A DNA stretch of 64,000 nucleotides, taken from positions 1,913,001-1,977,000 of the forward strand of contig NZ_BLPF01000001.1 in assembly GCF_011764425.1 (NCBI RefSeq), read 5' to 3'. The DNA comes from Phytohabitans houttuyneae (GTDB taxonomy: Bacteria; Actinomycetota; Actinomycetes; Mycobacteriales; Micromonosporaceae). Below the pieces are notes generated by a model that searched no databases, was not told where the DNA came from, and worked only from the letters and a program-made list of their open reading frames with translations. Position numbers and translations under genes: made by a program. Each line of letters begins with the position of its first letter. Position 1 is the first letter of the stretch. Below, piece after piece: positions 1 to 64,000 of this stretch.

Positions 1-158
1 TCGCGCTCGCCGTGCGGGCCGGCGGCACCGCGGACGCCGCGCGGGCCCTCGCGGAGCGCCCCGACCTGGTCCGGGCGGCCTACGTCCGGCTGCGCGCGGG
101 CGGCCGGGCGCCGGCCCCGGACGAGCTGGCCGCCTGGCTGGCCACGGGCCTTTCCTGA
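1..158 (+). CDS. C-terminal end of an unrecognised protein (5' end outside window)
   Basis: An open frame runs in from the left edge (first full codon at base 3) and stops at TGA 156-158. About 51 residues are visible, rich in Ala, Arg and Leu, ending in the tail AAWLATGLS. The composition (alternating Ala/Leu with Arg and Asp) suggests amphipathic helices, but no motif can be assigned. It converges on the giant ATPase/TIR/NB-ARC gene with only four bases between the two stop codons, so it is probably a separate transcription unit. Codon bias is normal for the window, which supports real coding. It could be part of the neighbouring Fxs-like system or unrelated; the visible piece cannot decide. 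Confidence 0.5.
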   Translation, partial: ALAVRAGGTADAARALAERPDLVRAAYVRLRAGGRAPAPDELAAWLATGLS

Positions 159-162
159 CCGC

Positions 163-3100
163 TCACACCTCGGGCGGGTCGATGTCGCAGTTGAGCCGGA
201 TCCCGTTTCGGATCGCGGCCGTGTTGAGGTGGTCGGCGCCGAGAACGCGCGTCGCCCGGGCCAGCTGCTCCTGCACCAGCTCCTGCGCGCCGGTGCGGTC
301 GCCCGCGAGCCGGCGGCTGATCGCCAGGTTGTTGGCCGCGGCGATCGAGTCCGGGTGGTCCGGCCCCAGCACCTGCCGGCTGCTGATCAGCGGGTGGATC
401 TCCTCGTCGATGGCGAGCGCCTCGGGGTAGTGGCCGAGGTCGTAGAGCGCGTTGGCCCGGTTGATGAGGCAGGCCAGCGTGTACGGGTGGTCGTGGCCGA
501 GCGCCGCCTCGATCCGGTTGGCGACCCGCTCCGCGATCGCGCCGGCCTCCTCGGCCTGGCCCAGCCGCCGCAGGAAGATCGCGAGGTTGTTTTCGCAGGC
601 GAGCGTGAAGAGGTGGTCGACGCCGAACTTCTGCCGGTGCCGCGCCAGCGCGTCCTCCGCGGTGCGCCGTGCCGCGCGGTCGTCGCCGAGCGCCGACTGG
701 TCGCAGGCCAGGTTGCTGACGCAGGCCAGCGTGTGGGTGTGTGAACGGCCGAGCACGCGGTCGAGGCGGGCCAGCGTCTCCTGGGTGAGCGCGTGCGCGC
801 CGACGACGTCGCCCAGCTTGCGCAGCGTCACCGCGAGCGTCTTGGCGGTGCGCAGCGTGTGCGGGCTGTCCTCGCCGCGCACCGCCTTCATGTCTCGCAC
901 CGTCTCGGTGAGCAGGTCCCGCGCCTCGCGGTACCGGCCGAGGTCGCGCAGGCAGCGGGCGTAGTTGTGCGCGTTCTGCAGGGTGGTGGGGTGGCGCTGG
1001 CCGACGGTCGCCCGCCGGCGGACGAACGCCTCCTCGCTGTACGTGGCCGCCGCCGTGAAGTCGCCCACGAACTGCAGCGAGATCGCCAGGTTGTTCACCG
1101 CGTTCAGCGTGCGGAAGGCGTCCCGCCCGAGGATCCGGGTGGACCGCTCGACAGTTTCCTCGTCGAGCTGCCGGGCCTCCCGGTACCGGCCCAGCCCGCG
1201 CAGGTCGCCGGCGAGGCTGCTGCGGCAGGCGATCGTGTACGGGTGTTCCGACCCGACGAGGTCGAGCAGCGCGGCGTGGGTCTGGTCGTGCTCCACCAGG
1301 GCCTCGGCGTACCGGGCCTGCGAGCGAAGCGCGTTGCCGAGGTAGAAGCGCATCCAGAGGGTCGTCAGGTCGTCCGGATCGGATCTGGCCGACCGCCACG
1401 CCTCGATCGCGTCCCTGGCCTGCTCCTCGCTGCCCTGGTAGTCGCTGATCCGGGCCAGGTAGTTGGTCATGTCGATCACGAGCTGCCGCACGGTCGGCGC
1501 GGTCGACTCGAGCGCTCCCGACGCGCGCAGGTGCAGGCGCAGCTGGGCGTACTCCGGCCAGTCCTGCGGCCGGTCCGGGGTCTTCGGGTTGGCGGCGGCC
1601 AGGATCTCGTGCACGTGCTTGCGGTTGGTCTCCTGCTCCTGCTCCGACAGCTGCCCCCGGATCACCGCCTGCACGAGGCGGTGCAGTTGCAGCGTCGTGT
1701 GCCCGGTGTCCACACTGGCCAGCGCGTACCGGCCGATCTCCTGCACCAGCCGTCCCTGCAGCAGCGGCTCGTTGAGCGACGGATCGAGCGGCAGCAGCAC
1801 CTCGACGAAGCGCTCGCTGTTGATGAGCCGCATCGGGATCGGCTCCGGGCCGAAGAACGCGCACAGCTCCAGCAGCTTGGCCGCGGCCGGCATCTGCTCG
1901 CGCAGCCGCTCCAGGGAGAGAAGCCAGGTCGCCGCGGCCGTGCGCGGGTAGCCGGGCGGCGGGTTTTCGGCCAGCACCTGGGTCAGCCGGGTGTCGAGCA
2001 GCTCAAGGTAGCTGCCCACCGGCATGGCCGTGGTGGCCAGCCACGCGCCGGCCTGCTCGATGGCCAGCGGCAGGTCGCCCAGCTTTTCGGCGAGCTCGTT
2101 GGCCTCGGCGTCGGTGAGCTCACCCACCCGGCTGCGCAGCAGCGCCACGCTCTCCTCGCGGTGGAAGGCGCCCACCTCGACCGCGCTGGCCTGGCGGCTC
2201 CAGGCGACGTTGCGGGAGGTGAGCAGCAGGTGGCCGGTGCCCTGCGGCAGGTACGGGCGGATCGCCTCGGGGTCGTCGGCGTTGTCGTACACCAGGAGCC
2301 ACCGCCGGGTCGGCTCGCCGCGGCGCAGCGCGTCCAGCACGGCTTCGGCGCGCTCGGCGACGCTCTCCACCTCGGGCAGGCCGAGGCGGGTCGCCAGGTC
2401 GCCGAGGGCGGCGCGGACCAGGCCCGGCTGCTCGGCCGAGATCCACCACACCACGTCGTAGTCGGCGGCGAAGCGATGCGCGTACTCGATCGCGACCTGG
2501 GTCTTGCCCACCCCGCCGAGCCCGTAGAGCGCCTGCGGCACCACCACGGTGACGCTTGCCGCGAGCCGGTCGCGCAGTCCTTCCAGCAGGGCGGTGCGGC
2601 CGGTGAAGGCGACGTTGCGCTGCGGGACGTTCCAGATCGGCGGCTGGTTGGCCGGGTAGCGCGGTGCGGCCGGGTCGTCGGCGCGGCCGTGCGGCAACGG
2701 CACGCCGAACACGGCCAGCAGCGCCTCGCGGGCCCGGTCCTCGGAGAGGTTGGCGAAGTCGACGGCGGGCTGGCGCTCGCTGTACGGCGCGGGCACGCGG
2801 GTGCCGTCGGTGCGGGCCGAGAGCAGGAAGCGGCTGCCGCCGGCCGGGTCGCGGGCGGCGACCAGGCGCCAGAACTCGGCCGCGTTCGGCGCCTTCACGT
2901 AGTCCTGCGAGAGCAGCACGAGCACGCGGTTGACGGCGGTGGCCTGCTCGTGCGGAGCGGGCGCATCGGCCGGGTCGATCGAGAAGTCGACCTGCTGGAG
3001 CACCACGCGCAGCCCCACCCGGCCGAGCTCGCTGCCCACCCACTCGGCCCAGGTGCGGTCGATCGACGCGTAACTGATCAGGACGTCGGTGACGGCGGGC

Positions 3101-4077
3101 GGCTTGGACCGCTCGTACTCCCCGAGGATGCGGCGGCGCTCCCGCTCCTCGATCGCGGGCAGCGCGGCCACGTCGCCGTCGGTGATCGCGTTGGTCAGCC
3201 GCTCGAACGAGGCCAGCAGCGAGTGCTCCTGCCGGGACCGCTCGCCGAAGACGGCCAGGATCTCCTCGTACGCGAAGAAGGGCTTGTAGGGGATCTCGAC
3301 GTCGCCCCAGTACTGGTCGGCCGCCTCGGGGTCCAGCCCGAGGTACTGCCCGAAGCGCAGCCGGGCGTAGTCGCGGCCGGCCTCGAGCTTGACCTGCTCG
3401 GCGTCTTCGACACGCATCGGCACCGGCCGGATGAGGATGGGCTCGTCGCGGCGCTGGTTGGCGATCGAGTCGGCGACCGAGGCGGCTCCGTCGATGCTCT
3501 GCTCGCTGAGCGTGAAGCAGTCGACCACCATGTCGGGCAGGTGCACCGTGCAGATGCCCGCGGTGTCGCTCAGCCCGGTGCGGCTGTCGATGAGCACGTA
3601 GTCGTAGCGCTGGCGCATGTTCTCGCGCAGCGCCTGCAGGAAGATGCCGCCGTTGAGCCGCTCGTAGAAGGCCGGCCAGTCGAAGGTGCTGACCGCACTG
3701 GAGTACGACGGGTCCTGCTGGCCGGCGGGCAGCAGGTCGATCACGCCGAAGTCGGGGAAGCGCCAGGCCAGCGACACCGCTTCGCGCTCGACGTCCGCGT
3801 ACCGGCGGTACCACTGCGCGTCGTCGAAGTTGACGTGCGGGTCGACCGCCGCGGCGGCGAAGTCGCGGATCAGGTCGATCACGCCGCGCGAGCTGCGCAG
3901 CTTCTTGTCGGTGAGGAACGGGTGGAAGTAGCGGTGCAGCCCGGGCGACTCCAGGTCCCAGTCGACGGCGAGCACGCGCCTGCCGTTGGCGGCGAGGATC
4001 CAGGCGACGTTCGCCAGGGCCATCGTGCGGCCGGTGCCGCCCTTGTACGAGTAGAACGTCACGATGCGGCCGGTCAT
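163..4077 (-). CDS. ParA-like/TIR/NB-ARC/TPR multidomain protein, FxsT-like
   Basis: A 1304-residue protein with four modules. Residues 1 to about 300 form a ParA/MinD-type ATPase with YKGGTGRT at residues 11-18; Arg replaces the usual second Lys of KGGxGKT, as in KGGVGR-variant ATPases. Around 330-455 is a TIR-type domain starting [16 protein letters not shown]. Around 485-800 is an NB-ARC (STAND) ATPase with P-loop GLGGVGKT, Walker [12 protein letters not shown] and the GLPL-like [11 protein letters not shown]. From about 850 to the end are TPR repeats with recurring LGxDHPxTL-type units. This order matches the tetratricopeptide protein of FxSxx-COOH peptide systems (FxsT). The upstream partner ends 25 bases before the ATG at 4077, so both are one operon. 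No FxSxx peptide or radical-SAM gene is visible nearby. Its role in peptide signalling or defence is inference; cytoplasmic location is likely because no signal or membrane segment is seen. Confidence 0.8.
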
Positions 4078-4102
4078 CGGGGGCTCCTGGGGGCGGGGAG
4101 GG

Positions 4103-5344
4103 TTAGGGGCCTTGCAGGATCGGCCGTCGCACGGCCTGGCCCTGCGGGCGGTTGTGCACGGTGCCGTTGGTGAAGACGCGGTTGCGGGCGGTCTCCAGCA
4201 CCACCTGGAGGTCGGCGTCGAAGGCTTGGTGGGTCAGGATGCTCGAGCGGAACATGACGTCGTCGCCGTGCACCGTGCGGCGGTAGAAGATCGCGCGGAG
4301 CGAGTCGGTCAGCTGCCGCCGGTGCCGCTGGCCCTGCAGGTCGTCGAAGTTGAGCGGGACCATGATGGCGGTGACCGGCTCTTCGGAGTTTTGATCCAGC
4401 TGGTTGCACTCGGCGAGCGCCTGCCGGTACTCGTTGAGCATCGTGGACCACACGTCGACGAGCAGCACCACGATCTGGTTGCCGCGTCGCGCGTCCCCGA
4501 TCCGCTGCGCGAGGCCAGCCGTGCCCGCCACCTCCGCCCGGAAGCTGCGCCGCTCGGCCACCGTGCGGGCGTAGTCGGCGATCGGCACGGGCAGCGTCGG
4601 CCGGTACGGCGCCCACTCCACCGACGTGGCGCCGTAGTACTGGCTGTCGCGGTCGATCGTCGCGAGCTCCTCCGCGGACAGCTCGCCCCGCGCCGGCGCC
4701 GCGACGACGAACTGCACCTGCTGCGTGTGGCCCGGCTGCCGCGGCACCGCGGCGCGCCCGGTCGCCCGCGGGTGGAAGGCGCTCTGCACGTCTTTGAAGT
4801 CGATGCCCGCGCCGGTGGTCGGCACGCGGTGGGCGCCCGCGGTCTGCACGATCTGCCGCGCCAGCTCGACGATGAGGTCGTAGTAGGAGTCCTGGTGCCG
4901 CTGCAGGCGCATGAGCTGCCGCAGCCCCGTGCGCCCGTACGCCTCCGGGAGGACGTCGTTCTGGTACTGCAGGGCGGCCACCGCGTCGGGCAGGTTGGGA
5001 GGTGGCAGCCACAGCAAGGGCAGCAGCGCCGACGGGGTGACGCCGACATCCCGCTCGTACCGCCGGACGCGCTCCGCGAAGATCGTCCACTCTCGACCGC
5101 AGGGCTCGCTCAGCAGGTAGCGCGGAGACACCAACGCGATGAACGACTGGCAACGCGACAGCGCCTCCACCAGTCGCGGCGACCAGGTCGCGCCCACTTC
5201 CAGGCTGTGCACGTCGAAGAAGCCGACCTCCTCACCGGCGGCCAGGCCGGCGTGCACGCGGACCTCCTTGGACAGATCGTGGAAGAACTTCTGGACGGAA
5301 TCGTCGTCGTCGCCCCGGGCATAGCTGAGAAAGAAGTACAGCAA
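4103..5344 (-). CDS. TIR-like protein, FxsC-like
   Basis: A 413-residue protein beginning [14 protein letters not shown], the opening strand and loop of a TIR-like fold, followed by [22 protein letters not shown] and [21 protein letters not shown]. This is the signature of the TIR-like protein (FxsC) of FxSxx-COOH cassettes. The second half (from about residue 190) is a separate domain containing [21 protein letters not shown] and may be the partner-binding part. The start is TTG at 5344, chosen because GGAGG lies five bases upstream and the TIR strand begins at once; no ATG fits. It is the first gene of an operon with the NB-ARC/TPR gene. Whether its TIR fold cleaves NAD or only scaffolds cannot be told from sequence alone. 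Confidence 0.75.
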
Positions 5345-5524
5345 CCCGCCCTCCCAGCCGCGTCACAGCACCGATCGTCGCCCCGGGGTCCGATGTGGAA
5401 GGAGGCAGACACGACTCTGGGTTGCCCGAGCGGAACAGCCGGTACGAAATCGCTTGCGGCGAGTATATCGGCGCCAACACAGCGCGACGATGTCCGCGAT
5501 TTGACCCAACGCGCGCGAGGTAGC

Positions 5525-6700
5525 GTGGCCGGCGTGCTGTTTCGGACCTGGGAGGCGCCGGAGCGGGCGCGGGAGTGGCCCGACGTCGCGACGGTCGCCG
5601 ACCACGTCGGCGTGGAGCACCTCGTCGTGGCACGCCACGCCCTGGTCCGCGAGGTGCTGGCCGACCAGGCCACCTTCCGCCCGGACAACGCGCTCGACGC
5701 GCTCACCCCGATCCCCGTCGCCGCGCTGCGGATCCTGGCGCGCCACGGCTTCCGCCTGCCGCCGACGCTCGCCAACAACGGGCACCCCAGCCACCCCGCG
5801 ATCCGCGCGATCGTGGCCGACGCGCTGCACCCCAAGCGCGTCGAGGAGCAGCGGGCGTGGCTGACCACCGTCGTACGCGGCCGGGTCGACCGCCTCACCG
5901 CCGACCTCGCCCGGGGACGGCCCGTCGACCTCTACGCCGACCTCGCCGCCGACCTGCCCCTGCTGGTACTCGCCCGGCTCGTCGCCCTGCCCGACGCCGA
6001 CGCCGCCGTGGTCAAGGAGTTCACGCGGGCCGCGCTGGAGCTCTTCTGGGCCCCGGTCGCCCTCGACCGCCAGCTGGCGCTGGCCGAGATCGTGGGGCGG
6101 TTTCACAGGGTGCTGCGGGAGTTCGCGCAAGACGGCGCGGGGCTCGCCGCCGACCTGCGCGCGCAGGCGCAGAGCATGGACGTCGTCGTGGGCGCGCTCT
6201 TCTTCCTGCTGGTCGCGGGGCAGGAGACCACCTCGCAGTTCCTCACGCTCCTGCTGCACCGCCTGGCCGGCGAGCCGGCGGTGCTCGACGGCCTGCGCGC
6301 CGGTAGCGTCGCCGTGGATGATGTGGTCGAGGAGGGCCTGCGCCTGGTGCCACCGATCGTCACCTGGCGGCGCGTGGCCTCCCGCGACACGATGCTCGGC
6401 GGCACGCCGGTCGCCCGCGGCACGAGCATCGTGCTGTGGCTCGCCCAGGCCGGGCGCGACCAGGCAGTCGTTGCGAATCCGGACGACTTCCGCCCGGGTC
6501 AGCGCGGCTCAAGGCGGCACCTGTCCTTCGGCGCCGGCGCGCACCGCTGCGTGGGCGCCCAGCTCACCCGCATGGAGGCCGCCGTCGTGGTCGCCGAGAC
6601 CGCGCCGCTCCTGCACGGCACGCGCGTCACCCGCCCGCCGTGGTGCCCGGACAACCTCTCCTTCCGGATGCCGGACGCCTTCATCATCCAAAAACTTTGA
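5525..6700 (+). CDS. cytochrome P450
   Basis: A 391-residue soluble P450 monooxygenase. The I-helix oxygen-binding motif is LVAGQETTSQF, the K-helix ExxR is EEGLRLVPP, and the haem loop is FGAGAHRCVGAQL, where the Cys is the thiolate ligand. Length is normal for bacterial class I enzymes, which take electrons from ferredoxin; no ferredoxin or reductase gene lies beside it. The start is GTG at 5525 (GAGG four bases upstream) or possibly GTG at 5534; both are in frame. It is divergent from the TIR-like gene with about 180 bases between them. The stop codon TGA overlaps the first two bases of a 62-bp dispersed repeat. Substrate is unknown; an isolated P450 of this kind could serve xenobiotic or secondary metabolism. 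Confidence 0.9.
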   Translation: MAGVLFRTWEAPERAREWPDVATVADHVGVEHLVVARHALVREVLADQATFRPDNALDALTPIPVAALRILARHGFRLPPTLANNGHPSHPAIRAIVADALHPKRVEEQRAWLTTVVRGRVDRLTADLARGRPVDLYADLAADLPLLVLARLVALPDADAAVVKEFTRAALELFWAPVALDRQLALAEIVGRFHRVLREFAQDGAGLAADLRAQAQSMDVVVGALFFLLVAGQETTSQFLTLLLHRLAGEPAVLDGLRAGSVAVDDVVEEGLRLVPPIVTWRRVASRDTMLGGTPVARGTSIVLWLAQAGRDQAVVANPDDFRPGQRGSRRHLSFGAGAHRCVGAQLTRMEAAVVVAETAPLLHGTRVTRPPWCPDNLSFRMPDAFIIQKL

Positions 6701-6760
6701 GCTACCGCGACGTCCGCCGTGGTCCGGACCGTTGCTCCCGCGGCCTCACCCTCCGCGGTT
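6699..6760 (+). repeat. 62-bp dispersed repeat, copy A
   Basis: Begins GAGCTACCGCGACGTCCGCC, contains the 10-bp palindrome GGTCCGGACC and ends CCTCACCCTCCGCGGT. Two CCGCGG palindromes flanking CCTCACCCT can form a short hairpin. Starts inside the P450 stop codon. Three more copies lie at 7535-7596 (opposite strand), 18554-18610 and 55455-55516 (opposite strand). Copies A, B and D differ from one another at one to three positions. Confidence 0.9.
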
Positions 6761-6781
6761 CAAGACCTCGGTACCCTACCC

Positions 6782-6955
6782 CTACCCCGCGGGCGCCACA
6801 ACCGGCTGTCCACGCACCGCCGCTTCCTGACGCGCACGGCGCCCACGACGCCCAAGGCGCACGGCGGCGAACAGACGCTCACGGTCAGCCTCGGCGATCA
6901 GCTCACGCTGACGGTCGCGGGCCTGGGCCAGGACGAGGTCCGGGTGCATCATCAT
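6782..6955 (-). CDS. small basic protein of unknown function
   Basis: A 57-residue reading frame starting MMMHPDLVLAQARDRQREL. It has a good ribosome site (GGGAGA, about eight bases upstream of the first ATG at 6955), strong third-position GC and a helical, Arg/Ala-rich composition with a short Pro/Gly tail. Small proteins opening MHP followed by an Arg-rich helix are seen elsewhere in this window (48574-48762). No domain is recognised. It lies between the P450 and the IS110 remnant, antisense to both, and ends 21 bases from repeat copy A. It could be a nonfunctional leftover, but the ribosome site and codon pattern favour a real gene. Confidence 0.5.
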   Translation of the reverse strand: MMMHPDLVLAQARDRQRELIAEADRERLFAAVRLGRRGRRARQEAAVRGQPVVAPAG

Positions 6956-7169
6956 CGCTCTGTCTCCCTTGTGTTCCCTGCTCCGCTGATGAGTCAATCC
7001 TCGGCGGGTAAGGGCGCGGCCACATCGGGAGCGCTTACCTATCTTGGCGGCCCAGGCACCTTACGCAGCACCTACGAAGACTTACGCGCGTGGCCCAGCC
7101 CACACCAACGTCTCTAGGTATGCCTAAGAGGTCCGCGCTCGCGGAACGCAGCGTTCCGACCAGATGTTG
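6956..7169. other. gene-free stretch before the IS110 remnant
   Basis: Lower GC than the surroundings. No gene with a ribosome site and normal codon bias is seen on either strand. It continues into the transposase remnant, so part may be decayed insertion-sequence DNA. Confidence 0.4.
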
Positions 7170-7416
7170 CTCCATCGCGACCAAGTGGCCGCCGGCGTGG
7201 AGGGGATTCTCGATGCCCACCGTCTTACCGGGGCCTGACCTAATGGCCGGCATCGAGGTCAGGACCGCAGCCCGCATCGACGGTGCGGCGTTCCACACCA
7301 GGGGCATATGGCCGCCTACGCCGGCCTGGCCCTCGATCACCGGCCACTCCGGCAGTTCCATCCACGGTGAGCACCCACCCAGGGCGGTCACAAACAGCTC
7401 AATCGCGCCGTCGCGG
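7170..7416 (+). pseudogene. IS110-family transposase remnant (C-terminal part, frameshifted)
   Basis: No single open frame, but pieces in three frames line up in order with the C-terminal half of IS110/IS116 transposases: HRDQVAAGVEGILDAHRL, then MAGIEVRTAARI, then HMAAYAGLA, then ITGHSGSSIHGEHPPR, then GHKQLNRAV. The intact family has the same blocks (xxVRTAARI, LAAYAGLAP, RSGSSIRGEHP, GNKQLKRA). At least three frame changes and the loss of the N-terminal DEDD catalytic part make it dead. It sits between the two oppositely oriented repeat copies A and B and next to a long hairpin at 7456-7504. The block matches are direct; the family assignment rests on recall of the family pattern. Confidence 0.75.
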
Positions 7417-7455
7417 TCGGTGACTGCCGATCAGGTGCAGGCGGTGTGAGCTTCG

Positions 7456-7504
7456 AAATCTTGGTGAGTTAGCGCGTTATTTCGACGCTAACTTGCCAAG
7501 ATCT
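7456..7504. repeat. 19-bp inverted repeat (hairpin)
   Basis: Left arm 7456-7474 (AAATCTTGGTGAGTTAGCG) pairs with right arm 7486-7504 (CGCTAACTTGCCAAGATCT), with two or three mismatches and an 11-base loop. Noticeably AT-richer than its surroundings. It lies just past the IS110 remnant and may be the end of a mobile element or a strong transcription stop. No U-run follows the right arm on the + strand. Confidence 0.7.
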
Positions 7505-7534
7505 GCCGGAGCGGGCTCCTGGGTTGAGCTTGGC

Positions 7535-7596
7535 GACCGCGGAGGGTGAGGCCGCGGGAGCAACGGTCCGGACCACCGCGGACGTCGCGGTAGCTC
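7535..7596 (-). repeat. 62-bp dispersed repeat, copy B
   Basis: Reverse-strand copy of the element at 6699-6760. Reads GAGCTACCGCGACGTCCGCG from 7596 downward, with the same GGTCCGGACC core and CCGCGG palindromes. Lies about 50 bases past the bioD stop codon, in the sense direction of bioD. Past the core it still matches copy D (CGCCxAGCTCAxCCC). Confidence 0.9.
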
Positions 7597-7644
7597 ACAT
7601 CTCATTGGGTTTGAATCGGCGCGGAGAGCGACGCCAGCGCAGTG

Positions 7645-8373
7645 TCAGCCGGCGTCCTCGGCCCAGGCGCGCCAGTCGTCAAGGACGCCGTGCAGTGCCG
7701 GCGTCAGCCAGCCAGGCGCGCTGCGCTGGAAGACGCCCGGCTCCATCGCGCCCGCGCCGTCCGGTAGGGCGCCGACAAGGTTGGGCAGCAGCTCGCCGAG
7801 GTTTTCCCAGTGGACCAGCTCGGGCTCGGCCGGCCACGCGCCCAGGACCACGCCCGCGGACACGCTGCGGCGGTCGAGTGCCTCCAGGGTCAGGGCGGTG
7901 TGGTTGAGGGTGCCGAGGCCGGCGCGGTTGACCACGACGGCGCGGGCGTCCAGGGACACGGCCAGGTCGGCCACGGTCCACGGCTCGCCGGAGGGGCGCA
8001 GGCCCATCGGCACCAGCAGGCCGCCGGCGCCCTCGACAAGCACCAGGTCGTGCTTTTCCGCCTCGGCGCGCACCTCGTCGACCACCGTGTAGAGCTCGAG
8101 TGGCGGCAGCTCCGCCACCCGCGCGGCGGCGAGCGGGGCCAGCGGGTCCGGGTAGGAGGCCAGCGTGCGGGCGGTCGCCGGGGCGGCGAGGCGGTTGACG
8201 ACGTCCACATCGGAGGGGGCGCCGGTCGAGGTGCCGGTCTGGCCGGGCTTGACCACGGCGACGCGCAGCCCGGCGGCCTGGGCGGCGGCCGTGATCGCGG
8301 CGGTCACGACGGTCTTGCCGACGTCCGTATCGGTGCCGGTGACCACGACCGGCCCTCTCCAATCACCTGTCAC
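7645..8373 (-). CDS. bioD: dethiobiotin synthetase
   Basis: A 242-residue ATP-dependent carboxylase that closes the ureido ring of 7,8-diaminopelargonate to give dethiobiotin, the second last step of biotin synthesis. The N-terminal P-loop is GTDTDVGKT (residues about 13-21), the family hallmark; VVKPGQTGT binds substrate and VLVEGAGGLLVPM is the second conserved block. Length is standard. The start GTG at 8373 overlaps the bioF stop by three bases, so the two are translationally coupled. bioA, needed for the step between BioF and BioD, is not in the window. Repeat copy B follows the stop codon. Confidence 0.95.
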   Translation of the reverse strand: MTGDWRGPVVVTGTDTDVGKTVVTAAITAAAQAAGLRVAVVKPGQTGTSTGAPSDVDVVNRLAAPATARTLASYPDPLAPLAAARVAELPPLELYTVVDEVRAEAEKHDLVLVEGAGGLLVPMGLRPSGEPWTVADLAVSLDARAVVVNRAGLGTLNHTALTLEALDRRSVSAGVVLGAWPAEPELVHWENLGELLPNLVGALPDGAGAMEPGVFQRSAPGWLTPALHGVLDDWRAWAEDAG

Positions 8374-9506
8374 GGCGCGCACTCCACGATCACGTCGAGG
8401 GCCCGGTCGAAGTCGGCCCGCGGCACGCCGACGTTGACCGTCAACCGCAGTCGGGCCCGACTGTCCGGAGTGGAAGGTGGACGGAAGCAGCCTACGGCCA
8501 CGCCGCGGTCGCGGCAGTCCGCGGCCCAGGCCACGGCGGTCTCCGGGCCGGGCGCGGTCACCGACACCACTCCCCCGGCGGGGTCGGAGACCTCGAGGCC
8601 GGCGGCGCGCAGGCGGCGTACCAGTGCTGCCGCGCGGTCGGCGAGCTCCACGCGGCGGCCTTCGGAGCCGCGGGCCACTTCCAGCGCAGCGAGCGCGCCG
8701 GCGACGACGGCCGGCGGTGGCGCGGTGTCGAAGATGAACGTCCGCCCGGTGTCCACCAGATGGCGGACCAGTGCCGCCGGCCCGGCGATGAAGCCACCGG
8801 CCGCGCCGAGCGACTTGGAGAGCGTGGCCGTGACCACCACGTCGGGCTCGCCGGCCAGGCCCGCGGCGGCGACGCCACCCGCCCCGGCCGGGCCGATCAC
8901 GCCGAGCGCGTGCGCGTCGTCGACGAGCAGCAGCGCCCCGTGCCGGCGGGCCGCGGCGTGCAGGTCGGCGAGGGGCGCGAGGTCGCCGTCGACCGAGAAG
9001 ATCGACTCGCTGACCACCACGGCCGGGCGGCCGGGTGCGGCGGCCAGGGCCGCCCCGACCGCGGCGGCGTCCGCGTGGGGAGTGACGACGACCTCCGCGC
9101 CGGAGATGCGGCACCCGTCGATCAGCGAGGCGTGGTTGTGGGCGTCGGAGACGAGGAGGGTACGCGGCCGCGTCAGCGCCCGCACCGCCCCGAGGTTGGC
9201 CAGGTAACCGGAGGAGTACACGAGCGCGGCCTCGGTGCCGAGCCAGCCGGCGAGCCGCTCCTCGAGCTGGTGGTGAGCGCCGGTGGAGCCGCGCACGAGG
9301 CGGGAGCCGGTGGCGCCGAGCCCGTACGCGTCGAGGGCCTCCCGCGCCGCCGCGGTCACGTCCGGGTGGTTCGAGAGTCCGAGGTAGTCGTTGCCGGCGA
9401 GGTCGACCACCTCGTCGTCCGGAGCCCGGTGCCTCAGCTGCCGTGCCAGCCCCGCCTTCGCGCGCAGCCGCGCCCGGAGCTCCAGCTGCTCAAGCCACTC
9501 ACTCAC
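8370..9506 (-). CDS. bioF: 8-amino-7-oxononanoate synthase
   Basis: A 378-residue PLP enzyme joining pimeloyl-ACP/CoA with alanine. Seen: the glycine-rich SSGYLANLGAVRAL, the cofactor Asp and His in VDDAHALGVIG, and the Schiff-base Lys in TATLSKSLGAAGG. The start is GTG at 9506, with GAGG six bases upstream. It is divergent from bioB with only 35 bases between the two starts, so both promoters and any control site must overlap in that gap or within the coding ends. It heads a bioF-bioD operon. Confidence 0.95.
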   Translation of the reverse strand: MSEWLEQLELRARLRAKAGLARQLRHRAPDDEVVDLAGNDYLGLSNHPDVTAAAREALDAYGLGATGSRLVRGSTGAHHQLEERLAGWLGTEAALVYSSGYLANLGAVRALTRPRTLLVSDAHNHASLIDGCRISGAEVVVTPHADAAAVGAALAAAPGRPAVVVSESIFSVDGDLAPLADLHAAARRHGALLLVDDAHALGVIGPAGAGGVAAAGLAGEPDVVVTATLSKSLGAAGGFIAGPAALVRHLVDTGRTFIFDTAPPPAVVAGALAALEVARGSEGRRVELADRAAALVRRLRAAGLEVSDPAGGVVSVTAPGPETAVAWAADCRDRGVAVGCFRPPSTPDSRARLRLTVNVGVPRADFDRALDVIVECAP

Positions 9507-9541
9507 GATTCACCTCGACTTCCCCCTTGTAAGGTACGACC

Positions 9542-10537
9542 ATGCCAGAGATCCTCGACCTTGCTCGTACCCAGGTGCTCGAACGGGGCGTCGGCCTCGA
9601 CGAGGCCGGCGTGTTGGCGGTGTTGCGCCTGCCCGACGAGCATGTGCCGGACGTGCTGCAGCTCGCCCACGAGGTGCGGATGCGCTGGTGCGGTCCGGAG
9701 GTCGAGGTCGAGGGCATCGTCTCGCTGAAGACCGGCGGCTGCCCCGAGGACTGCCACTTCTGCTCCCAGTCGGGCCTCTTCACCTCCCCCGTCCGCTCGG
9801 TCTGGCTCGACATCCCCTCGCTCGTGGAGGCGGCCAGGCAGACCGCGGCGACGGGCGCGACCGAGTTCTGCATCGTGGCCGCCGTGCGCGGCCCCGACGA
9901 GCGGCTCATGAAGCAGATGCGCGAGGGTGTGGCGGCCATCAAGGCCGAGGTCGACATCCAGGTCGCGGCGTCGCTGGGCATGCTCAGCAAGGAGCAGGTG
10001 GACGAGCTGGTCGAGATGGGGGTGCACCGGTACAACCACAACCTCGAGACTTGCCGCTCGTACTTTCCGAACGTGGTCACCACCCACTCGTGGGAGGAGC
10101 GCTGGGAGACCCTCCGCATGGTGCGCGACTCCGGCATGGAGGTGTGTTGCGGGGGCATCCTGGGGCTCGGCGAGACGGTGGAGCAGCGGGCGGAGTTCGC
10201 CGCGCAGCTGGCCGAGCTCGACCCGCACGAAGTCCCGCTGAACTTCCTCAACCCCCGTCCCGGCACCCCGCTCGGTGACCGTCCGGTGGTGGAGGGCAAG
10301 GACGCGCTGCGGGCCATCGCCGCCTTCCGGCTCGCGATGCCGCGCACGATCCTGCGGTACGCGGGTGGGCGCGAGATCACGCTCGGTGACCTTGGTACGC
10401 GCGACGGCCTGCTCGGCGGGATCAACGCGGTGATCGTCGGCAACTACCTCACCACGCTGGGTCGTCCGGCCAGCGAAGACCTCGCGCTGCTCGACGACCT
10501 GAAGATGCCGGTCAAAGCACTCTCGGCGACGTTGTGA
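9542..10537 (+). CDS. bioB: biotin synthase
   Basis: A 331-residue radical-SAM enzyme inserting sulfur into dethiobiotin. The radical [4Fe-4S] cluster motif CxxxCxxC is visible as [26 protein letters not shown] and [11 protein letters not shown] are conserved downstream blocks, and the Cys and Arg residues that hold the second cluster are in place. The ATG start is well supported by the divergent arrangement with bioF. The stop codon overlaps the start of the auxiliary protein gene that follows. Length is typical. Confidence 0.96.
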
Positions 10538-10734
10538 CCGCGGTGAGCGAGGCGCTCTGGTGTGACCGGTGCGGCGAGCCGGCGGCCGAGGGCGACCACA
10601 CCGCCTGCGCAGCCGCCCGCCGGCTGGAGCCGCCGCGTTACTGCCCCACGTGCCGCCGGCGGATGAAGGTGCAGGTGCTGCCGGCGGGCTGGTCGGCGAC
10701 GTGTGTCGAGCACGGCAGGCTCGGTTCGGGCTGA
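10534..10734 (+). CDS. bsaP: biotin synthase auxiliary protein BsaP
   Basis: A 66-residue cysteine-rich protein with six Cys at residues 10, 13, 25, 37, 40 and 57 in the pattern CDRC, C, CPTC, C, and the central block [14 protein letters not shown]. The GTG start at 10534 overlaps the bioB stop, so it is made together with BioB. The pattern matches BsaP (Rv1590 type), a small iron-sulfur protein reported to be required for activity of mycobacterial biotin synthases. The assignment rests on the cysteine pattern, size and position after bioB. A zinc-ribbon role is the alternative reading. Confidence 0.8.
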
Positions 10735-10743
10735 CATCCATGC

Positions 10744-10776
10744 CGCCACTACCGCGCCTTCGGGGCGGTAGTGGCG
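10744..10776. terminator. bidirectional hairpin between bsaP and the GGDEF gene
   Basis: Perfect 12-bp arms CGCCACTACCGC (10744-10755) and GCGGTAGTGGCG (10765-10776) with a nine-base loop. It sits between two converging genes and can stop transcription from both sides, although no long T-run follows. Confidence 0.75.
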
Positions 10777-10783
10777 ACCCCCG

Positions 10784-11731
10784 TCATGGGTCGGAGGGTT
10801 CGCGGTCCAGGTGCGGATCGGCCTCCGCGCGGATCGCCAAGCAGTCCGCGGGCATCGTGTCGACCATCGTGCCGGTGTCCGAGTACCGGTAACGCACCAG
10901 AGCCGCCCACTCGGAGGCTCCCTCGACCACGCCCGCGCGGCGCATGCCGTCGCGGTGCACCCACACGGGGTCACCCGGCCGGTACGGCACCGCGGGTGCC
11001 TGCGCGGTCGGGCCGGGCGGGATGGCGGGGGAGGCAGCCGGCTCGTACATAACCGCGCGACCATCGCCTTCGCCGGCCACGACCCAGGTGATACCGGGCC
11101 TGCCGGTCGTGCGCGCGTGCCGCTTGGCGCGGAACATCGCCTGGTCAGCGCGGCGGAGCAGGTCAGCGAGGTCGGCGGGGTGGCTGGCCGGGACGACGCC
11201 GATCGAGGCGGTCACGGCAAGCTTGCGGCCCGCCACGTTCATCGGGGGTGCGATCGCCGCGCTGAGCGAGGCGGCGACCTCGTGCCACCACGCCTCGGGG
11301 GCGTCCGGGCGGGGCGCGCTGGGCAGCGCCGCGAACTCGTCGCCGCCGAACCGGGCCACCAGGTGGTCGCCGAGGCAGGCGCCCATGCGCCGGGCGATCA
11401 CACAGAGCACCTCGTCACCGGCGTCGTGCCCGAAGGTGTCGTTGATCGGCTTGAAGCCGTTGAGGTCGAGGATCAGGACCGCGGACGAGCGCTCCTCCGC
11501 GCGCAGCAGCGTCGGGGCGAGCGCGTGGAAGAGCCGGCGGTTGGCCAGCCCGGTGAGCGCGTCGTGTCCGGCCATCCAACGGAGCGTGGAACGCTCCTGC
11601 TCCAGCCGCTGGACATGGGCTTCGAGCTGGTCGATCCGGGCCTGGAGCCGGGCGGTGTCAGCCTCGGTCCGCATCCCGCCAGCCGGCGGGGCACCGCCGG
11701 TGTCGGCGGCTGCGGGATCGAGGATCCGCAT
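10784..11731 (-). CDS. diguanylate cyclase (GGDEF) with C-terminal barrel-like domain
   Basis: A 315-residue protein predicted to make cyclic di-GMP from two GTP. A short coiled coil (about residues 20-50, ARIDQLEAHVQRLEQERS) leads into a GGDEF domain starting MAGHDALTGLANRRLF, with the intact active loop ARFGGDEFAAL. No RxxD inhibitory site is present before the loop (LGDH occupies that place), so product inhibition of the usual type is unlikely. The last 60 residues, YRPGDPVWVHRDG to DCLAIRAE, resemble a small SH3/Tudor-like barrel. No membrane segment or sensor domain is seen. The start ATG at 11731 has GAGAGG eight bases upstream. An upstream in-frame extension exists but lacks a ribosome site. 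Confidence 0.85.
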   Translation of the reverse strand: MRILDPAAADTGGAPPAGGMRTEADTARLQARIDQLEAHVQRLEQERSTLRWMAGHDALTGLANRRLFHALAPTLLRAEERSSAVLILDLNGFKPINDTFGHDAGDEVLCVIARRMGACLGDHLVARFGGDEFAALPSAPRPDAPEAWWHEVAASLSAAIAPPMNVAGRKLAVTASIGVVPASHPADLADLLRRADQAMFRAKRHARTTGRPGITWVVAGEGDGRAVMYEPAASPAIPPGPTAQAPAVPYRPGDPVWVHRDGMRRAGVVEGASEWAALVRYRYSDTGTMVDTMPADCLAIRAEADPHLDREPSDP

Positions 11732-12050
11732 CGGCCATCCTCTCAAGACTGCAACGGTGACACCGCCGAGTCGGGACTGAGGGAACAAGGGATTCCCTCG
11801 CGCGTACAAAGAATCATGACAGCTTGCCGACGCACGTGCAAGATTTCACCTGGATAACTGTCACGACGACATCGTGCATCGGAACGAGTTTCGGCTACTC
11901 TAGGTGCGTGCCACTTTCGTGGTGAAAGAATGATCCGTGCGCCCAAGCGCCGGTTCTGCCTGTCACACGGGCATCGGGTGGCACACCGGTCACCGGCCCG
12001 GGGGTCACGCCGGTTACCCACAGCAAGCACTCCGGCGCGAGGGAGTACTG
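11732..12050. other. divergent regulatory stretch
   Basis: Separates the GGDEF gene and the DUF397 gene, and must hold both promoters. It is AT-richer around 11810-11925. No gene, repeat or clear operator was recognised. Confidence 0.4.
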
Positions 12051-12257
12051 ATGAGTAGTGAAGCCGGCTGGATCATGTCCAGCAGGTCGACCGGCAACGG
12101 CGGCAGTTGCGTCGAGGCACGCCGCCACGAGGGCCACATCGAGGTCCGCAACAGCAAGGCACGAGACGCCGGCACCGTGGTGTTCACCACCGCGGAGTGG
12201 GACTCGTTCCTCTTCGGTGCGAAGCGCGGCGAGTTCGACCAGCTCCTGACGGACTGA
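12051..12257 (+). CDS. DUF397 protein
   Basis: A 68-residue protein with the DUF397 signature: W followed by SSRSTGNGGSCVEARR and, in the second half, VRNSKARDAGTVVFTTAEW. These small cytoplasmic proteins are abundant in actinomycetes and usually accompany an XRE/DUF5753 regulator; one lies 1 kb away on the other strand. The ATG at 12051 has GAGGGAG about five bases upstream, which excludes the longer in-frame starts. Biochemical role is unknown; members are thought to pair with the XRE protein in a toxin-antitoxin-like or developmental switch. Confidence 0.85.
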   Translation: MSSEAGWIMSSRSTGNGGSCVEARRHEGHIEVRNSKARDAGTVVFTTAEWDSFLFGAKRGEFDQLLTD

Positions 12258-12279
12258 CCGCAGCGGAACCCCAGACAAA

Positions 12280-12307
12280 GATCGCCGGCCCCGAGGGGCC
12301 GGCGATC
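12280..12307. terminator. bidirectional hairpin after the DUF397 gene
   Basis: Perfect 13-bp arms GATCGCCGGCCCC (12280-12292) and GGGGCCGGCGATC (12295-12307) with a two-base centre. It lies between the converging DUF397 and methyltransferase genes. Confidence 0.8.
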
Positions 12308-12326
12308 GTGCTATGTGGACCGCGGA

Positions 12327-13181
12327 TCAGGCGAGGCGGCCCACCCCGACGTAGAAGCTCGACATCTGCGGGTTGTCCTTGAACTCGTCGACAAGGTCAG
12401 GCCCGGGCCGCCACTGGTTGAGCCAGGTGATGCCGGGCTCGACCAGCTCGAAGCCGTCGAAGAACGGGACGACGTCGCTCCTCTTGCGGGGCGTCAAGGG
12501 CGTCGAGGTCTGACGCCGGTAGATCTCCTGGGAGCGCTTGAGCAGCTCCGGGTCGAACACCAGCTCGTCAACGGTCGTGTGCGCGAGCACGAGATGACTG
12601 CCCGGTGCGAGCGCGGAACGCAGCGTGCGCACGATGCCCCACGCCTCGTCGTTGTCCTCAACGAAGTGCAGGACGGCGACCATCAGCAGCCCGACCGGCT
12701 GGCTGAAGTCGATCAGCTTGCCCACCTGCGGGTTGTCGAGGATGGCCTGCGGCTCGCGCACGTTGGCGCGGATGGCGGTCGCGTACTGGTTGCCCGCGAG
12801 CATCTCCAGGCTCTCCGACACCGCTTCGGGGTCGATGTCCACGTAGACCACCCGCGCGTCCGGGATGTCCGCCTGCGCGATCTCGTGGACGTTGCCCTCC
12901 GTCGGGATGCCCGAGCCGAGGTCGAGGAACTGGCGCACACCGATGGAGGTGAGGTAGCGGACGGCACGGCTGAGGTACGCCCGGTTGTAGCGGGCGATCG
13001 TGCGGATCAGCGGCGAGCGCTCGAGCATCGCCTTGGCCGCCTCCTGGTCCGCCGGGAAGTTGTGGATCCCGCCCAGGTAGTAGTCGTACATCCGAGCCGC
13101 CGTGGCCGGCTTCTGATGTGCGCCCTGTGCGCCGTTGCCCACGCTTGTCACGCCCTTCCCCAGGTTGTCACCGGTACTCAC
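12327..13181 (-). CDS. SAM-dependent methyltransferase, DUF574 family
   Basis: A 284-residue protein of the Methyltransf_19 (DUF574) type. The N-terminal block PATAARMYDYYLGGIHNFPA is the family hallmark. The SAM pocket is FLDLGSGIPTEGNVHEIA with the acidic end of strand two in VVYVDIDPEAV, and a later block is VGLLMVAVLHFVED. The substrate is not known for the family. The start GTG at 13181 lies inside the end of the XRE gene (14-base overlap), so the regulator and the enzyme are translated together; this pairing is frequent in actinomycetes. No membrane or signal segment. Confidence 0.9.
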   Translation of the reverse strand: MSTGDNLGKGVTSVGNGAQGAHQKPATAARMYDYYLGGIHNFPADQEAAKAMLERSPLIRTIARYNRAYLSRAVRYLTSIGVRQFLDLGSGIPTEGNVHEIAQADIPDARVVYVDIDPEAVSESLEMLAGNQYATAIRANVREPQAILDNPQVGKLIDFSQPVGLLMVAVLHFVEDNDEAWGIVRTLRSALAPGSHLVLAHTTVDELVFDPELLKRSQEIYRRQTSTPLTPRKRSDVVPFFDGFELVEPGITWLNQWRPGPDLVDEFKDNPQMSSFYVGVGRLA

Positions 13182-13989
13182 CTACGGGTACGGAATCCTT
13201 GCTGATCAGGTCGAAGATCCGCCGGTACTCGTCGACCTCGGCCTGCTCCTCCAGGTAGAGCGCGCCGACATGGGACTCCAGGTAGACCACGTCGGGGTCG
13301 TCCGGGTCGTCGAACTCCAGGATCCGGAAAGCGCCGGCCATCGCCGCGTGCGCGCCCACCGAGAACGGCAGCACCCGGATGTCGACAGCCTCCTCTTGGG
13401 ACAGTCGCCGCAGGTGCTCGATCTGCGCCTTGAGGACCTGCTCGCCGCCGACCGGCCGGACCAGCGCGCCCTCGCCGAGCACCGTCACGAGGCGGATCGG
13501 CGGGTTGCGCGAGAACAGCGACTTCTGCCGCTGCATGCGGAGCTTGATGTGGCGCTCGGCGGCCTCCGTGTCGACCGGCTGCTCGGCGCCGAAGACGCCC
13601 CGCGCGTACTCCGGCGTCTGCAGCTCGCCCGGAATGATCTCGCCGTCGTACCCGAACATGCGGGACGCCGACGCCTCCAGACCGACGTAGAGCTTGAACC
13701 ACTCCGGGATCACCGGGCTGGCGTCCCACCACTCCTGCTGCGACGTGCCGAGCGCGAGCTCGGCGAGCGCGTCGGTGATGCTCTGGTCCGCTCCGTACAG
13801 CCAGCAGAGCGCGCGCACGTTTGCCGCGGTGACCGGCACCTTGCCCGTCTCGATGCGGTGCAGCGTCGGCTCCGAGATGCCCAGTCGCGCCTCCGCCACC
13901 TCACGCCGGCTCATGCCGGACGCGGTCCGTAATCGAGTGAGCCGTCGCCCCAACGTCCGTCGTACGACACGTTGGCCTGTGACCGGCAC
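13168..13989 (-). CDS. XRE-family regulator with DUF5753 domain
   Basis: A 273-residue transcription regulator. A helix-turn-helix lies at about residues 10-70 (LGRRLTRLRTASGMSRREVA, then ISEPTLHRIETGKVPVT). The rest is a DUF5753 domain with WFKLYVGLEASASRMFGYDG, IIPGELQTPEYAR and LPFSVGAHAAMAGAFRILEF. The start is GTG at 13989 with GGAGG six bases upstream; a TTG seven codons earlier is less likely. It overlaps the methyltransferase gene downstream. Proteins of this family usually work with a DUF397 partner, here at 12051. The ligand is unknown. Confidence 0.9.
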   Translation of the reverse strand: MPVTGQRVVRRTLGRRLTRLRTASGMSRREVAEARLGISEPTLHRIETGKVPVTAANVRALCWLYGADQSITDALAELALGTSQQEWWDASPVIPEWFKLYVGLEASASRMFGYDGEIIPGELQTPEYARGVFGAEQPVDTEAAERHIKLRMQRQKSLFSRNPPIRLVTVLGEGALVRPVGGEQVLKAQIEHLRRLSQEEAVDIRVLPFSVGAHAAMAGAFRILEFDDPDDPDVVYLESHVGALYLEEQAEVDEYRRIFDLISKDSVPVGEYR

Positions 13990-14169
13990 TCCCCACCTCC
14001 GCCCCGCCAACCCCGTGTGGACGATGACGCCGAATACCGTACCTTCAACGCCGAGTTGTCAACAGGCGACCCGGCGTTGTGAACCAAACAGAAGATGTTG
14101 TGGCCGCCTGGCGCAGGTCTGACGAATCGTGATACTCCCACCATCCGGTGGGAATTCGCACGCATGGCA

Positions 14170-14197
14170 CGGGGGCGCACCGACTGGTGCGCCCCCG
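14170..14197. terminator. hairpin after the GH9 cellulase gene
   Basis: Perfect 12-bp arms CGGGGGCGCACC (14170-14181) and GGTGCGCCCCCG (14186-14197) with loop GACT, 13 bases past the cellulase stop codon on its strand. Confidence 0.8.
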
Positions 14198-14210
14198 CGA
14201 GTGGACCCTC

Positions 14211-16973
<2,763 letters not shown>

Positions 16974-18538
16974 ATGGCCCTGCATTTGGCCCCTGGCACC
17001 GCGTGGGCGGACACGCTCGCCCGCGCGGTCGCCGCGGCACCCGAGGCGTTCGACCGCACTACGGACGGTCACGTGACCTTGCGCAACCTGGCCGAGGGCG
17101 AGTGGCGTTCCATCGGCACGCCCAGCGCGGTCCGCACACCGGTCGACAACACCGTCCTCGCCCGTCTGTCCCGTGTGGACGCCGGTACGGCGCGGTCGGC
17201 GGTCGCCGCCGCGGCCACCGCGCACCGCGCCTGGGCGGCGACGCCGCTGGCGGAACGCAAGTCGCGGGTCGCCGCCGCCCTCGACGAGCTCACCGCGCAC
17301 CGCGACACGCTCGCGCTGCTGCTCGTCTGGGAGATCGGCAAGCCGTGGCGGCTGGCCTGCGCGGACGTCGACCGGGCGCTGGACGGCGTGCGCTGGTACC
17401 TCGACCAGATCGACCGCCAGCTCGCCGCCCGGGACCCGCTGCCCGGCCCGGTGAGCAACATCGCGAGCTGGAACTATCCGATGAGCGTCCTGGTGCACGC
17501 CGAGCTCGTGCAGCTGCTCGCCGGCAACGCTGTCATCGCCAAGACCCCGTCACAGGGCGGCGCGGCCTGCCTCACCCTCGCGCACGCGGTCATGCACCGC
17601 GCCGGCCTGCCCGCGACGCTGCTGTCCGGGGGCGGCGAGGAGCTCTCCGAGGTGCTGGTACGGGCAAGCGAAATCGGCGCGGTCGCGTTCGTGGGCGGGC
17701 GGTCCAACGGCGGGAAGGTGGCCGCCGCACTCCTCGACACCGACAAGCGCCACATGATCGAGCAGGAGGGCCTCAACGCCTGGGGCATCTGGAACTTCTC
17801 CCGCTGGGACACCCTCGCCGCCCACCTCAGGAAGGGCTTCGAGTACGGCAAGCAGCGGTGCACGGCGTACCCCCGCTTCGTGGTGCAGCGCGAGCTGGTG
17901 GACGCGTTCCTCGACGTGTACCTGCCGGTGATCCGCTCCGTCCGCTTCGGCCACCCCTCGCCGTCGACCCCACCTGGCGGGCCGGCGACCCACTGCCCGA
18001 GCTCGACTTCGGCCCGCTGATCAGCGCGGCCAAGGCGGACGAACTCCACCGCAAGGTCGACGAAGCGGTCCGCGCCGGCGCCATCCCCATCCACCGCGGC
18101 CGCCTGGACCGCGGCACGTTCCTGCCCGGCCAGGACACCTCCGCCTACGTGGCACCGGCCGCGCTGCTGGCACCGCCCGGCCGCTCCCGCCTGATGCACA
18201 GCGAGCCGTTCGGCCCGGTCGACACGATCGTGGTCGTGGACACCGAGCAGGAGCTGCTCGCACAGATGAACGCGTCGAACGGCGCCCTCGTCGCCAGCCT
18301 GGCCTGCGACGACGAGGAAGAGGCCGCCAAGCTCGCCGTGGACCTGCAAGCCTTCAAGGTGGGCATCAACAAGCCGCGCTCCCGCGGCGACCGCGAAGAA
18401 CCCTTCGGCGGCCGCGGCGCATCGTGGAAGGGCGCCTTCGTCGGCGGCGACCTGCTTGTGCGCGCTGTGACCGTTGGCGAGGCGGGCGAGCGCCTGTACG
18501 GCAACTTCCCCGACCACACCAGCTACCCCACAACCTGA
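16974..18538 (+). pseudogene. aldehyde dehydrogenase family gene with a -1 frameshift
   Basis: The first part (16974 to about 17955) codes for an aldehyde dehydrogenase: NIASWNYPMSVLVHAELVQL, a cofactor-fold block and QRCTAYPRFVV with the catalytic Cys, while IEQEGLNAWGIWN carries the likely Glu. At 17954-17957 a run of four C is one base short: the frame ends in an unrelated tail at 18020, while the true continuation (VDPTWRAGDPLPELDFGPLI, then MHSEPFGPV and GGRGASWKG) goes on in the next frame to 18538. Adding one C restores a full protein of about 521 residues. The start ATG at 16974 has GAGGAGG five bases upstream. Because both halves keep good codon use, this is either a sequence error or a very recent mutation. 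Substrate is unknown; ALDHs oxidise aldehydes to acids with NAD(P). Confidence 0.8.
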
Positions 18539-18891
18539 GCCCGTTCATCCATCGAGCTACCGCGATGTCCGCTGTGGTCCAGACCGTTGCTCCCGCAGCC
18601 TCACCCTCCGCCCCCGGTCCAGGTCACCCCCGGCTGCGCCGGGCCACGCCCCTCCCTCCCGCCGCGCCACCGTCCACACCGCACCGTCGCGCGCACCGTG
18701 CTCGCTGTGGGCACACAGGCACCTGGCCTCACGCGGCGCCGCCTCCTGACCCCGCGCGGTGCCGCCTCCCGGCCGGGCCGCCACGGGCACCGCGCCGCCA
18801 CGCGGACAGCGCGCCGCGACTCGCTGGCGGTCTTGCCGGAGGCCATGGTGCGGGACAGCAGTTGGGCCGGCTGCGGGCTCAGAGCGTGACA
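18539..18891. other. gene-free stretch holding repeat copy C
   Basis: Extremely GC-rich. Copy C of the dispersed repeat lies at its left edge; the rest holds open frames without ribosome sites on both strands, which I do not accept as genes. The cysteine- and Arg-rich translations look like noise from high GC. Confidence 0.4.
18554..18610 (+). repeat. 62-bp dispersed repeat, copy C (most diverged, shortened)
   Basis: Starts GAGCTACCGCGATGTCCGCT 15 bases past the aldehyde dehydrogenase stop codon, in the sense direction. It differs from the other copies at several positions (GGTCCAGACC instead of GGTCCGGACC; CCGCAG instead of CCGCGG), and its similarity ends at CCCTCCG. Confidence 0.85.
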
Positions 18892-18920
18892 CGGCCCGGC
18901 CCCGCACCGGGGCCGGGCCG
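18892..18920. terminator. hairpin after the ACT-GNAT gene
   Basis: Perfect 12-bp arms CGGCCCGGCCCC (18892-18903) and GGGGCCGGGCCG (18909-18920), loop of five. Lies 17 bases past the stop codon of the minus-strand acetyltransferase gene. Confidence 0.75.
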
Positions 18921-18937
18921 CCGTCGCCCGCGCTCGC

Positions 18938-20002
18938 TCAGGTCGAAGCGGCGGGAGTCCTCTTCGGCTGGTCGCCCACCTCGGCTGGCGCGAGCGGCAC
19001 CGTCACACTCACCACGGTGTCGTCGCGCTCGGGGGCCGGGCCGGGGCGGCCCAGGCGGCGGAGGGTGGCCAGCATCGCGGAGTTGTCGGCGTGGGTGTGC
19101 GCGACCAGCGCCGCGTGGCCCGCGCGCTCGCCGTGGGCGACCAGCCGGCGCAGCAGTGCGGTGCCGATACCGCGGCGTTGCCAGGCGTCCTCGACCAGTA
19201 GCGCGATCTCGCCGATGTCCCCCTCGGCGACCAGCGTCGCCGTCGCCACCACGCGGTCGTCGGCGGCCAGGGCCACCAGCGTCACGCCGCGGTCGGGGTC
19301 GAGCATCCGCTCGACGCGGGCGGCCTGCGGGACCGTGGAGCGGGTCAGGAAGCGGCGGTACCGGGTGAGCGGCGTGCACCTGTCGTGCATCGCGGTGACG
19401 GCGGCCAGGTCGTCGCGGACCGCCGGGCGTACCCGGATCTCGGCGCCGTCGGCCAGCACGAGCGTGACCTGCTCCGCGGCCTGGCGCACGACGGTGGCCG
19501 CGAGGTCGACCAGGGCCTGGGCCCGCGCGTACTCGGCGGGAGTGAAAGTCGGTGCGGGACGGCTGATCTCGTACGTGCCGCCGGTCGGGTCGACGAGCCG
19601 CATGCCGCCCCGGTTGGCGCCGTACCTGTCCTGGCCGGGAGCCGGGCGCCAGATCACCGCGTCGGCGCCGAGCAGGGCGGAGAGGGCGTCGCCGAGCGAG
19701 TCGGGGTCGCGCACCAGGCGGCTCGCCAGCGCCAGCGTGCGGGTGGGCCAATCGGCCAGCTCACGGGCCTCGGTGCGGGTCACCCAGGCGTCGCGGCCGC
19801 GACCCTTTTCCACCGCGGCGAGCAGGTCCTCGTCGGTCATCGTGTCGGGCGCGTCGACAAGGAAGTCGTCGACCGCGCCGGCCTCGGTGGTGTGCACCTG
19901 TACCGCAAGGATGTTGACCGACTTGAGCGCGAGGCTGGCGGTCAGCACCGCCAGGTATCCCGGCCGGTCGTCCACGGTCGCTCTGATCCGCCACAGACCC
20001 AT
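18938..20002 (-). CDS. ACT-domain/GNAT acetyltransferase fusion
   Basis: A 354-residue protein. Residues 1-50 (LWRIRATVDDRPGYLAVLTA to VDDFLVDAPD) form an ACT-like ligand-binding domain; a linker of about 130 residues follows; the GNAT domain starts near residue 185 (IRVRPAVRDDLAAVTAMHDR) and has the acetyl-CoA block WQRRGIGTALLRRLV. The domain order suggests an acetyltransferase controlled by a small molecule, perhaps an amino acid. The gene follows another ACT-domain gene 75 bases upstream on the same strand, and both N-termini share the VDDF-type end of the ACT fold, hinting at a duplication. The ATG at 20002 has GAGAGG upstream. Protein or small-molecule substrate unknown. Confidence 0.8.
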   Translation of the reverse strand: MGLWRIRATVDDRPGYLAVLTASLALKSVNILAVQVHTTEAGAVDDFLVDAPDTMTDEDLLAAVEKGRGRDAWVTRTEARELADWPTRTLALASRLVRDPDSLGDALSALLGADAVIWRPAPGQDRYGANRGGMRLVDPTGGTYEISRPAPTFTPAEYARAQALVDLAATVVRQAAEQVTLVLADGAEIRVRPAVRDDLAAVTAMHDRCTPLTRYRRFLTRSTVPQAARVERMLDPDRGVTLVALAADDRVVATATLVAEGDIGEIALLVEDAWQRRGIGTALLRRLVAHGERAGHAALVAHTHADNSAMLATLRRLGRPGPAPERDDTVVSVTVPLAPAEVGDQPKRTPAAST

Positions 20003-20077
20003 CGCGAACCCCTCTCAGTCCCCCGAGATCAAGACTGCACGGTCGCTGTTTCTCTGACGTTACTCAACCGTGATGAG

Positions 20078-20821
20078 TCATGATCGAGAAACGGCGGATG
20101 GGACGCTGACCAGGTCAAGCCGGTCGCCGAGGATGACCGCGGCCGCACGCACGAGCTGCGCGATCCGGTCGACCTCGGTCACGTGGAACGCGGCCGCCGG
20201 CAGGCTCTCCGCCTCGCCGCGCGCCACCATCAGCACAAGGCCGGCGCGGCCGAAGGGCGCCACCGCGTACCGCGTCCCGTCGGCGCCGGTCAGCGCACGC
20301 GCGCGCAGCGGGGTCACCTCCGGCAGCAGGAGCGGCTGGGGCGCGCGCCAGCTCGAGTACGCCACCGCGGGCTCTCCCCCCGAGACCCCCACCTCGTCGC
20401 CGGCGACCGCGCGGGGCGCGGACCCGCTGCGGGCGGCCCAGTCGGCCGGCACCACGGCGGCGGCCGCCCAGTCGGCGGCGAGGAGTCCGGGCACGGCGTC
20501 GACGAGCGTGCCGAGGCCGTCCGCCGGGTTGGCCGCGACCTGCGCGAGCAGCTCCGCGTCGTGCCCGCCGGAGACCGGTGCGCCGATGGCCCGCCACACG
20601 CCGTCGACCTGGACGCCGGGGATGGCGGCGAGGCCGGCGCGCAGGCGCTCGACCCGGGAGGCGCCGGGCCACACGACGGTGAAGTCGTCGACGGCCCGAC
20701 CGCCCAACCGCTCCAGAACCACCACCTGGACGATGTCGGCACCGGCGACGCCGAGCGTCCGCGCCACCTGCCCCAACGCGCCAGGCCGGTCCGGCAGGGT
20801 CACCCGAACCCGCAACAACAT
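20078..20821 (-). CDS. ACT-domain protein
   Basis: A 247-residue protein starting with an ACT domain (LLRVRVTLPDRPGALGQVAR to AVDDFTVVWPGASRVERLRA). The following 150 residues (DGTRYAVAPFGRAGLVLMVARGEA near the end) look like a GAF-type or regulatory fold without catalytic residues. It probably senses an amino acid or similar ligand. The ATG at 20821 has GGGAGG six bases upstream. It is followed at 75 bases by the ACT-GNAT gene, so they may form one operon in which both respond to the same ligand. No membrane segments. Confidence 0.75.
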   Translation of the reverse strand: MLLRVRVTLPDRPGALGQVARTLGVAGADIVQVVVLERLGGRAVDDFTVVWPGASRVERLRAGLAAIPGVQVDGVWRAIGAPVSGGHDAELLAQVAANPADGLGTLVDAVPGLLAADWAAAAVVPADWAARSGSAPRAVAGDEVGVSGGEPAVAYSSWRAPQPLLLPEVTPLRARALTGADGTRYAVAPFGRAGLVLMVARGEAESLPAAAFHVTEVDRIAQLVRAAAVILGDRLDLVSVPSAVSRS

Positions 20822-20956
20822 GACAAGCCTCCCGTCGGCAAGCCAGCACGCACTCGCGCTGGCACACTCCAGGGTGCCTGATGACCATTTCGTCCCTGTT
20901 GCTGCGCCATGTCTCCGAGAGGAAAACCGCCGGTTAACCCGAACGGAACCTGCTGG

Positions 20957-22003
20957 TCAGGCGGAGGCGCGCTGCACCATGTGAGTGTTGAGCAGCACGT
21001 AGGGCTCGTCGAGGTCGTCCCGTCGGATCAACGACATCAACAGGTGCGCCATCTGCCGGCCCATCTCCTCGACGGGCTGGTAGACGGTGGTCAACGGCGG
21101 ATCGGCCTGGCGCGCGATCTCCGCGTCCTCGAAGCCGACCACCGCCACGTCTTCAGGCACCCGCCGGCCGGCCTCGCGCAGTGCCCGCAACGCCCCGCTC
21201 GCCATGAGGTCGGAGGCAGCGAACACCGCGTCCAGATCGGGCGAGACATCCAGCAGCCGGCGCATGGCCGCCGTGCCGCTCGCCTCGCTGAAGTCCCCGT
21301 ACGCGATCAGGTCCTCGGTCACGGTGCCGCCGTGGTCCAGGATCGCCTGCTTGTACCCGGCGAGCCGGGTGATCCCCACGCCCATGTCCTGGGTACCGGC
21401 GATGGTGGCGACCCGCCGCCGCCCCCTCCCGATCAGGAACTCGACGGCCTGCCGGGCACCGCCGGCGTTGTCCACGTCGACGAAGTTTGCCGCCTGCGCA
21501 CCCGGCTGGAGCATGCGGGCCGGCCGGCCGCCCAGCACGGTCGGCAGGCCGCGCTGCTCCAGCAGCGTCGGGAGCGGGTCGGCGTCGTGCAGCGACAGCA
21601 GCAGTACGCCGTCGACGTGCTGGTTGGTCAGGTGGTGCTCGACCTTTTCCCGCTCGGCCGGCGACTGGGCCAGCGCGAGCCAGAGCTGCATCGGCGTGTC
21701 GAGCAGGCCGGCGTGGATGCCCCGGACGATGCCGGCGAAGAAGGGCTCACCGAACAGCCGCTCCCCCGACTCCGAGATCACCAGGGCGACCGAGTCGGTC
21801 CGCTGGGTGACCAGGGCCCGGGCCGCGCGGTTCGGCACGTACCCGAGCTCCTCGATCGCCTGCTGCACCGCGGCCCGCGCCTCTGGGCTGACCTGCGGAG
21901 AGCCGTTGACGACACGGGACACCGTGCCCCGGCCGACCCCGGCACGGGCCGCGACCGCGTCCAGGGTCGGGCGGCCGAGTGACCGCGTGCGCTGCGTTGT
22001 CAT
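20957..22003 (-). CDS. cebR: LacI-family cellobiose regulator CebR
   Basis: A 348-residue repressor. The N-terminal helix-turn-helix reads TLDAVAARAGVGRGTVSRVV followed by the hinge VPNRAARALVTQRTDSVAL; the rest is a periplasmic-binding-protein-like sugar domain ending VYQPVEEMGRQMAHLLMSLI. It is the last gene after cebE, cebF, cebG and bglC, the classic order in Streptomyces, and palindromic CebR boxes occur before cebE and before the GH9 gene. The ATG at 22003 has GAGGAG six bases upstream; 13 extra in-frame codons are less likely. Cellobiose or longer cello-oligosaccharides are the expected inducers. Confidence 0.92.
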   Translation of the reverse strand: MTTQRTRSLGRPTLDAVAARAGVGRGTVSRVVNGSPQVSPEARAAVQQAIEELGYVPNRAARALVTQRTDSVALVISESGERLFGEPFFAGIVRGIHAGLLDTPMQLWLALAQSPAEREKVEHHLTNQHVDGVLLLSLHDADPLPTLLEQRGLPTVLGGRPARMLQPGAQAANFVDVDNAGGARQAVEFLIGRGRRRVATIAGTQDMGVGITRLAGYKQAILDHGGTVTEDLIAYGDFSEASGTAAMRRLLDVSPDLDAVFAASDLMASGALRALREAGRRVPEDVAVVGFEDAEIARQADPPLTTVYQPVEEMGRQMAHLLMSLIRRDDLDEPYVLLNTHMVQRASA

Positions 22004-22069
22004 CGTCTGCTCCTCGGACGGCGGGCGGGCCTTGACAAACAAGCTGACCAGGCCACATAACTGACCAGC

Positions 22070-23496
22070 CTATTGTGCGCGTTCCTGCCCTTCCGAGCCG
22101 CTCGGGCTCAGACCATTACGGCGTATCACTTCGGCGTACCACTTCGCGCTGGACTTGGGAATCCGGACCTGGCTGTCGTAGTCGACATAGACCATGCCGA
22201 AGCGCTTCGAATAACCCCACGCCCATTCGAAGTTGTCCATCAACGACCACGCGAAGTAACCGCGTAGCGGTACGCCCGCCTCGATCGCGTCGGAGCAGGC
22301 ACGCAGGTGAGCATCGAAGTATGCCACCCGCTCGGGGTCGTCCACCTGCCCGTCCACGACCTTGTCGACGAAAGCCGACCCGTTTTCGGTGATGTAGATC
22401 GGAATGGCCGGGTACTCCCGGTGCACCCGCTCCAGCACCTCGACCAGGCCGGGCGCGTCGATCTCCCAGTTCATGTCGGTGACCGGCAGGCCCCGGCTGC
22501 CGAAGCGCACGCTTTCGCTGCCCGGCCAGTTGGAGGGCGCGCGCCAGTACGGCCCGGTGGACTCCCCGTCGGGCGCGCCCACCACGTACCGGCTGTAGTA
22601 GTTGATGCCCAGCACCGACAGAGGCGTCGAGATGATCGCCAGGTCGCCCTCGCGCACGTGGCCGAAGTCGGTCACCTCGCGCACGTCCTCGATCAGGTCG
22701 GCCGGGTACTGCCCACGCAGCACCGGGTCCAGGAAGACCCGGTTTGCCAGGGCGTCGATCCGGCGGGCGGCGTCGGCGTCGGCCGGCGAGTCGGTCTCCG
22801 GCGAGATCGCGTACAGGTTGACGGTGATGCCGAGCTGGTGATCGGGCTGTGCGGCCCGCATCGCCTGTACCGCCAGCCCGTGGCCGAGCATCAGGTGGTG
22901 CGCCGCGCGCAGGGCGTCGGCGCCGTTGCTGCGGCCCGGTGCGTGCACGCCCGACCCGTACCCGAGGAACGCCGAACACCACGGCTCGTTGAGCGTGGTC
23001 CAGTAGCGCACCCGGTCGCCGAGCGCGCGGTGGGCGATCTCGGCGTACTCGGCGAACCGGCCGGCGGTGTCCCGCGCCGGCCAGCCGCCTTCGTCCTCCA
23101 GGGCCTGCGGCAGGTCCCAGTGGTAGAGCGTGACCCACGGCTCGATGCCGTGCGCCAGCAGGTCGTCGACAAGCCGGCGGTAGAAGTCCAGACCCGCCTC
23201 GTTGGCCGGGCCGCGCCCGTCCGGCTGGATCCGGGGCCAGGCGAGGGAAAACCGGTAGGACTTCAACCCGAGGTCGGCCATGAGCTTGACGTCGTCGGAC
23301 GACCGGTGGAAGTGGTCGCACGCGACGTCGCCGGTCTCGCCCCCCTTCACCTTCCCGGGGGTGCGGCTGAACGTGTCCCAGATCGACGGCGTCCGGCCGC
23401 CCTCGGTGGCGCCCCCTCGATCTGGTAGGCGGCGGTGGCCGCGCCCCAGAGGAAGTCCGGCGGGAAGGCCACCCCGTGGCCGTTCGGGCTTGTCAC
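22070..23496 (-). pseudogene. bglC: GH1 beta-glucosidase bglC, interrupted by a -1 frameshift
   Basis: Intracellular family-1 beta-glucosidase that cleaves imported cellobiose. The start GTG at 23496 overlaps the cebG stop. The first codons give [19 protein letters not shown], the invariant GH1 opening, but at about 23409-23416 (after a run of five G on the coding strand) one base is missing and the frame breaks; the expected continuation [19 protein letters not shown] lies in the next frame and runs intact to 22070. The acid/base Glu is in TTLNEPW and the nucleophile in YITENGSAF. One added base gives a normal protein of 475 residues. Since both sides keep perfect family sequence, a sequence error is as likely as a true mutation. 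If real, cellobiose splitting would need another enzyme. Confidence 0.9.
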
Positions 23497-24344
23497 GCTT
23501 TGACTGCACCTTCCATGATGCCGCCGATGATCTGGCGGCCGAACAGGATGAACACCACGATCAGCGGGACGGTGCCGACCGCGGTCGCGGCGAACACCAT
23601 CGAGTAGTCCGTGTAGTACGCGTACGACAGGGTGGAGAGGGAGACCTGCAGCGTCGGGTTGTCCGACGAGAGGATCGCGAACGGCCACACGAACTCGTTC
23701 CAGGTCTGCATGAAGGTCAGCAGGCCGAGCACGGCGGCGGCCGGGCGGAGCGCGGGCAGCACGACGTTCCAGTAGATGCGCCAGGTGGAGCAGCCGTCGA
23801 TCCGGGCCGCCTCGATCAGCTCGTCGGAGACCGCGGAGCTGGCGTACTGGCGCATCATGAACACGCCGAACGCGCTCGCGAGGAACGGCACGGTGACCGC
23901 GAAAAGCGAGTCGTACCAACCGATGTCCTGCATCAAGCCCCAGAGCGGGATGATGCCGAGCTGGGTGGGGACCATCATCGTGGCAACGACCGCGAGCATC
24001 AGCCCGTTGCGCCCGCGGAACTTGAGCTTGGCGAACGCGAAGCCGGCCAGCGAACCGGTCAGCACGACCGAGACGGTCACCACGGTGGAGACGATCACCG
24101 AGTTGATGATGCCCTGGAGCAGGTTGGCCGTCTCGTTGTCCAGCGCCCGGTTGATGTTGTCGCCGAAGAGTCCCGACGGGCTGAAGGGCGGTGGCGTGTC
24201 GTTGATCGCGTCGTTGCTTCGGGTGGCGATCACGAACATGTAGTACAGCGGGTAGATCGAGCTGATCACCGCGATCACCAGCGCGATGTACGTGAGCGGG
24301 CTGGTGCGCCAGAGTCGCTTCGACCCGGTGGCGAGGTTGGTCAT
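23493..24344 (-). CDS. cebG: cello-oligosaccharide ABC transporter permease
   Basis: A 283-residue inner-membrane permease of the MalG type with six membrane spans; the cytoplasmic EAA loop is [20 protein letters not shown]. The first span is [19 protein letters not shown]. It forms the channel with CebF. The gene begins ten bases after cebF and overlaps bglC by four bases (GTGA), so cebF-cebG-bglC are one translationally linked unit. An ATPase gene is missing, as usual: such sugar importers share an MsiK-type ATPase coded elsewhere. Confidence 0.93.
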
Positions 24345-24354
24345 CGGGTGTCCC

Positions 24355-25326
24355 TCACTTCACCGAACGCCGGGTGATCACGAAGTTGAGCATGGATACG
24401 ACGACGATCATCAGGAACAGTGCCCAGGCGACCGCCGCGCCGTACCCAGCCTTGCTGAGGTTGTGGATGCTGTTTTCGAACATGTACATCTGCACGGTCT
24501 GGAACTCGCGCTGCGCGCCACCGATCACGTTGCCGTTGGCGAAGATGAGCGGCTCGACGAAGAGCTGCAGGCCGCCGATGGTCGAGAGGATCACGACGAA
24601 GACGAAGGTCGGCCGCAGCATCGGCAGCGTCACGGTCCAGAACTGGCGCCACGGGCCGGCGCCGTCCATCGCCGCCGCCTCGTAGAGGTCGCGCGGGATC
24701 GCCTGCATGCCGGCGAGCAGGATCAGCGTGTTGTAGCCGGTCCACCGCCAGTCGACCATCGTGGAGATCGCGACCCACGAGGTCCACCGCTCCTGCCGCC
24801 AGTCGATGGCGTCCACACCGAAGATGCCGAGGAACCAGTTGATGACGCCGAAGTCGCGCTGGAAGAGCATGCCGAACACGATCGCCACGGCCGCGACCGA
24901 GACGACGTTGGGCACGAAGATGGCCATCCGGAAGAACGTGCGGGCCCGCAGCAGCGGCCGGTTGAGCAGGTTGGCCAGGAAGAGCGCGAGTGCCAGCTGG
25001 GGCACGGTGGCCAGGATGAACATGCCGAACGTGTTGCGGACTGCGTTCCAGAAGTACTCGTCGCCGAGCAGGGTGCTGTAGTTGTCCAGCCCGATGAAGG
25101 TGTGCGTGCCGACCAGGTCCCAGTCGTGCAGCGACATCCACAGTGTCCACAGCATCGGGTACAGGCCGAAGATGCCGAAGAGGACGAAGAACGGCGCGAC
25201 GTAGAGGTACGGCGAGTACTTCATGTCCAGCCGGGTAAACCGCGAGTAGCCGCGGCGGCGTCGGGGCTGAGCGTGCTTGGATGGCGCGCCGCGGGAGGGC
25301 GGTGCCGTGGTGGCCGACAGACTCAT
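24355..25326 (-). CDS. cebF: cello-oligosaccharide ABC transporter permease
   Basis: A 323-residue MalF-type permease. A basic N-terminal tail precedes six membrane spans, first YLYVAPFFVLFGIFGLYPML. The EAA loop is YEAAAMDGAGPWRQFWTVTL. It pairs with CebG to form the translocation channel, fed by the lipoprotein CebE. It follows cebE after 113 bases that contain a strong stem-loop, which may lower permease output relative to the binding protein. The ATG at 25326 is the first of the frame. Confidence 0.93.
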   Translation of the reverse strand: MSLSATTAPPSRGAPSKHAQPRRRRGYSRFTRLDMKYSPYLYVAPFFVLFGIFGLYPMLWTLWMSLHDWDLVGTHTFIGLDNYSTLLGDEYFWNAVRNTFGMFILATVPQLALALFLANLLNRPLLRARTFFRMAIFVPNVVSVAAVAIVFGMLFQRDFGVINWFLGIFGVDAIDWRQERWTSWVAISTMVDWRWTGYNTLILLAGMQAIPRDLYEAAAMDGAGPWRQFWTVTLPMLRPTFVFVVILSTIGGLQLFVEPLIFANGNVIGGAQREFQTVQMYMFENSIHNLSKAGYGAAVAWALFLMIVVVSMLNFVITRRSVK

Positions 25327-25382
25327 GGGTCGTTCCTTCCCGGGTGCGGCCAGCGAGAGGGGCGAAGGGTTGCGGACGGGGT

Positions 25383-25417
25383 TCGGTGGCGCCCGGGTAC
25401 TCCCCGGACGCCACCGA
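25383..25417 (-). promoter_or_regulatory. stem-loop between cebE and cebF
   Basis: Arms TCGGTGGCG/CGCCACCGA extended inward by CCGGG/CCCGG with one mismatch, loop of five. No U-run follows on the coding strand, so partial termination or mRNA 3'-end protection of cebE fits better than full termination. Confidence 0.65.
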
Positions 25418-25439
25418 GACCGCTATCGGTACGTGTGGA

Positions 25440-26735
25440 TCAGAAGGCGCCCTGCGTCGCGGCATCCTTAGTGAACTGCTCCCACGCCTTTTCCTTGGTG
25501 GTCTGCCCGGTCTCGTACGCCCGCAGCGCCGGCTCCATCGCGTTTTCCTTGATCGCCTGGTGCTTGGGGCCGAGGTGAGTCGGGACGATCTCCTTCACGC
25601 TCTCGCCGAAGATCTTGCCGGTCGGCGCGTCGCTGAAGTACTTGTTCGTGAAGGAGGTGAAGGACGGGTCCTCCAGCGCCTTCAGGTTGGTCGGCAGCGG
25701 GCCGCTCTTCTTGAACGCGGCGACCTGTCCGGCCGTGTTGGTCAGGAACGCCGCCAGCTTCGCGGCCTCCGCCTGGTGCTTGCTCTGGGTCGGCACGCCG
25801 AGCCAGGAGCCGCCCCAGTTACCGGCGCCACCGGGCACCGCGGCGAGGTCCCACTTGCCCGAGTTTTCCGGGCCGGAGTTGGTCTCGACGATGCCGAGCA
25901 TCCAGGACGGGCAGGCCGTCGCGGCGAAGGTGCCCTGCTTGAAGCCGGCGTTCCACTCCGGCGACCAGGTCGTGATCTTCGCGGTGATACCGGCGTCGGC
26001 GAGCGCGATCGCCTGGTCCCACGCGGACTTCACCGCGGGGCTCTTGTCGGCGATGTTGTTGTTTTCCTTGTCGTAGAAGAGGTCAGCGCCCTTCTGCTGG
26101 AACATCACGCCGTTGACCGCCATGGTGGCCGAGTCCACGAAGGCCTTGCCGCTCGCCTGCTTGTACTTCTGACCGGTCTCGATGAACTTCTCCCAGGTCG
26201 GCCAGAGCGCACTCACCTCGTCACGAGCGGTGGGCAGGTTGGCCGCCTTGAACAGGTCGGTGCGGTAGCAGATGCCGAGGCTGCCGACGTCGGTCGGAAG
26301 GCCCATGAGCCGGCCGTCGGGCGCCTTGCCGAGCTCGTACTTCCAGGACAGGTAGTCCTTGCTGAGGTCGCCCACCAGGGGTGCCAGGTCGACCCAGTTG
26401 TTCGGGTTCAGCTTGAACTCGTTGAGGATGCCCTCTTCGAGCATGATCACGTCAGCCGCACCCTTGCCGGTGGCGAGCGACCGAACGACGCGCGGCCGGA
26501 ACTCGTTCAGCTGGGCGACCTTGCGCAGCTCGACCTTGATGCCGGTCTGCTGCTCGTACTGCTTGACCAGGTCCTCATATCCGGCCTCGCCGAAGGTGTC
26601 GACCACCAGCTTGTCCGGCTTGGCGCTGCTTGAGCTTCCGCCTTCGCTGTCATCTCCGCACGCCGCGGTCGTGGCAAGAGCCGCAACCGTGGCGAGCGCG
26701 ACCGCCGCGTAGCGCCGGCGCGTCGAAACGCTCAT
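25440..26735 (-). CDS. cebE: cello-oligosaccharide-binding lipoprotein
   Basis: A 431-residue solute-binding lipoprotein of a sugar ABC importer. The signal (residues 1-25, RRYAAVALATVAALATTAAC) ends in a lipobox with Cys26. The mature part has family-1 binding-protein features, such as VAQLNEFRPRVVRSLATGKG and the aromatic-rich stretches that stack on sugars (NWGGSWLGVP, TWSPEWNAGF). It is the first gene of the ceb cluster, preceded by two CebR-type operators at 26887 and 26940. The ATG at 26735 has GAGAGG upstream. It captures cellobiose and cellotriose outside the membrane; the exact preference cannot be read from sequence. Confidence 0.93.
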   Translation of the reverse strand: MSVSTRRRYAAVALATVAALATTAACGDDSEGGSSSSAKPDKLVVDTFGEAGYEDLVKQYEQQTGIKVELRKVAQLNEFRPRVVRSLATGKGAADVIMLEEGILNEFKLNPNNWVDLAPLVGDLSKDYLSWKYELGKAPDGRLMGLPTDVGSLGICYRTDLFKAANLPTARDEVSALWPTWEKFIETGQKYKQASGKAFVDSATMAVNGVMFQQKGADLFYDKENNNIADKSPAVKSAWDQAIALADAGITAKITTWSPEWNAGFKQGTFAATACPSWMLGIVETNSGPENSGKWDLAAVPGGAGNWGGSWLGVPTQSKHQAEAAKLAAFLTNTAGQVAAFKKSGPLPTNLKALEDPSFTSFTNKYFSDAPTGKIFGESVKEIVPTHLGPKHQAIKENAMEPALRAYETGQTTKEKAWEQFTKDAATQGAF

Positions 26736-26886
26736 CCCTGACCCCTCTCAGGTCGTGATGTGTGTGGTGGGGGTGTGCCCGATGCACGCCACCGTCGGAG
26801 GACGCTGAAATCCGCTGCCCACGACCGCCTCGAAGGCGTGCCTGGCGCCACACGGTGCCCGGTGTGTGGCTCTCACCACACCCCGC

Positions 26887-26900
26887 CGGGAGCGCTCCCA
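26887..26900. promoter_or_regulatory. CebR-type operator 1 upstream of cebE
   Basis: CGGGAGCGCTCCCA, 13 of 14 bases match the CebR palindrome TGGGAGCGCTCCCA. Located 152 bases upstream of the cebE start. Confidence 0.85.
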
Positions 26901-26939
26901 TGAGATTGCCGGCACGTTTCTAGGGTGTCAAGACCCAAC

Positions 26940-26953
26940 TGGGAGCGTTCCCA
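26940..26953. promoter_or_regulatory. CebR-type operator 2 upstream of cebE
   Basis: TGGGAGCGTTCCCA, 13 of 14 bases match. It is centred 53 bp from operator 1, about five helical turns, so two repressor dimers could lie on the same face and loop. Confidence 0.85.
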
Positions 26954-27079
26954 TTTCGTTACTGACCGCAGTGGGGCGAAACGGCACCAGCCACCCGGAA
27001 CGGGGTTTAGGTGGGCGAGCTGCCTCTACACCGAGTACGCCTATCTATGCGTTCGGCGATGTCGAAGCGGTGGGCACGG

Positions 27080-27625
27080 CTATGCCAAGCGGCGCAAAAG
27101 CGTGGTTGCGCGGTCCATCGCGAAGTCGGTGGGGTCGAACGGACGCCCCACCCACTCGACCATTCCCTCGTGCTCGGGGTGGCCCGGATCACTGATCGCC
27201 GAGAGGAAGCGGGCGTAGCCGAACGCGCCGCCGACGTCTTCCGGCGGGCACGCCCGCTCGCCGCCGACGCACGCCGGGTACCGCTCGTCGGGCTCCGCAC
27301 CGAAGACGTCCTCGACGGTGATCTCGTGCTCCCACCAGTCGCCGAAGTCGTAGGTGTAGAGGAACCGGCCGCCCTTCGCCGCCACCGCGTCCAGCCGCAC
27401 GTCGAGCTCGTCGCGCAGGGCCAGCTCACCGTCGGGGTCGGGCTCGCCGTACTGAACGCCCTCGATGTCGAACGAGTGCAGGTGGCAGTCCTGCCAACCC
27501 ATCGCGAGCTGGACGACGCGGTGCATCCGGTCGAGCGTGTAGCCGCCCGGCACGAGCACCCGCCGCCACACCGGCGGGACGACGTCCGCCAGCGACACCT
27601 TCAGCTGGAAGATCTGACGCGGCAT
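27080..27625 (-). CDS. plasmid pRiA4b ORF-3 family protein
   Basis: A 181-residue protein of the pRiA4b ORF-3-like family (PF07929): IFQLKVSLADVVPPVWRRVL at the start, MHRVVQLAMGWQDCHLHSFD in the middle and YTYDFGDWWEHEITVEDVF, which carries the conserved DFGDxWxH element. The second half holds ACPPEDVGG, another family block with Cys. Function is unknown; members are scattered among bacterial chromosomes and plasmids. The ATG at 27625 is preferred over a longer start 45 codons upstream because the fold begins there. It faces away from the reductase gene at 27792. Confidence 0.85.
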   Translation of the reverse strand: MPRQIFQLKVSLADVVPPVWRRVLVPGGYTLDRMHRVVQLAMGWQDCHLHSFDIEGVQYGEPDPDGELALRDELDVRLDAVAAKGGRFLYTYDFGDWWEHEITVEDVFGAEPDERYPACVGGERACPPEDVGGAFGYARFLSAISDPGHPEHEGMVEWVGRPFDPTDFAMDRATTLLRRLA

Positions 27626-27791
27626 GGTTGGCACTGTCCCCCGTTCCTGACGTGGTGCTGCCGTAGGGTCTTCACATGATCTGCCAGGCGTGCCGGTCGA
27701 GGCGACACGCTGACTGCCGGGGTGGCAGTTGGTGCGATTGTCAGCACCGTACCCCGGCACCCACTCCCCCGGTCACTGGTCCGGCGGGCGA

Positions 27792-28523
27792 ATGAGCGCC
27801 TCTCTTGTGCGACTCGAGTCGGGCGCGACGCTCGACGACGACGCGCTGGCCGGCCTGTACCACGCGGACGGCCGGGTCGTGCGGGTCAACTTCGTCACCA
27901 GTGTGGACGGAGCGGTCGAGCTCGACGGCTTCTCGGAAGGGCTGTCCGGCGTACCCGACAAGAGGGTCTTCGGCCTGCTCCGGATGCTTTGCGACGGCCT
28001 CGTGGTCGGCGCCGGCACGCTGCGCCACGAGGGGTACCGCGCGGTCCGGCTCAACGAGGAGCGCCGGGCGTGGCGGCGCGCGCACGGCCTCGCCGAGTAC
28101 CCGACGCTCGTGGTGGTCACGGGATCGCTCGACCTCAACCCCGGGCAGGCGGCGTTCGCGGACGCGCCGGTCCGGCCCATCGTGATCACGCACGGCCGGG
28201 CGCCCGCCGACCGGCGGGAGATGATCTCCGGTGTGGCCGAGGTGCTCACCGTCGGCGACGAGGCCGTCGACCTCACCGAGGCCCTCGCGCGCCTGCGCGA
28301 GCGAGGGCTGGACCACCTGCTCTCCGAGGGTGGGCCGCAGCTGTTCGGCTCACTCGCCGCGGCCGACCTCGTCGACGACGTGTGCCTGACCGTCTCGCCG
28401 CTGCTCACCGGTCCGGGCGCCGGGCGCATCACCGCCGGTCCGGCCAGCCCGCCGAAGGGGATGGCGCTGCGCCACGTGCTGGAGTCGGAGGGTTCGCTGT
28501 TCCTCCGGTACACCCGAAAGTGA
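27792..28523 (+). CDS. RibD C-terminal-type pyrimidine reductase
   Basis: A 243-residue NADPH-dependent reductase with a dihydrofolate-reductase-like fold. VRVNFVTSVDGAVELDG is the start of the RibD C-terminal family; DGLVVGAGTLRHEGYRAVRL and LLSEGGPQLFGSLAAADLVD are later blocks binding NADPH and substrate. No deaminase domain is present, so it is not a full RibD. It may reduce the riboflavin pathway intermediate or a related nucleotide; actinobacteria often carry such stand-alone copies away from rib genes. The ATG at 27792 has only a weak ribosome site. Confidence 0.85.
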   Translation: MSASLVRLESGATLDDDALAGLYHADGRVVRVNFVTSVDGAVELDGFSEGLSGVPDKRVFGLLRMLCDGLVVGAGTLRHEGYRAVRLNEERRAWRRAHGLAEYPTLVVVTGSLDLNPGQAAFADAPVRPIVITHGRAPADRREMISGVAEVLTVGDEAVDLTEALARLRERGLDHLLSEGGPQLFGSLAAADLVDDVCLTVSPLLTGPGAGRITAGPASPPKGMALRHVLESEGSLFLRYTRK

Positions 28524-28530
28524 CGGTTTA

Positions 28531-28581
28531 ACCACACGTTCTTGTGGATGAAGCTGTGGATGACCACAACTTCTTGTGGAT
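28531..28581. repeat. two 19-bp dyad elements upstream of herA
   Basis: ACCACACGTTCTTGTGGAT (28531-28549) and ACCACAACTTCTTGTGGAT (28563-28581) differ at two positions and are exactly 32 bp apart, three helical turns. Each is a CCACA/TGTGG inverted repeat. They lie just before the herA-sbcD-sbcC-nurA operon and look like tandem operators. A third TGTGGATGA lies between them. Confidence 0.7.
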
Positions 28582-28613
28582 ATCGGTGAGTCGTCTGCGG
28601 TGATGTCGGTCTG

Positions 28614-30365
28614 GTGGTGCACGATGAGGCCGTGGCAGATGAGACCGGTGAGGCGGTGGGGCGGGTCCTCGGCACTTCCGACGCCACGCCGCTGCAGTTC
28701 TGGACGGCCGTGGCGCCCGGCAGCTACCTCCAGCTTGACGACGTGGTGGTCACCAAGCGCGACATCCCCGGCCGCGGGCCGGTCACCATCGCCGGCGTCG
28801 TGACCCAGGTGCGGGCGCGGCACGAGGGCGCCCAGTTCGACTCCGACGTCTTCGCCATCGCCGACGGCACGCTCCCCGCGCAGGTCCAGGAGGCCGCCGA
28901 GATCACCACCACCCGGGTCGACCCCGAGCTGTACGTGCCGCCGGCCCCGGGCGCGCTCGTCCGCCGGGCCACCGGCGACCTCCGCGCCGCCGCGCTCCAC
29001 TTCGACCGGATGGAAAAGCGGGTGCCGATGGGCACCGGGCGCGACGGTCTGCCCGCGTTCCTCAACGCCGACTTCCTCGACGGCAGCCGCGGCGCCCACG
29101 TCTCCATCTCCGGCATCTCCGGCGTGGCGACCAAGACGAGCTTCGCCACCTTCTTGCTGTACTCGGTGTTCCGCTCCGGCGTGCTCGGCGGCGACGCGAT
29201 CAACGCCAAGGCGCTGATCTTCAACGTCAAGGGTGAGGACCTGCTCTTCCTCGACCACCCCAACTCCCGGCTCGACGACGCCACCACCGGGCGGTACGCG
29301 GAGCTCGGCCTGCCCGCGACGCCCTTCCCGGACGTGCGGGTCTATGCGCCGCCCCGGGCCAACGACTCCTCCGGCGCGCCCGACGTGAGCAGCCGCCTCG
29401 CCGGCGTGGACAGCTTCTACTGGACGCTCGCCGAGTTCTGCGAAAAGCGACTCCTGCCGTACGTGTTCGCGGACGCCGACGACGAGCGCCAGCAGTACAC
29501 GATGGTCGTCCACGCGGTCACCGCCCACCTGGCCCGCCACGCCCAGCCGGCCGACGGCGGTGTCAGCCTCGACGGCATCCGCCTGGGTTCCTACCCCGAC
29601 CTCGTCGACTTCGTCGTGGGCCGGCTCACCGACGAGGAGACCCGCGGCACCTGGGCCGGCAGCGCGATCAACACCGGCACGGTCAACGCGTTCGCCCGGC
29701 GGCTCATCGCGAGCAAGAAGGACCTGGCCCGGCTCATCCGGGGCGACCTGGCCGCGCGCCGACCGCACGAGGTCAACACCGCCGAGAGCGCCCAGGTCAC
29801 CGTCGTCGACCTGCACAACCTGCCCGACCGCGCACAGCGCTTCGTGGTCGGCGTGACGCTGAAGACCGAGTTCGAGCGCAAGGAGAAGGCGGGCACGGCC
29901 AAGCCGCTGCTCTTCGTCGTACTCGACGAGCTGAACAAGTACGCCCCGCGCGAGGGGTCGTCGCCGATCAAGGAGGTGCTGCTCGACATCGCCGAGCGGG
30001 GCCGTTCACTCGGCGTCATCCTGATCGGCGCACAGCAGACCGCCAGCGAGGTCGAGCGCCGGATCGTCACCAACTCGGCGATCCGCGTCGTCGGCCGGCT
30101 CGACCCGGCCGAGGCCTCCCGCCCGGAGTACGGCTTCCTGCCGCCCGCGCAGCGCCAGCGCGTCCTGCTCGCCAAGCCGGGCACGATGTTCGTCAGCCAG
30201 CCCGACATCCCGGTGCCGCTCTGCGTCGAGTTCCCGTTTCCGGCCTGGGCGACCCGCCCGTCCGAGGCGGGCCAGGCGCCGTCGGCCACGCTCCGCTCGA
30301 TCGTCCAGTCCGCCGACCCGTTCGCGGTCGTCGGCGGCCGTCCGGAAGACGAGATCCCGTTTTGA
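28614..30365 (+). CDS. HerA-like DNA-translocating ATPase
   Basis: A 583-residue FtsK/HerA-class ATPase. The N-terminal barrel (about 1-110) resembles the HAS domain (YLQLDDVVVTKRDIPGRGPV). The P-loop is a variant, ISGISGVATKTSFA, with the Lys and Thr kept; Walker B is PLLFVVLDELNKYAP; and the late block LIGAQQTASEVERRIVTNSA contains the sensor Gln and Arg. HerA hexamers pump DNA for end resection together with NurA. The stop overlaps the sbcD start, so it heads a four-gene operon. The start is uncertain: GTG 28614 or GTG 28632. Two dyad elements precede it. Confidence 0.85.
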   Translation: MVHDEAVADETGEAVGRVLGTSDATPLQFWTAVAPGSYLQLDDVVVTKRDIPGRGPVTIAGVVTQVRARHEGAQFDSDVFAIADGTLPAQVQEAAEITTTRVDPELYVPPAPGALVRRATGDLRAAALHFDRMEKRVPMGTGRDGLPAFLNADFLDGSRGAHVSISGISGVATKTSFATFLLYSVFRSGVLGGDAINAKALIFNVKGEDLLFLDHPNSRLDDATTGRYAELGLPATPFPDVRVYAPPRANDSSGAPDVSSRLAGVDSFYWTLAEFCEKRLLPYVFADADDERQQYTMVVHAVTAHLARHAQPADGGVSLDGIRLGSYPDLVDFVVGRLTDEETRGTWAGSAINTGTVNAFARRLIASKKDLARLIRGDLAARRPHEVNTAESAQVTVVDLHNLPDRAQRFVVGVTLKTEFERKEKAGTAKPLLFVVLDELNKYAPREGSSPIKEVLLDIAERGRSLGVILIGAQQTASEVERRIVTNSAIRVVGRLDPAEASRPEYGFLPPAQRQRVLLAKPGTMFVSQPDIPVPLCVEFPFPAWATRPSEAGQAPSATLRSIVQSADPFAVVGGRPEDEIPF

Positions 30366-31510
30366 GAATCCTGCACACCTCCGACTGGCACGTCGGGAAG
30401 GTCCTCAAGGGACAGTCCCGGGTGGACGAGCACATCGCCGTGCTCGCCCAGATCGTGGAGATCGCCCGCGCCGAGCGCCCCGACCTGGTCATCGTGGCCG
30501 GCGACATGTACGACACGGCGGCGCCGACGCCGGAGGCGACCCGCCTGGTCACCCGGGCACTGTCCGCGCTGCGCGGCACCGGCGCGCAGGTGGTGGCGAT
30601 CGGCGGCAACCACGACAACGGCGCCGCGCTCGACGCGCTCCGCCCGTGGGCCGAGGCGGCCGGCATCTCGCTGCGCGGCACGGTGCGCGACTCGGCCGCC
30701 GAGCACGTGCTCTCGGGTGAGACCGCGGGCGGCGAGCGGTGGCAGCTTGTCGCGCTGCCGTTCCTCTCCCAGCGGTACGCGGTGCGCGCCGCCGAGATGT
30801 ACGAGCTCACCGCCGCCGAGGCGAGCCAGACCTACGCCGACCACATCGGACGGCTGCTGGGCGTGCTCTGTAAAGGCTTCGGTGCCGGCACCGTCAACCT
30901 CGTGACCGCCCACCTCACGGTCGTGGGCGCCACGATGGGCGGCGGCGAGCGGGAGGCGCACTCCGTCATGGGGTACGCGGTGCCCTCCACCGTCTTCCCC
31001 GGCAGCGCGCACTACGTCGCGCTCGGCCACCTGCACCGCGCGCAGCAGGTGCCCGGCCCCGCCCCGGTGCGCTACTGCGGCAGCCCGCTCGCCATCGACT
31101 TCGGCGAAGGGGAAAACACGCCGTCCGTCGCGGTGGTGGAGGTGACCGCGGAGAGCACGGCCAAGGTGCGCGACGTGCCGATCACCGCGGCGGTGCCGCT
31201 GCGCACGGTGCGCGGCACGCTCGCCGAGCTGTCCATGGTGGACGGTGAGCAGCCCGGCTGGCTCCGGGTGTACGTGCGGGAGGCGCCGCGCGCCGGCCTC
31301 CGCGAGGAGGTGCAGGCGCTGCTGCCGCGGGCGCTCGAGGTGCGGATCGACCCGGAGATGCTGCCGGGCACCGCCGCCAGCGCCCGCGCCGAGCGCGCCG
31401 GCCGCTCGCCGCGCGACCTGTTCGCCGACTACCTGGAGAGCCGGGGCCACGTCGACGAGGGCGTGCAGGAGCTGTTCGACACCTTGTACGAGGAGGTGGG
31501 CGGGGCGTGA
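30362..31510 (+). CDS. sbcD: exonuclease SbcCD, nuclease subunit D
   Basis: A 382-residue Mre11-type metallophosphoesterase. The metal motifs are all visible: TSDWHVGK, VAGDMYD, GGNHDN, TAHLTVVGA and ALGHLHRAQ. With SbcC it cuts hairpins and blocked double-strand ends. The start is TTG at 30362, overlapping the HerA stop by four bases; sequence before it belongs to HerA. The 3' end overlaps sbcC. Length is normal for the family, and the C-terminal part (from about 290) is the capping domain that touches SbcC. Confidence 0.93.
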   Translation: MRILHTSDWHVGKVLKGQSRVDEHIAVLAQIVEIARAERPDLVIVAGDMYDTAAPTPEATRLVTRALSALRGTGAQVVAIGGNHDNGAALDALRPWAEAAGISLRGTVRDSAAEHVLSGETAGGERWQLVALPFLSQRYAVRAAEMYELTAAEASQTYADHIGRLLGVLCKGFGAGTVNLVTAHLTVVGATMGGGEREAHSVMGYAVPSTVFPGSAHYVALGHLHRAQQVPGPAPVRYCGSPLAIDFGEGENTPSVAVVEVTAESTAKVRDVPITAAVPLRTVRGTLAELSMVDGEQPGWLRVYVREAPRAGLREEVQALLPRALEVRIDPEMLPGTAASARAERAGRSPRDLFADYLESRGHVDEGVQELFDTLYEEVGGA

Positions 31511-33996
31511 GACCGCTGCGGCTGGACATGGCAGGGTTCACGGTCTTCCGTGAGGAGACCACCGTCGACTTCACCGACGCCGACTTCTTCGCGCTCGTCG
31601 GTCCCACCGGGTCGGGCAAGTCCACTGTGCTCGACGCGATCTGCTTCGCGCTGTACGGGCAGGTGCCCCGCTGGGCGAGCAGCCGCGGCATCGTCAACGC
31701 GCTCGCCCCGTCCGCGACCGAGGCGCGCGTGCGGCTGGTGTTCGAGTCGGCCGGCGCGCGGTACGTGGCGACCCGCGTGGTGCGCCGCGACGGCAAGGGC
31801 CGCGTCTCCACCGGCGGCGCGGGCCTGCAGCTCATGCCGCGCGGCTTCGACCCGGCCAAGCTCGACGCCGGGCTCACCCCGGAAGACCTCGGCGAGGTGC
31901 TTGCCGGTACCCCCGGCGAGATGGACGCCGCGGTGCTGGAGGCGGTCGGCCTGCCGTACGAGCAGTTCACCAGCTGCGTGGTGCTGCCGCAGGGGCAGTT
32001 CGCCGACTTCCTGCACGCCAAGCCCGCCGCCCGCCAGGAGATCCTGGTCAACCTGCTCGGCCTGCACGTGTACGAGGCGATCCAGAAAAAGGCGTCGGCC
32101 CGCGCCATGCAGGCGGACGCCCAGCTCGCCGCCGTCGACCAGCTGCTGGACGACCTCTCCGACGCCGACGACGAGTCGCTGGACGCGGCAGCCGCGCGGG
32201 TCACCGCGATGCGCGAGCTGGCCACCGCGGTCGAGGCGGACGTGCCCGCGCTGCGCGAGGCCGAGCAGGGTGCCGACAGCGCGGCCGCGGCGCTCAAGGA
32301 GCTGGGCGGCGAGATCGACGCCCTCGCCGCCATCCGGCCGCCGGCCGACCACGCCGCCGTGGCCGAGGCGGTCGCCACCGCGCGCGCGGCCGCCGCCGAC
32401 GCGGCCGCCGCCGTCGCGGTCGCCGAGGAGCGCGAGGAAAAGGTGCGCGGGCAGCTCGCCGGCGCGCCGGACGTCGCCGCGCTCCGCCTGCTGCTGGAGG
32501 CGCACGCCGAGCACGACAAGCTGACCGGCCAGGTGCGGACGCTGGCCGAGGCGGTCAAGGCGGCCAAGAAGGAGCACGGTGTCGCGGCCAAGGCGCTCGA
32601 CAAGGCGAGTGCCGACGCCACGCTCGCCGGCGAGCGGCTGGAGGAGGCGCGCCGGGCGTACCAGGACGCGCAGGCCGCCGACCGGGCCGCCGCGCTGCGC
32701 GTACACCTGGTGGCTGGTGAGCCCTGCCCGGTCTGCGCGCAGAAGGTGACGGCGGTGCCGGATGTCGCGGCGCCGGCGGTCGCGGCCGCGGAGGCGGCCG
32801 GCAAGGTCGCCCGCAAGGAGGCCGACGCGGCCACCCAGCTCGTGGCCGAGCGCGACAAGGCGTTGCGCGAGCTCGACCGGGTGCTGGAGCGGGCGCGGGC
32901 GCAGCACGACCAGCTCACCGCCCGCCTGGCCGAGCTTGCCGAGCGGCTCACCGACTCCCCCGGGCCGGCCACGCTCGGCCGCGAGCTCGAGGCGCGCGCG
33001 GCGCTGCAGGGGCGGCTCGACGACGCCGCCGGCGCGGTGCGGGCCGCGCGGGAGGCACAGCGACGGGCGCAGACCGGCGCCGACGCGGCCGACGAGCGCC
33101 TGAGGGCGGCGTGGCGGCGCTTCGACAAGGCGCGCGACGCGGTCGGGCGGCTGGGCCCGCCGACCGCCGACCGGGACGACCTTGTCGCCGCCTGGACCAC
33201 CCTGGCGGAGTGGGCCGCCGCGCAGGCGGCCGAGCGGTCCGGTCAGCGCGCCGACGCGGTCACCCGCCTCGAGGCCGCACGCGCGGCGGTCAAGGACATC
33301 CAGGAGCGGTTGGCGGCGCTCTTCACCTCCGCCGAGCTGCCCGTCCCCGACTCCGGCCTGGACGGGGCGGGCGCCAGCCGGGCCGTCGCCGTCGCGGTGG
33401 CCCGCGCCGAGGGTGCCCACCAGCGCATCGTCGAGCGCCGCGACCAGGCCGAACGGCTGCGTGAGCAGCGCGTCACCCACGAGCGCGACGGCAACGTGGC
33501 CAAGACCCTCGCCGGCCACCTGCGGGCCAACAACTTCGAGCGGTGGCTGCTGGAGGAGGCGCTCGACCTGCTCGTCGACGGTGCCTCGCGGATCCTGCGC
33601 GAGCTGTCCGCCGGGCAGTACGAGCTGGTGCACGACAAGGGCGAGTTCTACGTGGTCGACCACCACGACGCCGGGCTGCGCCGGGGCGTGCGCACGCTGT
33701 CCGGCGGCGAGACGTTCCAGGCGTCGCTGGCCCTCGCGCTGGCCCTGTCCGAGCAGCTCGCCGGCCTTTCCACCACGTCGGCCAGCCTGGAGTCGATCGT
33801 GCTGGACGAGGGCTTCGGCACGCTCGACGCGGCCACGCTCGACACCGTGGCCGCCACGCTCGAAGGGCTCGCCGCCCGCGGCGACCGCATGGTCGGCGTG
33901 GTGACGCACGTGCCGTCGCTGGCCGAGCGTGTGCCGGTCCGCTTCGAGGTGCGCAAGGACGCCCGCACCGCGCGCGTGGAACGGGCCGGCCTGTGA
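31507..33996 (+). CDS. sbcC: exonuclease SbcCD, ATPase subunit C
   Basis: An 829-residue Rad50-type ATPase. Walker A is GPTGSGKST (about residues 33-41), the Q-loop region has VLPQGQFADFLHA, the zinc hook is EPCPVCAQKV near residue 409 in the middle of two long Ala/Glu-rich coiled coils, the ABC signature is LSGGETFQASLALAL and Walker B is IVLDEGFGTLD. All key residues are intact. The GTG start overlaps the sbcD stop. It pairs with SbcD, tethers DNA ends through its hook, and powers the nuclease. Confidence 0.95.
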   Translation: MRPLRLDMAGFTVFREETTVDFTDADFFALVGPTGSGKSTVLDAICFALYGQVPRWASSRGIVNALAPSATEARVRLVFESAGARYVATRVVRRDGKGRVSTGGAGLQLMPRGFDPAKLDAGLTPEDLGEVLAGTPGEMDAAVLEAVGLPYEQFTSCVVLPQGQFADFLHAKPAARQEILVNLLGLHVYEAIQKKASARAMQADAQLAAVDQLLDDLSDADDESLDAAAARVTAMRELATAVEADVPALREAEQGADSAAAALKELGGEIDALAAIRPPADHAAVAEAVATARAAAADAAAAVAVAEEREEKVRGQLAGAPDVAALRLLLEAHAEHDKLTGQVRTLAEAVKAAKKEHGVAAKALDKASADATLAGERLEEARRAYQDAQAADRAAALRVHLVAGEPCPVCAQKVTAVPDVAAPAVAAAEAAGKVARKEADAATQLVAERDKALRELDRVLERARAQHDQLTARLAELAERLTDSPGPATLGRELEARAALQGRLDDAAGAVRAAREAQRRAQTGADAADERLRAAWRRFDKARDAVGRLGPPTADRDDLVAAWTTLAEWAAAQAAERSGQRADAVTRLEAARAAVKDIQERLAALFTSAELPVPDSGLDGAGASRAVAVAVARAEGAHQRIVERRDQAERLREQRVTHERDGNVAKTLAGHLRANNFERWLLEEALDLLVDGASRILRELSAGQYELVHDKGEFYVVDHHDAGLRRGVRTLSGGETFQASLALALALSEQLAGLSTTSASLESIVLDEGFGTLDAATLDTVAATLEGLAARGDRMVGVVTHVPSLAERVPVRFEVRKDARTARVERAGL

Positions 33997-34117
33997 GTGA
34001 GCGAGTTGGCGCGGCGGCGTCTGGACGGAGCCGCCCCGCCGACGGAGTCGGGGTTTCGGGGTGGCGGAGGAAGACGTCGCCTTCAGCGCCGCACGAGCGA
34101 ACGAACCCGGAGGCCCT

Positions 34118-35068
34118 GTGACCCGGCTTTACATGGACACGTGGGCGGCGTCGTATGGCGCGTCCTTCGAGGGTGCGGACGGGCCGACGGCACCCAGCAC
34201 AGCCGAGGTCGAGACGCACCACGAGGTGGAGCCCGAGTCCTGGCACCCGATCGTGGCACCCGACGGGGTTCGAGCGCCCGACGTGGTGCTGCTCGTCGAC
34301 GGCGTGCAGCGGGTGGACGGCACATTGTCCACTGAGGAGGACGACGGCGCTTCGTTCCCCGGACTCGCGGCGTCCTTCGCCGCTGGTGTGGTGCGGTGCG
34401 ACCTCGCTCAGGGTGCCGCCGAGCTGGCGGGGGCGCGGGTGGCCCGGGCACTCTTCACCGCGAGTCCCTCGGTCGAGGACGTTATCGCCGGGCAAGTCCG
34501 ATATGCCGTGCACAAGGTCGAGGGTTCTGGCGAGCTGCGCAAGCTCCAGGCCTCGGTGCAGGCGCCACTCACCGCGCTCGAGGTCGAGATCTCCGGTGCC
34601 GCCCGGACCGACGGCGACCTGTTGGTGGTCGACGGCCCACTGCGCGGCCGGCGGCACCTGCCCCGCACGATCGGCTACATCAAGACCCAACAAAGCCAGT
34701 ACCTGCCGCCCGGTCTCACGCCCGTCGTCACGTCCCTGACCACCGGGCAGCGCTCACCGATCTTCAAGCAGGGCACGGCGTGGGGCTGCTGGTCGTGGTA
34801 CCTGCGGCTGCCGGGCGGCAACGGCGCGCCCTGGTCGGGCATGGTCCGCGTCGAGTGCGCCCCCGATCTGCCCGTCGAGTACGCGGTCGAGCTGGCCAAC
34901 CTGTCGCTGGTCACACTCCCCCGGTTCGCGTCGACCCCGTACAAGGACCCGCGGGCGCCGCAAAACCTCATACCCATCGCCGGCCTTGAGCGCCGCCTGC
35001 GCGGCCTGCTCGGCGACGCCCGCCTGCTCCACCGCGCGTTGACCCTGGCGACCGCCCGTCTCGCTTGA
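34118..35068 (+). CDS. NurA-like nuclease
   Basis: A 316-residue protein. The N-terminal DVVLLVDGVQRVDGTL has the Asp of the NurA metal site; further acidic and aromatic blocks are YIKTQQSQYLPPG and the family-type end YKDPRAPQNLIPIAGLERRL. NurA is the nuclease partner of HerA in archaea and some bacteria, and here the gene is the last of herA-sbcD-sbcC, about 120 bases downstream. The start GTG at 34118 has GGAGG four bases upstream; a longer GTG start at 34061 is possible. Assignment rests on the neighbourhood and these blocks, so it is strong but not certain. Confidence 0.75.
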   Translation: MTRLYMDTWAASYGASFEGADGPTAPSTAEVETHHEVEPESWHPIVAPDGVRAPDVVLLVDGVQRVDGTLSTEEDDGASFPGLAASFAAGVVRCDLAQGAAELAGARVARALFTASPSVEDVIAGQVRYAVHKVEGSGELRKLQASVQAPLTALEVEISGAARTDGDLLVVDGPLRGRRHLPRTIGYIKTQQSQYLPPGLTPVVTSLTTGQRSPIFKQGTAWGCWSWYLRLPGGNGAPWSGMVRVECAPDLPVEYAVELANLSLVTLPRFASTPYKDPRAPQNLIPIAGLERRLRGLLGDARLLHRALTLATARLA

Positions 35069-35127
35069 CGCGCTGGGCAGCTTGCACCAATCGGTCACCG
35101 TGCGCGACGGTCCGGGAGGATGTGGCA

Positions 35128-35202
35128 ATGGACGGCGAGCCGCTGCGGTCGGCCGAGCCGTTCCCCCTCGATCTGGATCCCGTCGCGCTGCTGTCCGCGT
35201 AG
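35128..35202 (+). CDS. possible 24-residue micropeptide
   Basis: MDGEPLRSAEPFPLDLDPVA followed by LLSA and TAG. A GGGAGG sequence lies about seven bases upstream of the ATG, an unusually good site for a chance frame. It is acidic and has no domain. It lies in the 176-base gap between the NurA-like and polyamine-synthase-like genes and could act as a leader for the latter. It may also be noise. Confidence 0.3.
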   Translation: MDGEPLRSAEPFPLDLDPVALLSA

Positions 35203-35244
35203 CCAACGCGGTAGCTCGGACGGACCGGGCGCCATACTGCTCTG

Positions 35245-36099
35245 ATGGCAGGTGGGCGGAGGGCGGCGGACCGGGTGTCCGCGCGGGTCGACACCGGCCA
35301 CGCGGAGCTGGTCCCCGACCCCGACCGGGCGCGGGCGTTCACGCTGGTGCTCGACGGCGCCCCGCAGTCTTACGTCGACCTGGACGATCCCACCTACCTC
35401 GACTTCGAGTACATGCGGCGGATGGCGATCGCGGTCGACCTGGCCGCGCCCCCGAAGCGGCCGCTGCGGGTGCTGCACCTGGGCGGCGGGGCGCTCAGCC
35501 TGCCCCGCTACGTGGCGAGCACGCGGCCCGGCTCGGCGCAGCGGGTCGTGGAGGTGGACGGCGCGCTGGTCGAGTTCGTGCGGCGGGAGCTGCCCTGGCC
35601 GAAGGATCCGCGCCTGCGGGTGCGGGTGGCCGACGCGCGCGCCGCGCTGGAGTCGAGCCGTGACGCGTCGTACGACCTTGTGGTGGCGGACGTCTTCGCG
35701 GGCGCGCGCACGCCGGCCCACCTCGCGTCGGTCGAGTTCGCGGGGCAGGTGGCGCGGGTGCTCGCGCCGGACGGGATGTACCTCGTCAACGTCGCCGACG
35801 GGCCGCCGCTGGCGTACGCGAAAGGGCAGGTCGCCACGATCCGGGCGGTGCTGGCGCATGCCTGCCTGATGGCCGACTCGACGGTGCTGCGCGGCCGGCG
35901 GTACGGCAACCTCGTCGTGGTCGCCGGCCACGTGGAGCCGCCCATCCCGGCGCTGTCCCGGCGGGTGGCGGGCGACTGGTTTCCCGGCCGCGTGGTGTAC
36001 GACGGCGAGCTCGACCGCTTCACCCACGGTGCACAGGTGGTCGACGACGCGTCAGCTCAGCCGTCCAACCCACCGCCGGCGAGTTTCTGGCGACATTGA
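35245..36099 (+). CDS. spermidine synthase-like protein
   Basis: A 284-residue Rossmann-fold protein of the spermidine synthase/methyltransferase group. VLHLGGGALSLPRYVASTRP is the nucleotide-binding loop, VVEVDGALVEFVRREL the acidic strand end, and DLVVADVFAGARTPAHLASV the region where spermidine synthases keep the catalytic Asp. The N-terminal barrel is short and the N-terminal membrane part seen in long homologues is absent. In actinobacteria many such proteins have no proven aminopropyltransferase activity. It stands alone with its own ATG at 35245 and a weak ribosome site. Confidence 0.75.
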   Translation: MAGGRRAADRVSARVDTGHAELVPDPDRARAFTLVLDGAPQSYVDLDDPTYLDFEYMRRMAIAVDLAAPPKRPLRVLHLGGGALSLPRYVASTRPGSAQRVVEVDGALVEFVRRELPWPKDPRLRVRVADARAALESSRDASYDLVVADVFAGARTPAHLASVEFAGQVARVLAPDGMYLVNVADGPPLAYAKGQVATIRAVLAHACLMADSTVLRGRRYGNLVVVAGHVEPPIPALSRRVAGDWFPGRVVYDGELDRFTHGAQVVDDASAQPSNPPPASFWRH

Positions 36100-36322
36100 T
36101 CCGTGCGCGGCCGTGACCCGTACTCAAGCATGGTCCGGGTGTCTCGGACCCTGCGACGCATGGAGGTCGGATGGTCACGCCGCTGGACAGCCTATGTATG
36201 CGGTAGCCGCGGAGTGGCGCGGTAGCCGCGCGAGGGACCGGGTTTCGGCTGTGCCACCCCAGCGTTCGGCGAATCGGTGGCAGGCTATCGACGGAGGCCC
36301 GGCCGCACGCCATGATGAGCGC
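36100..36322. other. leader region of the ECF sigma gene
   Basis: Holds the presumed sigma-gene promoter. It contains the short direct repeat GCGGTAGCCGCG, twice within 20 bases near 36200-36230. No gene assigned. Confidence 0.4.
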
Positions 36323-36883
36323 GTGACGCCACGACCCGCCCCCGGGCGCCACCAAGCCGGGTCATCGACCCCCAACCACGACGACGCTCTGGTTCGGGAG
36401 CTGTACGAGGAGCACGCCGGCCCGCTCCTGATGTTCGTGCTGCGGCTGACCGGCGGCGACCGGCAGCGCGCCGAAGACATCGTGCAGGAGACGCTGCTGC
36501 GTGCCTGGCGCAACGCGCACCGCCTCGGCGCGCAGGGTCAGTCGTCCCTGCGCCCGTGGCTTGTCACGGTGGCCCGCCGGATCGCGATCGACGACCACCG
36601 CAGCGAAAACGCGCGCCCCCCGGAGACGTACGGGCGGGACCTGGAAAACTTCTCCGAGCCGGACGAGACCGATCGGGTCCTCCGGCTGATGACGGTGACC
36701 GACGCGCTGCGTACTCTGAGCCAGCCACACCGGGAGATCATCCTGGAGACGTATTTTCGGGGGAAGACGGTGCCGGAGGCGGCGGAGACGCTGGGCCTGC
36801 CGTTGGGGACGGCCAAGTCACGGGTCTACTATGCGCTGCGTGCATTGCGTAGCGCGCTTCAGCAGCGGGGCGTGACCGGATGA
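36323..36883 (+). CDS. ECF-family RNA polymerase sigma factor
   Basis: A 186-residue group-IV sigma factor. Region 2 is VRELYEEHAGPLLMFVLRLT with the -10-melting helix VQETLLRAWRNAHRL; region 4 is LRTLSQPHREIILETYFRGK followed by the recognition helix LGLPLGTAKSRVYYALRALR. The start is GTG at 36323; longer in-frame starts fall in poorly coding DNA. It overlaps the anti-sigma gene by four bases (ATGA). The pair resembles SigL/RslA-type systems that control envelope or redox genes. The genes downstream code for exported proteins and may be among its targets, which is inference. Confidence 0.92.
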   Translation: MTPRPAPGRHQAGSSTPNHDDALVRELYEEHAGPLLMFVLRLTGGDRQRAEDIVQETLLRAWRNAHRLGAQGQSSLRPWLVTVARRIAIDDHRSENARPPETYGRDLENFSEPDETDRVLRLMTVTDALRTLSQPHREIILETYFRGKTVPEAAETLGLPLGTAKSRVYYALRALRSALQQRGVTG

Positions 36884-37671
36884 GCCGGGCGGCCCACTGG
36901 GATGTCGCGGCGTACGCGCTGGGCGTGCTCGACCCGCAGGAGTCCGAGCGGTTCGAGGAGCACCTGGCCGGCTGTTGGGCCTGCGCCGGCGAGCTCGAGT
37001 CCATGCTGCCCGTGGTCAACCTGCTGTCCGAGGTCGACGGCGAGAGCCTCATCACCGCCGAGCAGTCCCGCTCCGACGGGCGCCTGCTCGACCGCATGAT
37101 CGTCGAGGTCGGCGCGCACCGGCGCAAGGTTCGCAGCCGGCAGTGGCTGGCCGCCGCGGCCGCGGTCGTCGTGCTGGCGACCACCACCGGCGTCTCGCTC
37201 GTGGCCGGCGGCCGCCTGTTCGGCGACGGTGGCTCTCCCACCGACGTGGTCGCCGGGGGCACCACCCCGCCGGCCAGCGCGCCCGCCAATCCCAGCGGTT
37301 CGGGCGGGCCGGGCATCGGCGGTCCCGAGCTGAGCGAAGACGGCGAGCCGTTCTCCGCCACCGACATCCAGACCGGCGTCGAGGCCCGGCTCGTGCTGGA
37401 GACGAAGACCTGGGGCACCCAGATCTCGTTCCAGCTGACGAAGCTCACCGGCCCGCGCCAATGCCGGCTCACGGTGCTGCGCGAAGACGGCACCAAGGAG
37501 GTGCTCAACACCTGGTCGGTTCCGCCGGCCGGTTACGGCACCAAGGAGGAGCCGGAGCCGCTGCTGCTGCAGACCAGCACGGCGACGCCGCGCAACGAGA
37601 TCGACCGCGTCCAGGTGCAGCAGGTGGGCAAGGACGGCATCGTCGAGTCACTCGTCGAGGTGCCGGTCTAA
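36880..37671 (+). CDS. zinc-binding anti-sigma factor
   Basis: A 263-residue membrane protein. The N-terminal ZAS domain has His6 and the His28/Cys32/Cys35 motif (FEEHLAGCWACAGEL). One membrane span lies at about 88-110 (WLAAAAAVVVLATTTGVSLV), followed by a Gly/Pro/Ser-rich stretch and an exported domain from about 160 (VEARLVLETKTWGTQISFQL) rich in beta strands. It should hold the sigma factor at the membrane until a signal, possibly oxidation of the zinc site, releases it. It overlaps the sigma gene and ends before a strong terminator. Confidence 0.9.
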   Translation: MSRAAHWDVAAYALGVLDPQESERFEEHLAGCWACAGELESMLPVVNLLSEVDGESLITAEQSRSDGRLLDRMIVEVGAHRRKVRSRQWLAAAAAVVVLATTTGVSLVAGGRLFGDGGSPTDVVAGGTTPPASAPANPSGSGGPGIGGPELSEDGEPFSATDIQTGVEARLVLETKTWGTQISFQLTKLTGPRQCRLTVLREDGTKEVLNTWSVPPAGYGTKEEPEPLLLQTSTATPRNEIDRVQVQQVGKDGIVESLVEVPV

Positions 37672-37690
37672 GACAGAGCTAAGAATTGTG

Positions 37691-37723
37691 AAGGGTGCCG
37701 CCGGAAAACGGCGGCACCCTTTT
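37691..37723 (+). terminator. intrinsic terminator after the sigma/anti-sigma operon
   Basis: Perfect 13-bp arms AAGGGTGCCGCCG and CGGCGGCACCCTT, loop GAAAA, followed by a T-run. The clearest Rho-independent terminator in the window. Confidence 0.92.
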
Positions 37724-37901
37724 AACTTCTCTTAAAGATCTGTTGGATGCACACCGCTTGCATACATGCACACGCACGCCGCCAGGCCCTGGTTCAAGGG
37801 CCGGCCGTGAAATTGTTTACAGTCGATAGTTCATCTTTTCTGCCCCTCCCTACGTACTAACCGGCGACAAGGCCCAAGTGGACATGTATCAGGGAGGGCA
37901 A

Positions 37902-38579
37902 GTGATACCGGGAAAGCGAACCGCTCTCTTGGCAGGCGCTCTGGCAGGGGCCGCGCTCGCCCTGCAAGGTTGTGCTCCGGCTGGTTACAACCAGAACGAC
38001 GACCAGGTCTCGGTGGCCAACGAAGCGGCTGCGGCGGCGGAGGCGACCCCCACGCCCGCGCCCGATGCCAGCGAAGAGGCCACCGAGGACACGGGCGACG
38101 CGCCCAAGAAGGACGTCCCGATCACGACCAAGCTGACCGCGAAGACCCTGCCCCGGATGGGTCAGGTCGTCGTCGACCAGGACGGCTGGGTGCTGTACCG
38201 CTTCGACAAGGACACGGCCAACCCGCCGGCCAGCAACTGCGAAGGCAAGTGCGCGAAGGTCTGGCCGCCGGCGTACACCGAGGACGGCAAGCCCGAGCTC
38301 TCCGGCATCGACGAGAGCAAGGTTGGCGTGATCACCCGCGCCGACGGCACCAAGCAGCTGACGATCGGCAACTGGGCCGTCTACCGGTATATCGGTGACA
38401 AGAAGCCGGGCCAGTGGAAGGGCCAGGCCGTCGGCGGCACGTGGTTCGTCGTGACCCCGGCCGGCCAGCGCAACGTCACATGCCTGCCGACCAACACCCC
38501 CAAGCCGGTCGAGCCGCCGGCCGATGACGCCGCCGCCGGCGACGACAAGGAGAGCGGCGACACGGGCTACGACTACTGA
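37902..38579 (+). CDS. secreted-repeat lipoprotein (SCO0930 type)
   Basis: A 225-residue lipoprotein. The signal peptide RTALLAGALAGAALALQGC ends in a lipobox. After an Ala/Glu/Pro-rich spacer it carries two secreted repeats of the Lipoprotein_15 (PF03640) kind: VVVDQDGWVLYRFDKDTANP with CEGKCAKVWPP, then IGNWAVYRYIGDKKPGQWKG. The Cys pair in the first repeat is typical. In Streptomyces such a lipoprotein sits beside ECF sigma genes, as here, and has been linked to envelope and redox functions. The start is GTG at 37902 with GGGAGG four bases upstream. The ATG eight codons earlier is the alternative. Confidence 0.85.
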   Translation: MIPGKRTALLAGALAGAALALQGCAPAGYNQNDDQVSVANEAAAAAEATPTPAPDASEEATEDTGDAPKKDVPITTKLTAKTLPRMGQVVVDQDGWVLYRFDKDTANPPASNCEGKCAKVWPPAYTEDGKPELSGIDESKVGVITRADGTKQLTIGNWAVYRYIGDKKPGQWKGQAVGGTWFVVTPAGQRNVTCLPTNTPKPVEPPADDAAAGDDKESGDTGYDY

Positions 38580-38600
38580 CGTACCCAACCCGCACGAAAC

Positions 38601-38642
38601 CCGGCGGCCGGTCACAGTCCCTGAGGCGTGGCCGGCCGCCGG
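38601..38642. terminator. hairpin after the lipoprotein gene
   Basis: Arms CCGGCGGCCGG (38601-38611) and CCGGCCGCCGG (38632-38642) with a 20-base loop that can pair further (CAC/GTG). Confidence 0.65.
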
Positions 38643-38836
38643 CGTTTCCAGCCCCAAATGACGGTGTCTTCGAACCGCCGGCATCGTCCGAAAGTACGAT
38701 GGCGCGCCGATGAACCTGGACGCCATAAGTTCGCTTTAAATGTCACGTAAGACTTCCCTATTTCCAGCTGTTCCAGATTGACGATTCCCTGCACTCGCCA
38801 TAGCGTTTCTCGCAGCTTCTACGTGGGAGGTTGAAG

Positions 38837-39586
38837 ATGTTCTCGGGACGACTTGCGGCACCCGGATCGCGCCGGGCGGCAGCCGTCCTTGCCGGCCTCG
38901 CCATCGGCACGCTCGCCACATTCGCGATGCCGATGGCCGCCGCACAGGCCGCGCCGGACACGCCCCTCACCGCCGCCGACAAAAACCTGCTGTCGGCCGT
39001 GCGGCTCGCCGGTCTCTGGGAGATGCCCGCCGGCAACATGGCCGCCGAAAAGGGCGGTCGGGTCCGCGTCCGCCAGGTGGGTGCTGAGATCTCCAAGCAG
39101 CACTCCCAGTTGGACCGCCTCGTGGTGGACGCGGCCAACAAGCTGAACTACCGGCTTCCCGACGAGCCCAACTCGGACCAGCAGAAGTGGCTGGCCGAGA
39201 TGGAGGAAGCGAAGGCCGGCGCCGACTTCGACCAGATCTTCGTCGACCGGCTGCGGGCGGCGCACGGCAAGGTCTTCCCGGTCATCGCCGGTGTCCGCAC
39301 CGGCACCCGAAACGACGTCGTGCGCAAGCTGGCTCAGGACGCCAACGGCTTCGTGCTCACCCACCTGACCCTGCTGGAGAGCACCGGCCTGGTGAAGTAC
39401 TCGGAGCTGCCCCTTCCCCCCGAGCCGCCGCAGGCCAACCAGGCCGCCGGTAGCGGCATCCTGAGCGGCGCCGAGGCACGCGCCCAGATCGGCGGCGTCG
39501 ATCCCGCGGTCATCTGGGTGGTCCTGCTCGCGGCTCTGATAGCCGGCGGCGCGACGACGTTCCGACTGTTCCGCTCAGGTAGGTAA
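38837..39586 (+). CDS. exported DUF4142 protein with C-terminal membrane anchor
   Basis: A 249-residue protein. The signal sequence (about 1-39) ends near AAAQAAPDTP. The DUF4142 fold follows: TAADKNLLSAVRLAGLWEMP, then VRVRQVGAEISKQHSQLDRL and DFDQIFVDRLRAAHGKVFPV, an all-helical bundle with the family-wide His in a KQH/AAH pattern. After a Pro-rich linker there is one membrane span (about 224-243, AVIWVVLLAALIAGGATTFR) and a short basic tail. The ATG at 38837 has GGGAGG six bases upstream. Family function is unknown; some members are called ferritin-like by fold. Confidence 0.82.
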   Translation: MFSGRLAAPGSRRAAAVLAGLAIGTLATFAMPMAAAQAAPDTPLTAADKNLLSAVRLAGLWEMPAGNMAAEKGGRVRVRQVGAEISKQHSQLDRLVVDAANKLNYRLPDEPNSDQQKWLAEMEEAKAGADFDQIFVDRLRAAHGKVFPVIAGVRTGTRNDVVRKLAQDANGFVLTHLTLLESTGLVKYSELPLPPEPPQANQAAGSGILSGAEARAQIGGVDPAVIWVVLLAALIAGGATTFRLFRSGR

Positions 39587-39620
39587 AAGCTTTCCGGGCG
39601 CAGCGCACCCGCCCTCGGCC

Positions 39621-39656
39621 CGTGGATGTCGTGTCGGAGAGCCCACGACATCCACG
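39621..39656. terminator. perfect 13-bp hairpin after the DUF4142 gene
   Basis: Arms CGTGGATGTCGTG and CACGACATCCACG with a ten-base loop, 34 bases past the stop codon. Confidence 0.7.
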
Positions 39657-39797
39657 CAGGTCGCGCAACCAGCCAGTGGGCGGTGGCGATCAGTTCCCCC
39701 AAACTGGCGCCCCAAGGGAAAGGCCCGGACAAAACCCAGCGCGAAGGGAGTGGTCAGGGTACGGCCACCGGGCCTGCGCAGCGATGCCGGAAAGGGC

Positions 39798-39830
39798 AGC
39801 GCCGGGACACCCCGTCCGTGTCCCGGCGCT
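39798..39830. terminator. second perfect 13-bp hairpin upstream of the glycosylase gene
   Basis: Arms AGCGCCGGGACAC and GTGTCCCGGCGCT with loop CCCGTCC, followed by CGCCGTTCTT. Lies only 37 bases before the glycosylase start, so it may end a small RNA or shield the gene from read-through. Confidence 0.65.
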
Positions 39831-39867
39831 CGCCGTTCTTCAACACCTTAACCCTGCCGTCTAGAGT

Positions 39868-40773
39868 GTGGCCGTGCAGAGGGTCCTCGATCCACCCGAG
39901 GGGTACCACCTGGCCGGCTCGGTCGGGATGCTCGCGATGGGCCGGCACGACCCCTGCGCCCGCTTCGTGGACGGCACATTCTGGTACGCCAGCCGCACCC
40001 CCGACGGCCCCGGATCCCTTTCCCTGCGCCGTGACGGCGCGTCCGTCGTCGCGACCGGCCACGGGCCGGGTGCCGCCTGGCTTGTCGACCGGTCCCCCGC
40101 GATTGCCGGCCTGGAGGACGACCTCACCGGGTTCGCCGAGCTCGCCGCCGCTCACCCCCTCGTCGCCCAGCTCGCCCGCGTCCACCGCGGCCTGCGGTTT
40201 CCGGCCACCCGCCGCCTCTTCCCCCGCCTGCTGCGCGCGATCTTCGAGCAGAAGGTCACCGGCAAGGAGGCGTACCGTGCGTACGCGGCGACCGCCCGTC
40301 ATTTCGGCGAGCCCGCGCCCGGCCCGGTCGAGCGGCTTTTCCTGCCCCCGGAGGCCGAGGCCATCGCGGCCGCGCCGTACTGGGTGTTCCACCCCTTCGG
40401 CGTCGAGCAGCGGCGGGCCGACACGCTGCGCCGGGCCGCGGCGGAGGCGTCCCGGCTGGAACGGTGCACCACCAGCGCCGAGGCGACGCGGCGGATGACG
40501 GCCATCGTGGGCATCGGGCCGTGGACCGCCGCTGAGGTCGTCCGCACCGTCTTCGGCGACGCCGACGCGGTCAGTGTCGGCGATTTCCACATTCCCAACA
40601 CGGTGGCCTGGGCGCTGGCCCGAGAAGCGCGCGGCGACGATGCCCGGATGTTAGAACTCCTGGCGCCCTTCACGGGACATAGGGGCCGTGTGTGCGTACT
40701 CTTGGAAAGTGCGGGAATTGCGGCGCCACGATTTGGTCCGCGGATGCCGATCCGTTCTTTCGCGCGTTTTTGA
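39868..40773 (+). CDS. AlkA-like DNA-3-methyladenine glycosylase
   Basis: A 301-residue HhH-GPD base-excision enzyme. The N-terminal sheet domain is followed by LLRAIFEQKVTGKEAYRAYA, the helix-hairpin-helix TAIVGIGPWTAAEVVRTVFG and the catalytic Asp in AVSVGDFHIPNTVAWAL. No iron-sulfur Cys cluster is present, which fits AlkA rather than MutY/Nth. It removes alkylated bases, leaving an abasic site. The GTG at 39868 is taken as start; a second GTG two codons later is possible. No partner gene is adjacent. Confidence 0.9.
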   Translation: MAVQRVLDPPEGYHLAGSVGMLAMGRHDPCARFVDGTFWYASRTPDGPGSLSLRRDGASVVATGHGPGAAWLVDRSPAIAGLEDDLTGFAELAAAHPLVAQLARVHRGLRFPATRRLFPRLLRAIFEQKVTGKEAYRAYAATARHFGEPAPGPVERLFLPPEAEAIAAAPYWVFHPFGVEQRRADTLRRAAAEASRLERCTTSAEATRRMTAIVGIGPWTAAEVVRTVFGDADAVSVGDFHIPNTVAWALAREARGDDARMLELLAPFTGHRGRVCVLLESAGIAAPRFGPRMPIRSFARF

Positions 40774-41159
40774 CGGCACTGCCGGCCACGCTCAGTCAGC
40801 GGCTGGCGACGGGGCGACTTCACCGCAGCTCACGGTCCTGACCAGGGATTTCGAAAAAAGTCCCAAGATCGTTGAACCCCCTACATCATCCGAACGGGGG
40901 ATACATCCGCGTTCAGGCGCCTTCCATAAATCTCCTTTAAGGAAAGCCGCCCAACCTTAATTCCTTCTTCGTGGCTTGACACTAATCGACGGCCACTTTT
41001 AGGTTTGCTACGCGGATAGACGTGGTGCGAACTCGTCGCGTATGGAAGTTCGGACGTGTATTCGGCACCCGCACCGGACGAACGTGCTAGAGGAAACCCC
41101 TCACGGGACGACGCCTGCCCACCGCGCCGCCCTCAAGGAGAAGGAGAAGGTATCCCCAC
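40774..41159. other. leader region upstream of the exported protein gene
   Basis: Markedly AT-richer from about 40850 to 41000 (several runs such as TTTCGAAAAAAG and CTTTAAGG), as expected for promoter DNA. A short purine-rich site AAGGAGAAGGAG precedes the ATG at 41160. No gene, operator or repeat was recognised. Confidence 0.5.
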
Positions 41160-42074
41160 ATGTACAGGTCGGCACAACGGCGCAGATCGACCAGCGGGCG
41201 AAACAAGCGCATCATTGCCGTGCTTGCGACGCTTGTGGTGTTCGGCGGCATCATCACCGTGACTCAGGTCTCCAACGCGGGTGACCGGCGCAACCGTGGC
41301 GGGCGTGCCCCGGCGACCCAGTGTCGCCCCGCACCGGACGGCACCGCGCCGGCCGGCCAGGCGAACGTCACCGAGACTCGGCAGAACGGCCGCACGGTCC
41401 GCAACTACTGGGGTGACGGGCAGGCGTGCACGACGACGCCGGCGAGCCCCACGCCCAGCACGAACGCGTCCGGCGCTCCGAACCAGCCGGCGACCAGCGC
41501 GCCGTCGACCACGGCTCCGCAGCCGCCGCTGGAGTTCGGCCCGGACGAGTGCTCCGAGGGCAACAACCTGGAGATCCACGACGGCTTCCAGAACGGCAAC
41601 CGCTGCGTGGACACCCAGATGGGCGAGGTCGCGAACGCCGACCAGAACCCCACCCTGCTGATCGTCAGCGCACCGCGCAGCGTCGCCGTCAACGAGCCGT
41701 TCACGATCCGGGTCAGCACCCGCAACCTCATCCGTGACCGGTTCCTGCCGGCCGGCCGGGGTGGCTACTACGTCGACATGTCGATCCTCAACGCCCAGAA
41801 CCTGGTCCGCGGCCACTTCCACAGCGCGTGCCGCCAGCTCAACAGCACCCGCGTGGCACCCGACCCCGCGCCGGCCCCCGCGTTCTTCGTCGCCACCGAA
41901 GACAACGGCGGCAGCGCGCAGCCGGACGTCATCGAGATCCGCGTGCCGGGCCTGCCCAACCGGGGCACCTTCCAGTGCGCCTCCTGGGCCGGCGACGCCT
42001 CGCACCGCATCCCGATGATGCAGCGGGCCAACCAGGTCCCCGCCTTCGACGCGGTCCGGGTCACCGTCCGATAG
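41160..42074 (+). CDS. exported protein of unknown function
   Basis: A 304-residue protein with a basic N-terminus (RSAQRRRSTSGRNKR) and a membrane segment at about 19-37 (IIAVLATLVVFGGIITVTQV), probably an anchor or uncleaved signal. Residues 60-125 are rich in Pro, Thr, Ser and Ala. The C-terminal domain (about 128-304) has ECSEGNNLEIHDGFQNGNRC, beta-strand-like repeats and several Cys (two near each end) suited to disulfides outside the cell. No known domain is recognised. The next gene, 109 bases downstream, is also exported, so a shared surface role is possible. Confidence 0.7.
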   Translation: MYRSAQRRRSTSGRNKRIIAVLATLVVFGGIITVTQVSNAGDRRNRGGRAPATQCRPAPDGTAPAGQANVTETRQNGRTVRNYWGDGQACTTTPASPTPSTNASGAPNQPATSAPSTTAPQPPLEFGPDECSEGNNLEIHDGFQNGNRCVDTQMGEVANADQNPTLLIVSAPRSVAVNEPFTIRVSTRNLIRDRFLPAGRGGYYVDMSILNAQNLVRGHFHSACRQLNSTRVAPDPAPAPAFFVATEDNGGSAQPDVIEIRVPGLPNRGTFQCASWAGDASHRIPMMQRANQVPAFDAVRVTVR

Positions 42075-42183
42075 CGACAGCGAGCCACATGTGACACCGA
42101 GGGGGCACGGGCCAGCCAGGCCGGTGCCCCCTTCGCTCCATAAGGGACAGTCGGGAAGAGCAACAAACGTAAGGAGCCGTCCA

Positions 42184-42945
42184 ATGTTCCGCTACCGGCG
42201 TACGGCAGTCGTGGCGCTCGGCACCGCGGTCTTCGGTGCCCTCGCGATCGCGTCGCCCGCCTCGGCCGACGTTTCCGCGAACCCGTCGGAGGCCACGCGA
42301 GGTGACGGCGCCAAGGTGACGTTCCGGCTGACCGAGGACCGGCCCGGCGCGCACACCGCCAAGGTCCAGCTGATCGCACCGGTGGACAACCCGATCGGCG
42401 AGATCTACCCGATGTCCCAGGACGGCTGGGCGCCGGCGACCGAGACCCGCACGCTGGACAAGGCGGTCGCGGGCCTGCACGGCATGCCGGTCAACGAGAC
42501 CACCGCGTCGATCACCTGGACCCGGGTCGACACCAAGCCCACGTCCACCACCCCGATCGAGCTCATCGTCTCCATGGGACCGATGCCGACGGAGGGCGAC
42601 GCGCTCGCGTTCACGATCGTGCAGACGTACTCGGACGGCACCGTGGTCCGCTGGGCCGACCCGGCCGGCGGCGCTCACCCGGCCCCGGTCGTCAAGCTTG
42701 TGGGACAGGCGGCCCCGGGTGGCAGCGGCCACCACGGCGGCGGCCAGCAGCAGCAGGCGGCACCGCCCGCGGCCGTGGCACAGACGCCGGCCGACGGCGG
42801 TTCCTCGTACGGCATCCTCGCCGCCGGCCTGCTCGCCGGCCTCGGACTCGGCGCGCTCGGCGGCTGGCTGATCCTGCGCAGCCGCCGCAACACCACCCCG
42901 GCCGCGGCCGCCGAGACCGCCGAGCGGGAAAAGGTCAGCGTCTAG
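42184..42945 (+). CDS. YcnI-family (DUF1775) exported protein
   Basis: A 253-residue protein: signal peptide about 1-28 ending ASPASA, a DUF1775/YcnI domain (about 29-170) with the family blocks SANPSEATRGDGAKVTFRLT and IVQTYSDGTVVRWADPAGG, a Gly/His/Gln/Pro stretch (SGHHGGGQQQQ) and one C-terminal membrane span (GILAAGLLAGLGLGALGGWL). In copper-binding YcnI the first residue after the signal is a His that holds the metal. Here that place is Asp (DVSA), so classic binding is doubtful unless the HHGG patch substitutes. The usual CopC/CopD neighbours are absent. The ATG has AAGGAG seven bases upstream. Confidence 0.82.
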   Translation: MFRYRRTAVVALGTAVFGALAIASPASADVSANPSEATRGDGAKVTFRLTEDRPGAHTAKVQLIAPVDNPIGEIYPMSQDGWAPATETRTLDKAVAGLHGMPVNETTASITWTRVDTKPTSTTPIELIVSMGPMPTEGDALAFTIVQTYSDGTVVRWADPAGGAHPAPVVKLVGQAAPGGSGHHGGGQQQQAAPPAAVAQTPADGGSSYGILAAGLLAGLGLGALGGWLILRSRRNTTPAAAAETAEREKVSV

Positions 42946-43016
42946 GTACGGGGCACCACGTGGGTTGAGCCCGGCGGTGGATCCCGCGGTTCGCGCCGCG
43001 GGCCTACCGTCGGGCC

Positions 43017-44225
43017 ATGTTGGGCCTCACCCGCTCCGCCGCCCGGGGGTACAGCCTCCGGATCGCGCAGGCCACACCGGACACCCGGGACCGCGCGATC
43101 GACGGGTTGCGCGCCGCCGCCATCCTCGGCGTGGTCGGTGGGCATTGGCTGGTCACCGCGCTCACCGTGCGGTCCGACGGCAGTCTGCGGATCGACAGCC
43201 CGCTGCGGTACCTGGGCGGCTTCGCGCCGGCGAGCTGGCTGTTCGAGACACTGGGCCTCTTCTTCCTCGTCGGCGGGTTCGCCGCGGCGAAATCCTTGGA
43301 GCGGCACGGTCCCGACACCGGCGCGTGGGTGCGCCGCCGCATGGCCCGCCTCCTCACGCCCGTCCTCGCCGCCACGGTGGCCCTGGCCGCCGCGCTGCCC
43401 GCCGCGTCCCTCGCCGGCGTCGCGGGAGGGACGCTGCGCACGTGGACCGTCCTGTTCGTACAGCCGCTGTGGTTCATCGCGGTCTACGCGGCGGTCACGG
43501 CGCTCACCCCGTTCGCGATGCGGCTGGACGACCGCCTGGGTGCCTGGGCCGCGCTTCCCTTCCTCGCCGCGGTGGCCGCCGTCGACCTGATCCGGTACGG
43601 GCCGTGGGCGGCTGGAGCGCCCGGCTGGGTGGGATTCCTGACTGTGCTGCCGGCGTGGCTGTTCATGTACCAGCTCGGTGTGGCCTGGGCCCGCGGCCGG
43701 TTGGGCCGGCGGGCGGCGGCGTGGCTGGTGGCCGGCGGCGCCGCCCTCTTCGCCGTGCTCGTCGGAGCGCTCGACTACCCCGCCAGCATGGTCGGCGTGC
43801 CCGGCGCGGCACGCTCGAACTCCAGCCCGCCGTCGCTGCTCGTGCCCGCGCTCGCCGCCGTGCAGGCGGGCGCCGCGCTGCTGGTCCGCGACCGGCTGGA
43901 CGGGCTGCTGCGGCGGCGGCCGGCGCTGTGGGCGGCGGTGGCGACCGTCAACCTGTACGCGCTTGCCATTTTCTGCTGGCACCTGACCGCCGTCGTGCTG
44001 ATGTCGCTCGGCGCTCAACAGCTCGGTGGCGTCGCCGGCCTCACCACGCGGCCGGACACCGCCACCTGGGTCGGCGCGCGGCTCGTGTGGCTGCCGCTGC
44101 TGGGGCTCGTGCTGGTCGGCCTCGTGGCGCTCGCCGGGCGGCTGGAGCGGCTCACGTCGGCGCACCGCGTGCTCGCCGGAGTGGCCGCGGCGGGCTTCAC
44201 GGCCTATGCGCTGGCGGTCTACTGA
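43017..44225 (+). CDS. membrane acyltransferase (acyltransferase-3 type)
   Basis: A 402-residue integral membrane protein with about ten hydrophobic spans. RDRAIDGLRAAAILGVVGGHW near residue 24 is the start of the acyltransferase-3 fold with its conserved Arg and His; FLVGGFAAAKSLERHGPDTG follows, like the family's FFVISGF region. Such enzymes move acyl groups to sugars, antibiotics or cell-wall parts outside the membrane. No biosynthetic partner lies nearby, so the substrate is unknown. It ends 13 bases before the DNA ligase gene, which may be cotranscribed by chance. Confidence 0.8.
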   Translation: MLGLTRSAARGYSLRIAQATPDTRDRAIDGLRAAAILGVVGGHWLVTALTVRSDGSLRIDSPLRYLGGFAPASWLFETLGLFFLVGGFAAAKSLERHGPDTGAWVRRRMARLLTPVLAATVALAAALPAASLAGVAGGTLRTWTVLFVQPLWFIAVYAAVTALTPFAMRLDDRLGAWAALPFLAAVAAVDLIRYGPWAAGAPGWVGFLTVLPAWLFMYQLGVAWARGRLGRRAAAWLVAGGAALFAVLVGALDYPASMVGVPGAARSNSSPPSLLVPALAAVQAGAALLVRDRLDGLLRRRPALWAAVATVNLYALAIFCWHLTAVVLMSLGAQQLGGVAGLTTRPDTATWVGARLVWLPLLGLVLVGLVALAGRLERLTSAHRVLAGVAAAGFTAYALAVY

Positions 44226-44238
44226 ATATGGTGGTCTC

Positions 44239-45309
44239 GTGGATCTCCCGATCAACCCGCCGGTCGAGCCGATGCTCGCCAAGAGCGTTGCCGAGCTGCC
44301 GACCGCCGAGGGTATGACGTACGAGCCGAAGTGGGACGGCTTCCGCTGCATCATCTTCCGCGACGGCGACGAGGTGGAGCTGGCCAGCCGCGGCGGAAAG
44401 ACGCTCACGCGGTACTTCCCGGAGGTCGTCGCGCAGGCCCGCGCGCAGCTGCCGCCCCGCTCGGTGGTCGACGGCGAGGTGATCGTCATCCGGCGCGGCG
44501 GCGAGGGCGGGCCGCGGCTCGACTTCGAGCTGCTCGGGCAGCGCATCCACCCGGCCGCGTCCCGCGTGGCGATGCTGGCCGAGAAGACGCCCGCCTCGTT
44601 CGTCGCGTTCGACCTGCTGGCGCTCGACGACCGCGCGCTGGTCGATCGGCCGTACGCGGAACGCCGTAGCACCCTCGAAGCCGCCTTGAAGGACGTTGTC
44701 GCACCGGTCCATCTCACGCCGACCACGGCGGACGTCGCGACCGCGCGGCGGTGGTTCGAGGTGTTCGAGGGCGCGGGGCTCGACGGTGTGATCGCCAAGC
44801 CGGCCGACGTGCCCTACGAGCCGGGCAAGCGGCTCATGTACAAGGTCAAGCACGCGCGCACCGCGGACGTGGTGGTGGCCGGCTTCCGGTGGCACAAGTC
44901 CGGGCCGGTGGTGGGCTCACTGCTGCTCGGGCTCTACGACGGCGGTCTCCTGCACCATGTCGGCGTATCGGCGTCGTTTCCGATGGCCCGCCGCGCGGAG
45001 CTTCTGGAGGAGCTGGCGCCGTACCGGGACGCGCCTTCGCACCCGTGGCTCGAGCCGAGCGAGGCGCAGCGCGTGCCGGGCGCGGTGAGCCGGTGGACCG
45101 GCGGGCGCAACCTCGACTGGGAGCCGTTGCGGCCGGAGCTGGTGGTCGAGGTGGCGTACGAGGCGATGGAGGGCGACCGCTTCCGCCACACCGCCCACTT
45201 CCAGCGGTGGCGGCCGGACCGGGAGCCGGAGTCGTGCACGTACGAGCAACTCGAGCGGCCCGTGCGCTTCGACGTAGACGAGGTGCTTGGCGGCGGGCGG
45301 GTAGCCTAG
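44239..45309 (+). CDS. ligC: ATP-dependent DNA ligase (LigC type)
   Basis: A 356-residue ligase. The adenylated Lys is in MTYEPKWDGFRCIIF (motif I); later motifs are ASRGGKTLTRYFPE, VVDGEVIVI, ASFVAFDLLALDDR, GVIAKPADVPYEPGKR and YKVKHARTADVVV. The C-terminal OB fold ends in FRHTAHFQRWRPDREP. Size and build match mycobacterial LigC, which works in base-excision and alternative end-joining repair rather than replication. The start GTG is at 44239. A LigD-type polymerase gene lies 3.7 kb away on the other strand, a frequent pairing. It is four bases from the peptidase gene downstream. Confidence 0.9.
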   Translation: MDLPINPPVEPMLAKSVAELPTAEGMTYEPKWDGFRCIIFRDGDEVELASRGGKTLTRYFPEVVAQARAQLPPRSVVDGEVIVIRRGGEGGPRLDFELLGQRIHPAASRVAMLAEKTPASFVAFDLLALDDRALVDRPYAERRSTLEAALKDVVAPVHLTPTTADVATARRWFEVFEGAGLDGVIAKPADVPYEPGKRLMYKVKHARTADVVVAGFRWHKSGPVVGSLLLGLYDGGLLHHVGVSASFPMARRAELLEELAPYRDAPSHPWLEPSEAQRVPGAVSRWTGGRNLDWEPLRPELVVEVAYEAMEGDRFRHTAHFQRWRPDREPESCTYEQLERPVRFDVDEVLGGGRVA

Positions 45310-45313
45310 CCGG

Positions 45314-46876
45314 GTGGCTCGCACCCAACGCCGGGTTTTGACCGGTCTTGTCGCAGGTGCCCTCCTGGCCGCCGGCTGCGCGCTCCCGGTGTACGCCCCG
45401 AACACCGAGGGCGCCGGCGAGCGGGACCCGTCGCCACCCGGTCCCGCCGCCTCGGGCGACGCCGCGACCTGGCGGCCCTGCCCGGACGTGCCGGAGGACC
45501 TCGTGGGCCGCACCGCGCCCGGAATGCGGTACGAGTGCGCGAGCATCGCCGTCCCGCAGGACTGGGCCAACCCCGGCGGCAGCGGCACGTTCGAGATCGC
45601 GCTGATACGCGCCCGCTCCACCCAGCAGGGCGACCGGATCGGCTCGCTGTTGGTCAACCCGGGCGGTCCGGGCGCCTCGGGCATCGACACGGCGGTGTAC
45701 CTGTCGTTCGGCGCCGCTTTCGGCGGGCTGCCCGAGGAGATCACCGACCGCTTCGACATCGTGGGCTTCGACCCGCGCGGCGTCTCCCGCTCGTCGCCGG
45801 TCGAGTGCATCTCCGACGCCGACCTCGACGCGACCTTCGGCTCCGATCCGGACCCGGACACGCAGGCCGAGTTCGACGAGGTCGTGGCCATCAACAAGCG
45901 GGTCGGCGACGGGTGCGGCGCCAAGTACGGCGACCGGCTCACGCTCTTCTCCACCGAGCAGGCGGCCCGCGACATGGACGCGGTGCGCGCGGCGGTGGGC
46001 GACGAAAAGCTGACCTACCTGGGGTACTCGTACGGCACGCTGCTCGGCGCCACGTACGCCCAGCTGTTCCCCAACAAGATCCGCGCGCTCGTGCTCGACG
46101 GTGCGGTCGACCCCGGGCAGGACATCGTCGCCGGCTCCGAGAGCCAGGCGAAGGGCTTCGAGCGGGCGTTCACCAACTTTTCGAACTGGTGCGCGCAGAC
46201 CAGCGGCCGCTGCCCGATCGGGCCGGACGCCCGCGGGGCGGTCACGGACGCATTGGAAAAGGCGAGGGTCTCGCCGGTACGCGGCAGCGACGGCCGCGAG
46301 GCGACGGCGGGCTGGGTCTTCTACGCGGTCATCTCGTCGCTCTACACCGAGCAGGGCTGGCAGGAGCTGGCCACCGCGATCGACGACCTGCAGGGCGGCG
46401 ACCCGGCGGCGGTCTTCGAGCTGGCCGACGAGTACGCCACGCGGGACGGCAACGGCCACTACTCGAACCTCTTCGACGCCAACCTCGCGGTCAACTGCGC
46501 CGACTCGACGGTCAAGCCGACGCTCGCGCAGATCCGCTCGTACCAGTCGCAGTGGCGGGCCAAGTACCCGCTCTTCGGCGCGCCGCTCGCGGTGGGCATG
46601 CTGCCGTGCGCGTACTGGCCGGGTGAGCGTGACCCCTACCCCACCGGCGAGGCGAAGGGTGCGCCGCCGATCCTGGTCGTGGGCACGACGGGCGACCCGG
46701 CGACGCCGTACGAGCAGACCGCCGAGCTCGCCGGCATGCTGGGTGTGGGTGTGGTGCTGACGTGGGAGGGCGAGGGGCACACGGCGTACCCGCAGACCGA
46801 GTGCGTGACGCAGGCGGTCGACCGGTACCTCATCGATCTGGAGGCGCCCCCGGCGGGGAAGCGCTGCCCTGGGTGA
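45314..46876 (+). CDS. secreted alpha/beta-hydrolase peptidase (S33, tripeptidyl aminopeptidase-like)
   Basis: A 520-residue lipoprotein hydrolase. The signal VLTGLVAGALLAAGC gives a lipobox Cys at residue 22. The fold shows the oxyanion block LLVNPGGPGASGIDTA, the nucleophile elbow TYLGYSYGTLLGATYAQLFP, the Asp in VGTTGDPATPYEQ and the His in GEGHTAYPQ. Several Cys pairs suit an extracellular protein. Streptomyces SlpD/SlpE and mycobacterial Hip1-type enzymes belong to this group; they trim peptides from the N-terminus. The last 47 bases overlap the converging potassium channel gene. Confidence 0.9.
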   Translation: MARTQRRVLTGLVAGALLAAGCALPVYAPNTEGAGERDPSPPGPAASGDAATWRPCPDVPEDLVGRTAPGMRYECASIAVPQDWANPGGSGTFEIALIRARSTQQGDRIGSLLVNPGGPGASGIDTAVYLSFGAAFGGLPEEITDRFDIVGFDPRGVSRSSPVECISDADLDATFGSDPDPDTQAEFDEVVAINKRVGDGCGAKYGDRLTLFSTEQAARDMDAVRAAVGDEKLTYLGYSYGTLLGATYAQLFPNKIRALVLDGAVDPGQDIVAGSESQAKGFERAFTNFSNWCAQTSGRCPIGPDARGAVTDALEKARVSPVRGSDGREATAGWVFYAVISSLYTEQGWQELATAIDDLQGGDPAAVFELADEYATRDGNGHYSNLFDANLAVNCADSTVKPTLAQIRSYQSQWRAKYPLFGAPLAVGMLPCAYWPGERDPYPTGEAKGAPPILVVGTTGDPATPYEQTAELAGMLGVGVVLTWEGEGHTAYPQTECVTQAVDRYLIDLEAPPAGKRCPG

Positions 46877-47264
46877 GCTGTTCGAGCATCGCCCGTACCG
46901 CGCGGAGGTTCTGCTTGAGCTCCTCCTGCTCCTCGTGCCGGAACGCGTCCGTGTCGACGATGAGCTTGCTGGCGAAATGCGCGGTGATCAGCGGAATGAC
47001 CAGCAGCACCATCGTGGAGATCAGCAGGCCGGCCAGCACGCGGCCGGCCCAGGTCGTGGGGTACGTGTCGCCGTAGCCCACGGTGGATGCCGTCACGACC
47101 GCCCACCACAGCGAGTCACCGACACCCTTGTTTTCGGTGGCGCTGTAGAGGGCGCCGCTGACGACGATGAGGCCGAGATAGGCGAGCATGAGCGTACGCG
47201 GCGAGTTGGCCAGCCACACCAGAGCGCGGTAGAGCTGGCGAAACGGCCGCAGCAGCAGCTTCAT
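46830..47264 (-). CDS. two-span potassium channel
   Basis: A 144-residue membrane protein of the KcsA kind: first span LMLAYLGLIVVSGALY, pore helix LWWAVVTASTVGYGDTYP with the potassium filter TVGYGD, and second span AGLLISTMVLLVIPLITAHF. A charged helical tail (EEQEELKQNLRAVRAMLEQL) probably forms the cytoplasmic four-helix bundle. No ligand domain (RCK) is attached. It converges on and overlaps the peptidase gene. Function is passive potassium flow, probably in osmotic or pH response. Confidence 0.9.
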   Translation of the reverse strand: MKLLLRPFRQLYRALVWLANSPRTLMLAYLGLIVVSGALYSATENKGVGDSLWWAVVTASTVGYGDTYPTTWAGRVLAGLLISTMVLLVIPLITAHFASKLIVDTDAFRHEEQEELKQNLRAVRAMLEQLTQGSASPPGAPPDR

Positions 47265-47342
47265 GGCGCATCATGATGCCGCCTCACGATCACTGCGAAC
47301 CATCGTCGGTTCGGCTCAGGGTCAGGCCGTAGGGTGGTTCGC

Positions 47343-47792
47343 GTGGGTGATCTTGTCTTCCGTACCGCCGCCCGGGCCGACCTGCCCGCGATCCTGGCCA
47401 TGCTGACCGACGACTCGCTGGGCGCCACCCGGGAGTCGGCGGACGACCCGGGCTACGCGGCGGCGTTCGACCAGATCGAGGCGGACCCGCGCAACACGCT
47501 GATCGTCGCCGACCGGGATGGCGACGTGGTGGGCACGATGCAGCTGACGTACATCCCGGGGCTCAGCCGTCGCGGCGCCGAACGGCTGCAGATCGAGGCC
47601 GTGCGCGTCCGCGCCGACCAGCGCGGCCGCGGCCTGGGGCGGCAAATGATCGAGTGGGCGGTCGACCAGGCGCGGGCCCGCGGGTGCCGGCTGGTCCAGC
47701 TGACGACCGACAAGCGCCGGCTGGATGCGCACCGCTTTTATGGATCGCTCGGCTTTACGGCGTCGCACGAGGGGATGAAGCTGGCGCTGTAG
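47343..47792 (+). CDS. GNAT-family N-acetyltransferase
   Basis: A 149-residue acetyltransferase. RTAARADLPAILAMLTDDSL is the family start, VRADQRGRGLGRQMIEWAV the acetyl-CoA pyrophosphate loop and RLDAHRFYGSLGFTASHEGM the C-terminal substrate strand. Substrate unknown. The start is GTG at 47343; GTG at 47334 is equally in frame and adds three residues. Confidence 0.85.
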   Translation: MGDLVFRTAARADLPAILAMLTDDSLGATRESADDPGYAAAFDQIEADPRNTLIVADRDGDVVGTMQLTYIPGLSRRGAERLQIEAVRVRADQRGRGLGRQMIEWAVDQARARGCRLVQLTTDKRRLDAHRFYGSLGFTASHEGMKLAL

Positions 47793-47927
47793 GGCGGTTT
47801 GGTTCTGCTCGGACCGGCCTTGCGCTGAGTCCGCACATACGCTTGGACCGCACTCCCGCTCAGACCGCACCACGCCCAGGCGGCGCGGTGACGGGCGGCC
47901 TCACCGTGGGCGTGCCCGAGCCCGTCA

Positions 47928-48479
47928 TCAGGCCCGAGCGCTGCCGACCACCCGTCGCTGGCGGTAGGCGCGGGTCTTGTTGCGATTACCGCAGGAAGCG
48001 CCGCACCAGCACTTCGACGAGTTCTTCGACCGGTCGTAATACGCCCACCGGCACGTGTCCTCGCGACAGATCTTGAGGCGCGTCCAGGTGCCGTCGCGCT
48101 CGGCTAGCACCATCGCGGCCACGATCTCGGCGAGCAGACCCGGCACGCCGCTCGCGGTGGGTGCCAGCCCCGCCCCGCCCGCGGTGAAGCGGGCCCGCAG
48201 CGGCAGCCCCGCGGCGAGCTCGTCGAGCTCGGCCCGCGAGTCCTGGCCTCCCGCCACGGGAGCCTCGGTGTCGTGCGCGGCGAGCTCGACGCGGAGCGCG
48301 GACCGCAGCTGCCAGGCGAGGTCGAGGTCGGCCTGGGCGACCGGCTCGTCGCGTCCCTGTGCGGACAGCCACTGCCGGAAGCGCTCGACAGAGGTCAGCT
48401 CGTCGGTGCCCTCCTCGACGTCGACGGTGTTGGCGAATGCCTCCACCAACGCCAGCTGCTCCGGAACCCCGTCCGCCAC
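47928..48479 (-). CDS. CGNR zinc-finger regulator with ABATE-type domain
   Basis: A 183-residue protein. The N-terminal half (EQLALVEAFANTVDVEEGTD) is an ABATE-like ligand domain predicted to bind an unknown small molecule. The C-terminal finger reads KICREDTCRWAYYDRSKNSS then KCWCGASCGNRNKTRAYR, ending with the name-giving CGNR, which binds DNA. It is probably autoregulated from the gap to the small gene at 48574, where ACTAGT occurs twice. Start GTG at 48479. Confidence 0.88.
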   Translation of the reverse strand: MADGVPEQLALVEAFANTVDVEEGTDELTSVERFRQWLSAQGRDEPVAQADLDLAWQLRSALRVELAAHDTEAPVAGGQDSRAELDELAAGLPLRARFTAGGAGLAPTASGVPGLLAEIVAAMVLAERDGTWTRLKICREDTCRWAYYDRSKNSSKCWCGASCGNRNKTRAYRQRRVVGSARA

Positions 48480-48573
48480 GACACCTCCAAACCGCCTTGA
48501 CTAGTAACCATCATCCTACTACCGTCAAGACGACACCATCAAAGATACTTCACTAGTGTCGGGGAGGACACCC

Positions 48574-48762
48574 ATGCACCCGCTGATCGCTTCAATGTGG
48601 ATCAAGGCATATGACCAGGAGCTGCGGGACGAGGCGCGACATGCGCGCCGGGCCGCCGCGGTCGCGCGCGGTGGCTCGCTCCGCGCCCGCGCCGGTCACG
48701 GCCTCATCCGGCTGGGCCAGCGCGTGGGAGGCGAGTCCGTGCGCCAGCCACGCCCGGCATAG
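48574..48762 (+). CDS. small basic protein of unknown function
   Basis: A 62-residue protein beginning MHPLIASMWIKAYDQELRDE and continuing as an Arg/Ala-rich helix (ARHARRAAAVARGGSLRARA). GGGAGG lies six bases upstream of the ATG. It is divergent from the CGNR gene and probably under its control. Its last five codons are the first unit of a 27-bp tandem repeat that continues past the stop codon. It resembles in style the MHP-starting protein at 6782-6955. No domain is recognised. Confidence 0.6.
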   Translation: MHPLIASMWIKAYDQELRDEARHARRAAAVARGGSLRARAGHGLIRLGQRVGGESVRQPRPA

Positions 48763-48899
48763 CCGACGCCCCAGCCACACCCGGGCGTGACCGACCGCCA
48801 GCCACACCCGGTATGAACGACGCGCCACCAATGTCAGGCACGACCGACGCGCCAACCACGCCGGGCACGACCGACGAGACACCGGGCACGACCGACGAG
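48744..48899. repeat. 27-bp minisatellite, six units
   Basis: Units at 48744, 48771, 48798, 48825 and 48852 are each exactly 27 bp (pattern CCAGCCACRCCCGG then a GACCGACG-type end); the sixth (48879-48899) is 21 bp. Units differ at several positions, so the array is not brand new. It begins inside the 3' end of the small gene at 48574 and runs into the gap before the polymerase gene. Confidence 0.85.
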
Positions 48900-48966
48900 C
48901 CAGCCGCGGGCGGACACGGGGGCCGCCCGAGGGACCAGAGACAGGGCCGTCACGCGGACGGCGCCG

Positions 48967-49998
48967 CTACTCGCTCTCCCAGTTCGCCGCGTTCTTGCGG
49001 CTGGGCTGCACGCGGGGCGGCTCGCCCGGCATCTTCGGGTGGTCTGGCGGATATGGCATCTCGCCCTGGCCGTCGCGTTCGTCGCGGGCCGACCACTCCA
49101 GCAGCGGCGAGATGTCAAAGGCCTCGTCGTCGATCGCCGCGTGCGGGTCGCCGATCTTCGCGAAGCGTTCGGGCACGGTCCGGATGTCGAAGTCGTCCGG
49201 TTCGACCTCGAGCAGCTCGTCCCAGGTGACCGGCGTGGAGACGGTGGCCCGGCCGTTGGCGCGCAGGGAGTAGGCGCAGGCGATCGTGCGGTCGCGGGCC
49301 ATCTGGTTGAAGTCGACGAAGACGCGTTCGCCCCGCTCCTCCTTCCACCACGACGTGGTGACGAGGTCGGGGCGACGACGTTCGACCTCGCGGGCCAGCG
49401 CGATCACGGCCCGGCGCACGCCGACGAAGTCCCACTCCTGGCGGATCCGCACATAGACGTGCACGCCCCGGCCTCCCGAGGTCTTGGGAAAGCCGGTGAT
49501 GCCGAGCTCTTCGAGCACCTCGCGGAGCACGCCGGCGGCCTTGACCGCGTGGCCGAAGTCGGTGCCCGGGGAGGGGTCCAGGTCGATGCGCAGCTCGTCC
49601 GGGTGATCGGGGTCGTCCTTGCGCACCGGCCACGGGTGAAAGACCACGGTGCCGAGCTGGGCCGCCCACGCCACGTGCGCGAGGTCGGCCGGGCACAGCT
49701 CGTCGGCCGGCCGCCCGCTCGGAAAGGTGATGCGCGCGGTCTGCACCCACGGCGGCACCCCGCGGGTGGGGATCCGCTTCTGGTAAAACATTTCCCCTTC
49801 GATGCCCTCGGGAAAGCGCTGCAGGGTCGTGGGCCGGTCGCGCAGGGCGCGCACGATGCCGTCGCCGACCGCGAGGTAGTACGAAAACAGGTCGTGCTTT
49901 GTGTAGCCGCGCTGCGGAAAGTAGACCTTGTCAGGACTGCTCAGTCGCACCTTGTGGCCGGCGACCTCGACCTCGACGGCGCTCGCCTTCGGACTCAT
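48967..49998 (-). CDS. LigD-type end-joining polymerase (PolDom)
   Basis: A 343-residue archaeo-eukaryotic primase-like polymerase. Conserved blocks: DKVYFPQRGYTKHDLFSYYL, FYQKRIPTRGVPPWVQT, the metal Asp pair in ELRIDLDPSPGTDFGHA, TSGGRGVHVYVRI and VFVDFNQMARDRTIACAYSL. It is a free-standing polymerase domain without ligase or nuclease parts. It fills ends during non-homologous joining, probably with Ku and LigC; the ligC gene is 3.7 kb away, Ku is not in the window. It follows the PH-domain membrane protein gene by 27 bases on the same strand. Confidence 0.92.
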   Translation of the reverse strand: MSPKASAVEVEVAGHKVRLSSPDKVYFPQRGYTKHDLFSYYLAVGDGIVRALRDRPTTLQRFPEGIEGEMFYQKRIPTRGVPPWVQTARITFPSGRPADELCPADLAHVAWAAQLGTVVFHPWPVRKDDPDHPDELRIDLDPSPGTDFGHAVKAAGVLREVLEELGITGFPKTSGGRGVHVYVRIRQEWDFVGVRRAVIALAREVERRRPDLVTTSWWKEERGERVFVDFNQMARDRTIACAYSLRANGRATVSTPVTWDELLEVEPDDFDIRTVPERFAKIGDPHAAIDDEAFDISPLLEWSARDERDGQGEMPYPPDHPKMPGEPPRVQPSRKNAANWESE

Positions 49999-50025
49999 GT
50001 CGCGACCATACTGCTTTTGAGCAGG

Positions 50026-50487
50026 TCAGCTGTGCACGCTCCAGTCGCGATGGGTCTCCCACAGGTGCACGAGCATGAAGAGGCGGCGCTCGAAAAAGGG
50101 ATCCCGGGCCAGCCAGAGCCCGTCGTAGGGCGCGGGGAGCCGCAGCGTCTCGCCCGAGTCGAGGTAGACGGCGACCACCGTGCGGCGGTGGCGGCGCTCC
50201 GGCCGGATGTCCACGACCTGCCGCCACGAGGCGACACCCGCCAGCGCCGGCATCGTGCGGCGGATGCCGTAGTCGTCGATCTCGGTCGCGCACCGGCGCC
50301 CGGCGGCGACGCCGGCGAGCCCGACCGCGAGCGGGGGCACGACGAGGATCGCGACGCGGAGTTGGGGCGGCGTGACAAAGGAGACAGCGAGGACGACAAA
50401 CGCACAGACCACGCCGGCGGTCAGTCCCTGCCCGATCGCCTGGCGCCAGGTCGGCCGAAAGCTGACCAGCGCACACCCGTCCCCCAC
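50026..50487 (-). CDS. membrane protein with bacterial PH-like domain
   Basis: A 153-residue protein. Two hydrophobic spans (about 18-38 AIGQGLTAGVVCAFVVLAVS and 42-63 QLRVAILVVPPLAVGLAGVA) are followed by a soluble domain with DDYGIRRTMPALAGVASWRQ and VVDIRPERRHRRTVVAVYLD, which reads like a bacterial pleckstrin-homology fold. Function unknown. GTG at 50487 is the likely start, just after an ATG-poor stretch. Probably in operon with the polymerase gene. Confidence 0.7.
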   Translation of the reverse strand: MGDGCALVSFRPTWRQAIGQGLTAGVVCAFVVLAVSFVTPPQLRVAILVVPPLAVGLAGVAAGRRCATEIDDYGIRRTMPALAGVASWRQVVDIRPERRHRRTVVAVYLDSGETLRLPAPYDGLWLARDPFFERRLFMLVHLWETHRDWSVHS

Positions 50488-50565
50488 GCCTGATCAACGA
50501 CACCGTCAGCGGTTGGTAATCAACGGGCGAGGCGGGTCACCCTCGCGCGGTCGTACCGTGGGGGC

Positions 50566-50982
50566 ATGGCTGCTGACGAAATGACCGTGCCCACCACCGA
50601 CGACGAGTGGCGTGTGCGCCTTTCGCCCGACGAGTACCGCGTGCTCCGCCAGGCCGGCACCGAGGCGCCCTGGACCGGGGAGTACGTGGACACCAAGACC
50701 AAGGGCGTCTACCGCTGCCGCGCGTGCGGGGCGGAACTCTTCTCCAGCGACACCAAGTTCGACTCGCACTGCGGGTGGCCGTCGTTCTTCACGCCGCTGG
50801 CCGAAGACCGCGTGCGCTACATCGTCGACAGCTCGCTCGGCATGGTGCGCACCGAGGTGCGGTGTGCGCGCTGCGACTCGCACCTCGGCCACGTCTTCGA
50901 GGGCGAGGGCTACGCGACACCGACCGACCAGCGCTTCTGCATCAACAGCATTTCCCTGACGCTGGAGCCGGCCGACTCGTAA
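50566..50982 (+). CDS. msrB: peptide-methionine (R)-S-oxide reductase
   Basis: A 138-residue enzyme repairing oxidised methionine. Two zinc CxxC pairs ([11 protein letters not shown] and [14 protein letters not shown]) and the catalytic Cys in [13 protein letters not shown] are intact; SHCGWPSFF is the family's substrate pocket. Length is standard and no fusion with MsrA is seen. The ATG at 50566 is preferred. It stands alone just before the type VII secretion locus. Confidence 0.95.
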
Positions 50983-51077
50983 ATACACGGCGTAAAGGCG
51001 GGCGGGGCTGAGCCTCGCCTTCAGCGGACGGCGCGCAGTCGCTACGATCCCCAACCAAGGTGTACGGGGAGGACAGC

Positions 51078-52757
51078 ATGGCGCGCATACTGACGGTTTC
51101 CTCGCAACGCGCAGGGGCATATCCGACAATTCAGGATGCGCTCGAGGTTGCCGCTGATGGTGCGGTCATCTCCGTCGAGCCGGGGACGTACACCGAGGCG
51201 ATCCGCATCATGGGCCGCCGCCTCACCATCAACGCCGCCAAGGACCCCGGCTCCGTCACGATCGACGCCAGTGAGGCGGGCGGCCCGGCCGTCGCCGCCG
51301 CCCGCGCCGACGTCACGCTCGAAGGCCTGGTGCTCAAGGCCGCCGACTACCCGGCGGTGACCGCGTCCAACACCCGCCTCACCGTCACCAAGTGCGAGGC
51401 GAGCGCCGGATACGCCGCGGGCATCTCCGTCACGGACGGCGGGCAGGTGACCGCCACCGACGTCAAGGTGACCGGCGGGCAGTACGGGTTCGTCATCGAG
51501 GACTCGGGCGGCGTCATCGACAAGTGTGAGGTCCGCGGCATCTCGGACGACGGCATCATCGTGCGGCTCGGCGCCAACCCCACGATCCGCAACTCGACGA
51601 TCGCCGGCTGCGGCTACCGCGGCATCTACGTGTACCAGGCCGGTCGCCCCACGATCGAGCGGTGCGACATCTCCGGCACCGGTGACGCCGGCATCTCCGT
51701 CGCGCACCAGAGCTCACCCACGATCACCGACAGCTGGGTGCACGACACGTCGGGCGTGGGGATCGCGTTCGGGCGCGGCTGCGGCGGGCTTGTCGAGGGC
51801 ACGCGCGTCGAGGGCACCGCCGCGCCCGGCATCGACGTCGAAGAGGGCGCGACGCCGACAATCCGGGTGGCCGACGACACCGCGGGCACGTTCAAGGTCG
51901 GCGCGACCGCGACCGAGGGCCTCGCCCAGCAGGACACCGTCAAGGTGGAAAAGCTGCTCGCCGAGCTCGACTCGATGATCGGCCTCGGCGGCGTCAAGGC
52001 GGAGGTCCGCGCGCTCATCGACGAGATCCAGGTCAACGAGTGGCGGCGCAGCGCGGGCCTCGCGGTCGGCGGCGCCAGCAACCACCTCGTCTTCACCGGC
52101 GCGCCCGGCACCGGCAAGACCACCGTCGCACGCATCTACGGCCAGCTGCTCAAGGCGCTCGGCGTCCTTCCCGGCGGCGACTTCAAGGAAGTGTCCCGCC
52201 GCGACCTCGTCGGCCAGTACATCGGTCACACCGCCGAGAAGACCACCGTCGCGTTCGAGTCGGCGCTCGGCGGCGTGCTCTTCATCGACGAGGCGTACAC
52301 GCTCTCCCGCTCCGCCGGCACCAGCGCCGACTTCGGCCAGGAGGCCATCGACACGCTGGTGAAGCTGATGGAGGACCACCGCGACCAGGTGGCCGTCATC
52401 GTCGCGGGGTACACGGACGACATGGCCAACTTCCTGGACGCCAACGCCGGTCTGGCCTCGCGATTCGCCAAGACGCTGGAGTTCGAAAACTACTCGCCCG
52501 ACGAGCTGGTGCTGATCGTGCGGCGGATCGCGCGCAACGACGACTACCTGCTGGGCGCGGGGTTGGACGAGGCGCTGCTGGAGTGGTTCGGGCAGATCGA
52601 GCGCGACCAGAACTTCGGCAACGCGCGTGAGGCGCGCAAGCTCCTCGAAGGAATGCGCAAGGTGCAGTCCGGCCGGCTGCGCGCGCTCGGGCGCATGCCG
52701 AGCCGTGACGACCTGCGCACCCTCGTGCTCGACGACTTGCTGGGAGCGACGCGCTGA
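51078..52757 (+). CDS. beta-helix/AAA ATPase, EccA-like
   Basis: A 559-residue protein. Residues 1 to about 265 form a right-handed parallel beta-helix with repeating strands and turns ([40 protein letters not shown]). From about 305 on is a CbbX/SpoVK-type AAA domain: [21 protein letters not shown]-loop [20 protein letters not shown] (about 340-359), [20 protein letters not shown], Walker [13 protein letters not shown] and arginine finger region [19 protein letters not shown]. This ATPase class is the one found in EccA of ESX type VII systems, where TPRs replace the beta-helix. It precedes eccE on the same strand. GGGGAGG lies five bases before the ATG. A role in handling ESX substrates is inference from position. 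Confidence 0.82.
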
Positions 52758-52843
52758 ACATCGGTTTCTATGATGGTGAGGTGCACGGCTGAGAAAGCGC
52801 CGCCCCGCGTGGGCGGCGAGCGAGGACGGGGGTAGTTGACGGC

Positions 52844-54118
52844 ATGACGGTGTCGCCGCAGACCGTGTCGCCACACCAGGTTCGCGCCGTCGCGCGGGTC
52901 GCCTCCGAGTCGCCTGACTCGTCGGGGCCGGCGATCCTCATCCCCCGTCGCCGACCCGGCCACCTCGGCCCGGTGCACATCACCCAGCTGCTGCTCGCCG
53001 AGGTGGTGGTGGTCGGCGTCCTGGCCAGCATCACCAGCGAGATCATCGCGCTGATCGCGGGCGCGGCCATCGCCGGCATCCTGCTGCTGCTCGTCACGCT
53101 CGGCCGGCGCAACGGCCGGTGGTGGCTTGAGCGGCGCGTGATGACGCGCAACTACAAGCGGCGGCGGCTGAGCTCGACGGCCACGCCTTTCGGTGACGAT
53201 GCCCGCCTCGGCGCCCTGCGCCGCCTCGCGCCCGACCTCGTGGTGGAAAACGTGTCGGTGGCCGACGGCTCGCACGTGGGCGTGGCCCGCGACGACGCCG
53301 GGTGGTACGCGGTGGCCGCCGTCACCTCCAGCGCCCCGATGCGCGACGACCCCGGCCCGATCCCGCTGGAGGCGCTGGCCGCCGCGCTCGCCGAGGCCGA
53401 CCAGCCCGGGGCGGTGCTGCAGGTGGTCACGCAGACCGTGCCCGCGCCCAGCCTGGAGATGCACCCGTCGTCGGCGGCCGGCCAGTCTTACCGGCAGCTG
53501 CTGGCCCGCTTCGGCGCGGTGCCGGTGCCGGCCGACCGGAGCACGTGGATCGCGGTGCGGCTCGACGCCCGTACCCTCGCGGAGGCCGTCGCGGACGGTG
53601 AGGCCGACCTCGAGACCGCGCCCGCGGTCGTGGCCGCCCTGGTCCGCCGCGTGGCCAAGTCACTGCGGCGGGTGGGCGTGAGCCACCGCCTCCTCGACGC
53701 CGACGAGCTGCTGGAGGTGCTGCTGCGCTCGTGCGACCTGGCGCCGACCACGGCGAGCGCCGAGCCGGTGCAGCCACGCGAAGACTGGTCCGAGTGGCAC
53801 TCGTCCCGCCTCGTCCACCGGTCGTACTGGATTCGTGGCTGGCCCCCGGTCGACCAGGCCACCGCGCTGCTCGACCTGCTCACGACCATGCCGGCCTCGA
53901 TGACCAGCCTCTCGCTGACCATGGCGCCCGACGACGACAAGCGGCTGATGGACCTTCGCGGCCTCGTCCGCGTGGCCGCCCCCGCCGACCAGGTCGCGCA
54001 GGTCAGCCAGGCCATCCGGCGCGGGGCGGAGCAGGCCAAGGCCGACCTCTTCCCACTCGACGGCGAGCAGGGCCCCGCGGTGTACGCGTCGGCCCCGACC
54101 GGAGGTGGCGCGCGATGA
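52844..54118 (+). CDS. eccE: type VII secretion protein EccE
   Basis: A 424-residue membrane protein: proline- and Ser-rich start, two membrane spans (about 47-95, ITQLLLAEVVVVGVLASITS and IIALIAGAAIAGILLLLVTL) and a large cytoplasmic domain from about 120. This is the EccE layout, the least conserved ESX core protein, and the family block SWIAVRLD-like STWIAVRLDARTLAEAV is present. It overlaps the next gene by four bases (ATGA), so the two are coupled. It belongs to the ESX channel at its outer rim. Confidence 0.85.
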   Translation: MTVSPQTVSPHQVRAVARVASESPDSSGPAILIPRRRPGHLGPVHITQLLLAEVVVVGVLASITSEIIALIAGAAIAGILLLLVTLGRRNGRWWLERRVMTRNYKRRRLSSTATPFGDDARLGALRRLAPDLVVENVSVADGSHVGVARDDAGWYAVAAVTSSAPMRDDPGPIPLEALAAALAEADQPGAVLQVVTQTVPAPSLEMHPSSAAGQSYRQLLARFGAVPVPADRSTWIAVRLDARTLAEAVADGEADLETAPAVVAALVRRVAKSLRRVGVSHRLLDADELLEVLLRSCDLAPTTASAEPVQPREDWSEWHSSRLVHRSYWIRGWPPVDQATALLDLLTTMPASMTSLSLTMAPDDDKRLMDLRGLVRVAAPADQVAQVSQAIRRGAEQAKADLFPLDGEQGPAVYASAPTGGGAR

Positions 54119-55284
54119 CCCAACCCAGGCCGTACGAGGACGAGCAGGCCCAGCAGCAGCCGCCCGGCCAGGGCTCCGTTGGCCGCGCCGCCGTCGGTCC
54201 CCCACCCGCCGTCGCCCGCCCGGCCGTGCCCACGCAGTACGGCGGCCCGGCGTACGCGCAGCAGCAGGCCGCACCGGCCCCTCCGCCGCGGACGACCGTG
54301 CCGCCACCGCCCGCGGTGCCGCAGGTGCCGGTCGCCAACCCGCCGACCGGCGGCATGGTGATCGGCCGCGACCCGACGCTCTCCGCACCCGTGGTGCAGG
54401 TCCCGCCCCCGTCCACGGCCGGCCCGCAGAGCACCACCGTCGCCCGCCAGGCCGCCGCGGCGGCCACCGCCGCACAGGCCGCCTCCGCCACCTCCACACA
54501 CGCCGCCGCCCGCGCGATACCCGACGCGAGCCAGGAGAGCCCGCCCGGCACCGTGTACGACAGCCGCCGCCCGCCGAACGGCGGCGGCCGCGTCCCGCTG
54601 CTGGGCAAGCTGGCGCGGCTGCGGATCGGTTCGCACACGATCTCCCGCCCGGCCCTCGCCAAGCTGCGCCTGTCCGTGCCGGGCACCGGCCTGATCCTGG
54701 GCGCCGACCGCCAGCAGCGCCCGGTGTCCGTCCGGTTCTTCCGGCCCGAGCCGACCCGGGTCGCCCTGGTCGGCGGCGCGTGGGCGGGCATGCTCGTCGC
54801 GTTCCGCGCGCTGGCGCTGGGCGCGCGCGTCGCGGTCATCACCGCCGACCCGCGCACCTGGCACGGCTTCGGCGAGCGCGCCACCGGCCGCGGCGACCGC
54901 GTGGCCGTCTTTCCCACCGAGCAGCCGCTCGCCCTCGCCGCCACCGCGCAGCAGCCCGTGCTGCTCCTCTACGACCTCGGCCTCGTCGGGCCGAACGCGC
55001 CGCAGCAGCTCGGCCCCTGGCAGACCCAGATGACCGTGCTGCGCCAGCTCGACCAGACCGGCGTGCCGTCCATTCAGGACTGCAACCTCGTGATGCTGCA
55101 GCGCCTGGGCAGCGCCGAGGCCGCCCTCGTCGGCGGCGCGCTGCGCCTGCCCGCGCCGAGCACCCAGTTTCTGCAGGTGATGGCCGACGACATGATCGCC
55201 CTGGTGGGCGACGGCAGCGACCGCTACATCTGGTTTTCCCAGACCGACGTCGAGCGCCAGTACGCGGGCGCCCCACGCCGCTGA
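54115..55284 (+). CDS. proline-rich type VII locus protein of unknown function
   Basis: A 389-residue protein coupled to eccE. The first 150 residues are Pro/Gln/Ala-rich and disordered. From about 180 a folded domain appears: RIGSHTISRPALAKLRLSVP, then a Rossmann-like VALVGGAWAGMLVAFRALAL and VAVITADPRTWHGFGERATG, and finally RYIWFSQTDVERQYAGA. No catalytic motif is seen. No membrane span. It seems specific to this branch of actinobacteria and probably assists EccE or substrate delivery. That role is inferred from coupling alone. Confidence 0.65.
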   Translation: MTQPRPYEDEQAQQQPPGQGSVGRAAVGPPPAVARPAVPTQYGGPAYAQQQAAPAPPPRTTVPPPPAVPQVPVANPPTGGMVIGRDPTLSAPVVQVPPPSTAGPQSTTVARQAAAAATAAQAASATSTHAAARAIPDASQESPPGTVYDSRRPPNGGGRVPLLGKLARLRIGSHTISRPALAKLRLSVPGTGLILGADRQQRPVSVRFFRPEPTRVALVGGAWAGMLVAFRALALGARVAVITADPRTWHGFGERATGRGDRVAVFPTEQPLALAATAQQPVLLLYDLGLVGPNAPQQLGPWQTQMTVLRQLDQTGVPSIQDCNLVMLQRLGSAEAALVGGALRLPAPSTQFLQVMADDMIALVGDGSDRYIWFSQTDVERQYAGAPRR

Positions 55285-55454
55285 CCTTTACAGAAGCCGA
55301 TATGCCCCGGTCCGCGCCACCCGCGGACCGCATGCTCCCGCGGGCACCGCTCCGGTCGGCGGCGAGCTTGGCGCTCGCCGAGATCCCCGACCTCCACTGC
55401 CAGGTCCGCCGCCCAAGCCCAAGCCCGGGTTCTGGCTCTCGGGGTGAGCTGGGC

Positions 55455-55516
55455 GACCGCGGAGGGTGAGGCCGCGGGAGCAACGGTCCGGACCACGGCG
55501 GACATCGCGGTAGCTC
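55455..55516 (-). repeat. 62-bp dispersed repeat, copy D
   Basis: Reverse-strand copy, reading GAGCTACCGCGATGTCCGCC from 55516 downward. It lies 46 bases past the stop of the VOC gene in its sense direction, inside the type VII locus. Similarity to copy B extends further (AGCTCA/ACCC). Confidence 0.9.
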
Positions 55517-55562
55517 GCAGCTGCTTGGTTTGGATCTTTGGGAGGCCGCCACCCGACGGTCG

Positions 55563-55997
55563 CTAGTTGACGCAGAACTCGTTGCCTTCCGGGTCCTGCA
55601 TGACCAGCCAGAAGCCTTCCGCGCTGTCCACCCGGCGGTGGATCGACCCGCCGGCGGCGGTGAGCTGCTCCCCCACGGCCTCGATGCGCGCGCGCCGCTC
55701 GGCGTCGGGGAAGGGGCCGCCGGCCTTCACGTCGAGGTGCACGCGGTTTTTCGTGGTCTTGGGCTCGGGGACGCGCAGGAAGAAGATGTCCGGGCGCCGG
55801 CCCTCCTTGTCCACGATGGTGCGGCCGGAGTTGCGCTGGTCCTCGGGGATCTGGTTGGCGTCCGCCCACTCTTCCCAGGTGGCGAAGCCGTCCGGCGGAC
55901 CGTGCGGAAAGTCGTAGCCGGGCAGCGCGACCATCCAGAACCGCGCCAGCCGGTCCGGATCGGCGCAGTCGAAGACGATGTGGATGTCGGGGGTCAC
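55563..55997 (-). CDS. VOC/glyoxalase-like protein
   Basis: A 144-residue vicinal-oxygen-chelate fold protein. The two beta-alpha-beta halves show IHIVFDCADPDRLARFWMVA and NRVHLDVKAGGPFPDAERRA, and the end QDPEGNEFCVN is the second-half metal-site strand. Metal residues His and Glu are present in the right region. Function unknown; such proteins include resistance proteins and dioxygenases. It sits six bases after the eccC stop codon on the same strand, and copy D of the repeat follows it. A VOC gene is not part of normal ESX loci. Confidence 0.85.
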   Translation of the reverse strand: MTPDIHIVFDCADPDRLARFWMVALPGYDFPHGPPDGFATWEEWADANQIPEDQRNSGRTIVDKEGRRPDIFFLRVPEPKTTKNRVHLDVKAGGPFPDAERRARIEAVGEQLTAAGGSIHRRVDSAEGFWLVMQDPEGNEFCVN

Positions 55998-56003
55998 GCG
56001 GCG

Positions 56004-59000
56004 TCAGGTGGTGGGTGGGGTCCAGGCGAGCTGGATCAGGCGGGCGCCGTGTCGGCGGGTGAACAGCCACGCGCGGCCGGGCGGGAGGATCTGGGGCTTC
56101 ATGTTGCCGAAGAGCGCGCCCTCCTCGCGCGGCCCGGACATCATGATGCCGGGCGAGGCGAGCTCGCGGATCCGGGCGATCATCGGATCGAACATGGCGC
56201 GGTTGGCGCCGCCGATACGGCGGGTGAGCACCACGTGCAGCCCGATGTCGCGGGCCTGCGGAAGAAACTCCAGCAGCGGGGTCAGCGGGTTGGCCGTCGA
56301 GCTGGCGACGAGGTCGTAGTCGTCGATGAGCAGGTACAGCTCGGGGCCCTTCCACCAGCTCCGGCTGCGCAGCTGCTCAGGCGTCACGTCGGGGCCGGGC
56401 AGGCGCTCGCGCATGACGGTGGCCACCTGCTTGACCAGGTCGGTGGTGGTCTGCTGGGACGTGCCGTACCCGATCAGGTGCTGGCTGTCGACGGTACCCA
56501 GCAGGCTGCGGCGGAAGTCGACGAGCATCAGGCGGGCCTGGCTCGGGTCGTAGCTGGCGGTGACCATCTTGGCCAGGCTGCGCAGGAACGAGCTCTTGCC
56601 GCTCTCGATGTCGCCGAAGAGGATCACGTGCGGCTCGGCGTCGAAGTCGAGATGGACCGGCTGGAGGTCGGACTCCGCGATGCCGATCGGCAGGCGGCCG
56701 CCGGACGGCATGGGCAGCGAGACGAAGGGCAGCTCGGCCGGGAGCAGGCGCACCGCCGGAGCGGGCGGGGCGGTCCAGTAGTCCTGGGAGAGCTTGACGA
56801 ACTCGGCGACCGCGTCGGCCAGGTCGTCGACGCGCATCTCGCCGTCGATGCGGGGCAGGCCGGTGAGGAAGTGGAAGCCGTCCGGCGTAAGGCCTCGGCC
56901 GGGAGCGCCCTCCGGCACGTTGACCGCGGCGCGCCGGTTGATCGCGGAGTCGCTGGGGTCGCCGAGGCGCAGCTCCAGCTTGGTGCCGAACATGTCCCGC
57001 GCGACCGCCCGCACGTCCATCCACCGGTTGGCGGCGGCGAGGATGTGGATGCCGTGACCGAGGCCGCGGCTGGCCAGCTCGTTGACCATCGGCTCAAGGT
57101 CTTCGAACTCGGCGCGGATCGTGCTCCAGCCGTCGATGACCAGGAAGACGTCGCCGAACGAGTCTTCGGCGAACCTTCCCTGGCGCTTGGCCCGCCGGTA
57201 CGCCGCGATGCCCTCCACGCCGTGCTGGGCGAACGTCGCCTCGCGCAGCTGCATGAGGCCGTGCATCTCGGCGATCGTGCGGCGCACCTTGTCGACCTCG
57301 CGACGCGTGGCCACGCCGCCGACGTGTGGCAGGCCGGAGAGCGCGGAGAGGGCGCCACCGCCGAAGTCGAGGCCGTAGAACTGCACCTCGCGCGGGGTGT
57401 GGCGGAGCGTGAGGCTGCCCACCAGGGTCCGCAGGAAGGTGCTCTTGCCGCTCTGCGGACCGCCGACCACCATGAGGTTGCCGCCCGCGCCGGACAGGTC
57501 GAGCCACATCGGCTCGCGCAGCTGCTCGAAGGGCTTGTCGATGATGCCGACGAGGCCGTGCAGCGCCCGCTCCGCGCTGAGCGCCTGGGTGGTGAGGCCC
57601 CGGTCCGGTGACTGCACGATCGGCGCGAGCATCTGGCCCAGCGTCGGCGGCTCGTCCAGCGGGGGCAGCCACACCTGGTGGGCCGGCGGGCCCTGGCCCT
57701 CCATGCGCTCGACGAGCACGTCGAGCAGTGTCTCGCCCACCGCGTTTTCCTCCGGCTCGATCGCCTCGGGCGTGGCCGGCTTGTCGTCGCGCGGCGGTGC
57801 GACGTAGAACGTGGTGAAGTCGCGCACCGGGTCGATCTGCCGGCCGCGCGAGGTGGGGCGGTAGCCGTCGCCGCGCACGATCCCCGACACGTACGCCGCG
57901 CGGAAGCGGATCAGGCCCTCGGTGCCGGTGCGCAGGTAGCCGTGGCCGGGTGCGCGGGGCAGCTCGTACGCGTCGGGCACGCCGAGCACCGCGCGGCTGT
58001 CCATGGAGGAGAACGTCCGCAGGCCGATGCGGTACGACAGGTGGGTCTCCAGCCCGCGCAGCCGCCCCTCCTCCAGCCGCTGCGAGGCGAGCAGCAGGTG
58101 GATGCCGAGCGACCGACCCAACCGTCCTATCTGGACGAACATGTCGATGAAGTCGGGCCGTGCGGTGAGCAGCTCGCTGAACTCGTCGACGATCACCAGC
58201 AGGCTGGGCAGCGGCGCGAGCGGCACCCCGGCCGCCCGGGCCCGCTCGTAGTCGCGCTGCGACGCGTAGTTGCCCGCCTTGCGCAGCAGCTCCTGCCGGC
58301 GGACGAGCTCACCCTGTATGGCGCCGAGCATGCGGTCCACAAGGGACAGCTCCTCGGACAGGTTGGTGATGACGGCGCTGGTGTGCGGCAGCCGGTCGAG
58401 CGCGGTGAACGTCGCGCCGCCCTTGAAGTCGACCAGCACGAAGTTGAGGATCTCGGAGCTGTGCGTGACCGCGAGCGCGAGCACCAGCGTGCGCAGCAGC
58501 TCGCTCTTGCCGGAACCGGTGGCGCCGACCAGCAGGCCGTGCGGGCCCATGCCGTCCTGCGCGGACTCCTTGAGGTCGAGCTCGATCGGGCGCCCGTCGG
58601 GGCCGACGCCGAGCGGCACGCGCAGGCGGTCGCGGTTGGGCCGGCTGGCCCAGGTGGCCGCGAGGTCGAAGTCGCGCGGGTTGCCGAGGTCGAGCAGCTC
58701 GGCGAGGCCGAGGTCGATGGTGGCGCCGGCGGCCTGGTCCGTGTACGACGTGGCGGACAGCCGCAGCGGCGACAGCTGCCGGGCGAGCACCTCGGACTGC
58801 GCCACGTCGAGCGAGTCCGCCTTGCCCACCTGGGTGGAGCCGTCCATCGTCGTACCGGTGATGGTGCCGTCCTCGCCGATGTCGAGCACCACCGACGTGT
58901 CGTCGAGCAGGCGTGGCGGCGGGTTGGACAGGTCGAGGATCGTGACGCCCGAGACGCCGCCGTCGGTCATCAGGTGGTCTGAGCCGGCCGTCGAGCCGCC

Positions 59001-59969
59001 GTCGATGACGACCACGACGTGCGGCCCGCCGGTGGCGTGAGGTGAGGCGGGGTCGAAGCGCGGCCGGTTGGCCAGCACGTCGTCGAGCATCGCCTCGAGC
59101 GAGGTGACCGACGGCGCGAAGAGCCGGATCGGGCCGATCGCGTCGACCTTTGCGGGGTGCTGCGCGTGCGGCAGCCACTTGGCCCACTCCCAGTGCGGCC
59201 GCTGCGTGTCCTGCGCGCAGACGCCGACGAGCAGGTCGTCGGGGGCGTGGAAGGTGGCCACCTGCGCGAGCGTCGCGCGCACGAGGTCACGCACCGTGCC
59301 CTCGGCACCGCGCAGGTAGACGTGCGAGAAGTCGCGCAGCGCGATGGCGACAGGGAGGTCGGGAACGATCGAGTACGTCGCGACGAACTTGCGCAACGCC
59401 ATGGCGCACAAGGGCTCCAGCTCGTCGACCGGCCGCGTGGACGGCGGCACCAGCGGGGTGGCCACCTCCTGCGCCCCGAGGCCGATGCGCACGACGCTGA
59501 AGTCGGCGTCGGCCCGGCGCCGCTCCCACAGCCGCCCGCCGGTGGCGGAGGACCACAGCGCGTCCGGGTCGGGGTGCCGGTAGTAGATCGCCTCGCGCTG
59601 CTGGCGGATCGTGGCGCGGATCTGCGCGCGGAGCTGGGCGAGGCGGCGCATGTACTGCCGGCGGGCCTCAATCATTTCCTTTTTGCCCGGACCCGACTGA
59701 TTCATCATCATCATCCCCATCATGCCGAGGATGGAGATGCCGAACATGCCACCGGCCACATACGTCAACGGGCCGCCGCCGCCCCGCTGCCCCGCCATCA
59801 TCAGACCCATCGCGGCACCGCCGGCCGCCATGGGCAGGATCATGAGCATCCGGGTCCAGGCTTTGCCGGACGCCTGCGGCACCTCAGGGGGCGGATCGAG
59901 GACGACCTCGCCGCTCGGGAGCAGCGGCGCGGCGCGGCGTGGCGGCCGCTTCACGATCACGGATGTCAC
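56004..59969 (-). CDS. eccC: type VII secretion ATPase EccC (fused EccCa/EccCb)
   Basis: A 1321-residue motor protein. Two membrane spans near the start (MLMILPMAAGGAAMGLMM and TYVAGGMFGISILGMMGMMM) precede three FtsK/SpoIIIE-type ATPase domains with P-loops GATGSGKSE (about 487), GGPQSGKST (about 841) and GDIESGKSS (about 1125). Walker B of domain 1 is LLVIVDEFSELL, of domain 3 LYLLIDDYDLV; domain 2 has VFLVIDGWS, a common weakened form. It drives export of WXG100-type substrates. The start GTG at 59969 has GGGGAGG seven bases upstream; a longer frame upstream is not needed. Divergent from eccD; no EsxA/B gene is seen in the window. Confidence 0.95.
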   Translation of the reverse strand: MTSVIVKRPPRRAAPLLPSGEVVLDPPPEVPQASGKAWTRMLMILPMAAGGAAMGLMMAGQRGGGGPLTYVAGGMFGISILGMMGMMMMNQSGPGKKEMIEARRQYMRRLAQLRAQIRATIRQQREAIYYRHPDPDALWSSATGGRLWERRRADADFSVVRIGLGAQEVATPLVPPSTRPVDELEPLCAMALRKFVATYSIVPDLPVAIALRDFSHVYLRGAEGTVRDLVRATLAQVATFHAPDDLLVGVCAQDTQRPHWEWAKWLPHAQHPAKVDAIGPIRLFAPSVTSLEAMLDDVLANRPRFDPASPHATGGPHVVVVIDGGSTAGSDHLMTDGGVSGVTILDLSNPPPRLLDDTSVVLDIGEDGTITGTTMDGSTQVGKADSLDVAQSEVLARQLSPLRLSATSYTDQAAGATIDLGLAELLDLGNPRDFDLAATWASRPNRDRLRVPLGVGPDGRPIELDLKESAQDGMGPHGLLVGATGSGKSELLRTLVLALAVTHSSEILNFVLVDFKGGATFTALDRLPHTSAVITNLSEELSLVDRMLGAIQGELVRRQELLRKAGNYASQRDYERARAAGVPLAPLPSLLVIVDEFSELLTARPDFIDMFVQIGRLGRSLGIHLLLASQRLEEGRLRGLETHLSYRIGLRTFSSMDSRAVLGVPDAYELPRAPGHGYLRTGTEGLIRFRAAYVSGIVRGDGYRPTSRGRQIDPVRDFTTFYVAPPRDDKPATPEAIEPEENAVGETLLDVLVERMEGQGPPAHQVWLPPLDEPPTLGQMLAPIVQSPDRGLTTQALSAERALHGLVGIIDKPFEQLREPMWLDLSGAGGNLMVVGGPQSGKSTFLRTLVGSLTLRHTPREVQFYGLDFGGGALSALSGLPHVGGVATRREVDKVRRTIAEMHGLMQLREATFAQHGVEGIAAYRRAKRQGRFAEDSFGDVFLVIDGWSTIRAEFEDLEPMVNELASRGLGHGIHILAAANRWMDVRAVARDMFGTKLELRLGDPSDSAINRRAAVNVPEGAPGRGLTPDGFHFLTGLPRIDGEMRVDDLADAVAEFVKLSQDYWTAPPAPAVRLLPAELPFVSLPMPSGGRLPIGIAESDLQPVHLDFDAEPHVILFGDIESGKSSFLRSLAKMVTASYDPSQARLMLVDFRRSLLGTVDSQHLIGYGTSQQTTTDLVKQVATVMRERLPGPDVTPEQLRSRSWWKGPELYLLIDDYDLVASSTANPLTPLLEFLPQARDIGLHVVLTRRIGGANRAMFDPMIARIRELASPGIMMSGPREEGALFGNMKPQILPPGRAWLFTRRHGARLIQLAWTPPTT

Positions 59970-60073
59970 CGCTCGTCCTCCCCCGAAGTCGTCCGTCAAT
60001 CCTATAGACAAGGGCCACAGCGCCAACATGCTAGGTTGAGCGCTGTCTGCACGGTAACGGGGAGGTGACCAGC

Positions 60074-61480
60074 GTGACGGCCCCGGGCGGCCTGAGTCTG
60101 GCCAGGGTAACGGTCGCGGCGCCCAAACGACGCATGGACGTCGCGCTGCCCGACAACCTCATCGTTGCCGAGTTGCTCCCCCATCTTCTGCGGCACGCCG
60201 GCGACGACCTCGGCGACGCCGGCGAGCGCCACGGCGGCTGGGTGTTGCGCCGCGCCACCGGCGCCGTGCTCGAGCCCACCCGCAACCTTTCGGTGCAGGG
60301 CGTGCGCGACGGCGAGCTGCTGCACCTCGCGCCCCGCCGCGACGACTGGCCCGAGCTGGCGTACGACGACGTGGTCGAGGTCATCGCGAGCGGCGCCCGC
60401 CGCGCCGGCCAGTCGTGGGGCGGCAGCGCCACCCGCGCCTGCGGCCTCGCCGTCACCGGCGCGATCCTGCTCGCCGGCCTCCTCGTTCTCGCGATGTCCG
60501 GCCCGCCGTGGGGCCTGCCCGGCGGTGTCGCGATCGGCGTCGCCGGCGTCCTCGCCGTGCTCGGCATGCTGCTGGCCCGCGCGATGGCCGACGCCACCGC
60601 CGGCGCGGTCGTGGCCGCCGCCGGCCTGCCGTACGCGTTCGTGGGCGGCGCGGTCCTCGGTGCGCCGAGCGACACCCCGCTGACCGGCCTCGGCGCGCCC
60701 AGCATGCTGCTCGGCGCGGGCGCGCTGCTGGTCTTCAGCGTCATCGGCTACACCGGTGTCGCCGCGGTGCAGCGCCTCTTCATGGCCGGGCTGGCGACGA
60801 GCATCGCCGGCCTGCTGGGCGCGCTGATCTGCCTTGCCGGTGCGTCGCCCGAGGGTTCCGCGGCGGTCACGCTCACCACCGTCATCGGCCTGCTGCCCAG
60901 CTACCCGCTGATCGCGAGCTGGCTGGGGCGCCTGCCGGTGCCCGAGCTGCCCGACCGGCCGGAGGCGATTCTCGAAGACCGGCCGGTGCCCAAGCGCGCC
61001 GACGTCTTCTCCGCCGTGGCGCGCGCCACCGAGCTGCTCAGCGGCCTCAACCTCGCCGCCGCGCTCAGCTCCACCGCCGCGATCGCCTACCTGGTGCTGG
61101 GAGACAGCGGCACCGCGGCCAAGCTGCTGACGTTCTCGGCGGCGACCGCGCTCCTGCTGCGCGCACGCCTCTTCGCGCTGCCGCAGCAGCGGGTGCCGCT
61201 GCTGGTGAGCGGCATCCTGGCGATGGCGTTCCTGCTGTTCAGCTTCACGGTCGACGCGAGCACCGGCGGGCGGCTGCTGGTCCTGGTCATCGCCATCGCC
61301 ATCGCCGGCACCGTGCTGGCGGCGGGCCTGGTGTACAGCCGGCGCACCCCTTCGCCCTACCTCGGCCGGGCGGCCGACATCTTCGACGTGCTCGCCATCA
61401 TGGCGCTGGTCCCCTTGGCCTGCGCGGTGATCGGCCTGTTCGGCGCGATCCAGGGCCTCTTCGCCTCGATCGGTGGGTGA
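60074..61480 (+). CDS. eccD: type VII secretion protein EccD
   Basis: A 468-residue membrane protein. An N-terminal ubiquitin-like (YukD) domain (about 1-90, LARVTVAAPKRRMDVALPDN to LLHLAPRRDD) precedes 11 hydrophobic spans, as expected for EccD, the channel protein lining the ESX pore. The start is GTG at 60074, with GGGGAG nine bases upstream; a GTG three codons earlier touches the ribosome site. Divergent from eccC by about 100 bases, followed six bases later by eccB. Confidence 0.92.
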   Translation: MTAPGGLSLARVTVAAPKRRMDVALPDNLIVAELLPHLLRHAGDDLGDAGERHGGWVLRRATGAVLEPTRNLSVQGVRDGELLHLAPRRDDWPELAYDDVVEVIASGARRAGQSWGGSATRACGLAVTGAILLAGLLVLAMSGPPWGLPGGVAIGVAGVLAVLGMLLARAMADATAGAVVAAAGLPYAFVGGAVLGAPSDTPLTGLGAPSMLLGAGALLVFSVIGYTGVAAVQRLFMAGLATSIAGLLGALICLAGASPEGSAAVTLTTVIGLLPSYPLIASWLGRLPVPELPDRPEAILEDRPVPKRADVFSAVARATELLSGLNLAAALSSTAAIAYLVLGDSGTAAKLLTFSAATALLLRARLFALPQQRVPLLVSGILAMAFLLFSFTVDASTGGRLLVLVIAIAIAGTVLAAGLVYSRRTPSPYLGRAADIFDVLAIMALVPLACAVIGLFGAIQGLFASIGG

Positions 61481-61486
61481 CGTCCG

Positions 61487-62872
61487 GTGGCGACAAGGCG
61501 GGATCAGCTCCACTCGTACCAGTTCCTGACACAGCGGGTCATCTCCGCGTTCGTCATGCGCGAGACCGACCCGCAGCAGTCGCCCCTGCGCCGCGGCGTC
61601 GGCGCGGTCTTCGGCGGCGTGATGGTGGCGGTCCTGGTGGCGGCCGGCTTCGGGATCTACGGCATCCTCACGAAGGTCGGCAGCGACGGCTGGAAGACCG
61701 AGGGCGCCGTGGTCATCGAAAAGGAGACCGGCGCCAGCTTCGTCTATCTGCAGGGCGTCCTGTACCCGACGCTCAACTTCGCCTCCGCCAAGCTCGCCGG
61801 TCGCCCGTCCACGCAGGTCTTCCGGATCTCCAGCAACTCGCTCGGCGAAGTGCCGCGGGGCAACACGATCGGCATACCGGGCGCACCCAACTCGTTGCCC
61901 AGCGTCAAAAAGCGCATCGGTCTACCGTGGACGATCTGCAGCCTGCAGACCACCAACCAGTCGGGCAGCCAGGTCACGCTCGACCGGCTCGCCGTGGGGC
62001 GGGGCACCACGGGTGGTCGCACGCTCAGCGACACCGAAGGGCTGCTGGTCCGCGAGAGCACCGAGGACAGGACATACCTCATCTGGCGCGGCCGGCACCA
62101 CCTGCTCCAGGGCGGGGCCGCCATGGCCCAGGCGCTCTTCCTCGAGAAGGTCCCGGAGCGTGTCGGTGCGGGGTGGATCAACTCACTGCCCGCCGGCAAG
62201 GTGATCGAAAACATCGTGATCCCCAAGGCCGGCGAGCCCTTCGAGAAGCTGCCGGGCCGGAGGATCGGTGACGTGCTCACCGTGGACATCCCCACCGGCG
62301 AGCAAAACTACGTGCTCTACGAGGACGGCGTCGCCCCGATCACGCCCTTGCAGCTCGGGGTCCTCGACTCCCAGGGCGACGCCAAGCGGCGCGAGAAGGT
62401 CTCGCTGGCCGAGCGCCAAGACGCGGGCGACAGCCGCTTCGCGCGCCAGTCCAACGACGCGACCGACCCTCCCGCGTCGCCCCCCACGATCGTGGACGTC
62501 AGCGACGAGGTGTGCGCGGTCACCTCGGACGGGAGCACCCCGCCGGCAATCGTGGTCGACGGCACCGTCGAGGGCATCGACTCGGCGGCACGGACCGGCT
62601 CTGCCACCGCGGCCGGCGACGTGCTCGCCGACGCGGTGCTGGTGCCCGCGGGCCGTGTCGCCGCGGTGCGCGTGATGCCATCGCCGACGGCCGCGGCCGG
62701 CTACTTCGTGGTCACCGACACCGGCCACCGGTACGCGGTGCCGAGCGCCGACGTGCTGGAGCAGCTGGGCTACCCCGCCGCCGAGGCGGTCGAGGTCCCC
62801 TCCGCGCTGGTGCTGCGCCTGCCGGTCGGCCCGACACTCATCCCGGCCGAGGCACAGAAGGCGGCCTTCTAA
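61487..62872 (+). CDS. eccB: type VII secretion protein EccB
   Basis: A 461-residue membrane protein. The family opening RRDQLHSYQFLTQRVISAFV is followed by one membrane span (about 39-63, VGAVFGGVMVAVLVAAGFGI). The large outer domain has GKVGSDGWKTEGAVVIEKET-type sequence, repeat blocks with VYLQGVLYPTLNFASAKLAG and WRGRHHLLQGGAAMAQALFL, and a few Cys. It stabilises the ESX complex outside the membrane. It is coupled to eccD and converges with the mycosin gene 60 bases away. Confidence 0.95.
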   Translation: MATRRDQLHSYQFLTQRVISAFVMRETDPQQSPLRRGVGAVFGGVMVAVLVAAGFGIYGILTKVGSDGWKTEGAVVIEKETGASFVYLQGVLYPTLNFASAKLAGRPSTQVFRISSNSLGEVPRGNTIGIPGAPNSLPSVKKRIGLPWTICSLQTTNQSGSQVTLDRLAVGRGTTGGRTLSDTEGLLVRESTEDRTYLIWRGRHHLLQGGAAMAQALFLEKVPERVGAGWINSLPAGKVIENIVIPKAGEPFEKLPGRRIGDVLTVDIPTGEQNYVLYEDGVAPITPLQLGVLDSQGDAKRREKVSLAERQDAGDSRFARQSNDATDPPASPPTIVDVSDEVCAVTSDGSTPPAIVVDGTVEGIDSAARTGSATAAGDVLADAVLVPAGRVAAVRVMPSPTAAAGYFVVTDTGHRYAVPSADVLEQLGYPAAEAVEVPSALVLRLPVGPTLIPAEAQKAAF

Positions 62873-62932
62873 GGGGCCTGGCGGCATCAGGCAGGGTGAG
62901 ATTTCGGCGCCCCTCGGGCTGGGCAAACGCTG

Positions 62933-64000
62933 TCAGGGGAAGAGCTGCACGGGCGGGCCAGGCTCGTCCGGCTCGGTCTCCCGCTTGGGTGCCGGCGCCA
63001 CACCGGACCGCCAGAAGCGTCGCCGGCCGCGCGGCATCACCACCGCGACGACGAGCACGATGAGCACCGCCGCCACCGCGATGCCGGTGCCGATCATCGC
63101 CACGTCACGGGCGCGCGCCCACGCCGCCGACTCGCCGGTCGCCAGCGGCGGCAGGTCGGGAAGGGGCTGGGCCGAGACGTTACCCAGCCGGGCCGTCACC
63201 GCCATGTACGGGTCGACGATGCCCCTGCCGTAAGCCGTGCCGCCGGGCGACGGCACGGCGGTCAGGCCGAGTTGCTGCTCGATGCCACCGCGCTTTTCCC
63301 GCAGGTCGCCGCGGCGCGAGTGGACCAGAGCCGCCGCCGCGCCCACAAACCCGGCGGCCACCCCGGTGCCGGTTGCGGTCGACATGCCGCCGCCGATGCT
63401 GAGCGTCGTCACGTTTTCGCCGGGTGCCACCAGATCCACGTAATCGCCCTGCTGGGACTTGCCCAACAGCAGGCCGGACTCGCGGATCGCGCCGACGCCG
63501 ATCACACCTTCGTAGGCAGCCGGGTAAGGCGTGACGACCACCTCGCGCCTGTCGCCCAGGTCGCCCACCGCGGCCACCACCACCACGCCGTTGTTGATCG
63601 CCTCGGACACGGCGGCCTGCAGCACCACATTGTCGTCGTACGTGATCGTGGACACCACGATCACGTCGGCCTTCCGGGCGACGGCCGCTCTGATACCGCT
63701 GGCCAGCACCTGCGGCGTGGTGCCGGTGCCGGTGCCGATGCGGTCGGCCACGACGCGGATCGGGAGGATGGACACATCAGGTGCCAGGCCGGCAAATCCC
63801 GTGGCCTGTGAGTCGCTCGCCCCGATGACACCGGCGATCTGGGTGCCGGTGCCGAGGCAGTCGTCGTCGGCCCGCCCGCTGCCGGCCACCGCGTCAAACC
63901 CTTCGAGGACCCGGCCGCCTCCCAGGCGCGGGTGGCTGGCGTCGACGCCCGAGTCGAGCACGGCGACGATCTCGCCACCGCCACGCGTGAACGGCCGGAC
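62933..64000 (-). CDS. mycP: mycosin (subtilisin-like, MycP family), probably inactive; 5' end outside window
   Basis: The visible 355 residues cover most of a mycosin and end with a membrane span (VAMIGTGIAVAAVLIVLVVA) and a basic tail. The Asp of the catalytic triad is in VAVLDSGVDASHP. At the His site, mycosins read GHGTxVAG but here it is LGTGTQIAG. At the Ser site, GTSxAAGYVSG is here GTGVAAGFVGA. At the oxyanion site, AAAGN is here VAAVGD. Three of four catalytic residues are therefore changed while the fold is kept. It probably acts as a structural part of the ESX complex, since MycP1 is known to be needed for complex stability without its protease activity. The first part of the gene is missing. 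Confidence 0.85.
   Translation of the reverse strand, partial: VRPFTRGGGEIVAVLDSGVDASHPRLGGGRVLEGFDAVAGSGRADDDCLGTGTQIAGVIGASDSQATGFAGLAPDVSILPIRVVADRIGTGTGTTPQVLASGIRAAVARKADVIVVSTITYDDNVVLQAAVSEAINNGVVVVAAVGDLGDRREVVVTPYPAAYEGVIGVGAIRESGLLLGKSQQGDYVDLVAPGENVTTLSIGGGMSTATGTGVAAGFVGAAAALVHSRRGDLREKRGGIEQQLGLTAVPSPGGTAYGRGIVDPYMAVTARLGNVSAQPLPDLPPLATGESAAWARARDVAMIGTGIAVAAVLIVLVVAVVMPRGRRRFWRSGVAPAPKRETEPDEPGPPVQLFP

Follow-up and report, generated by a model that had tools for sequence, protein, structure and literature searches.

What is the 62-bp sequence that stands close to the stop codons of four genes in a stretch of the genome of the soil bacterium Phytohabitans houttuyneae? The window considered here is the whole of that stretch, 64,000 nucleotides long (C1:1913001-1977000) and drawn from an 11.3-Mb genome (G000) of which a 400-kb sample is 72% G+C. 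The initial annotation placed each copy downstream of a gene and in that gene's reading direction, and offered two possibilities, a 3'-end processing or termination element and a tiny non-autonomous mobile unit. In the open-licence PMC literature no description of the repeat was found. The evidence set out below favours, with a probability of roughly 0.6, a REP-like, non-coding and non-autonomous repeat that forms the edge of intergenic insertion blocks.

The repeat in the window and among genomes

The four copies lie at the places and on the strands originally given, and the half-patterns that define them each match four times in the window, with 0 matches expected in shuffles. Both palindromes attributed to the repeat, GGTCCGGACC and CCGCGG, are present. 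Three of the copies score close to the consensus (96-97 bits, at 6699, 7537 and 55457), and copy C, at 18554, is divergent at 76 bits. Pfam searches identify the neighbouring genes as a cytochrome P450 (PF00067), a bioD-type AAA_26 gene, an aldehyde dehydrogenase and a VOC-like Glyoxalase_6 gene, from whose stop codons the repeats begin at -2, 48, 15 and 46 bp, respectively, the negative value reflecting a P450 TGA that overlaps the first two bases of copy A. Three open frames within the block from P450 to bioD were also searched against Pfam, with nothing useful. Opposite copy D, in the same gap, lies a copy of a related repeat that the initial annotation overlooked; the 62-bp repeat is called type A and this relative type B (Table 1).

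Table 1. Positions of the repeats and of associated features, numbered from the first base of the window.
Feature	Position	Strand	Remark
Type-A repeat, copy A	6699..6760	+	begins with the final two bases of the P450 TGA
Type-A repeat, copy B	7535..7596	-	faces copy A over a gene-free block
Type-A repeat, copy C	18554..18613	+	divergent; orthologous P. flavus gap holds a facing pair
Type-A repeat, copy D	55455..55516	-	
Type-B repeat core (related to type A)	55303..55350	+	faces copy D; 18 bp past the stop of the gene at 54115-55284
Central palindrome GGTCCGGACC of copy A	6721..6730	.	insertion point of an IS4-family element or derivative in other copies, in P. flavus and P. suffuscus
Intergenic block from P450 to bioD, 944 bp	6701..7644	.	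without predicted gene
Second dispersed hairpin repeat (AGATCTTGGCAAGTTAGCG...)	7456..7504	.	found inside such intergenic blocks
Cytochrome P450 gene (PF00067)	5525..6700	+	start is a script prediction
bioD-type AAA_26 gene	7645..8346	-	
Glyoxalase_6 (VOC-like) gene	55563..55997	-	

Beyond the window the repeat is abundant. G000 holds about 318 near-consensus type-A copies, counted as a 23-base core with at most 2 mismatches, and by the same measure the other genomes of the genus hold 354 (G002, P. suffuscus), 413 (G003, P. flavus), 107 (G005), 28 (G004) and 1 (G001), the last retaining more divergent copies that give 18 BLAST matches. Of 150 genomes in the family, 40 contain the core at that threshold, among them the six Asanoa genomes, with 13-38 copies each. 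A position weight matrix for the repeat, applied at 15 bits, found 0 matches in a 1.2-Mb sample that had been shuffled or reversed. Type-B cores, allowing 3 mismatches, number 72 in G000, 112 in G002, 93 in G003 and 83 in G011. A distant search of plasmids found no copy of the repeat, and none was found in viral contigs with the exact 23-base core. Core identity, computed on sets partly fetched by exact core, is 91-93% within species and 91-92% between them.

Position relative to genes and end polarity

Placement was assessed over three species and 2.22 Mb in all, made up of 1.2 Mb of G000, the window, and stretches totalling 480 kb from G002 and another 480 kb from G003. Genes were predicted by a purpose-built codon-usage gene finder, trained on G000, whose calls were checked, for seven window proteins, by Pfam. 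All 92 type-A copies scoring at least 35 bits could be placed, with none dropped: 59 lie in convergent gaps, 17 in tandem gaps in sense, 15 in tandem gaps in antisense and 1 in a divergent gap, and none lies inside a predicted gene. The share in convergent gaps (59/92) compares with the 10-29% of intergenic length that such gaps make up in each set. In a separate set fetched with the exact core (80 of 120 8-kb loci), 2 of 81 copies fall inside a predicted gene. Copies scattered at random in position and strand across the genome are therefore not what is seen; the position bias is real and strong.

The claim that each copy follows a gene in sense fares less well. A same-strand gene does precede 76 of the 92 copies, which start a median of 53 bp past its stop codon, but a copy in a convergent gap looks sense in both orientations, so that this count says nothing about orientation, and in tandem gaps sense and antisense copies number 17 and 15. 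The pattern that drew attention in the window arises largely from the geometry of convergent gaps, and the reading of the repeat as a sense 3'-end element was dropped on these two grounds.

A different rule of orientation emerges from the same copies. Whatever the strand of the gene, it is the 5' end of the repeat that lies closer to a gene in 89 of 92 cases (57/59 convergent, 17/17 tandem sense, 15/15 tandem antisense, 0/1 divergent); among 20,000 random flips of the 92 copies the mean was 46 and the maximum 65. The polarity is weaker in the exact-core set, at 28 of 36 convergent copies (80 of 120 8-kb loci), and weak in Asanoa (13 of the 21 copies with both neighbours, 7 of 28 at locus edges being left out). 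The 20 bases 5' of the repeat are AT-rich, with A at 0.30 and T at 0.24 against 0.14 and 0.14 in controls.

Facing pairs and the blocks between them

Taking types A and B together, neighbouring repeats within 4.5 kb that are not separated by a whole predicted gene form 36 pairs, 35 facing inward, 1 head-to-tail and 0 outward. The members of a pair lie 65-1502 bp apart, and 17 of the 36 pairs have mixed A and B ends. Among the 36, one duplicated segment contains two pairs, at sample positions 272988 and 849500, which are therefore not independent, and in the pair 469360/469870 a predicted gene reaches into the interval; 5 further neighbouring pairs have genes between them. Of 27 copies of type B on its own, 16 are convergent, 6 tandem antisense, 5 tandem sense and 0 divergent, one of the 27 lying inside a predicted gene.

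The interiors between facing repeats contain other dispersed repeats, such as the AGATCTTGGCAAGTTAGCG hairpin, which occurs in 16 gaps, 13 of them also with a type-A copy. Where interiors were compared, each proved to be a mosaic of other repeats, unlike the next. No recurrent gene family was found beside the repeats in the G000 sample, and no clean target-site duplication was seen at the block ends, as judged by eye.

Apparent turnover at orthologous junctions

Given an orthologous gap in a relative, the fate of individual junctions can be followed. Of 17 such gaps in G000, 10 lack a type-A copy in any relative compared and 7 have one, in a comparison that includes three loci fetched for holding the repeat (L233, L181 and L248, the last duplicating a stretch of G002) and whose rows on loci L133-L252 are biased to exact cores. 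Repeat-free gaps are often short: -33, 42, -1, -15, 13, 62/131 and 31/70 bp, against 155-1275 bp in G000. The individual comparisons, G000 first, include 779 and -33, 1275 and 42, 562 and -1, 155 and -15, and 1022 and 62/131 bp, together with the P450-bioD junction of the window itself, which measures 944 bp in G000 and has 31-bp (P. suffuscus) and 70-bp (P. flavus) counterparts. Some repeat-free gaps are long, namely 141 bp (G000 372), 256/411 bp (G000 1792), 600 bp (G000 105) and 1208 bp (G000 278), and the 411-bp gap, in P. flavus, contains a degraded repeat fragment. Near the P450 stop, the P. flavus P450-bioD gap carries another palindrome (TTGATCAGGGA...).

Whole blocks and their ends both vary. 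The A-B block at junction 921642 is absent in P. flavus, the gap at 877753 is A-B in G000 and A-A in P. flavus, and at 1027386 the P. suffuscus copy stands on the other side of the gap. Where a gene end is occupied in two species, the flanks on both sides of the repeat are unalignable by eye in 7 of 7 rows while the genes themselves are 85-93% identical; here too, rows on loci L133-L252 are biased to exact cores. Turnover of copies thus appears to outpace divergence of the genes, yet the core is about as similar between species as within them.

An IS4-family element that inserts into the repeat

Half-repeats, which might have been taken for degraded copies, are instead insertion sites of an IS4-type family. 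They flank DNA with inverted ends CAATGCCACTCA, and in contiguous stretches of the P. suffuscus and P. flavus genomes 15 of 16 such ends adjoin half of a 62-bp repeat (22 of 23 with 7 ends on repeat-fetched loci added). In 20 stretches chosen by the end itself, a looser pattern reads 44 ends, one of them weak, and 44 of 44 lie in repeat halves. The insertion point is GGTCCGGACC, and the 10-bp flanks are identical in 10 of 21 pairs. Five units measure 1539-1541 bp, eleven measure 166-169 bp and others 1572-3047 bp, one weak pairing of 147 bp being discounted. One full unit encodes a protein of 418 aa that is an IS4-family transposase (PF13006, PF01609, NF033592). A unit with such ends at 9497930-9499768 of P. 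flavus holds an IS5-family transposase gene. At two loci, L315 and L317, a short unit has like halves on either side, the arrangement expected if the segment between two facing copies had been inverted.

A pattern search returned 92 ends, 35 in P. suffuscus, 33 in P. flavus and 24 in G005, and none in G000; the 20 stretches above were drawn from these 92. Matches to the transposase at E <= 1e-30 amount to 18 match pieces in P. flavus and 1 in P. suffuscus, with no match in G000, G001, G004, G005 or Asanoa siamensis (G023). The best reading is that the repeat is an IS4 landing site, exploited in the sister species P. flavus and P. suffuscus by a dedicated IS4-type parasite. The suggestion that the palindromes mark a protein site thereby gains support, the central palindrome being the target of the element in sister species, although this is not seen in the genome of the window.

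RNA structure, termination and coding

The palindromes had also suggested an RNA fold, and for this the tests give no encouragement. Single folds are not more stable than shuffles, and for 20 copies of each type the mean z against shuffles is -0.6 in sense and -0.1 in antisense for type A, and -1.3 and -0.9 for type B. In a column profile of 216 copies, biased because 120 loci were fetched with the exact core pattern, no compensated base pairs were seen. Within the consensus stem (positions 2-10 with 16-24), which has CGTC in its loop, pair 7-19 fails in about a third of copies and is left open by RNAalifold, and position 7 never changes. Rfam gave 0 matches at gathering scores in 10 sources. 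Processing or termination at the 3' end is likewise not favoured: besides the folding result and the differences between species at orthologous gene ends, no intrinsic terminator (a G+C-rich stem with a T-run) was found at 6600-7700, the sole stretch scanned, which spans copies A and B. The sense strand is rich in C over G, with a skew of 0.13 against 0.02 in controls.

The ATG reported in copies C and D is there, as one side of a C/T polymorphism (53%/47% in the 216 copies), but nothing else supports coding. A peptide reading was rejected on the grounds that position 12 is either ATG or ACG and that several more of the common variants alter the residue.

Comparison with known repeats

The closest likeness is to REP elements and BIMEs. 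REPs, in the account of Di Nocera 2013 (PMC3733652), lie mainly between convergent or unidirectional genes, downstream of genes and in opposite-orientation pairs, and some, the CGTC REPs, lack a dedicated transposase; the word 'actinobacteria' is absent from its main text. As that paper and Nunvar 2010 (PMC2817692) describe them, REPs and BIMEs share with the present repeat a high copy number, short length, extragenic location, opposite-orientation pairs and mosaics. They differ in that a REP measures 20-40 bp and carries a GTAG or CGTC tag at its end, whereas the repeat measures about 60 bp and has no tagged end. The Phytohabitans repeat has the copy number of the class, its extragenic location and its preference for convergent and unidirectional over divergent gaps, and lacks the short palindrome with an unpaired tag. 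It further differs in the spacing of its pairs (65-1502 bp), in having an actinomycete host and in the Y1 tyrosine transposase (PF01797), which was found in 0 of 7 genomes, the control being positive in 5 of 14; mobilisation by a Y1/RAYT protein was rejected on that count. Like REPs, it is the target of a specific IS within its palindrome, in the sister species and not in G000. The close precedent is ISRm22 of S. meliloti, an IS4-family element found at the palindromy axis of extragenic REPs in 10 of 10 cases in the table of Tobes and Pareja 2006 (PMC1525189), from which the Phytohabitans system differs in its additional 166-169-bp units with like ends and in a target that is the 62-bp repeat.

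By the usual marks of a MITE, inward-facing pairs are present, and no clear target duplication was seen by eye and no parent transposon was found. Among actinobacteria, the MIRUs of mycobacteria are also short repeats beside stop codons and oriented with neighbouring genes. MIRUs are repeats inside operons, whereas the Phytohabitans copies are single or in facing pairs and mainly between convergent genes. Integron attC sites form arrays of cassettes beside an integron integrase; in Phytohabitans the arrangements seen were limited to facing pairs, one head-to-tail pair and singles.

Competing explanations

Each alternative explains part of this record. An element that ends or trims the transcript after the stop codon, by a Rho-type process acting on C-rich RNA, and so separates convergent transcripts would fit the 76 of 92 copies that follow a same-strand gene at a median of 53 bp, and the C-over-G skew (0.13 against 0.02) is the best point for Rho; yet 15 of 32 tandem copies are antisense, folding is close to shuffles (mean z -0.6 in sense), no intrinsic terminator appears at 6600-7700 and 10 of 17 orthologous gaps lack a copy, which makes this unlikely. 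Enterobacterial BIMEs have been proposed as a DNA site for gyrase or a nucleoid protein, and a comparable site for chromosome mechanics, favoured where convergent transcription piles up supercoils, would suit both the concentration in convergent gaps (59 of 92 copies, against 10-29% of intergenic length per set) and a core almost invariant between species. Such a role is improbable for a repeat whose core copies range from 1 to 413 within one genus (the lowest count, in G001, accompanied by 18 divergent BLAST matches) and whose positions are mostly unconserved between species. That the repeats are the terminal repeats of one transposon family, with its autonomous member lost or outside the sample, would explain inward-facing pairs and orthologous junctions without a block, but is quite improbable in view of compared interiors that are differing mosaics of other repeats, ends exchanged between types A and B, and the lack of any whole gene inside the 36 pairs, of a recurring gene family and of a visible target duplication.

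The preferred reading is of the repeat as a REP-like block edge. The repeat would be the outer edge of a block, its 5' end outwards and often preceded by roughly 20 bp of AT-rich leader; the blocks would be roughly 0.1-1.5 kb without genes, often with two inward-facing ends, each of type A or B, and would appear, disappear and replace one another at the gene junctions of the genus. They would survive mainly where neither promoters nor operons are disrupted, between convergent genes, which would make each block end look like a sense 3'-end element. We infer that the repeat spreads as copied DNA, through trans-acting machinery, and that selection accounts for most of the bias in location, although selection to keep a binding site could alternatively explain the near-invariant core. 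The tiny non-autonomous mobile unit was in this respect the better half of the initial guess, short of a mobilising gene: no Y1 transposase turned up in the 7 genomes, and no gene family recurred next to the repeats in the sample of G000. More tentatively, types A and B may be interchangeable end tags of blocks that are inserted, swapped and inverted as units by trans-acting machinery. On that reading, what defines this non-autonomous class would be the polarity of its ends, with neither an interior nor a transposase in common, and it would give the gene junctions of an actinomycete genus a fast-evolving layer that an IS4 family exploits as a place to land.

Implications

The findings point to an actinomycete REP-like system with a sharp polarity rule, a target-specific IS4 family and no Y1 transposase detected, in which the spread of such repeats without RAYTs becomes testable. 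The short palindrome GGTCCGGACC is a candidate for work on how IS4 elements choose their targets. More broadly, the repeat and its blocks help to account for the large differences in convergent gaps between Phytohabitans species.

Neighbors and variants of the repeat

Close to gene ends there is also a palindrome family, TTGATCAGGGA...TCCCTGATCAA, that is distinct from the 62-bp repeat (L089, the P450-bioD junction of P. flavus; L numbers denote fetched stretches of this genome or its relatives). It is present in 12 gaps of the 1.2-Mb sample of the window's genome, and in 10 of these the 62-bp repeat is absent. At one Asanoa locus (L126 5164-5420) the Asanoa version of the repeat occurs as four tandem copies spaced about 70 bp apart, and some copies of the 62-bp repeat (type A) and of the related type B contain a hairpin-like insert of 45-50 bp, GGCCCCCGGGGAAACGTGGAGCGCAGCGGAGCGTTTTCTTGGGG, at a constant insertion point. 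Beside copy C, two reading frames share the aldehyde dehydrogenase, and this split may represent a frameshift, gene decay, or a sequencing error.

Positions of the hairpin-like insert and the aldehyde dehydrogenase pieces (G000, genome of the window; C1, its contig)
Feature	Position	Pfam profile
Aldehyde dehydrogenase, first piece	window 16974-18020	9-312
Aldehyde dehydrogenase, second piece	window 18149-18538	351-450
Hairpin-like insert in repeat copies	G000:C1 1304009, 1304425, 1347476 (L044, L046)	

Insertion and possible inversion

In P. flavus (L302, L299-L307) the 62-bp repeat is the target of an insertion sequence of the IS4 family, about 1540 bp long, and in P. suffuscus (L309-L317) it is the target of 166-169-bp units whose ends resemble those of the IS4-family element. 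In one P. flavus unit inside the repeat (L117:18618-19400), with similar ends, an IS5-family transposase gene replaces the IS4 one. The short units at L315 and L317 of P. suffuscus have like halves of the repeat at both sides, which suggests that the DNA lying between two facing copies was inverted there.
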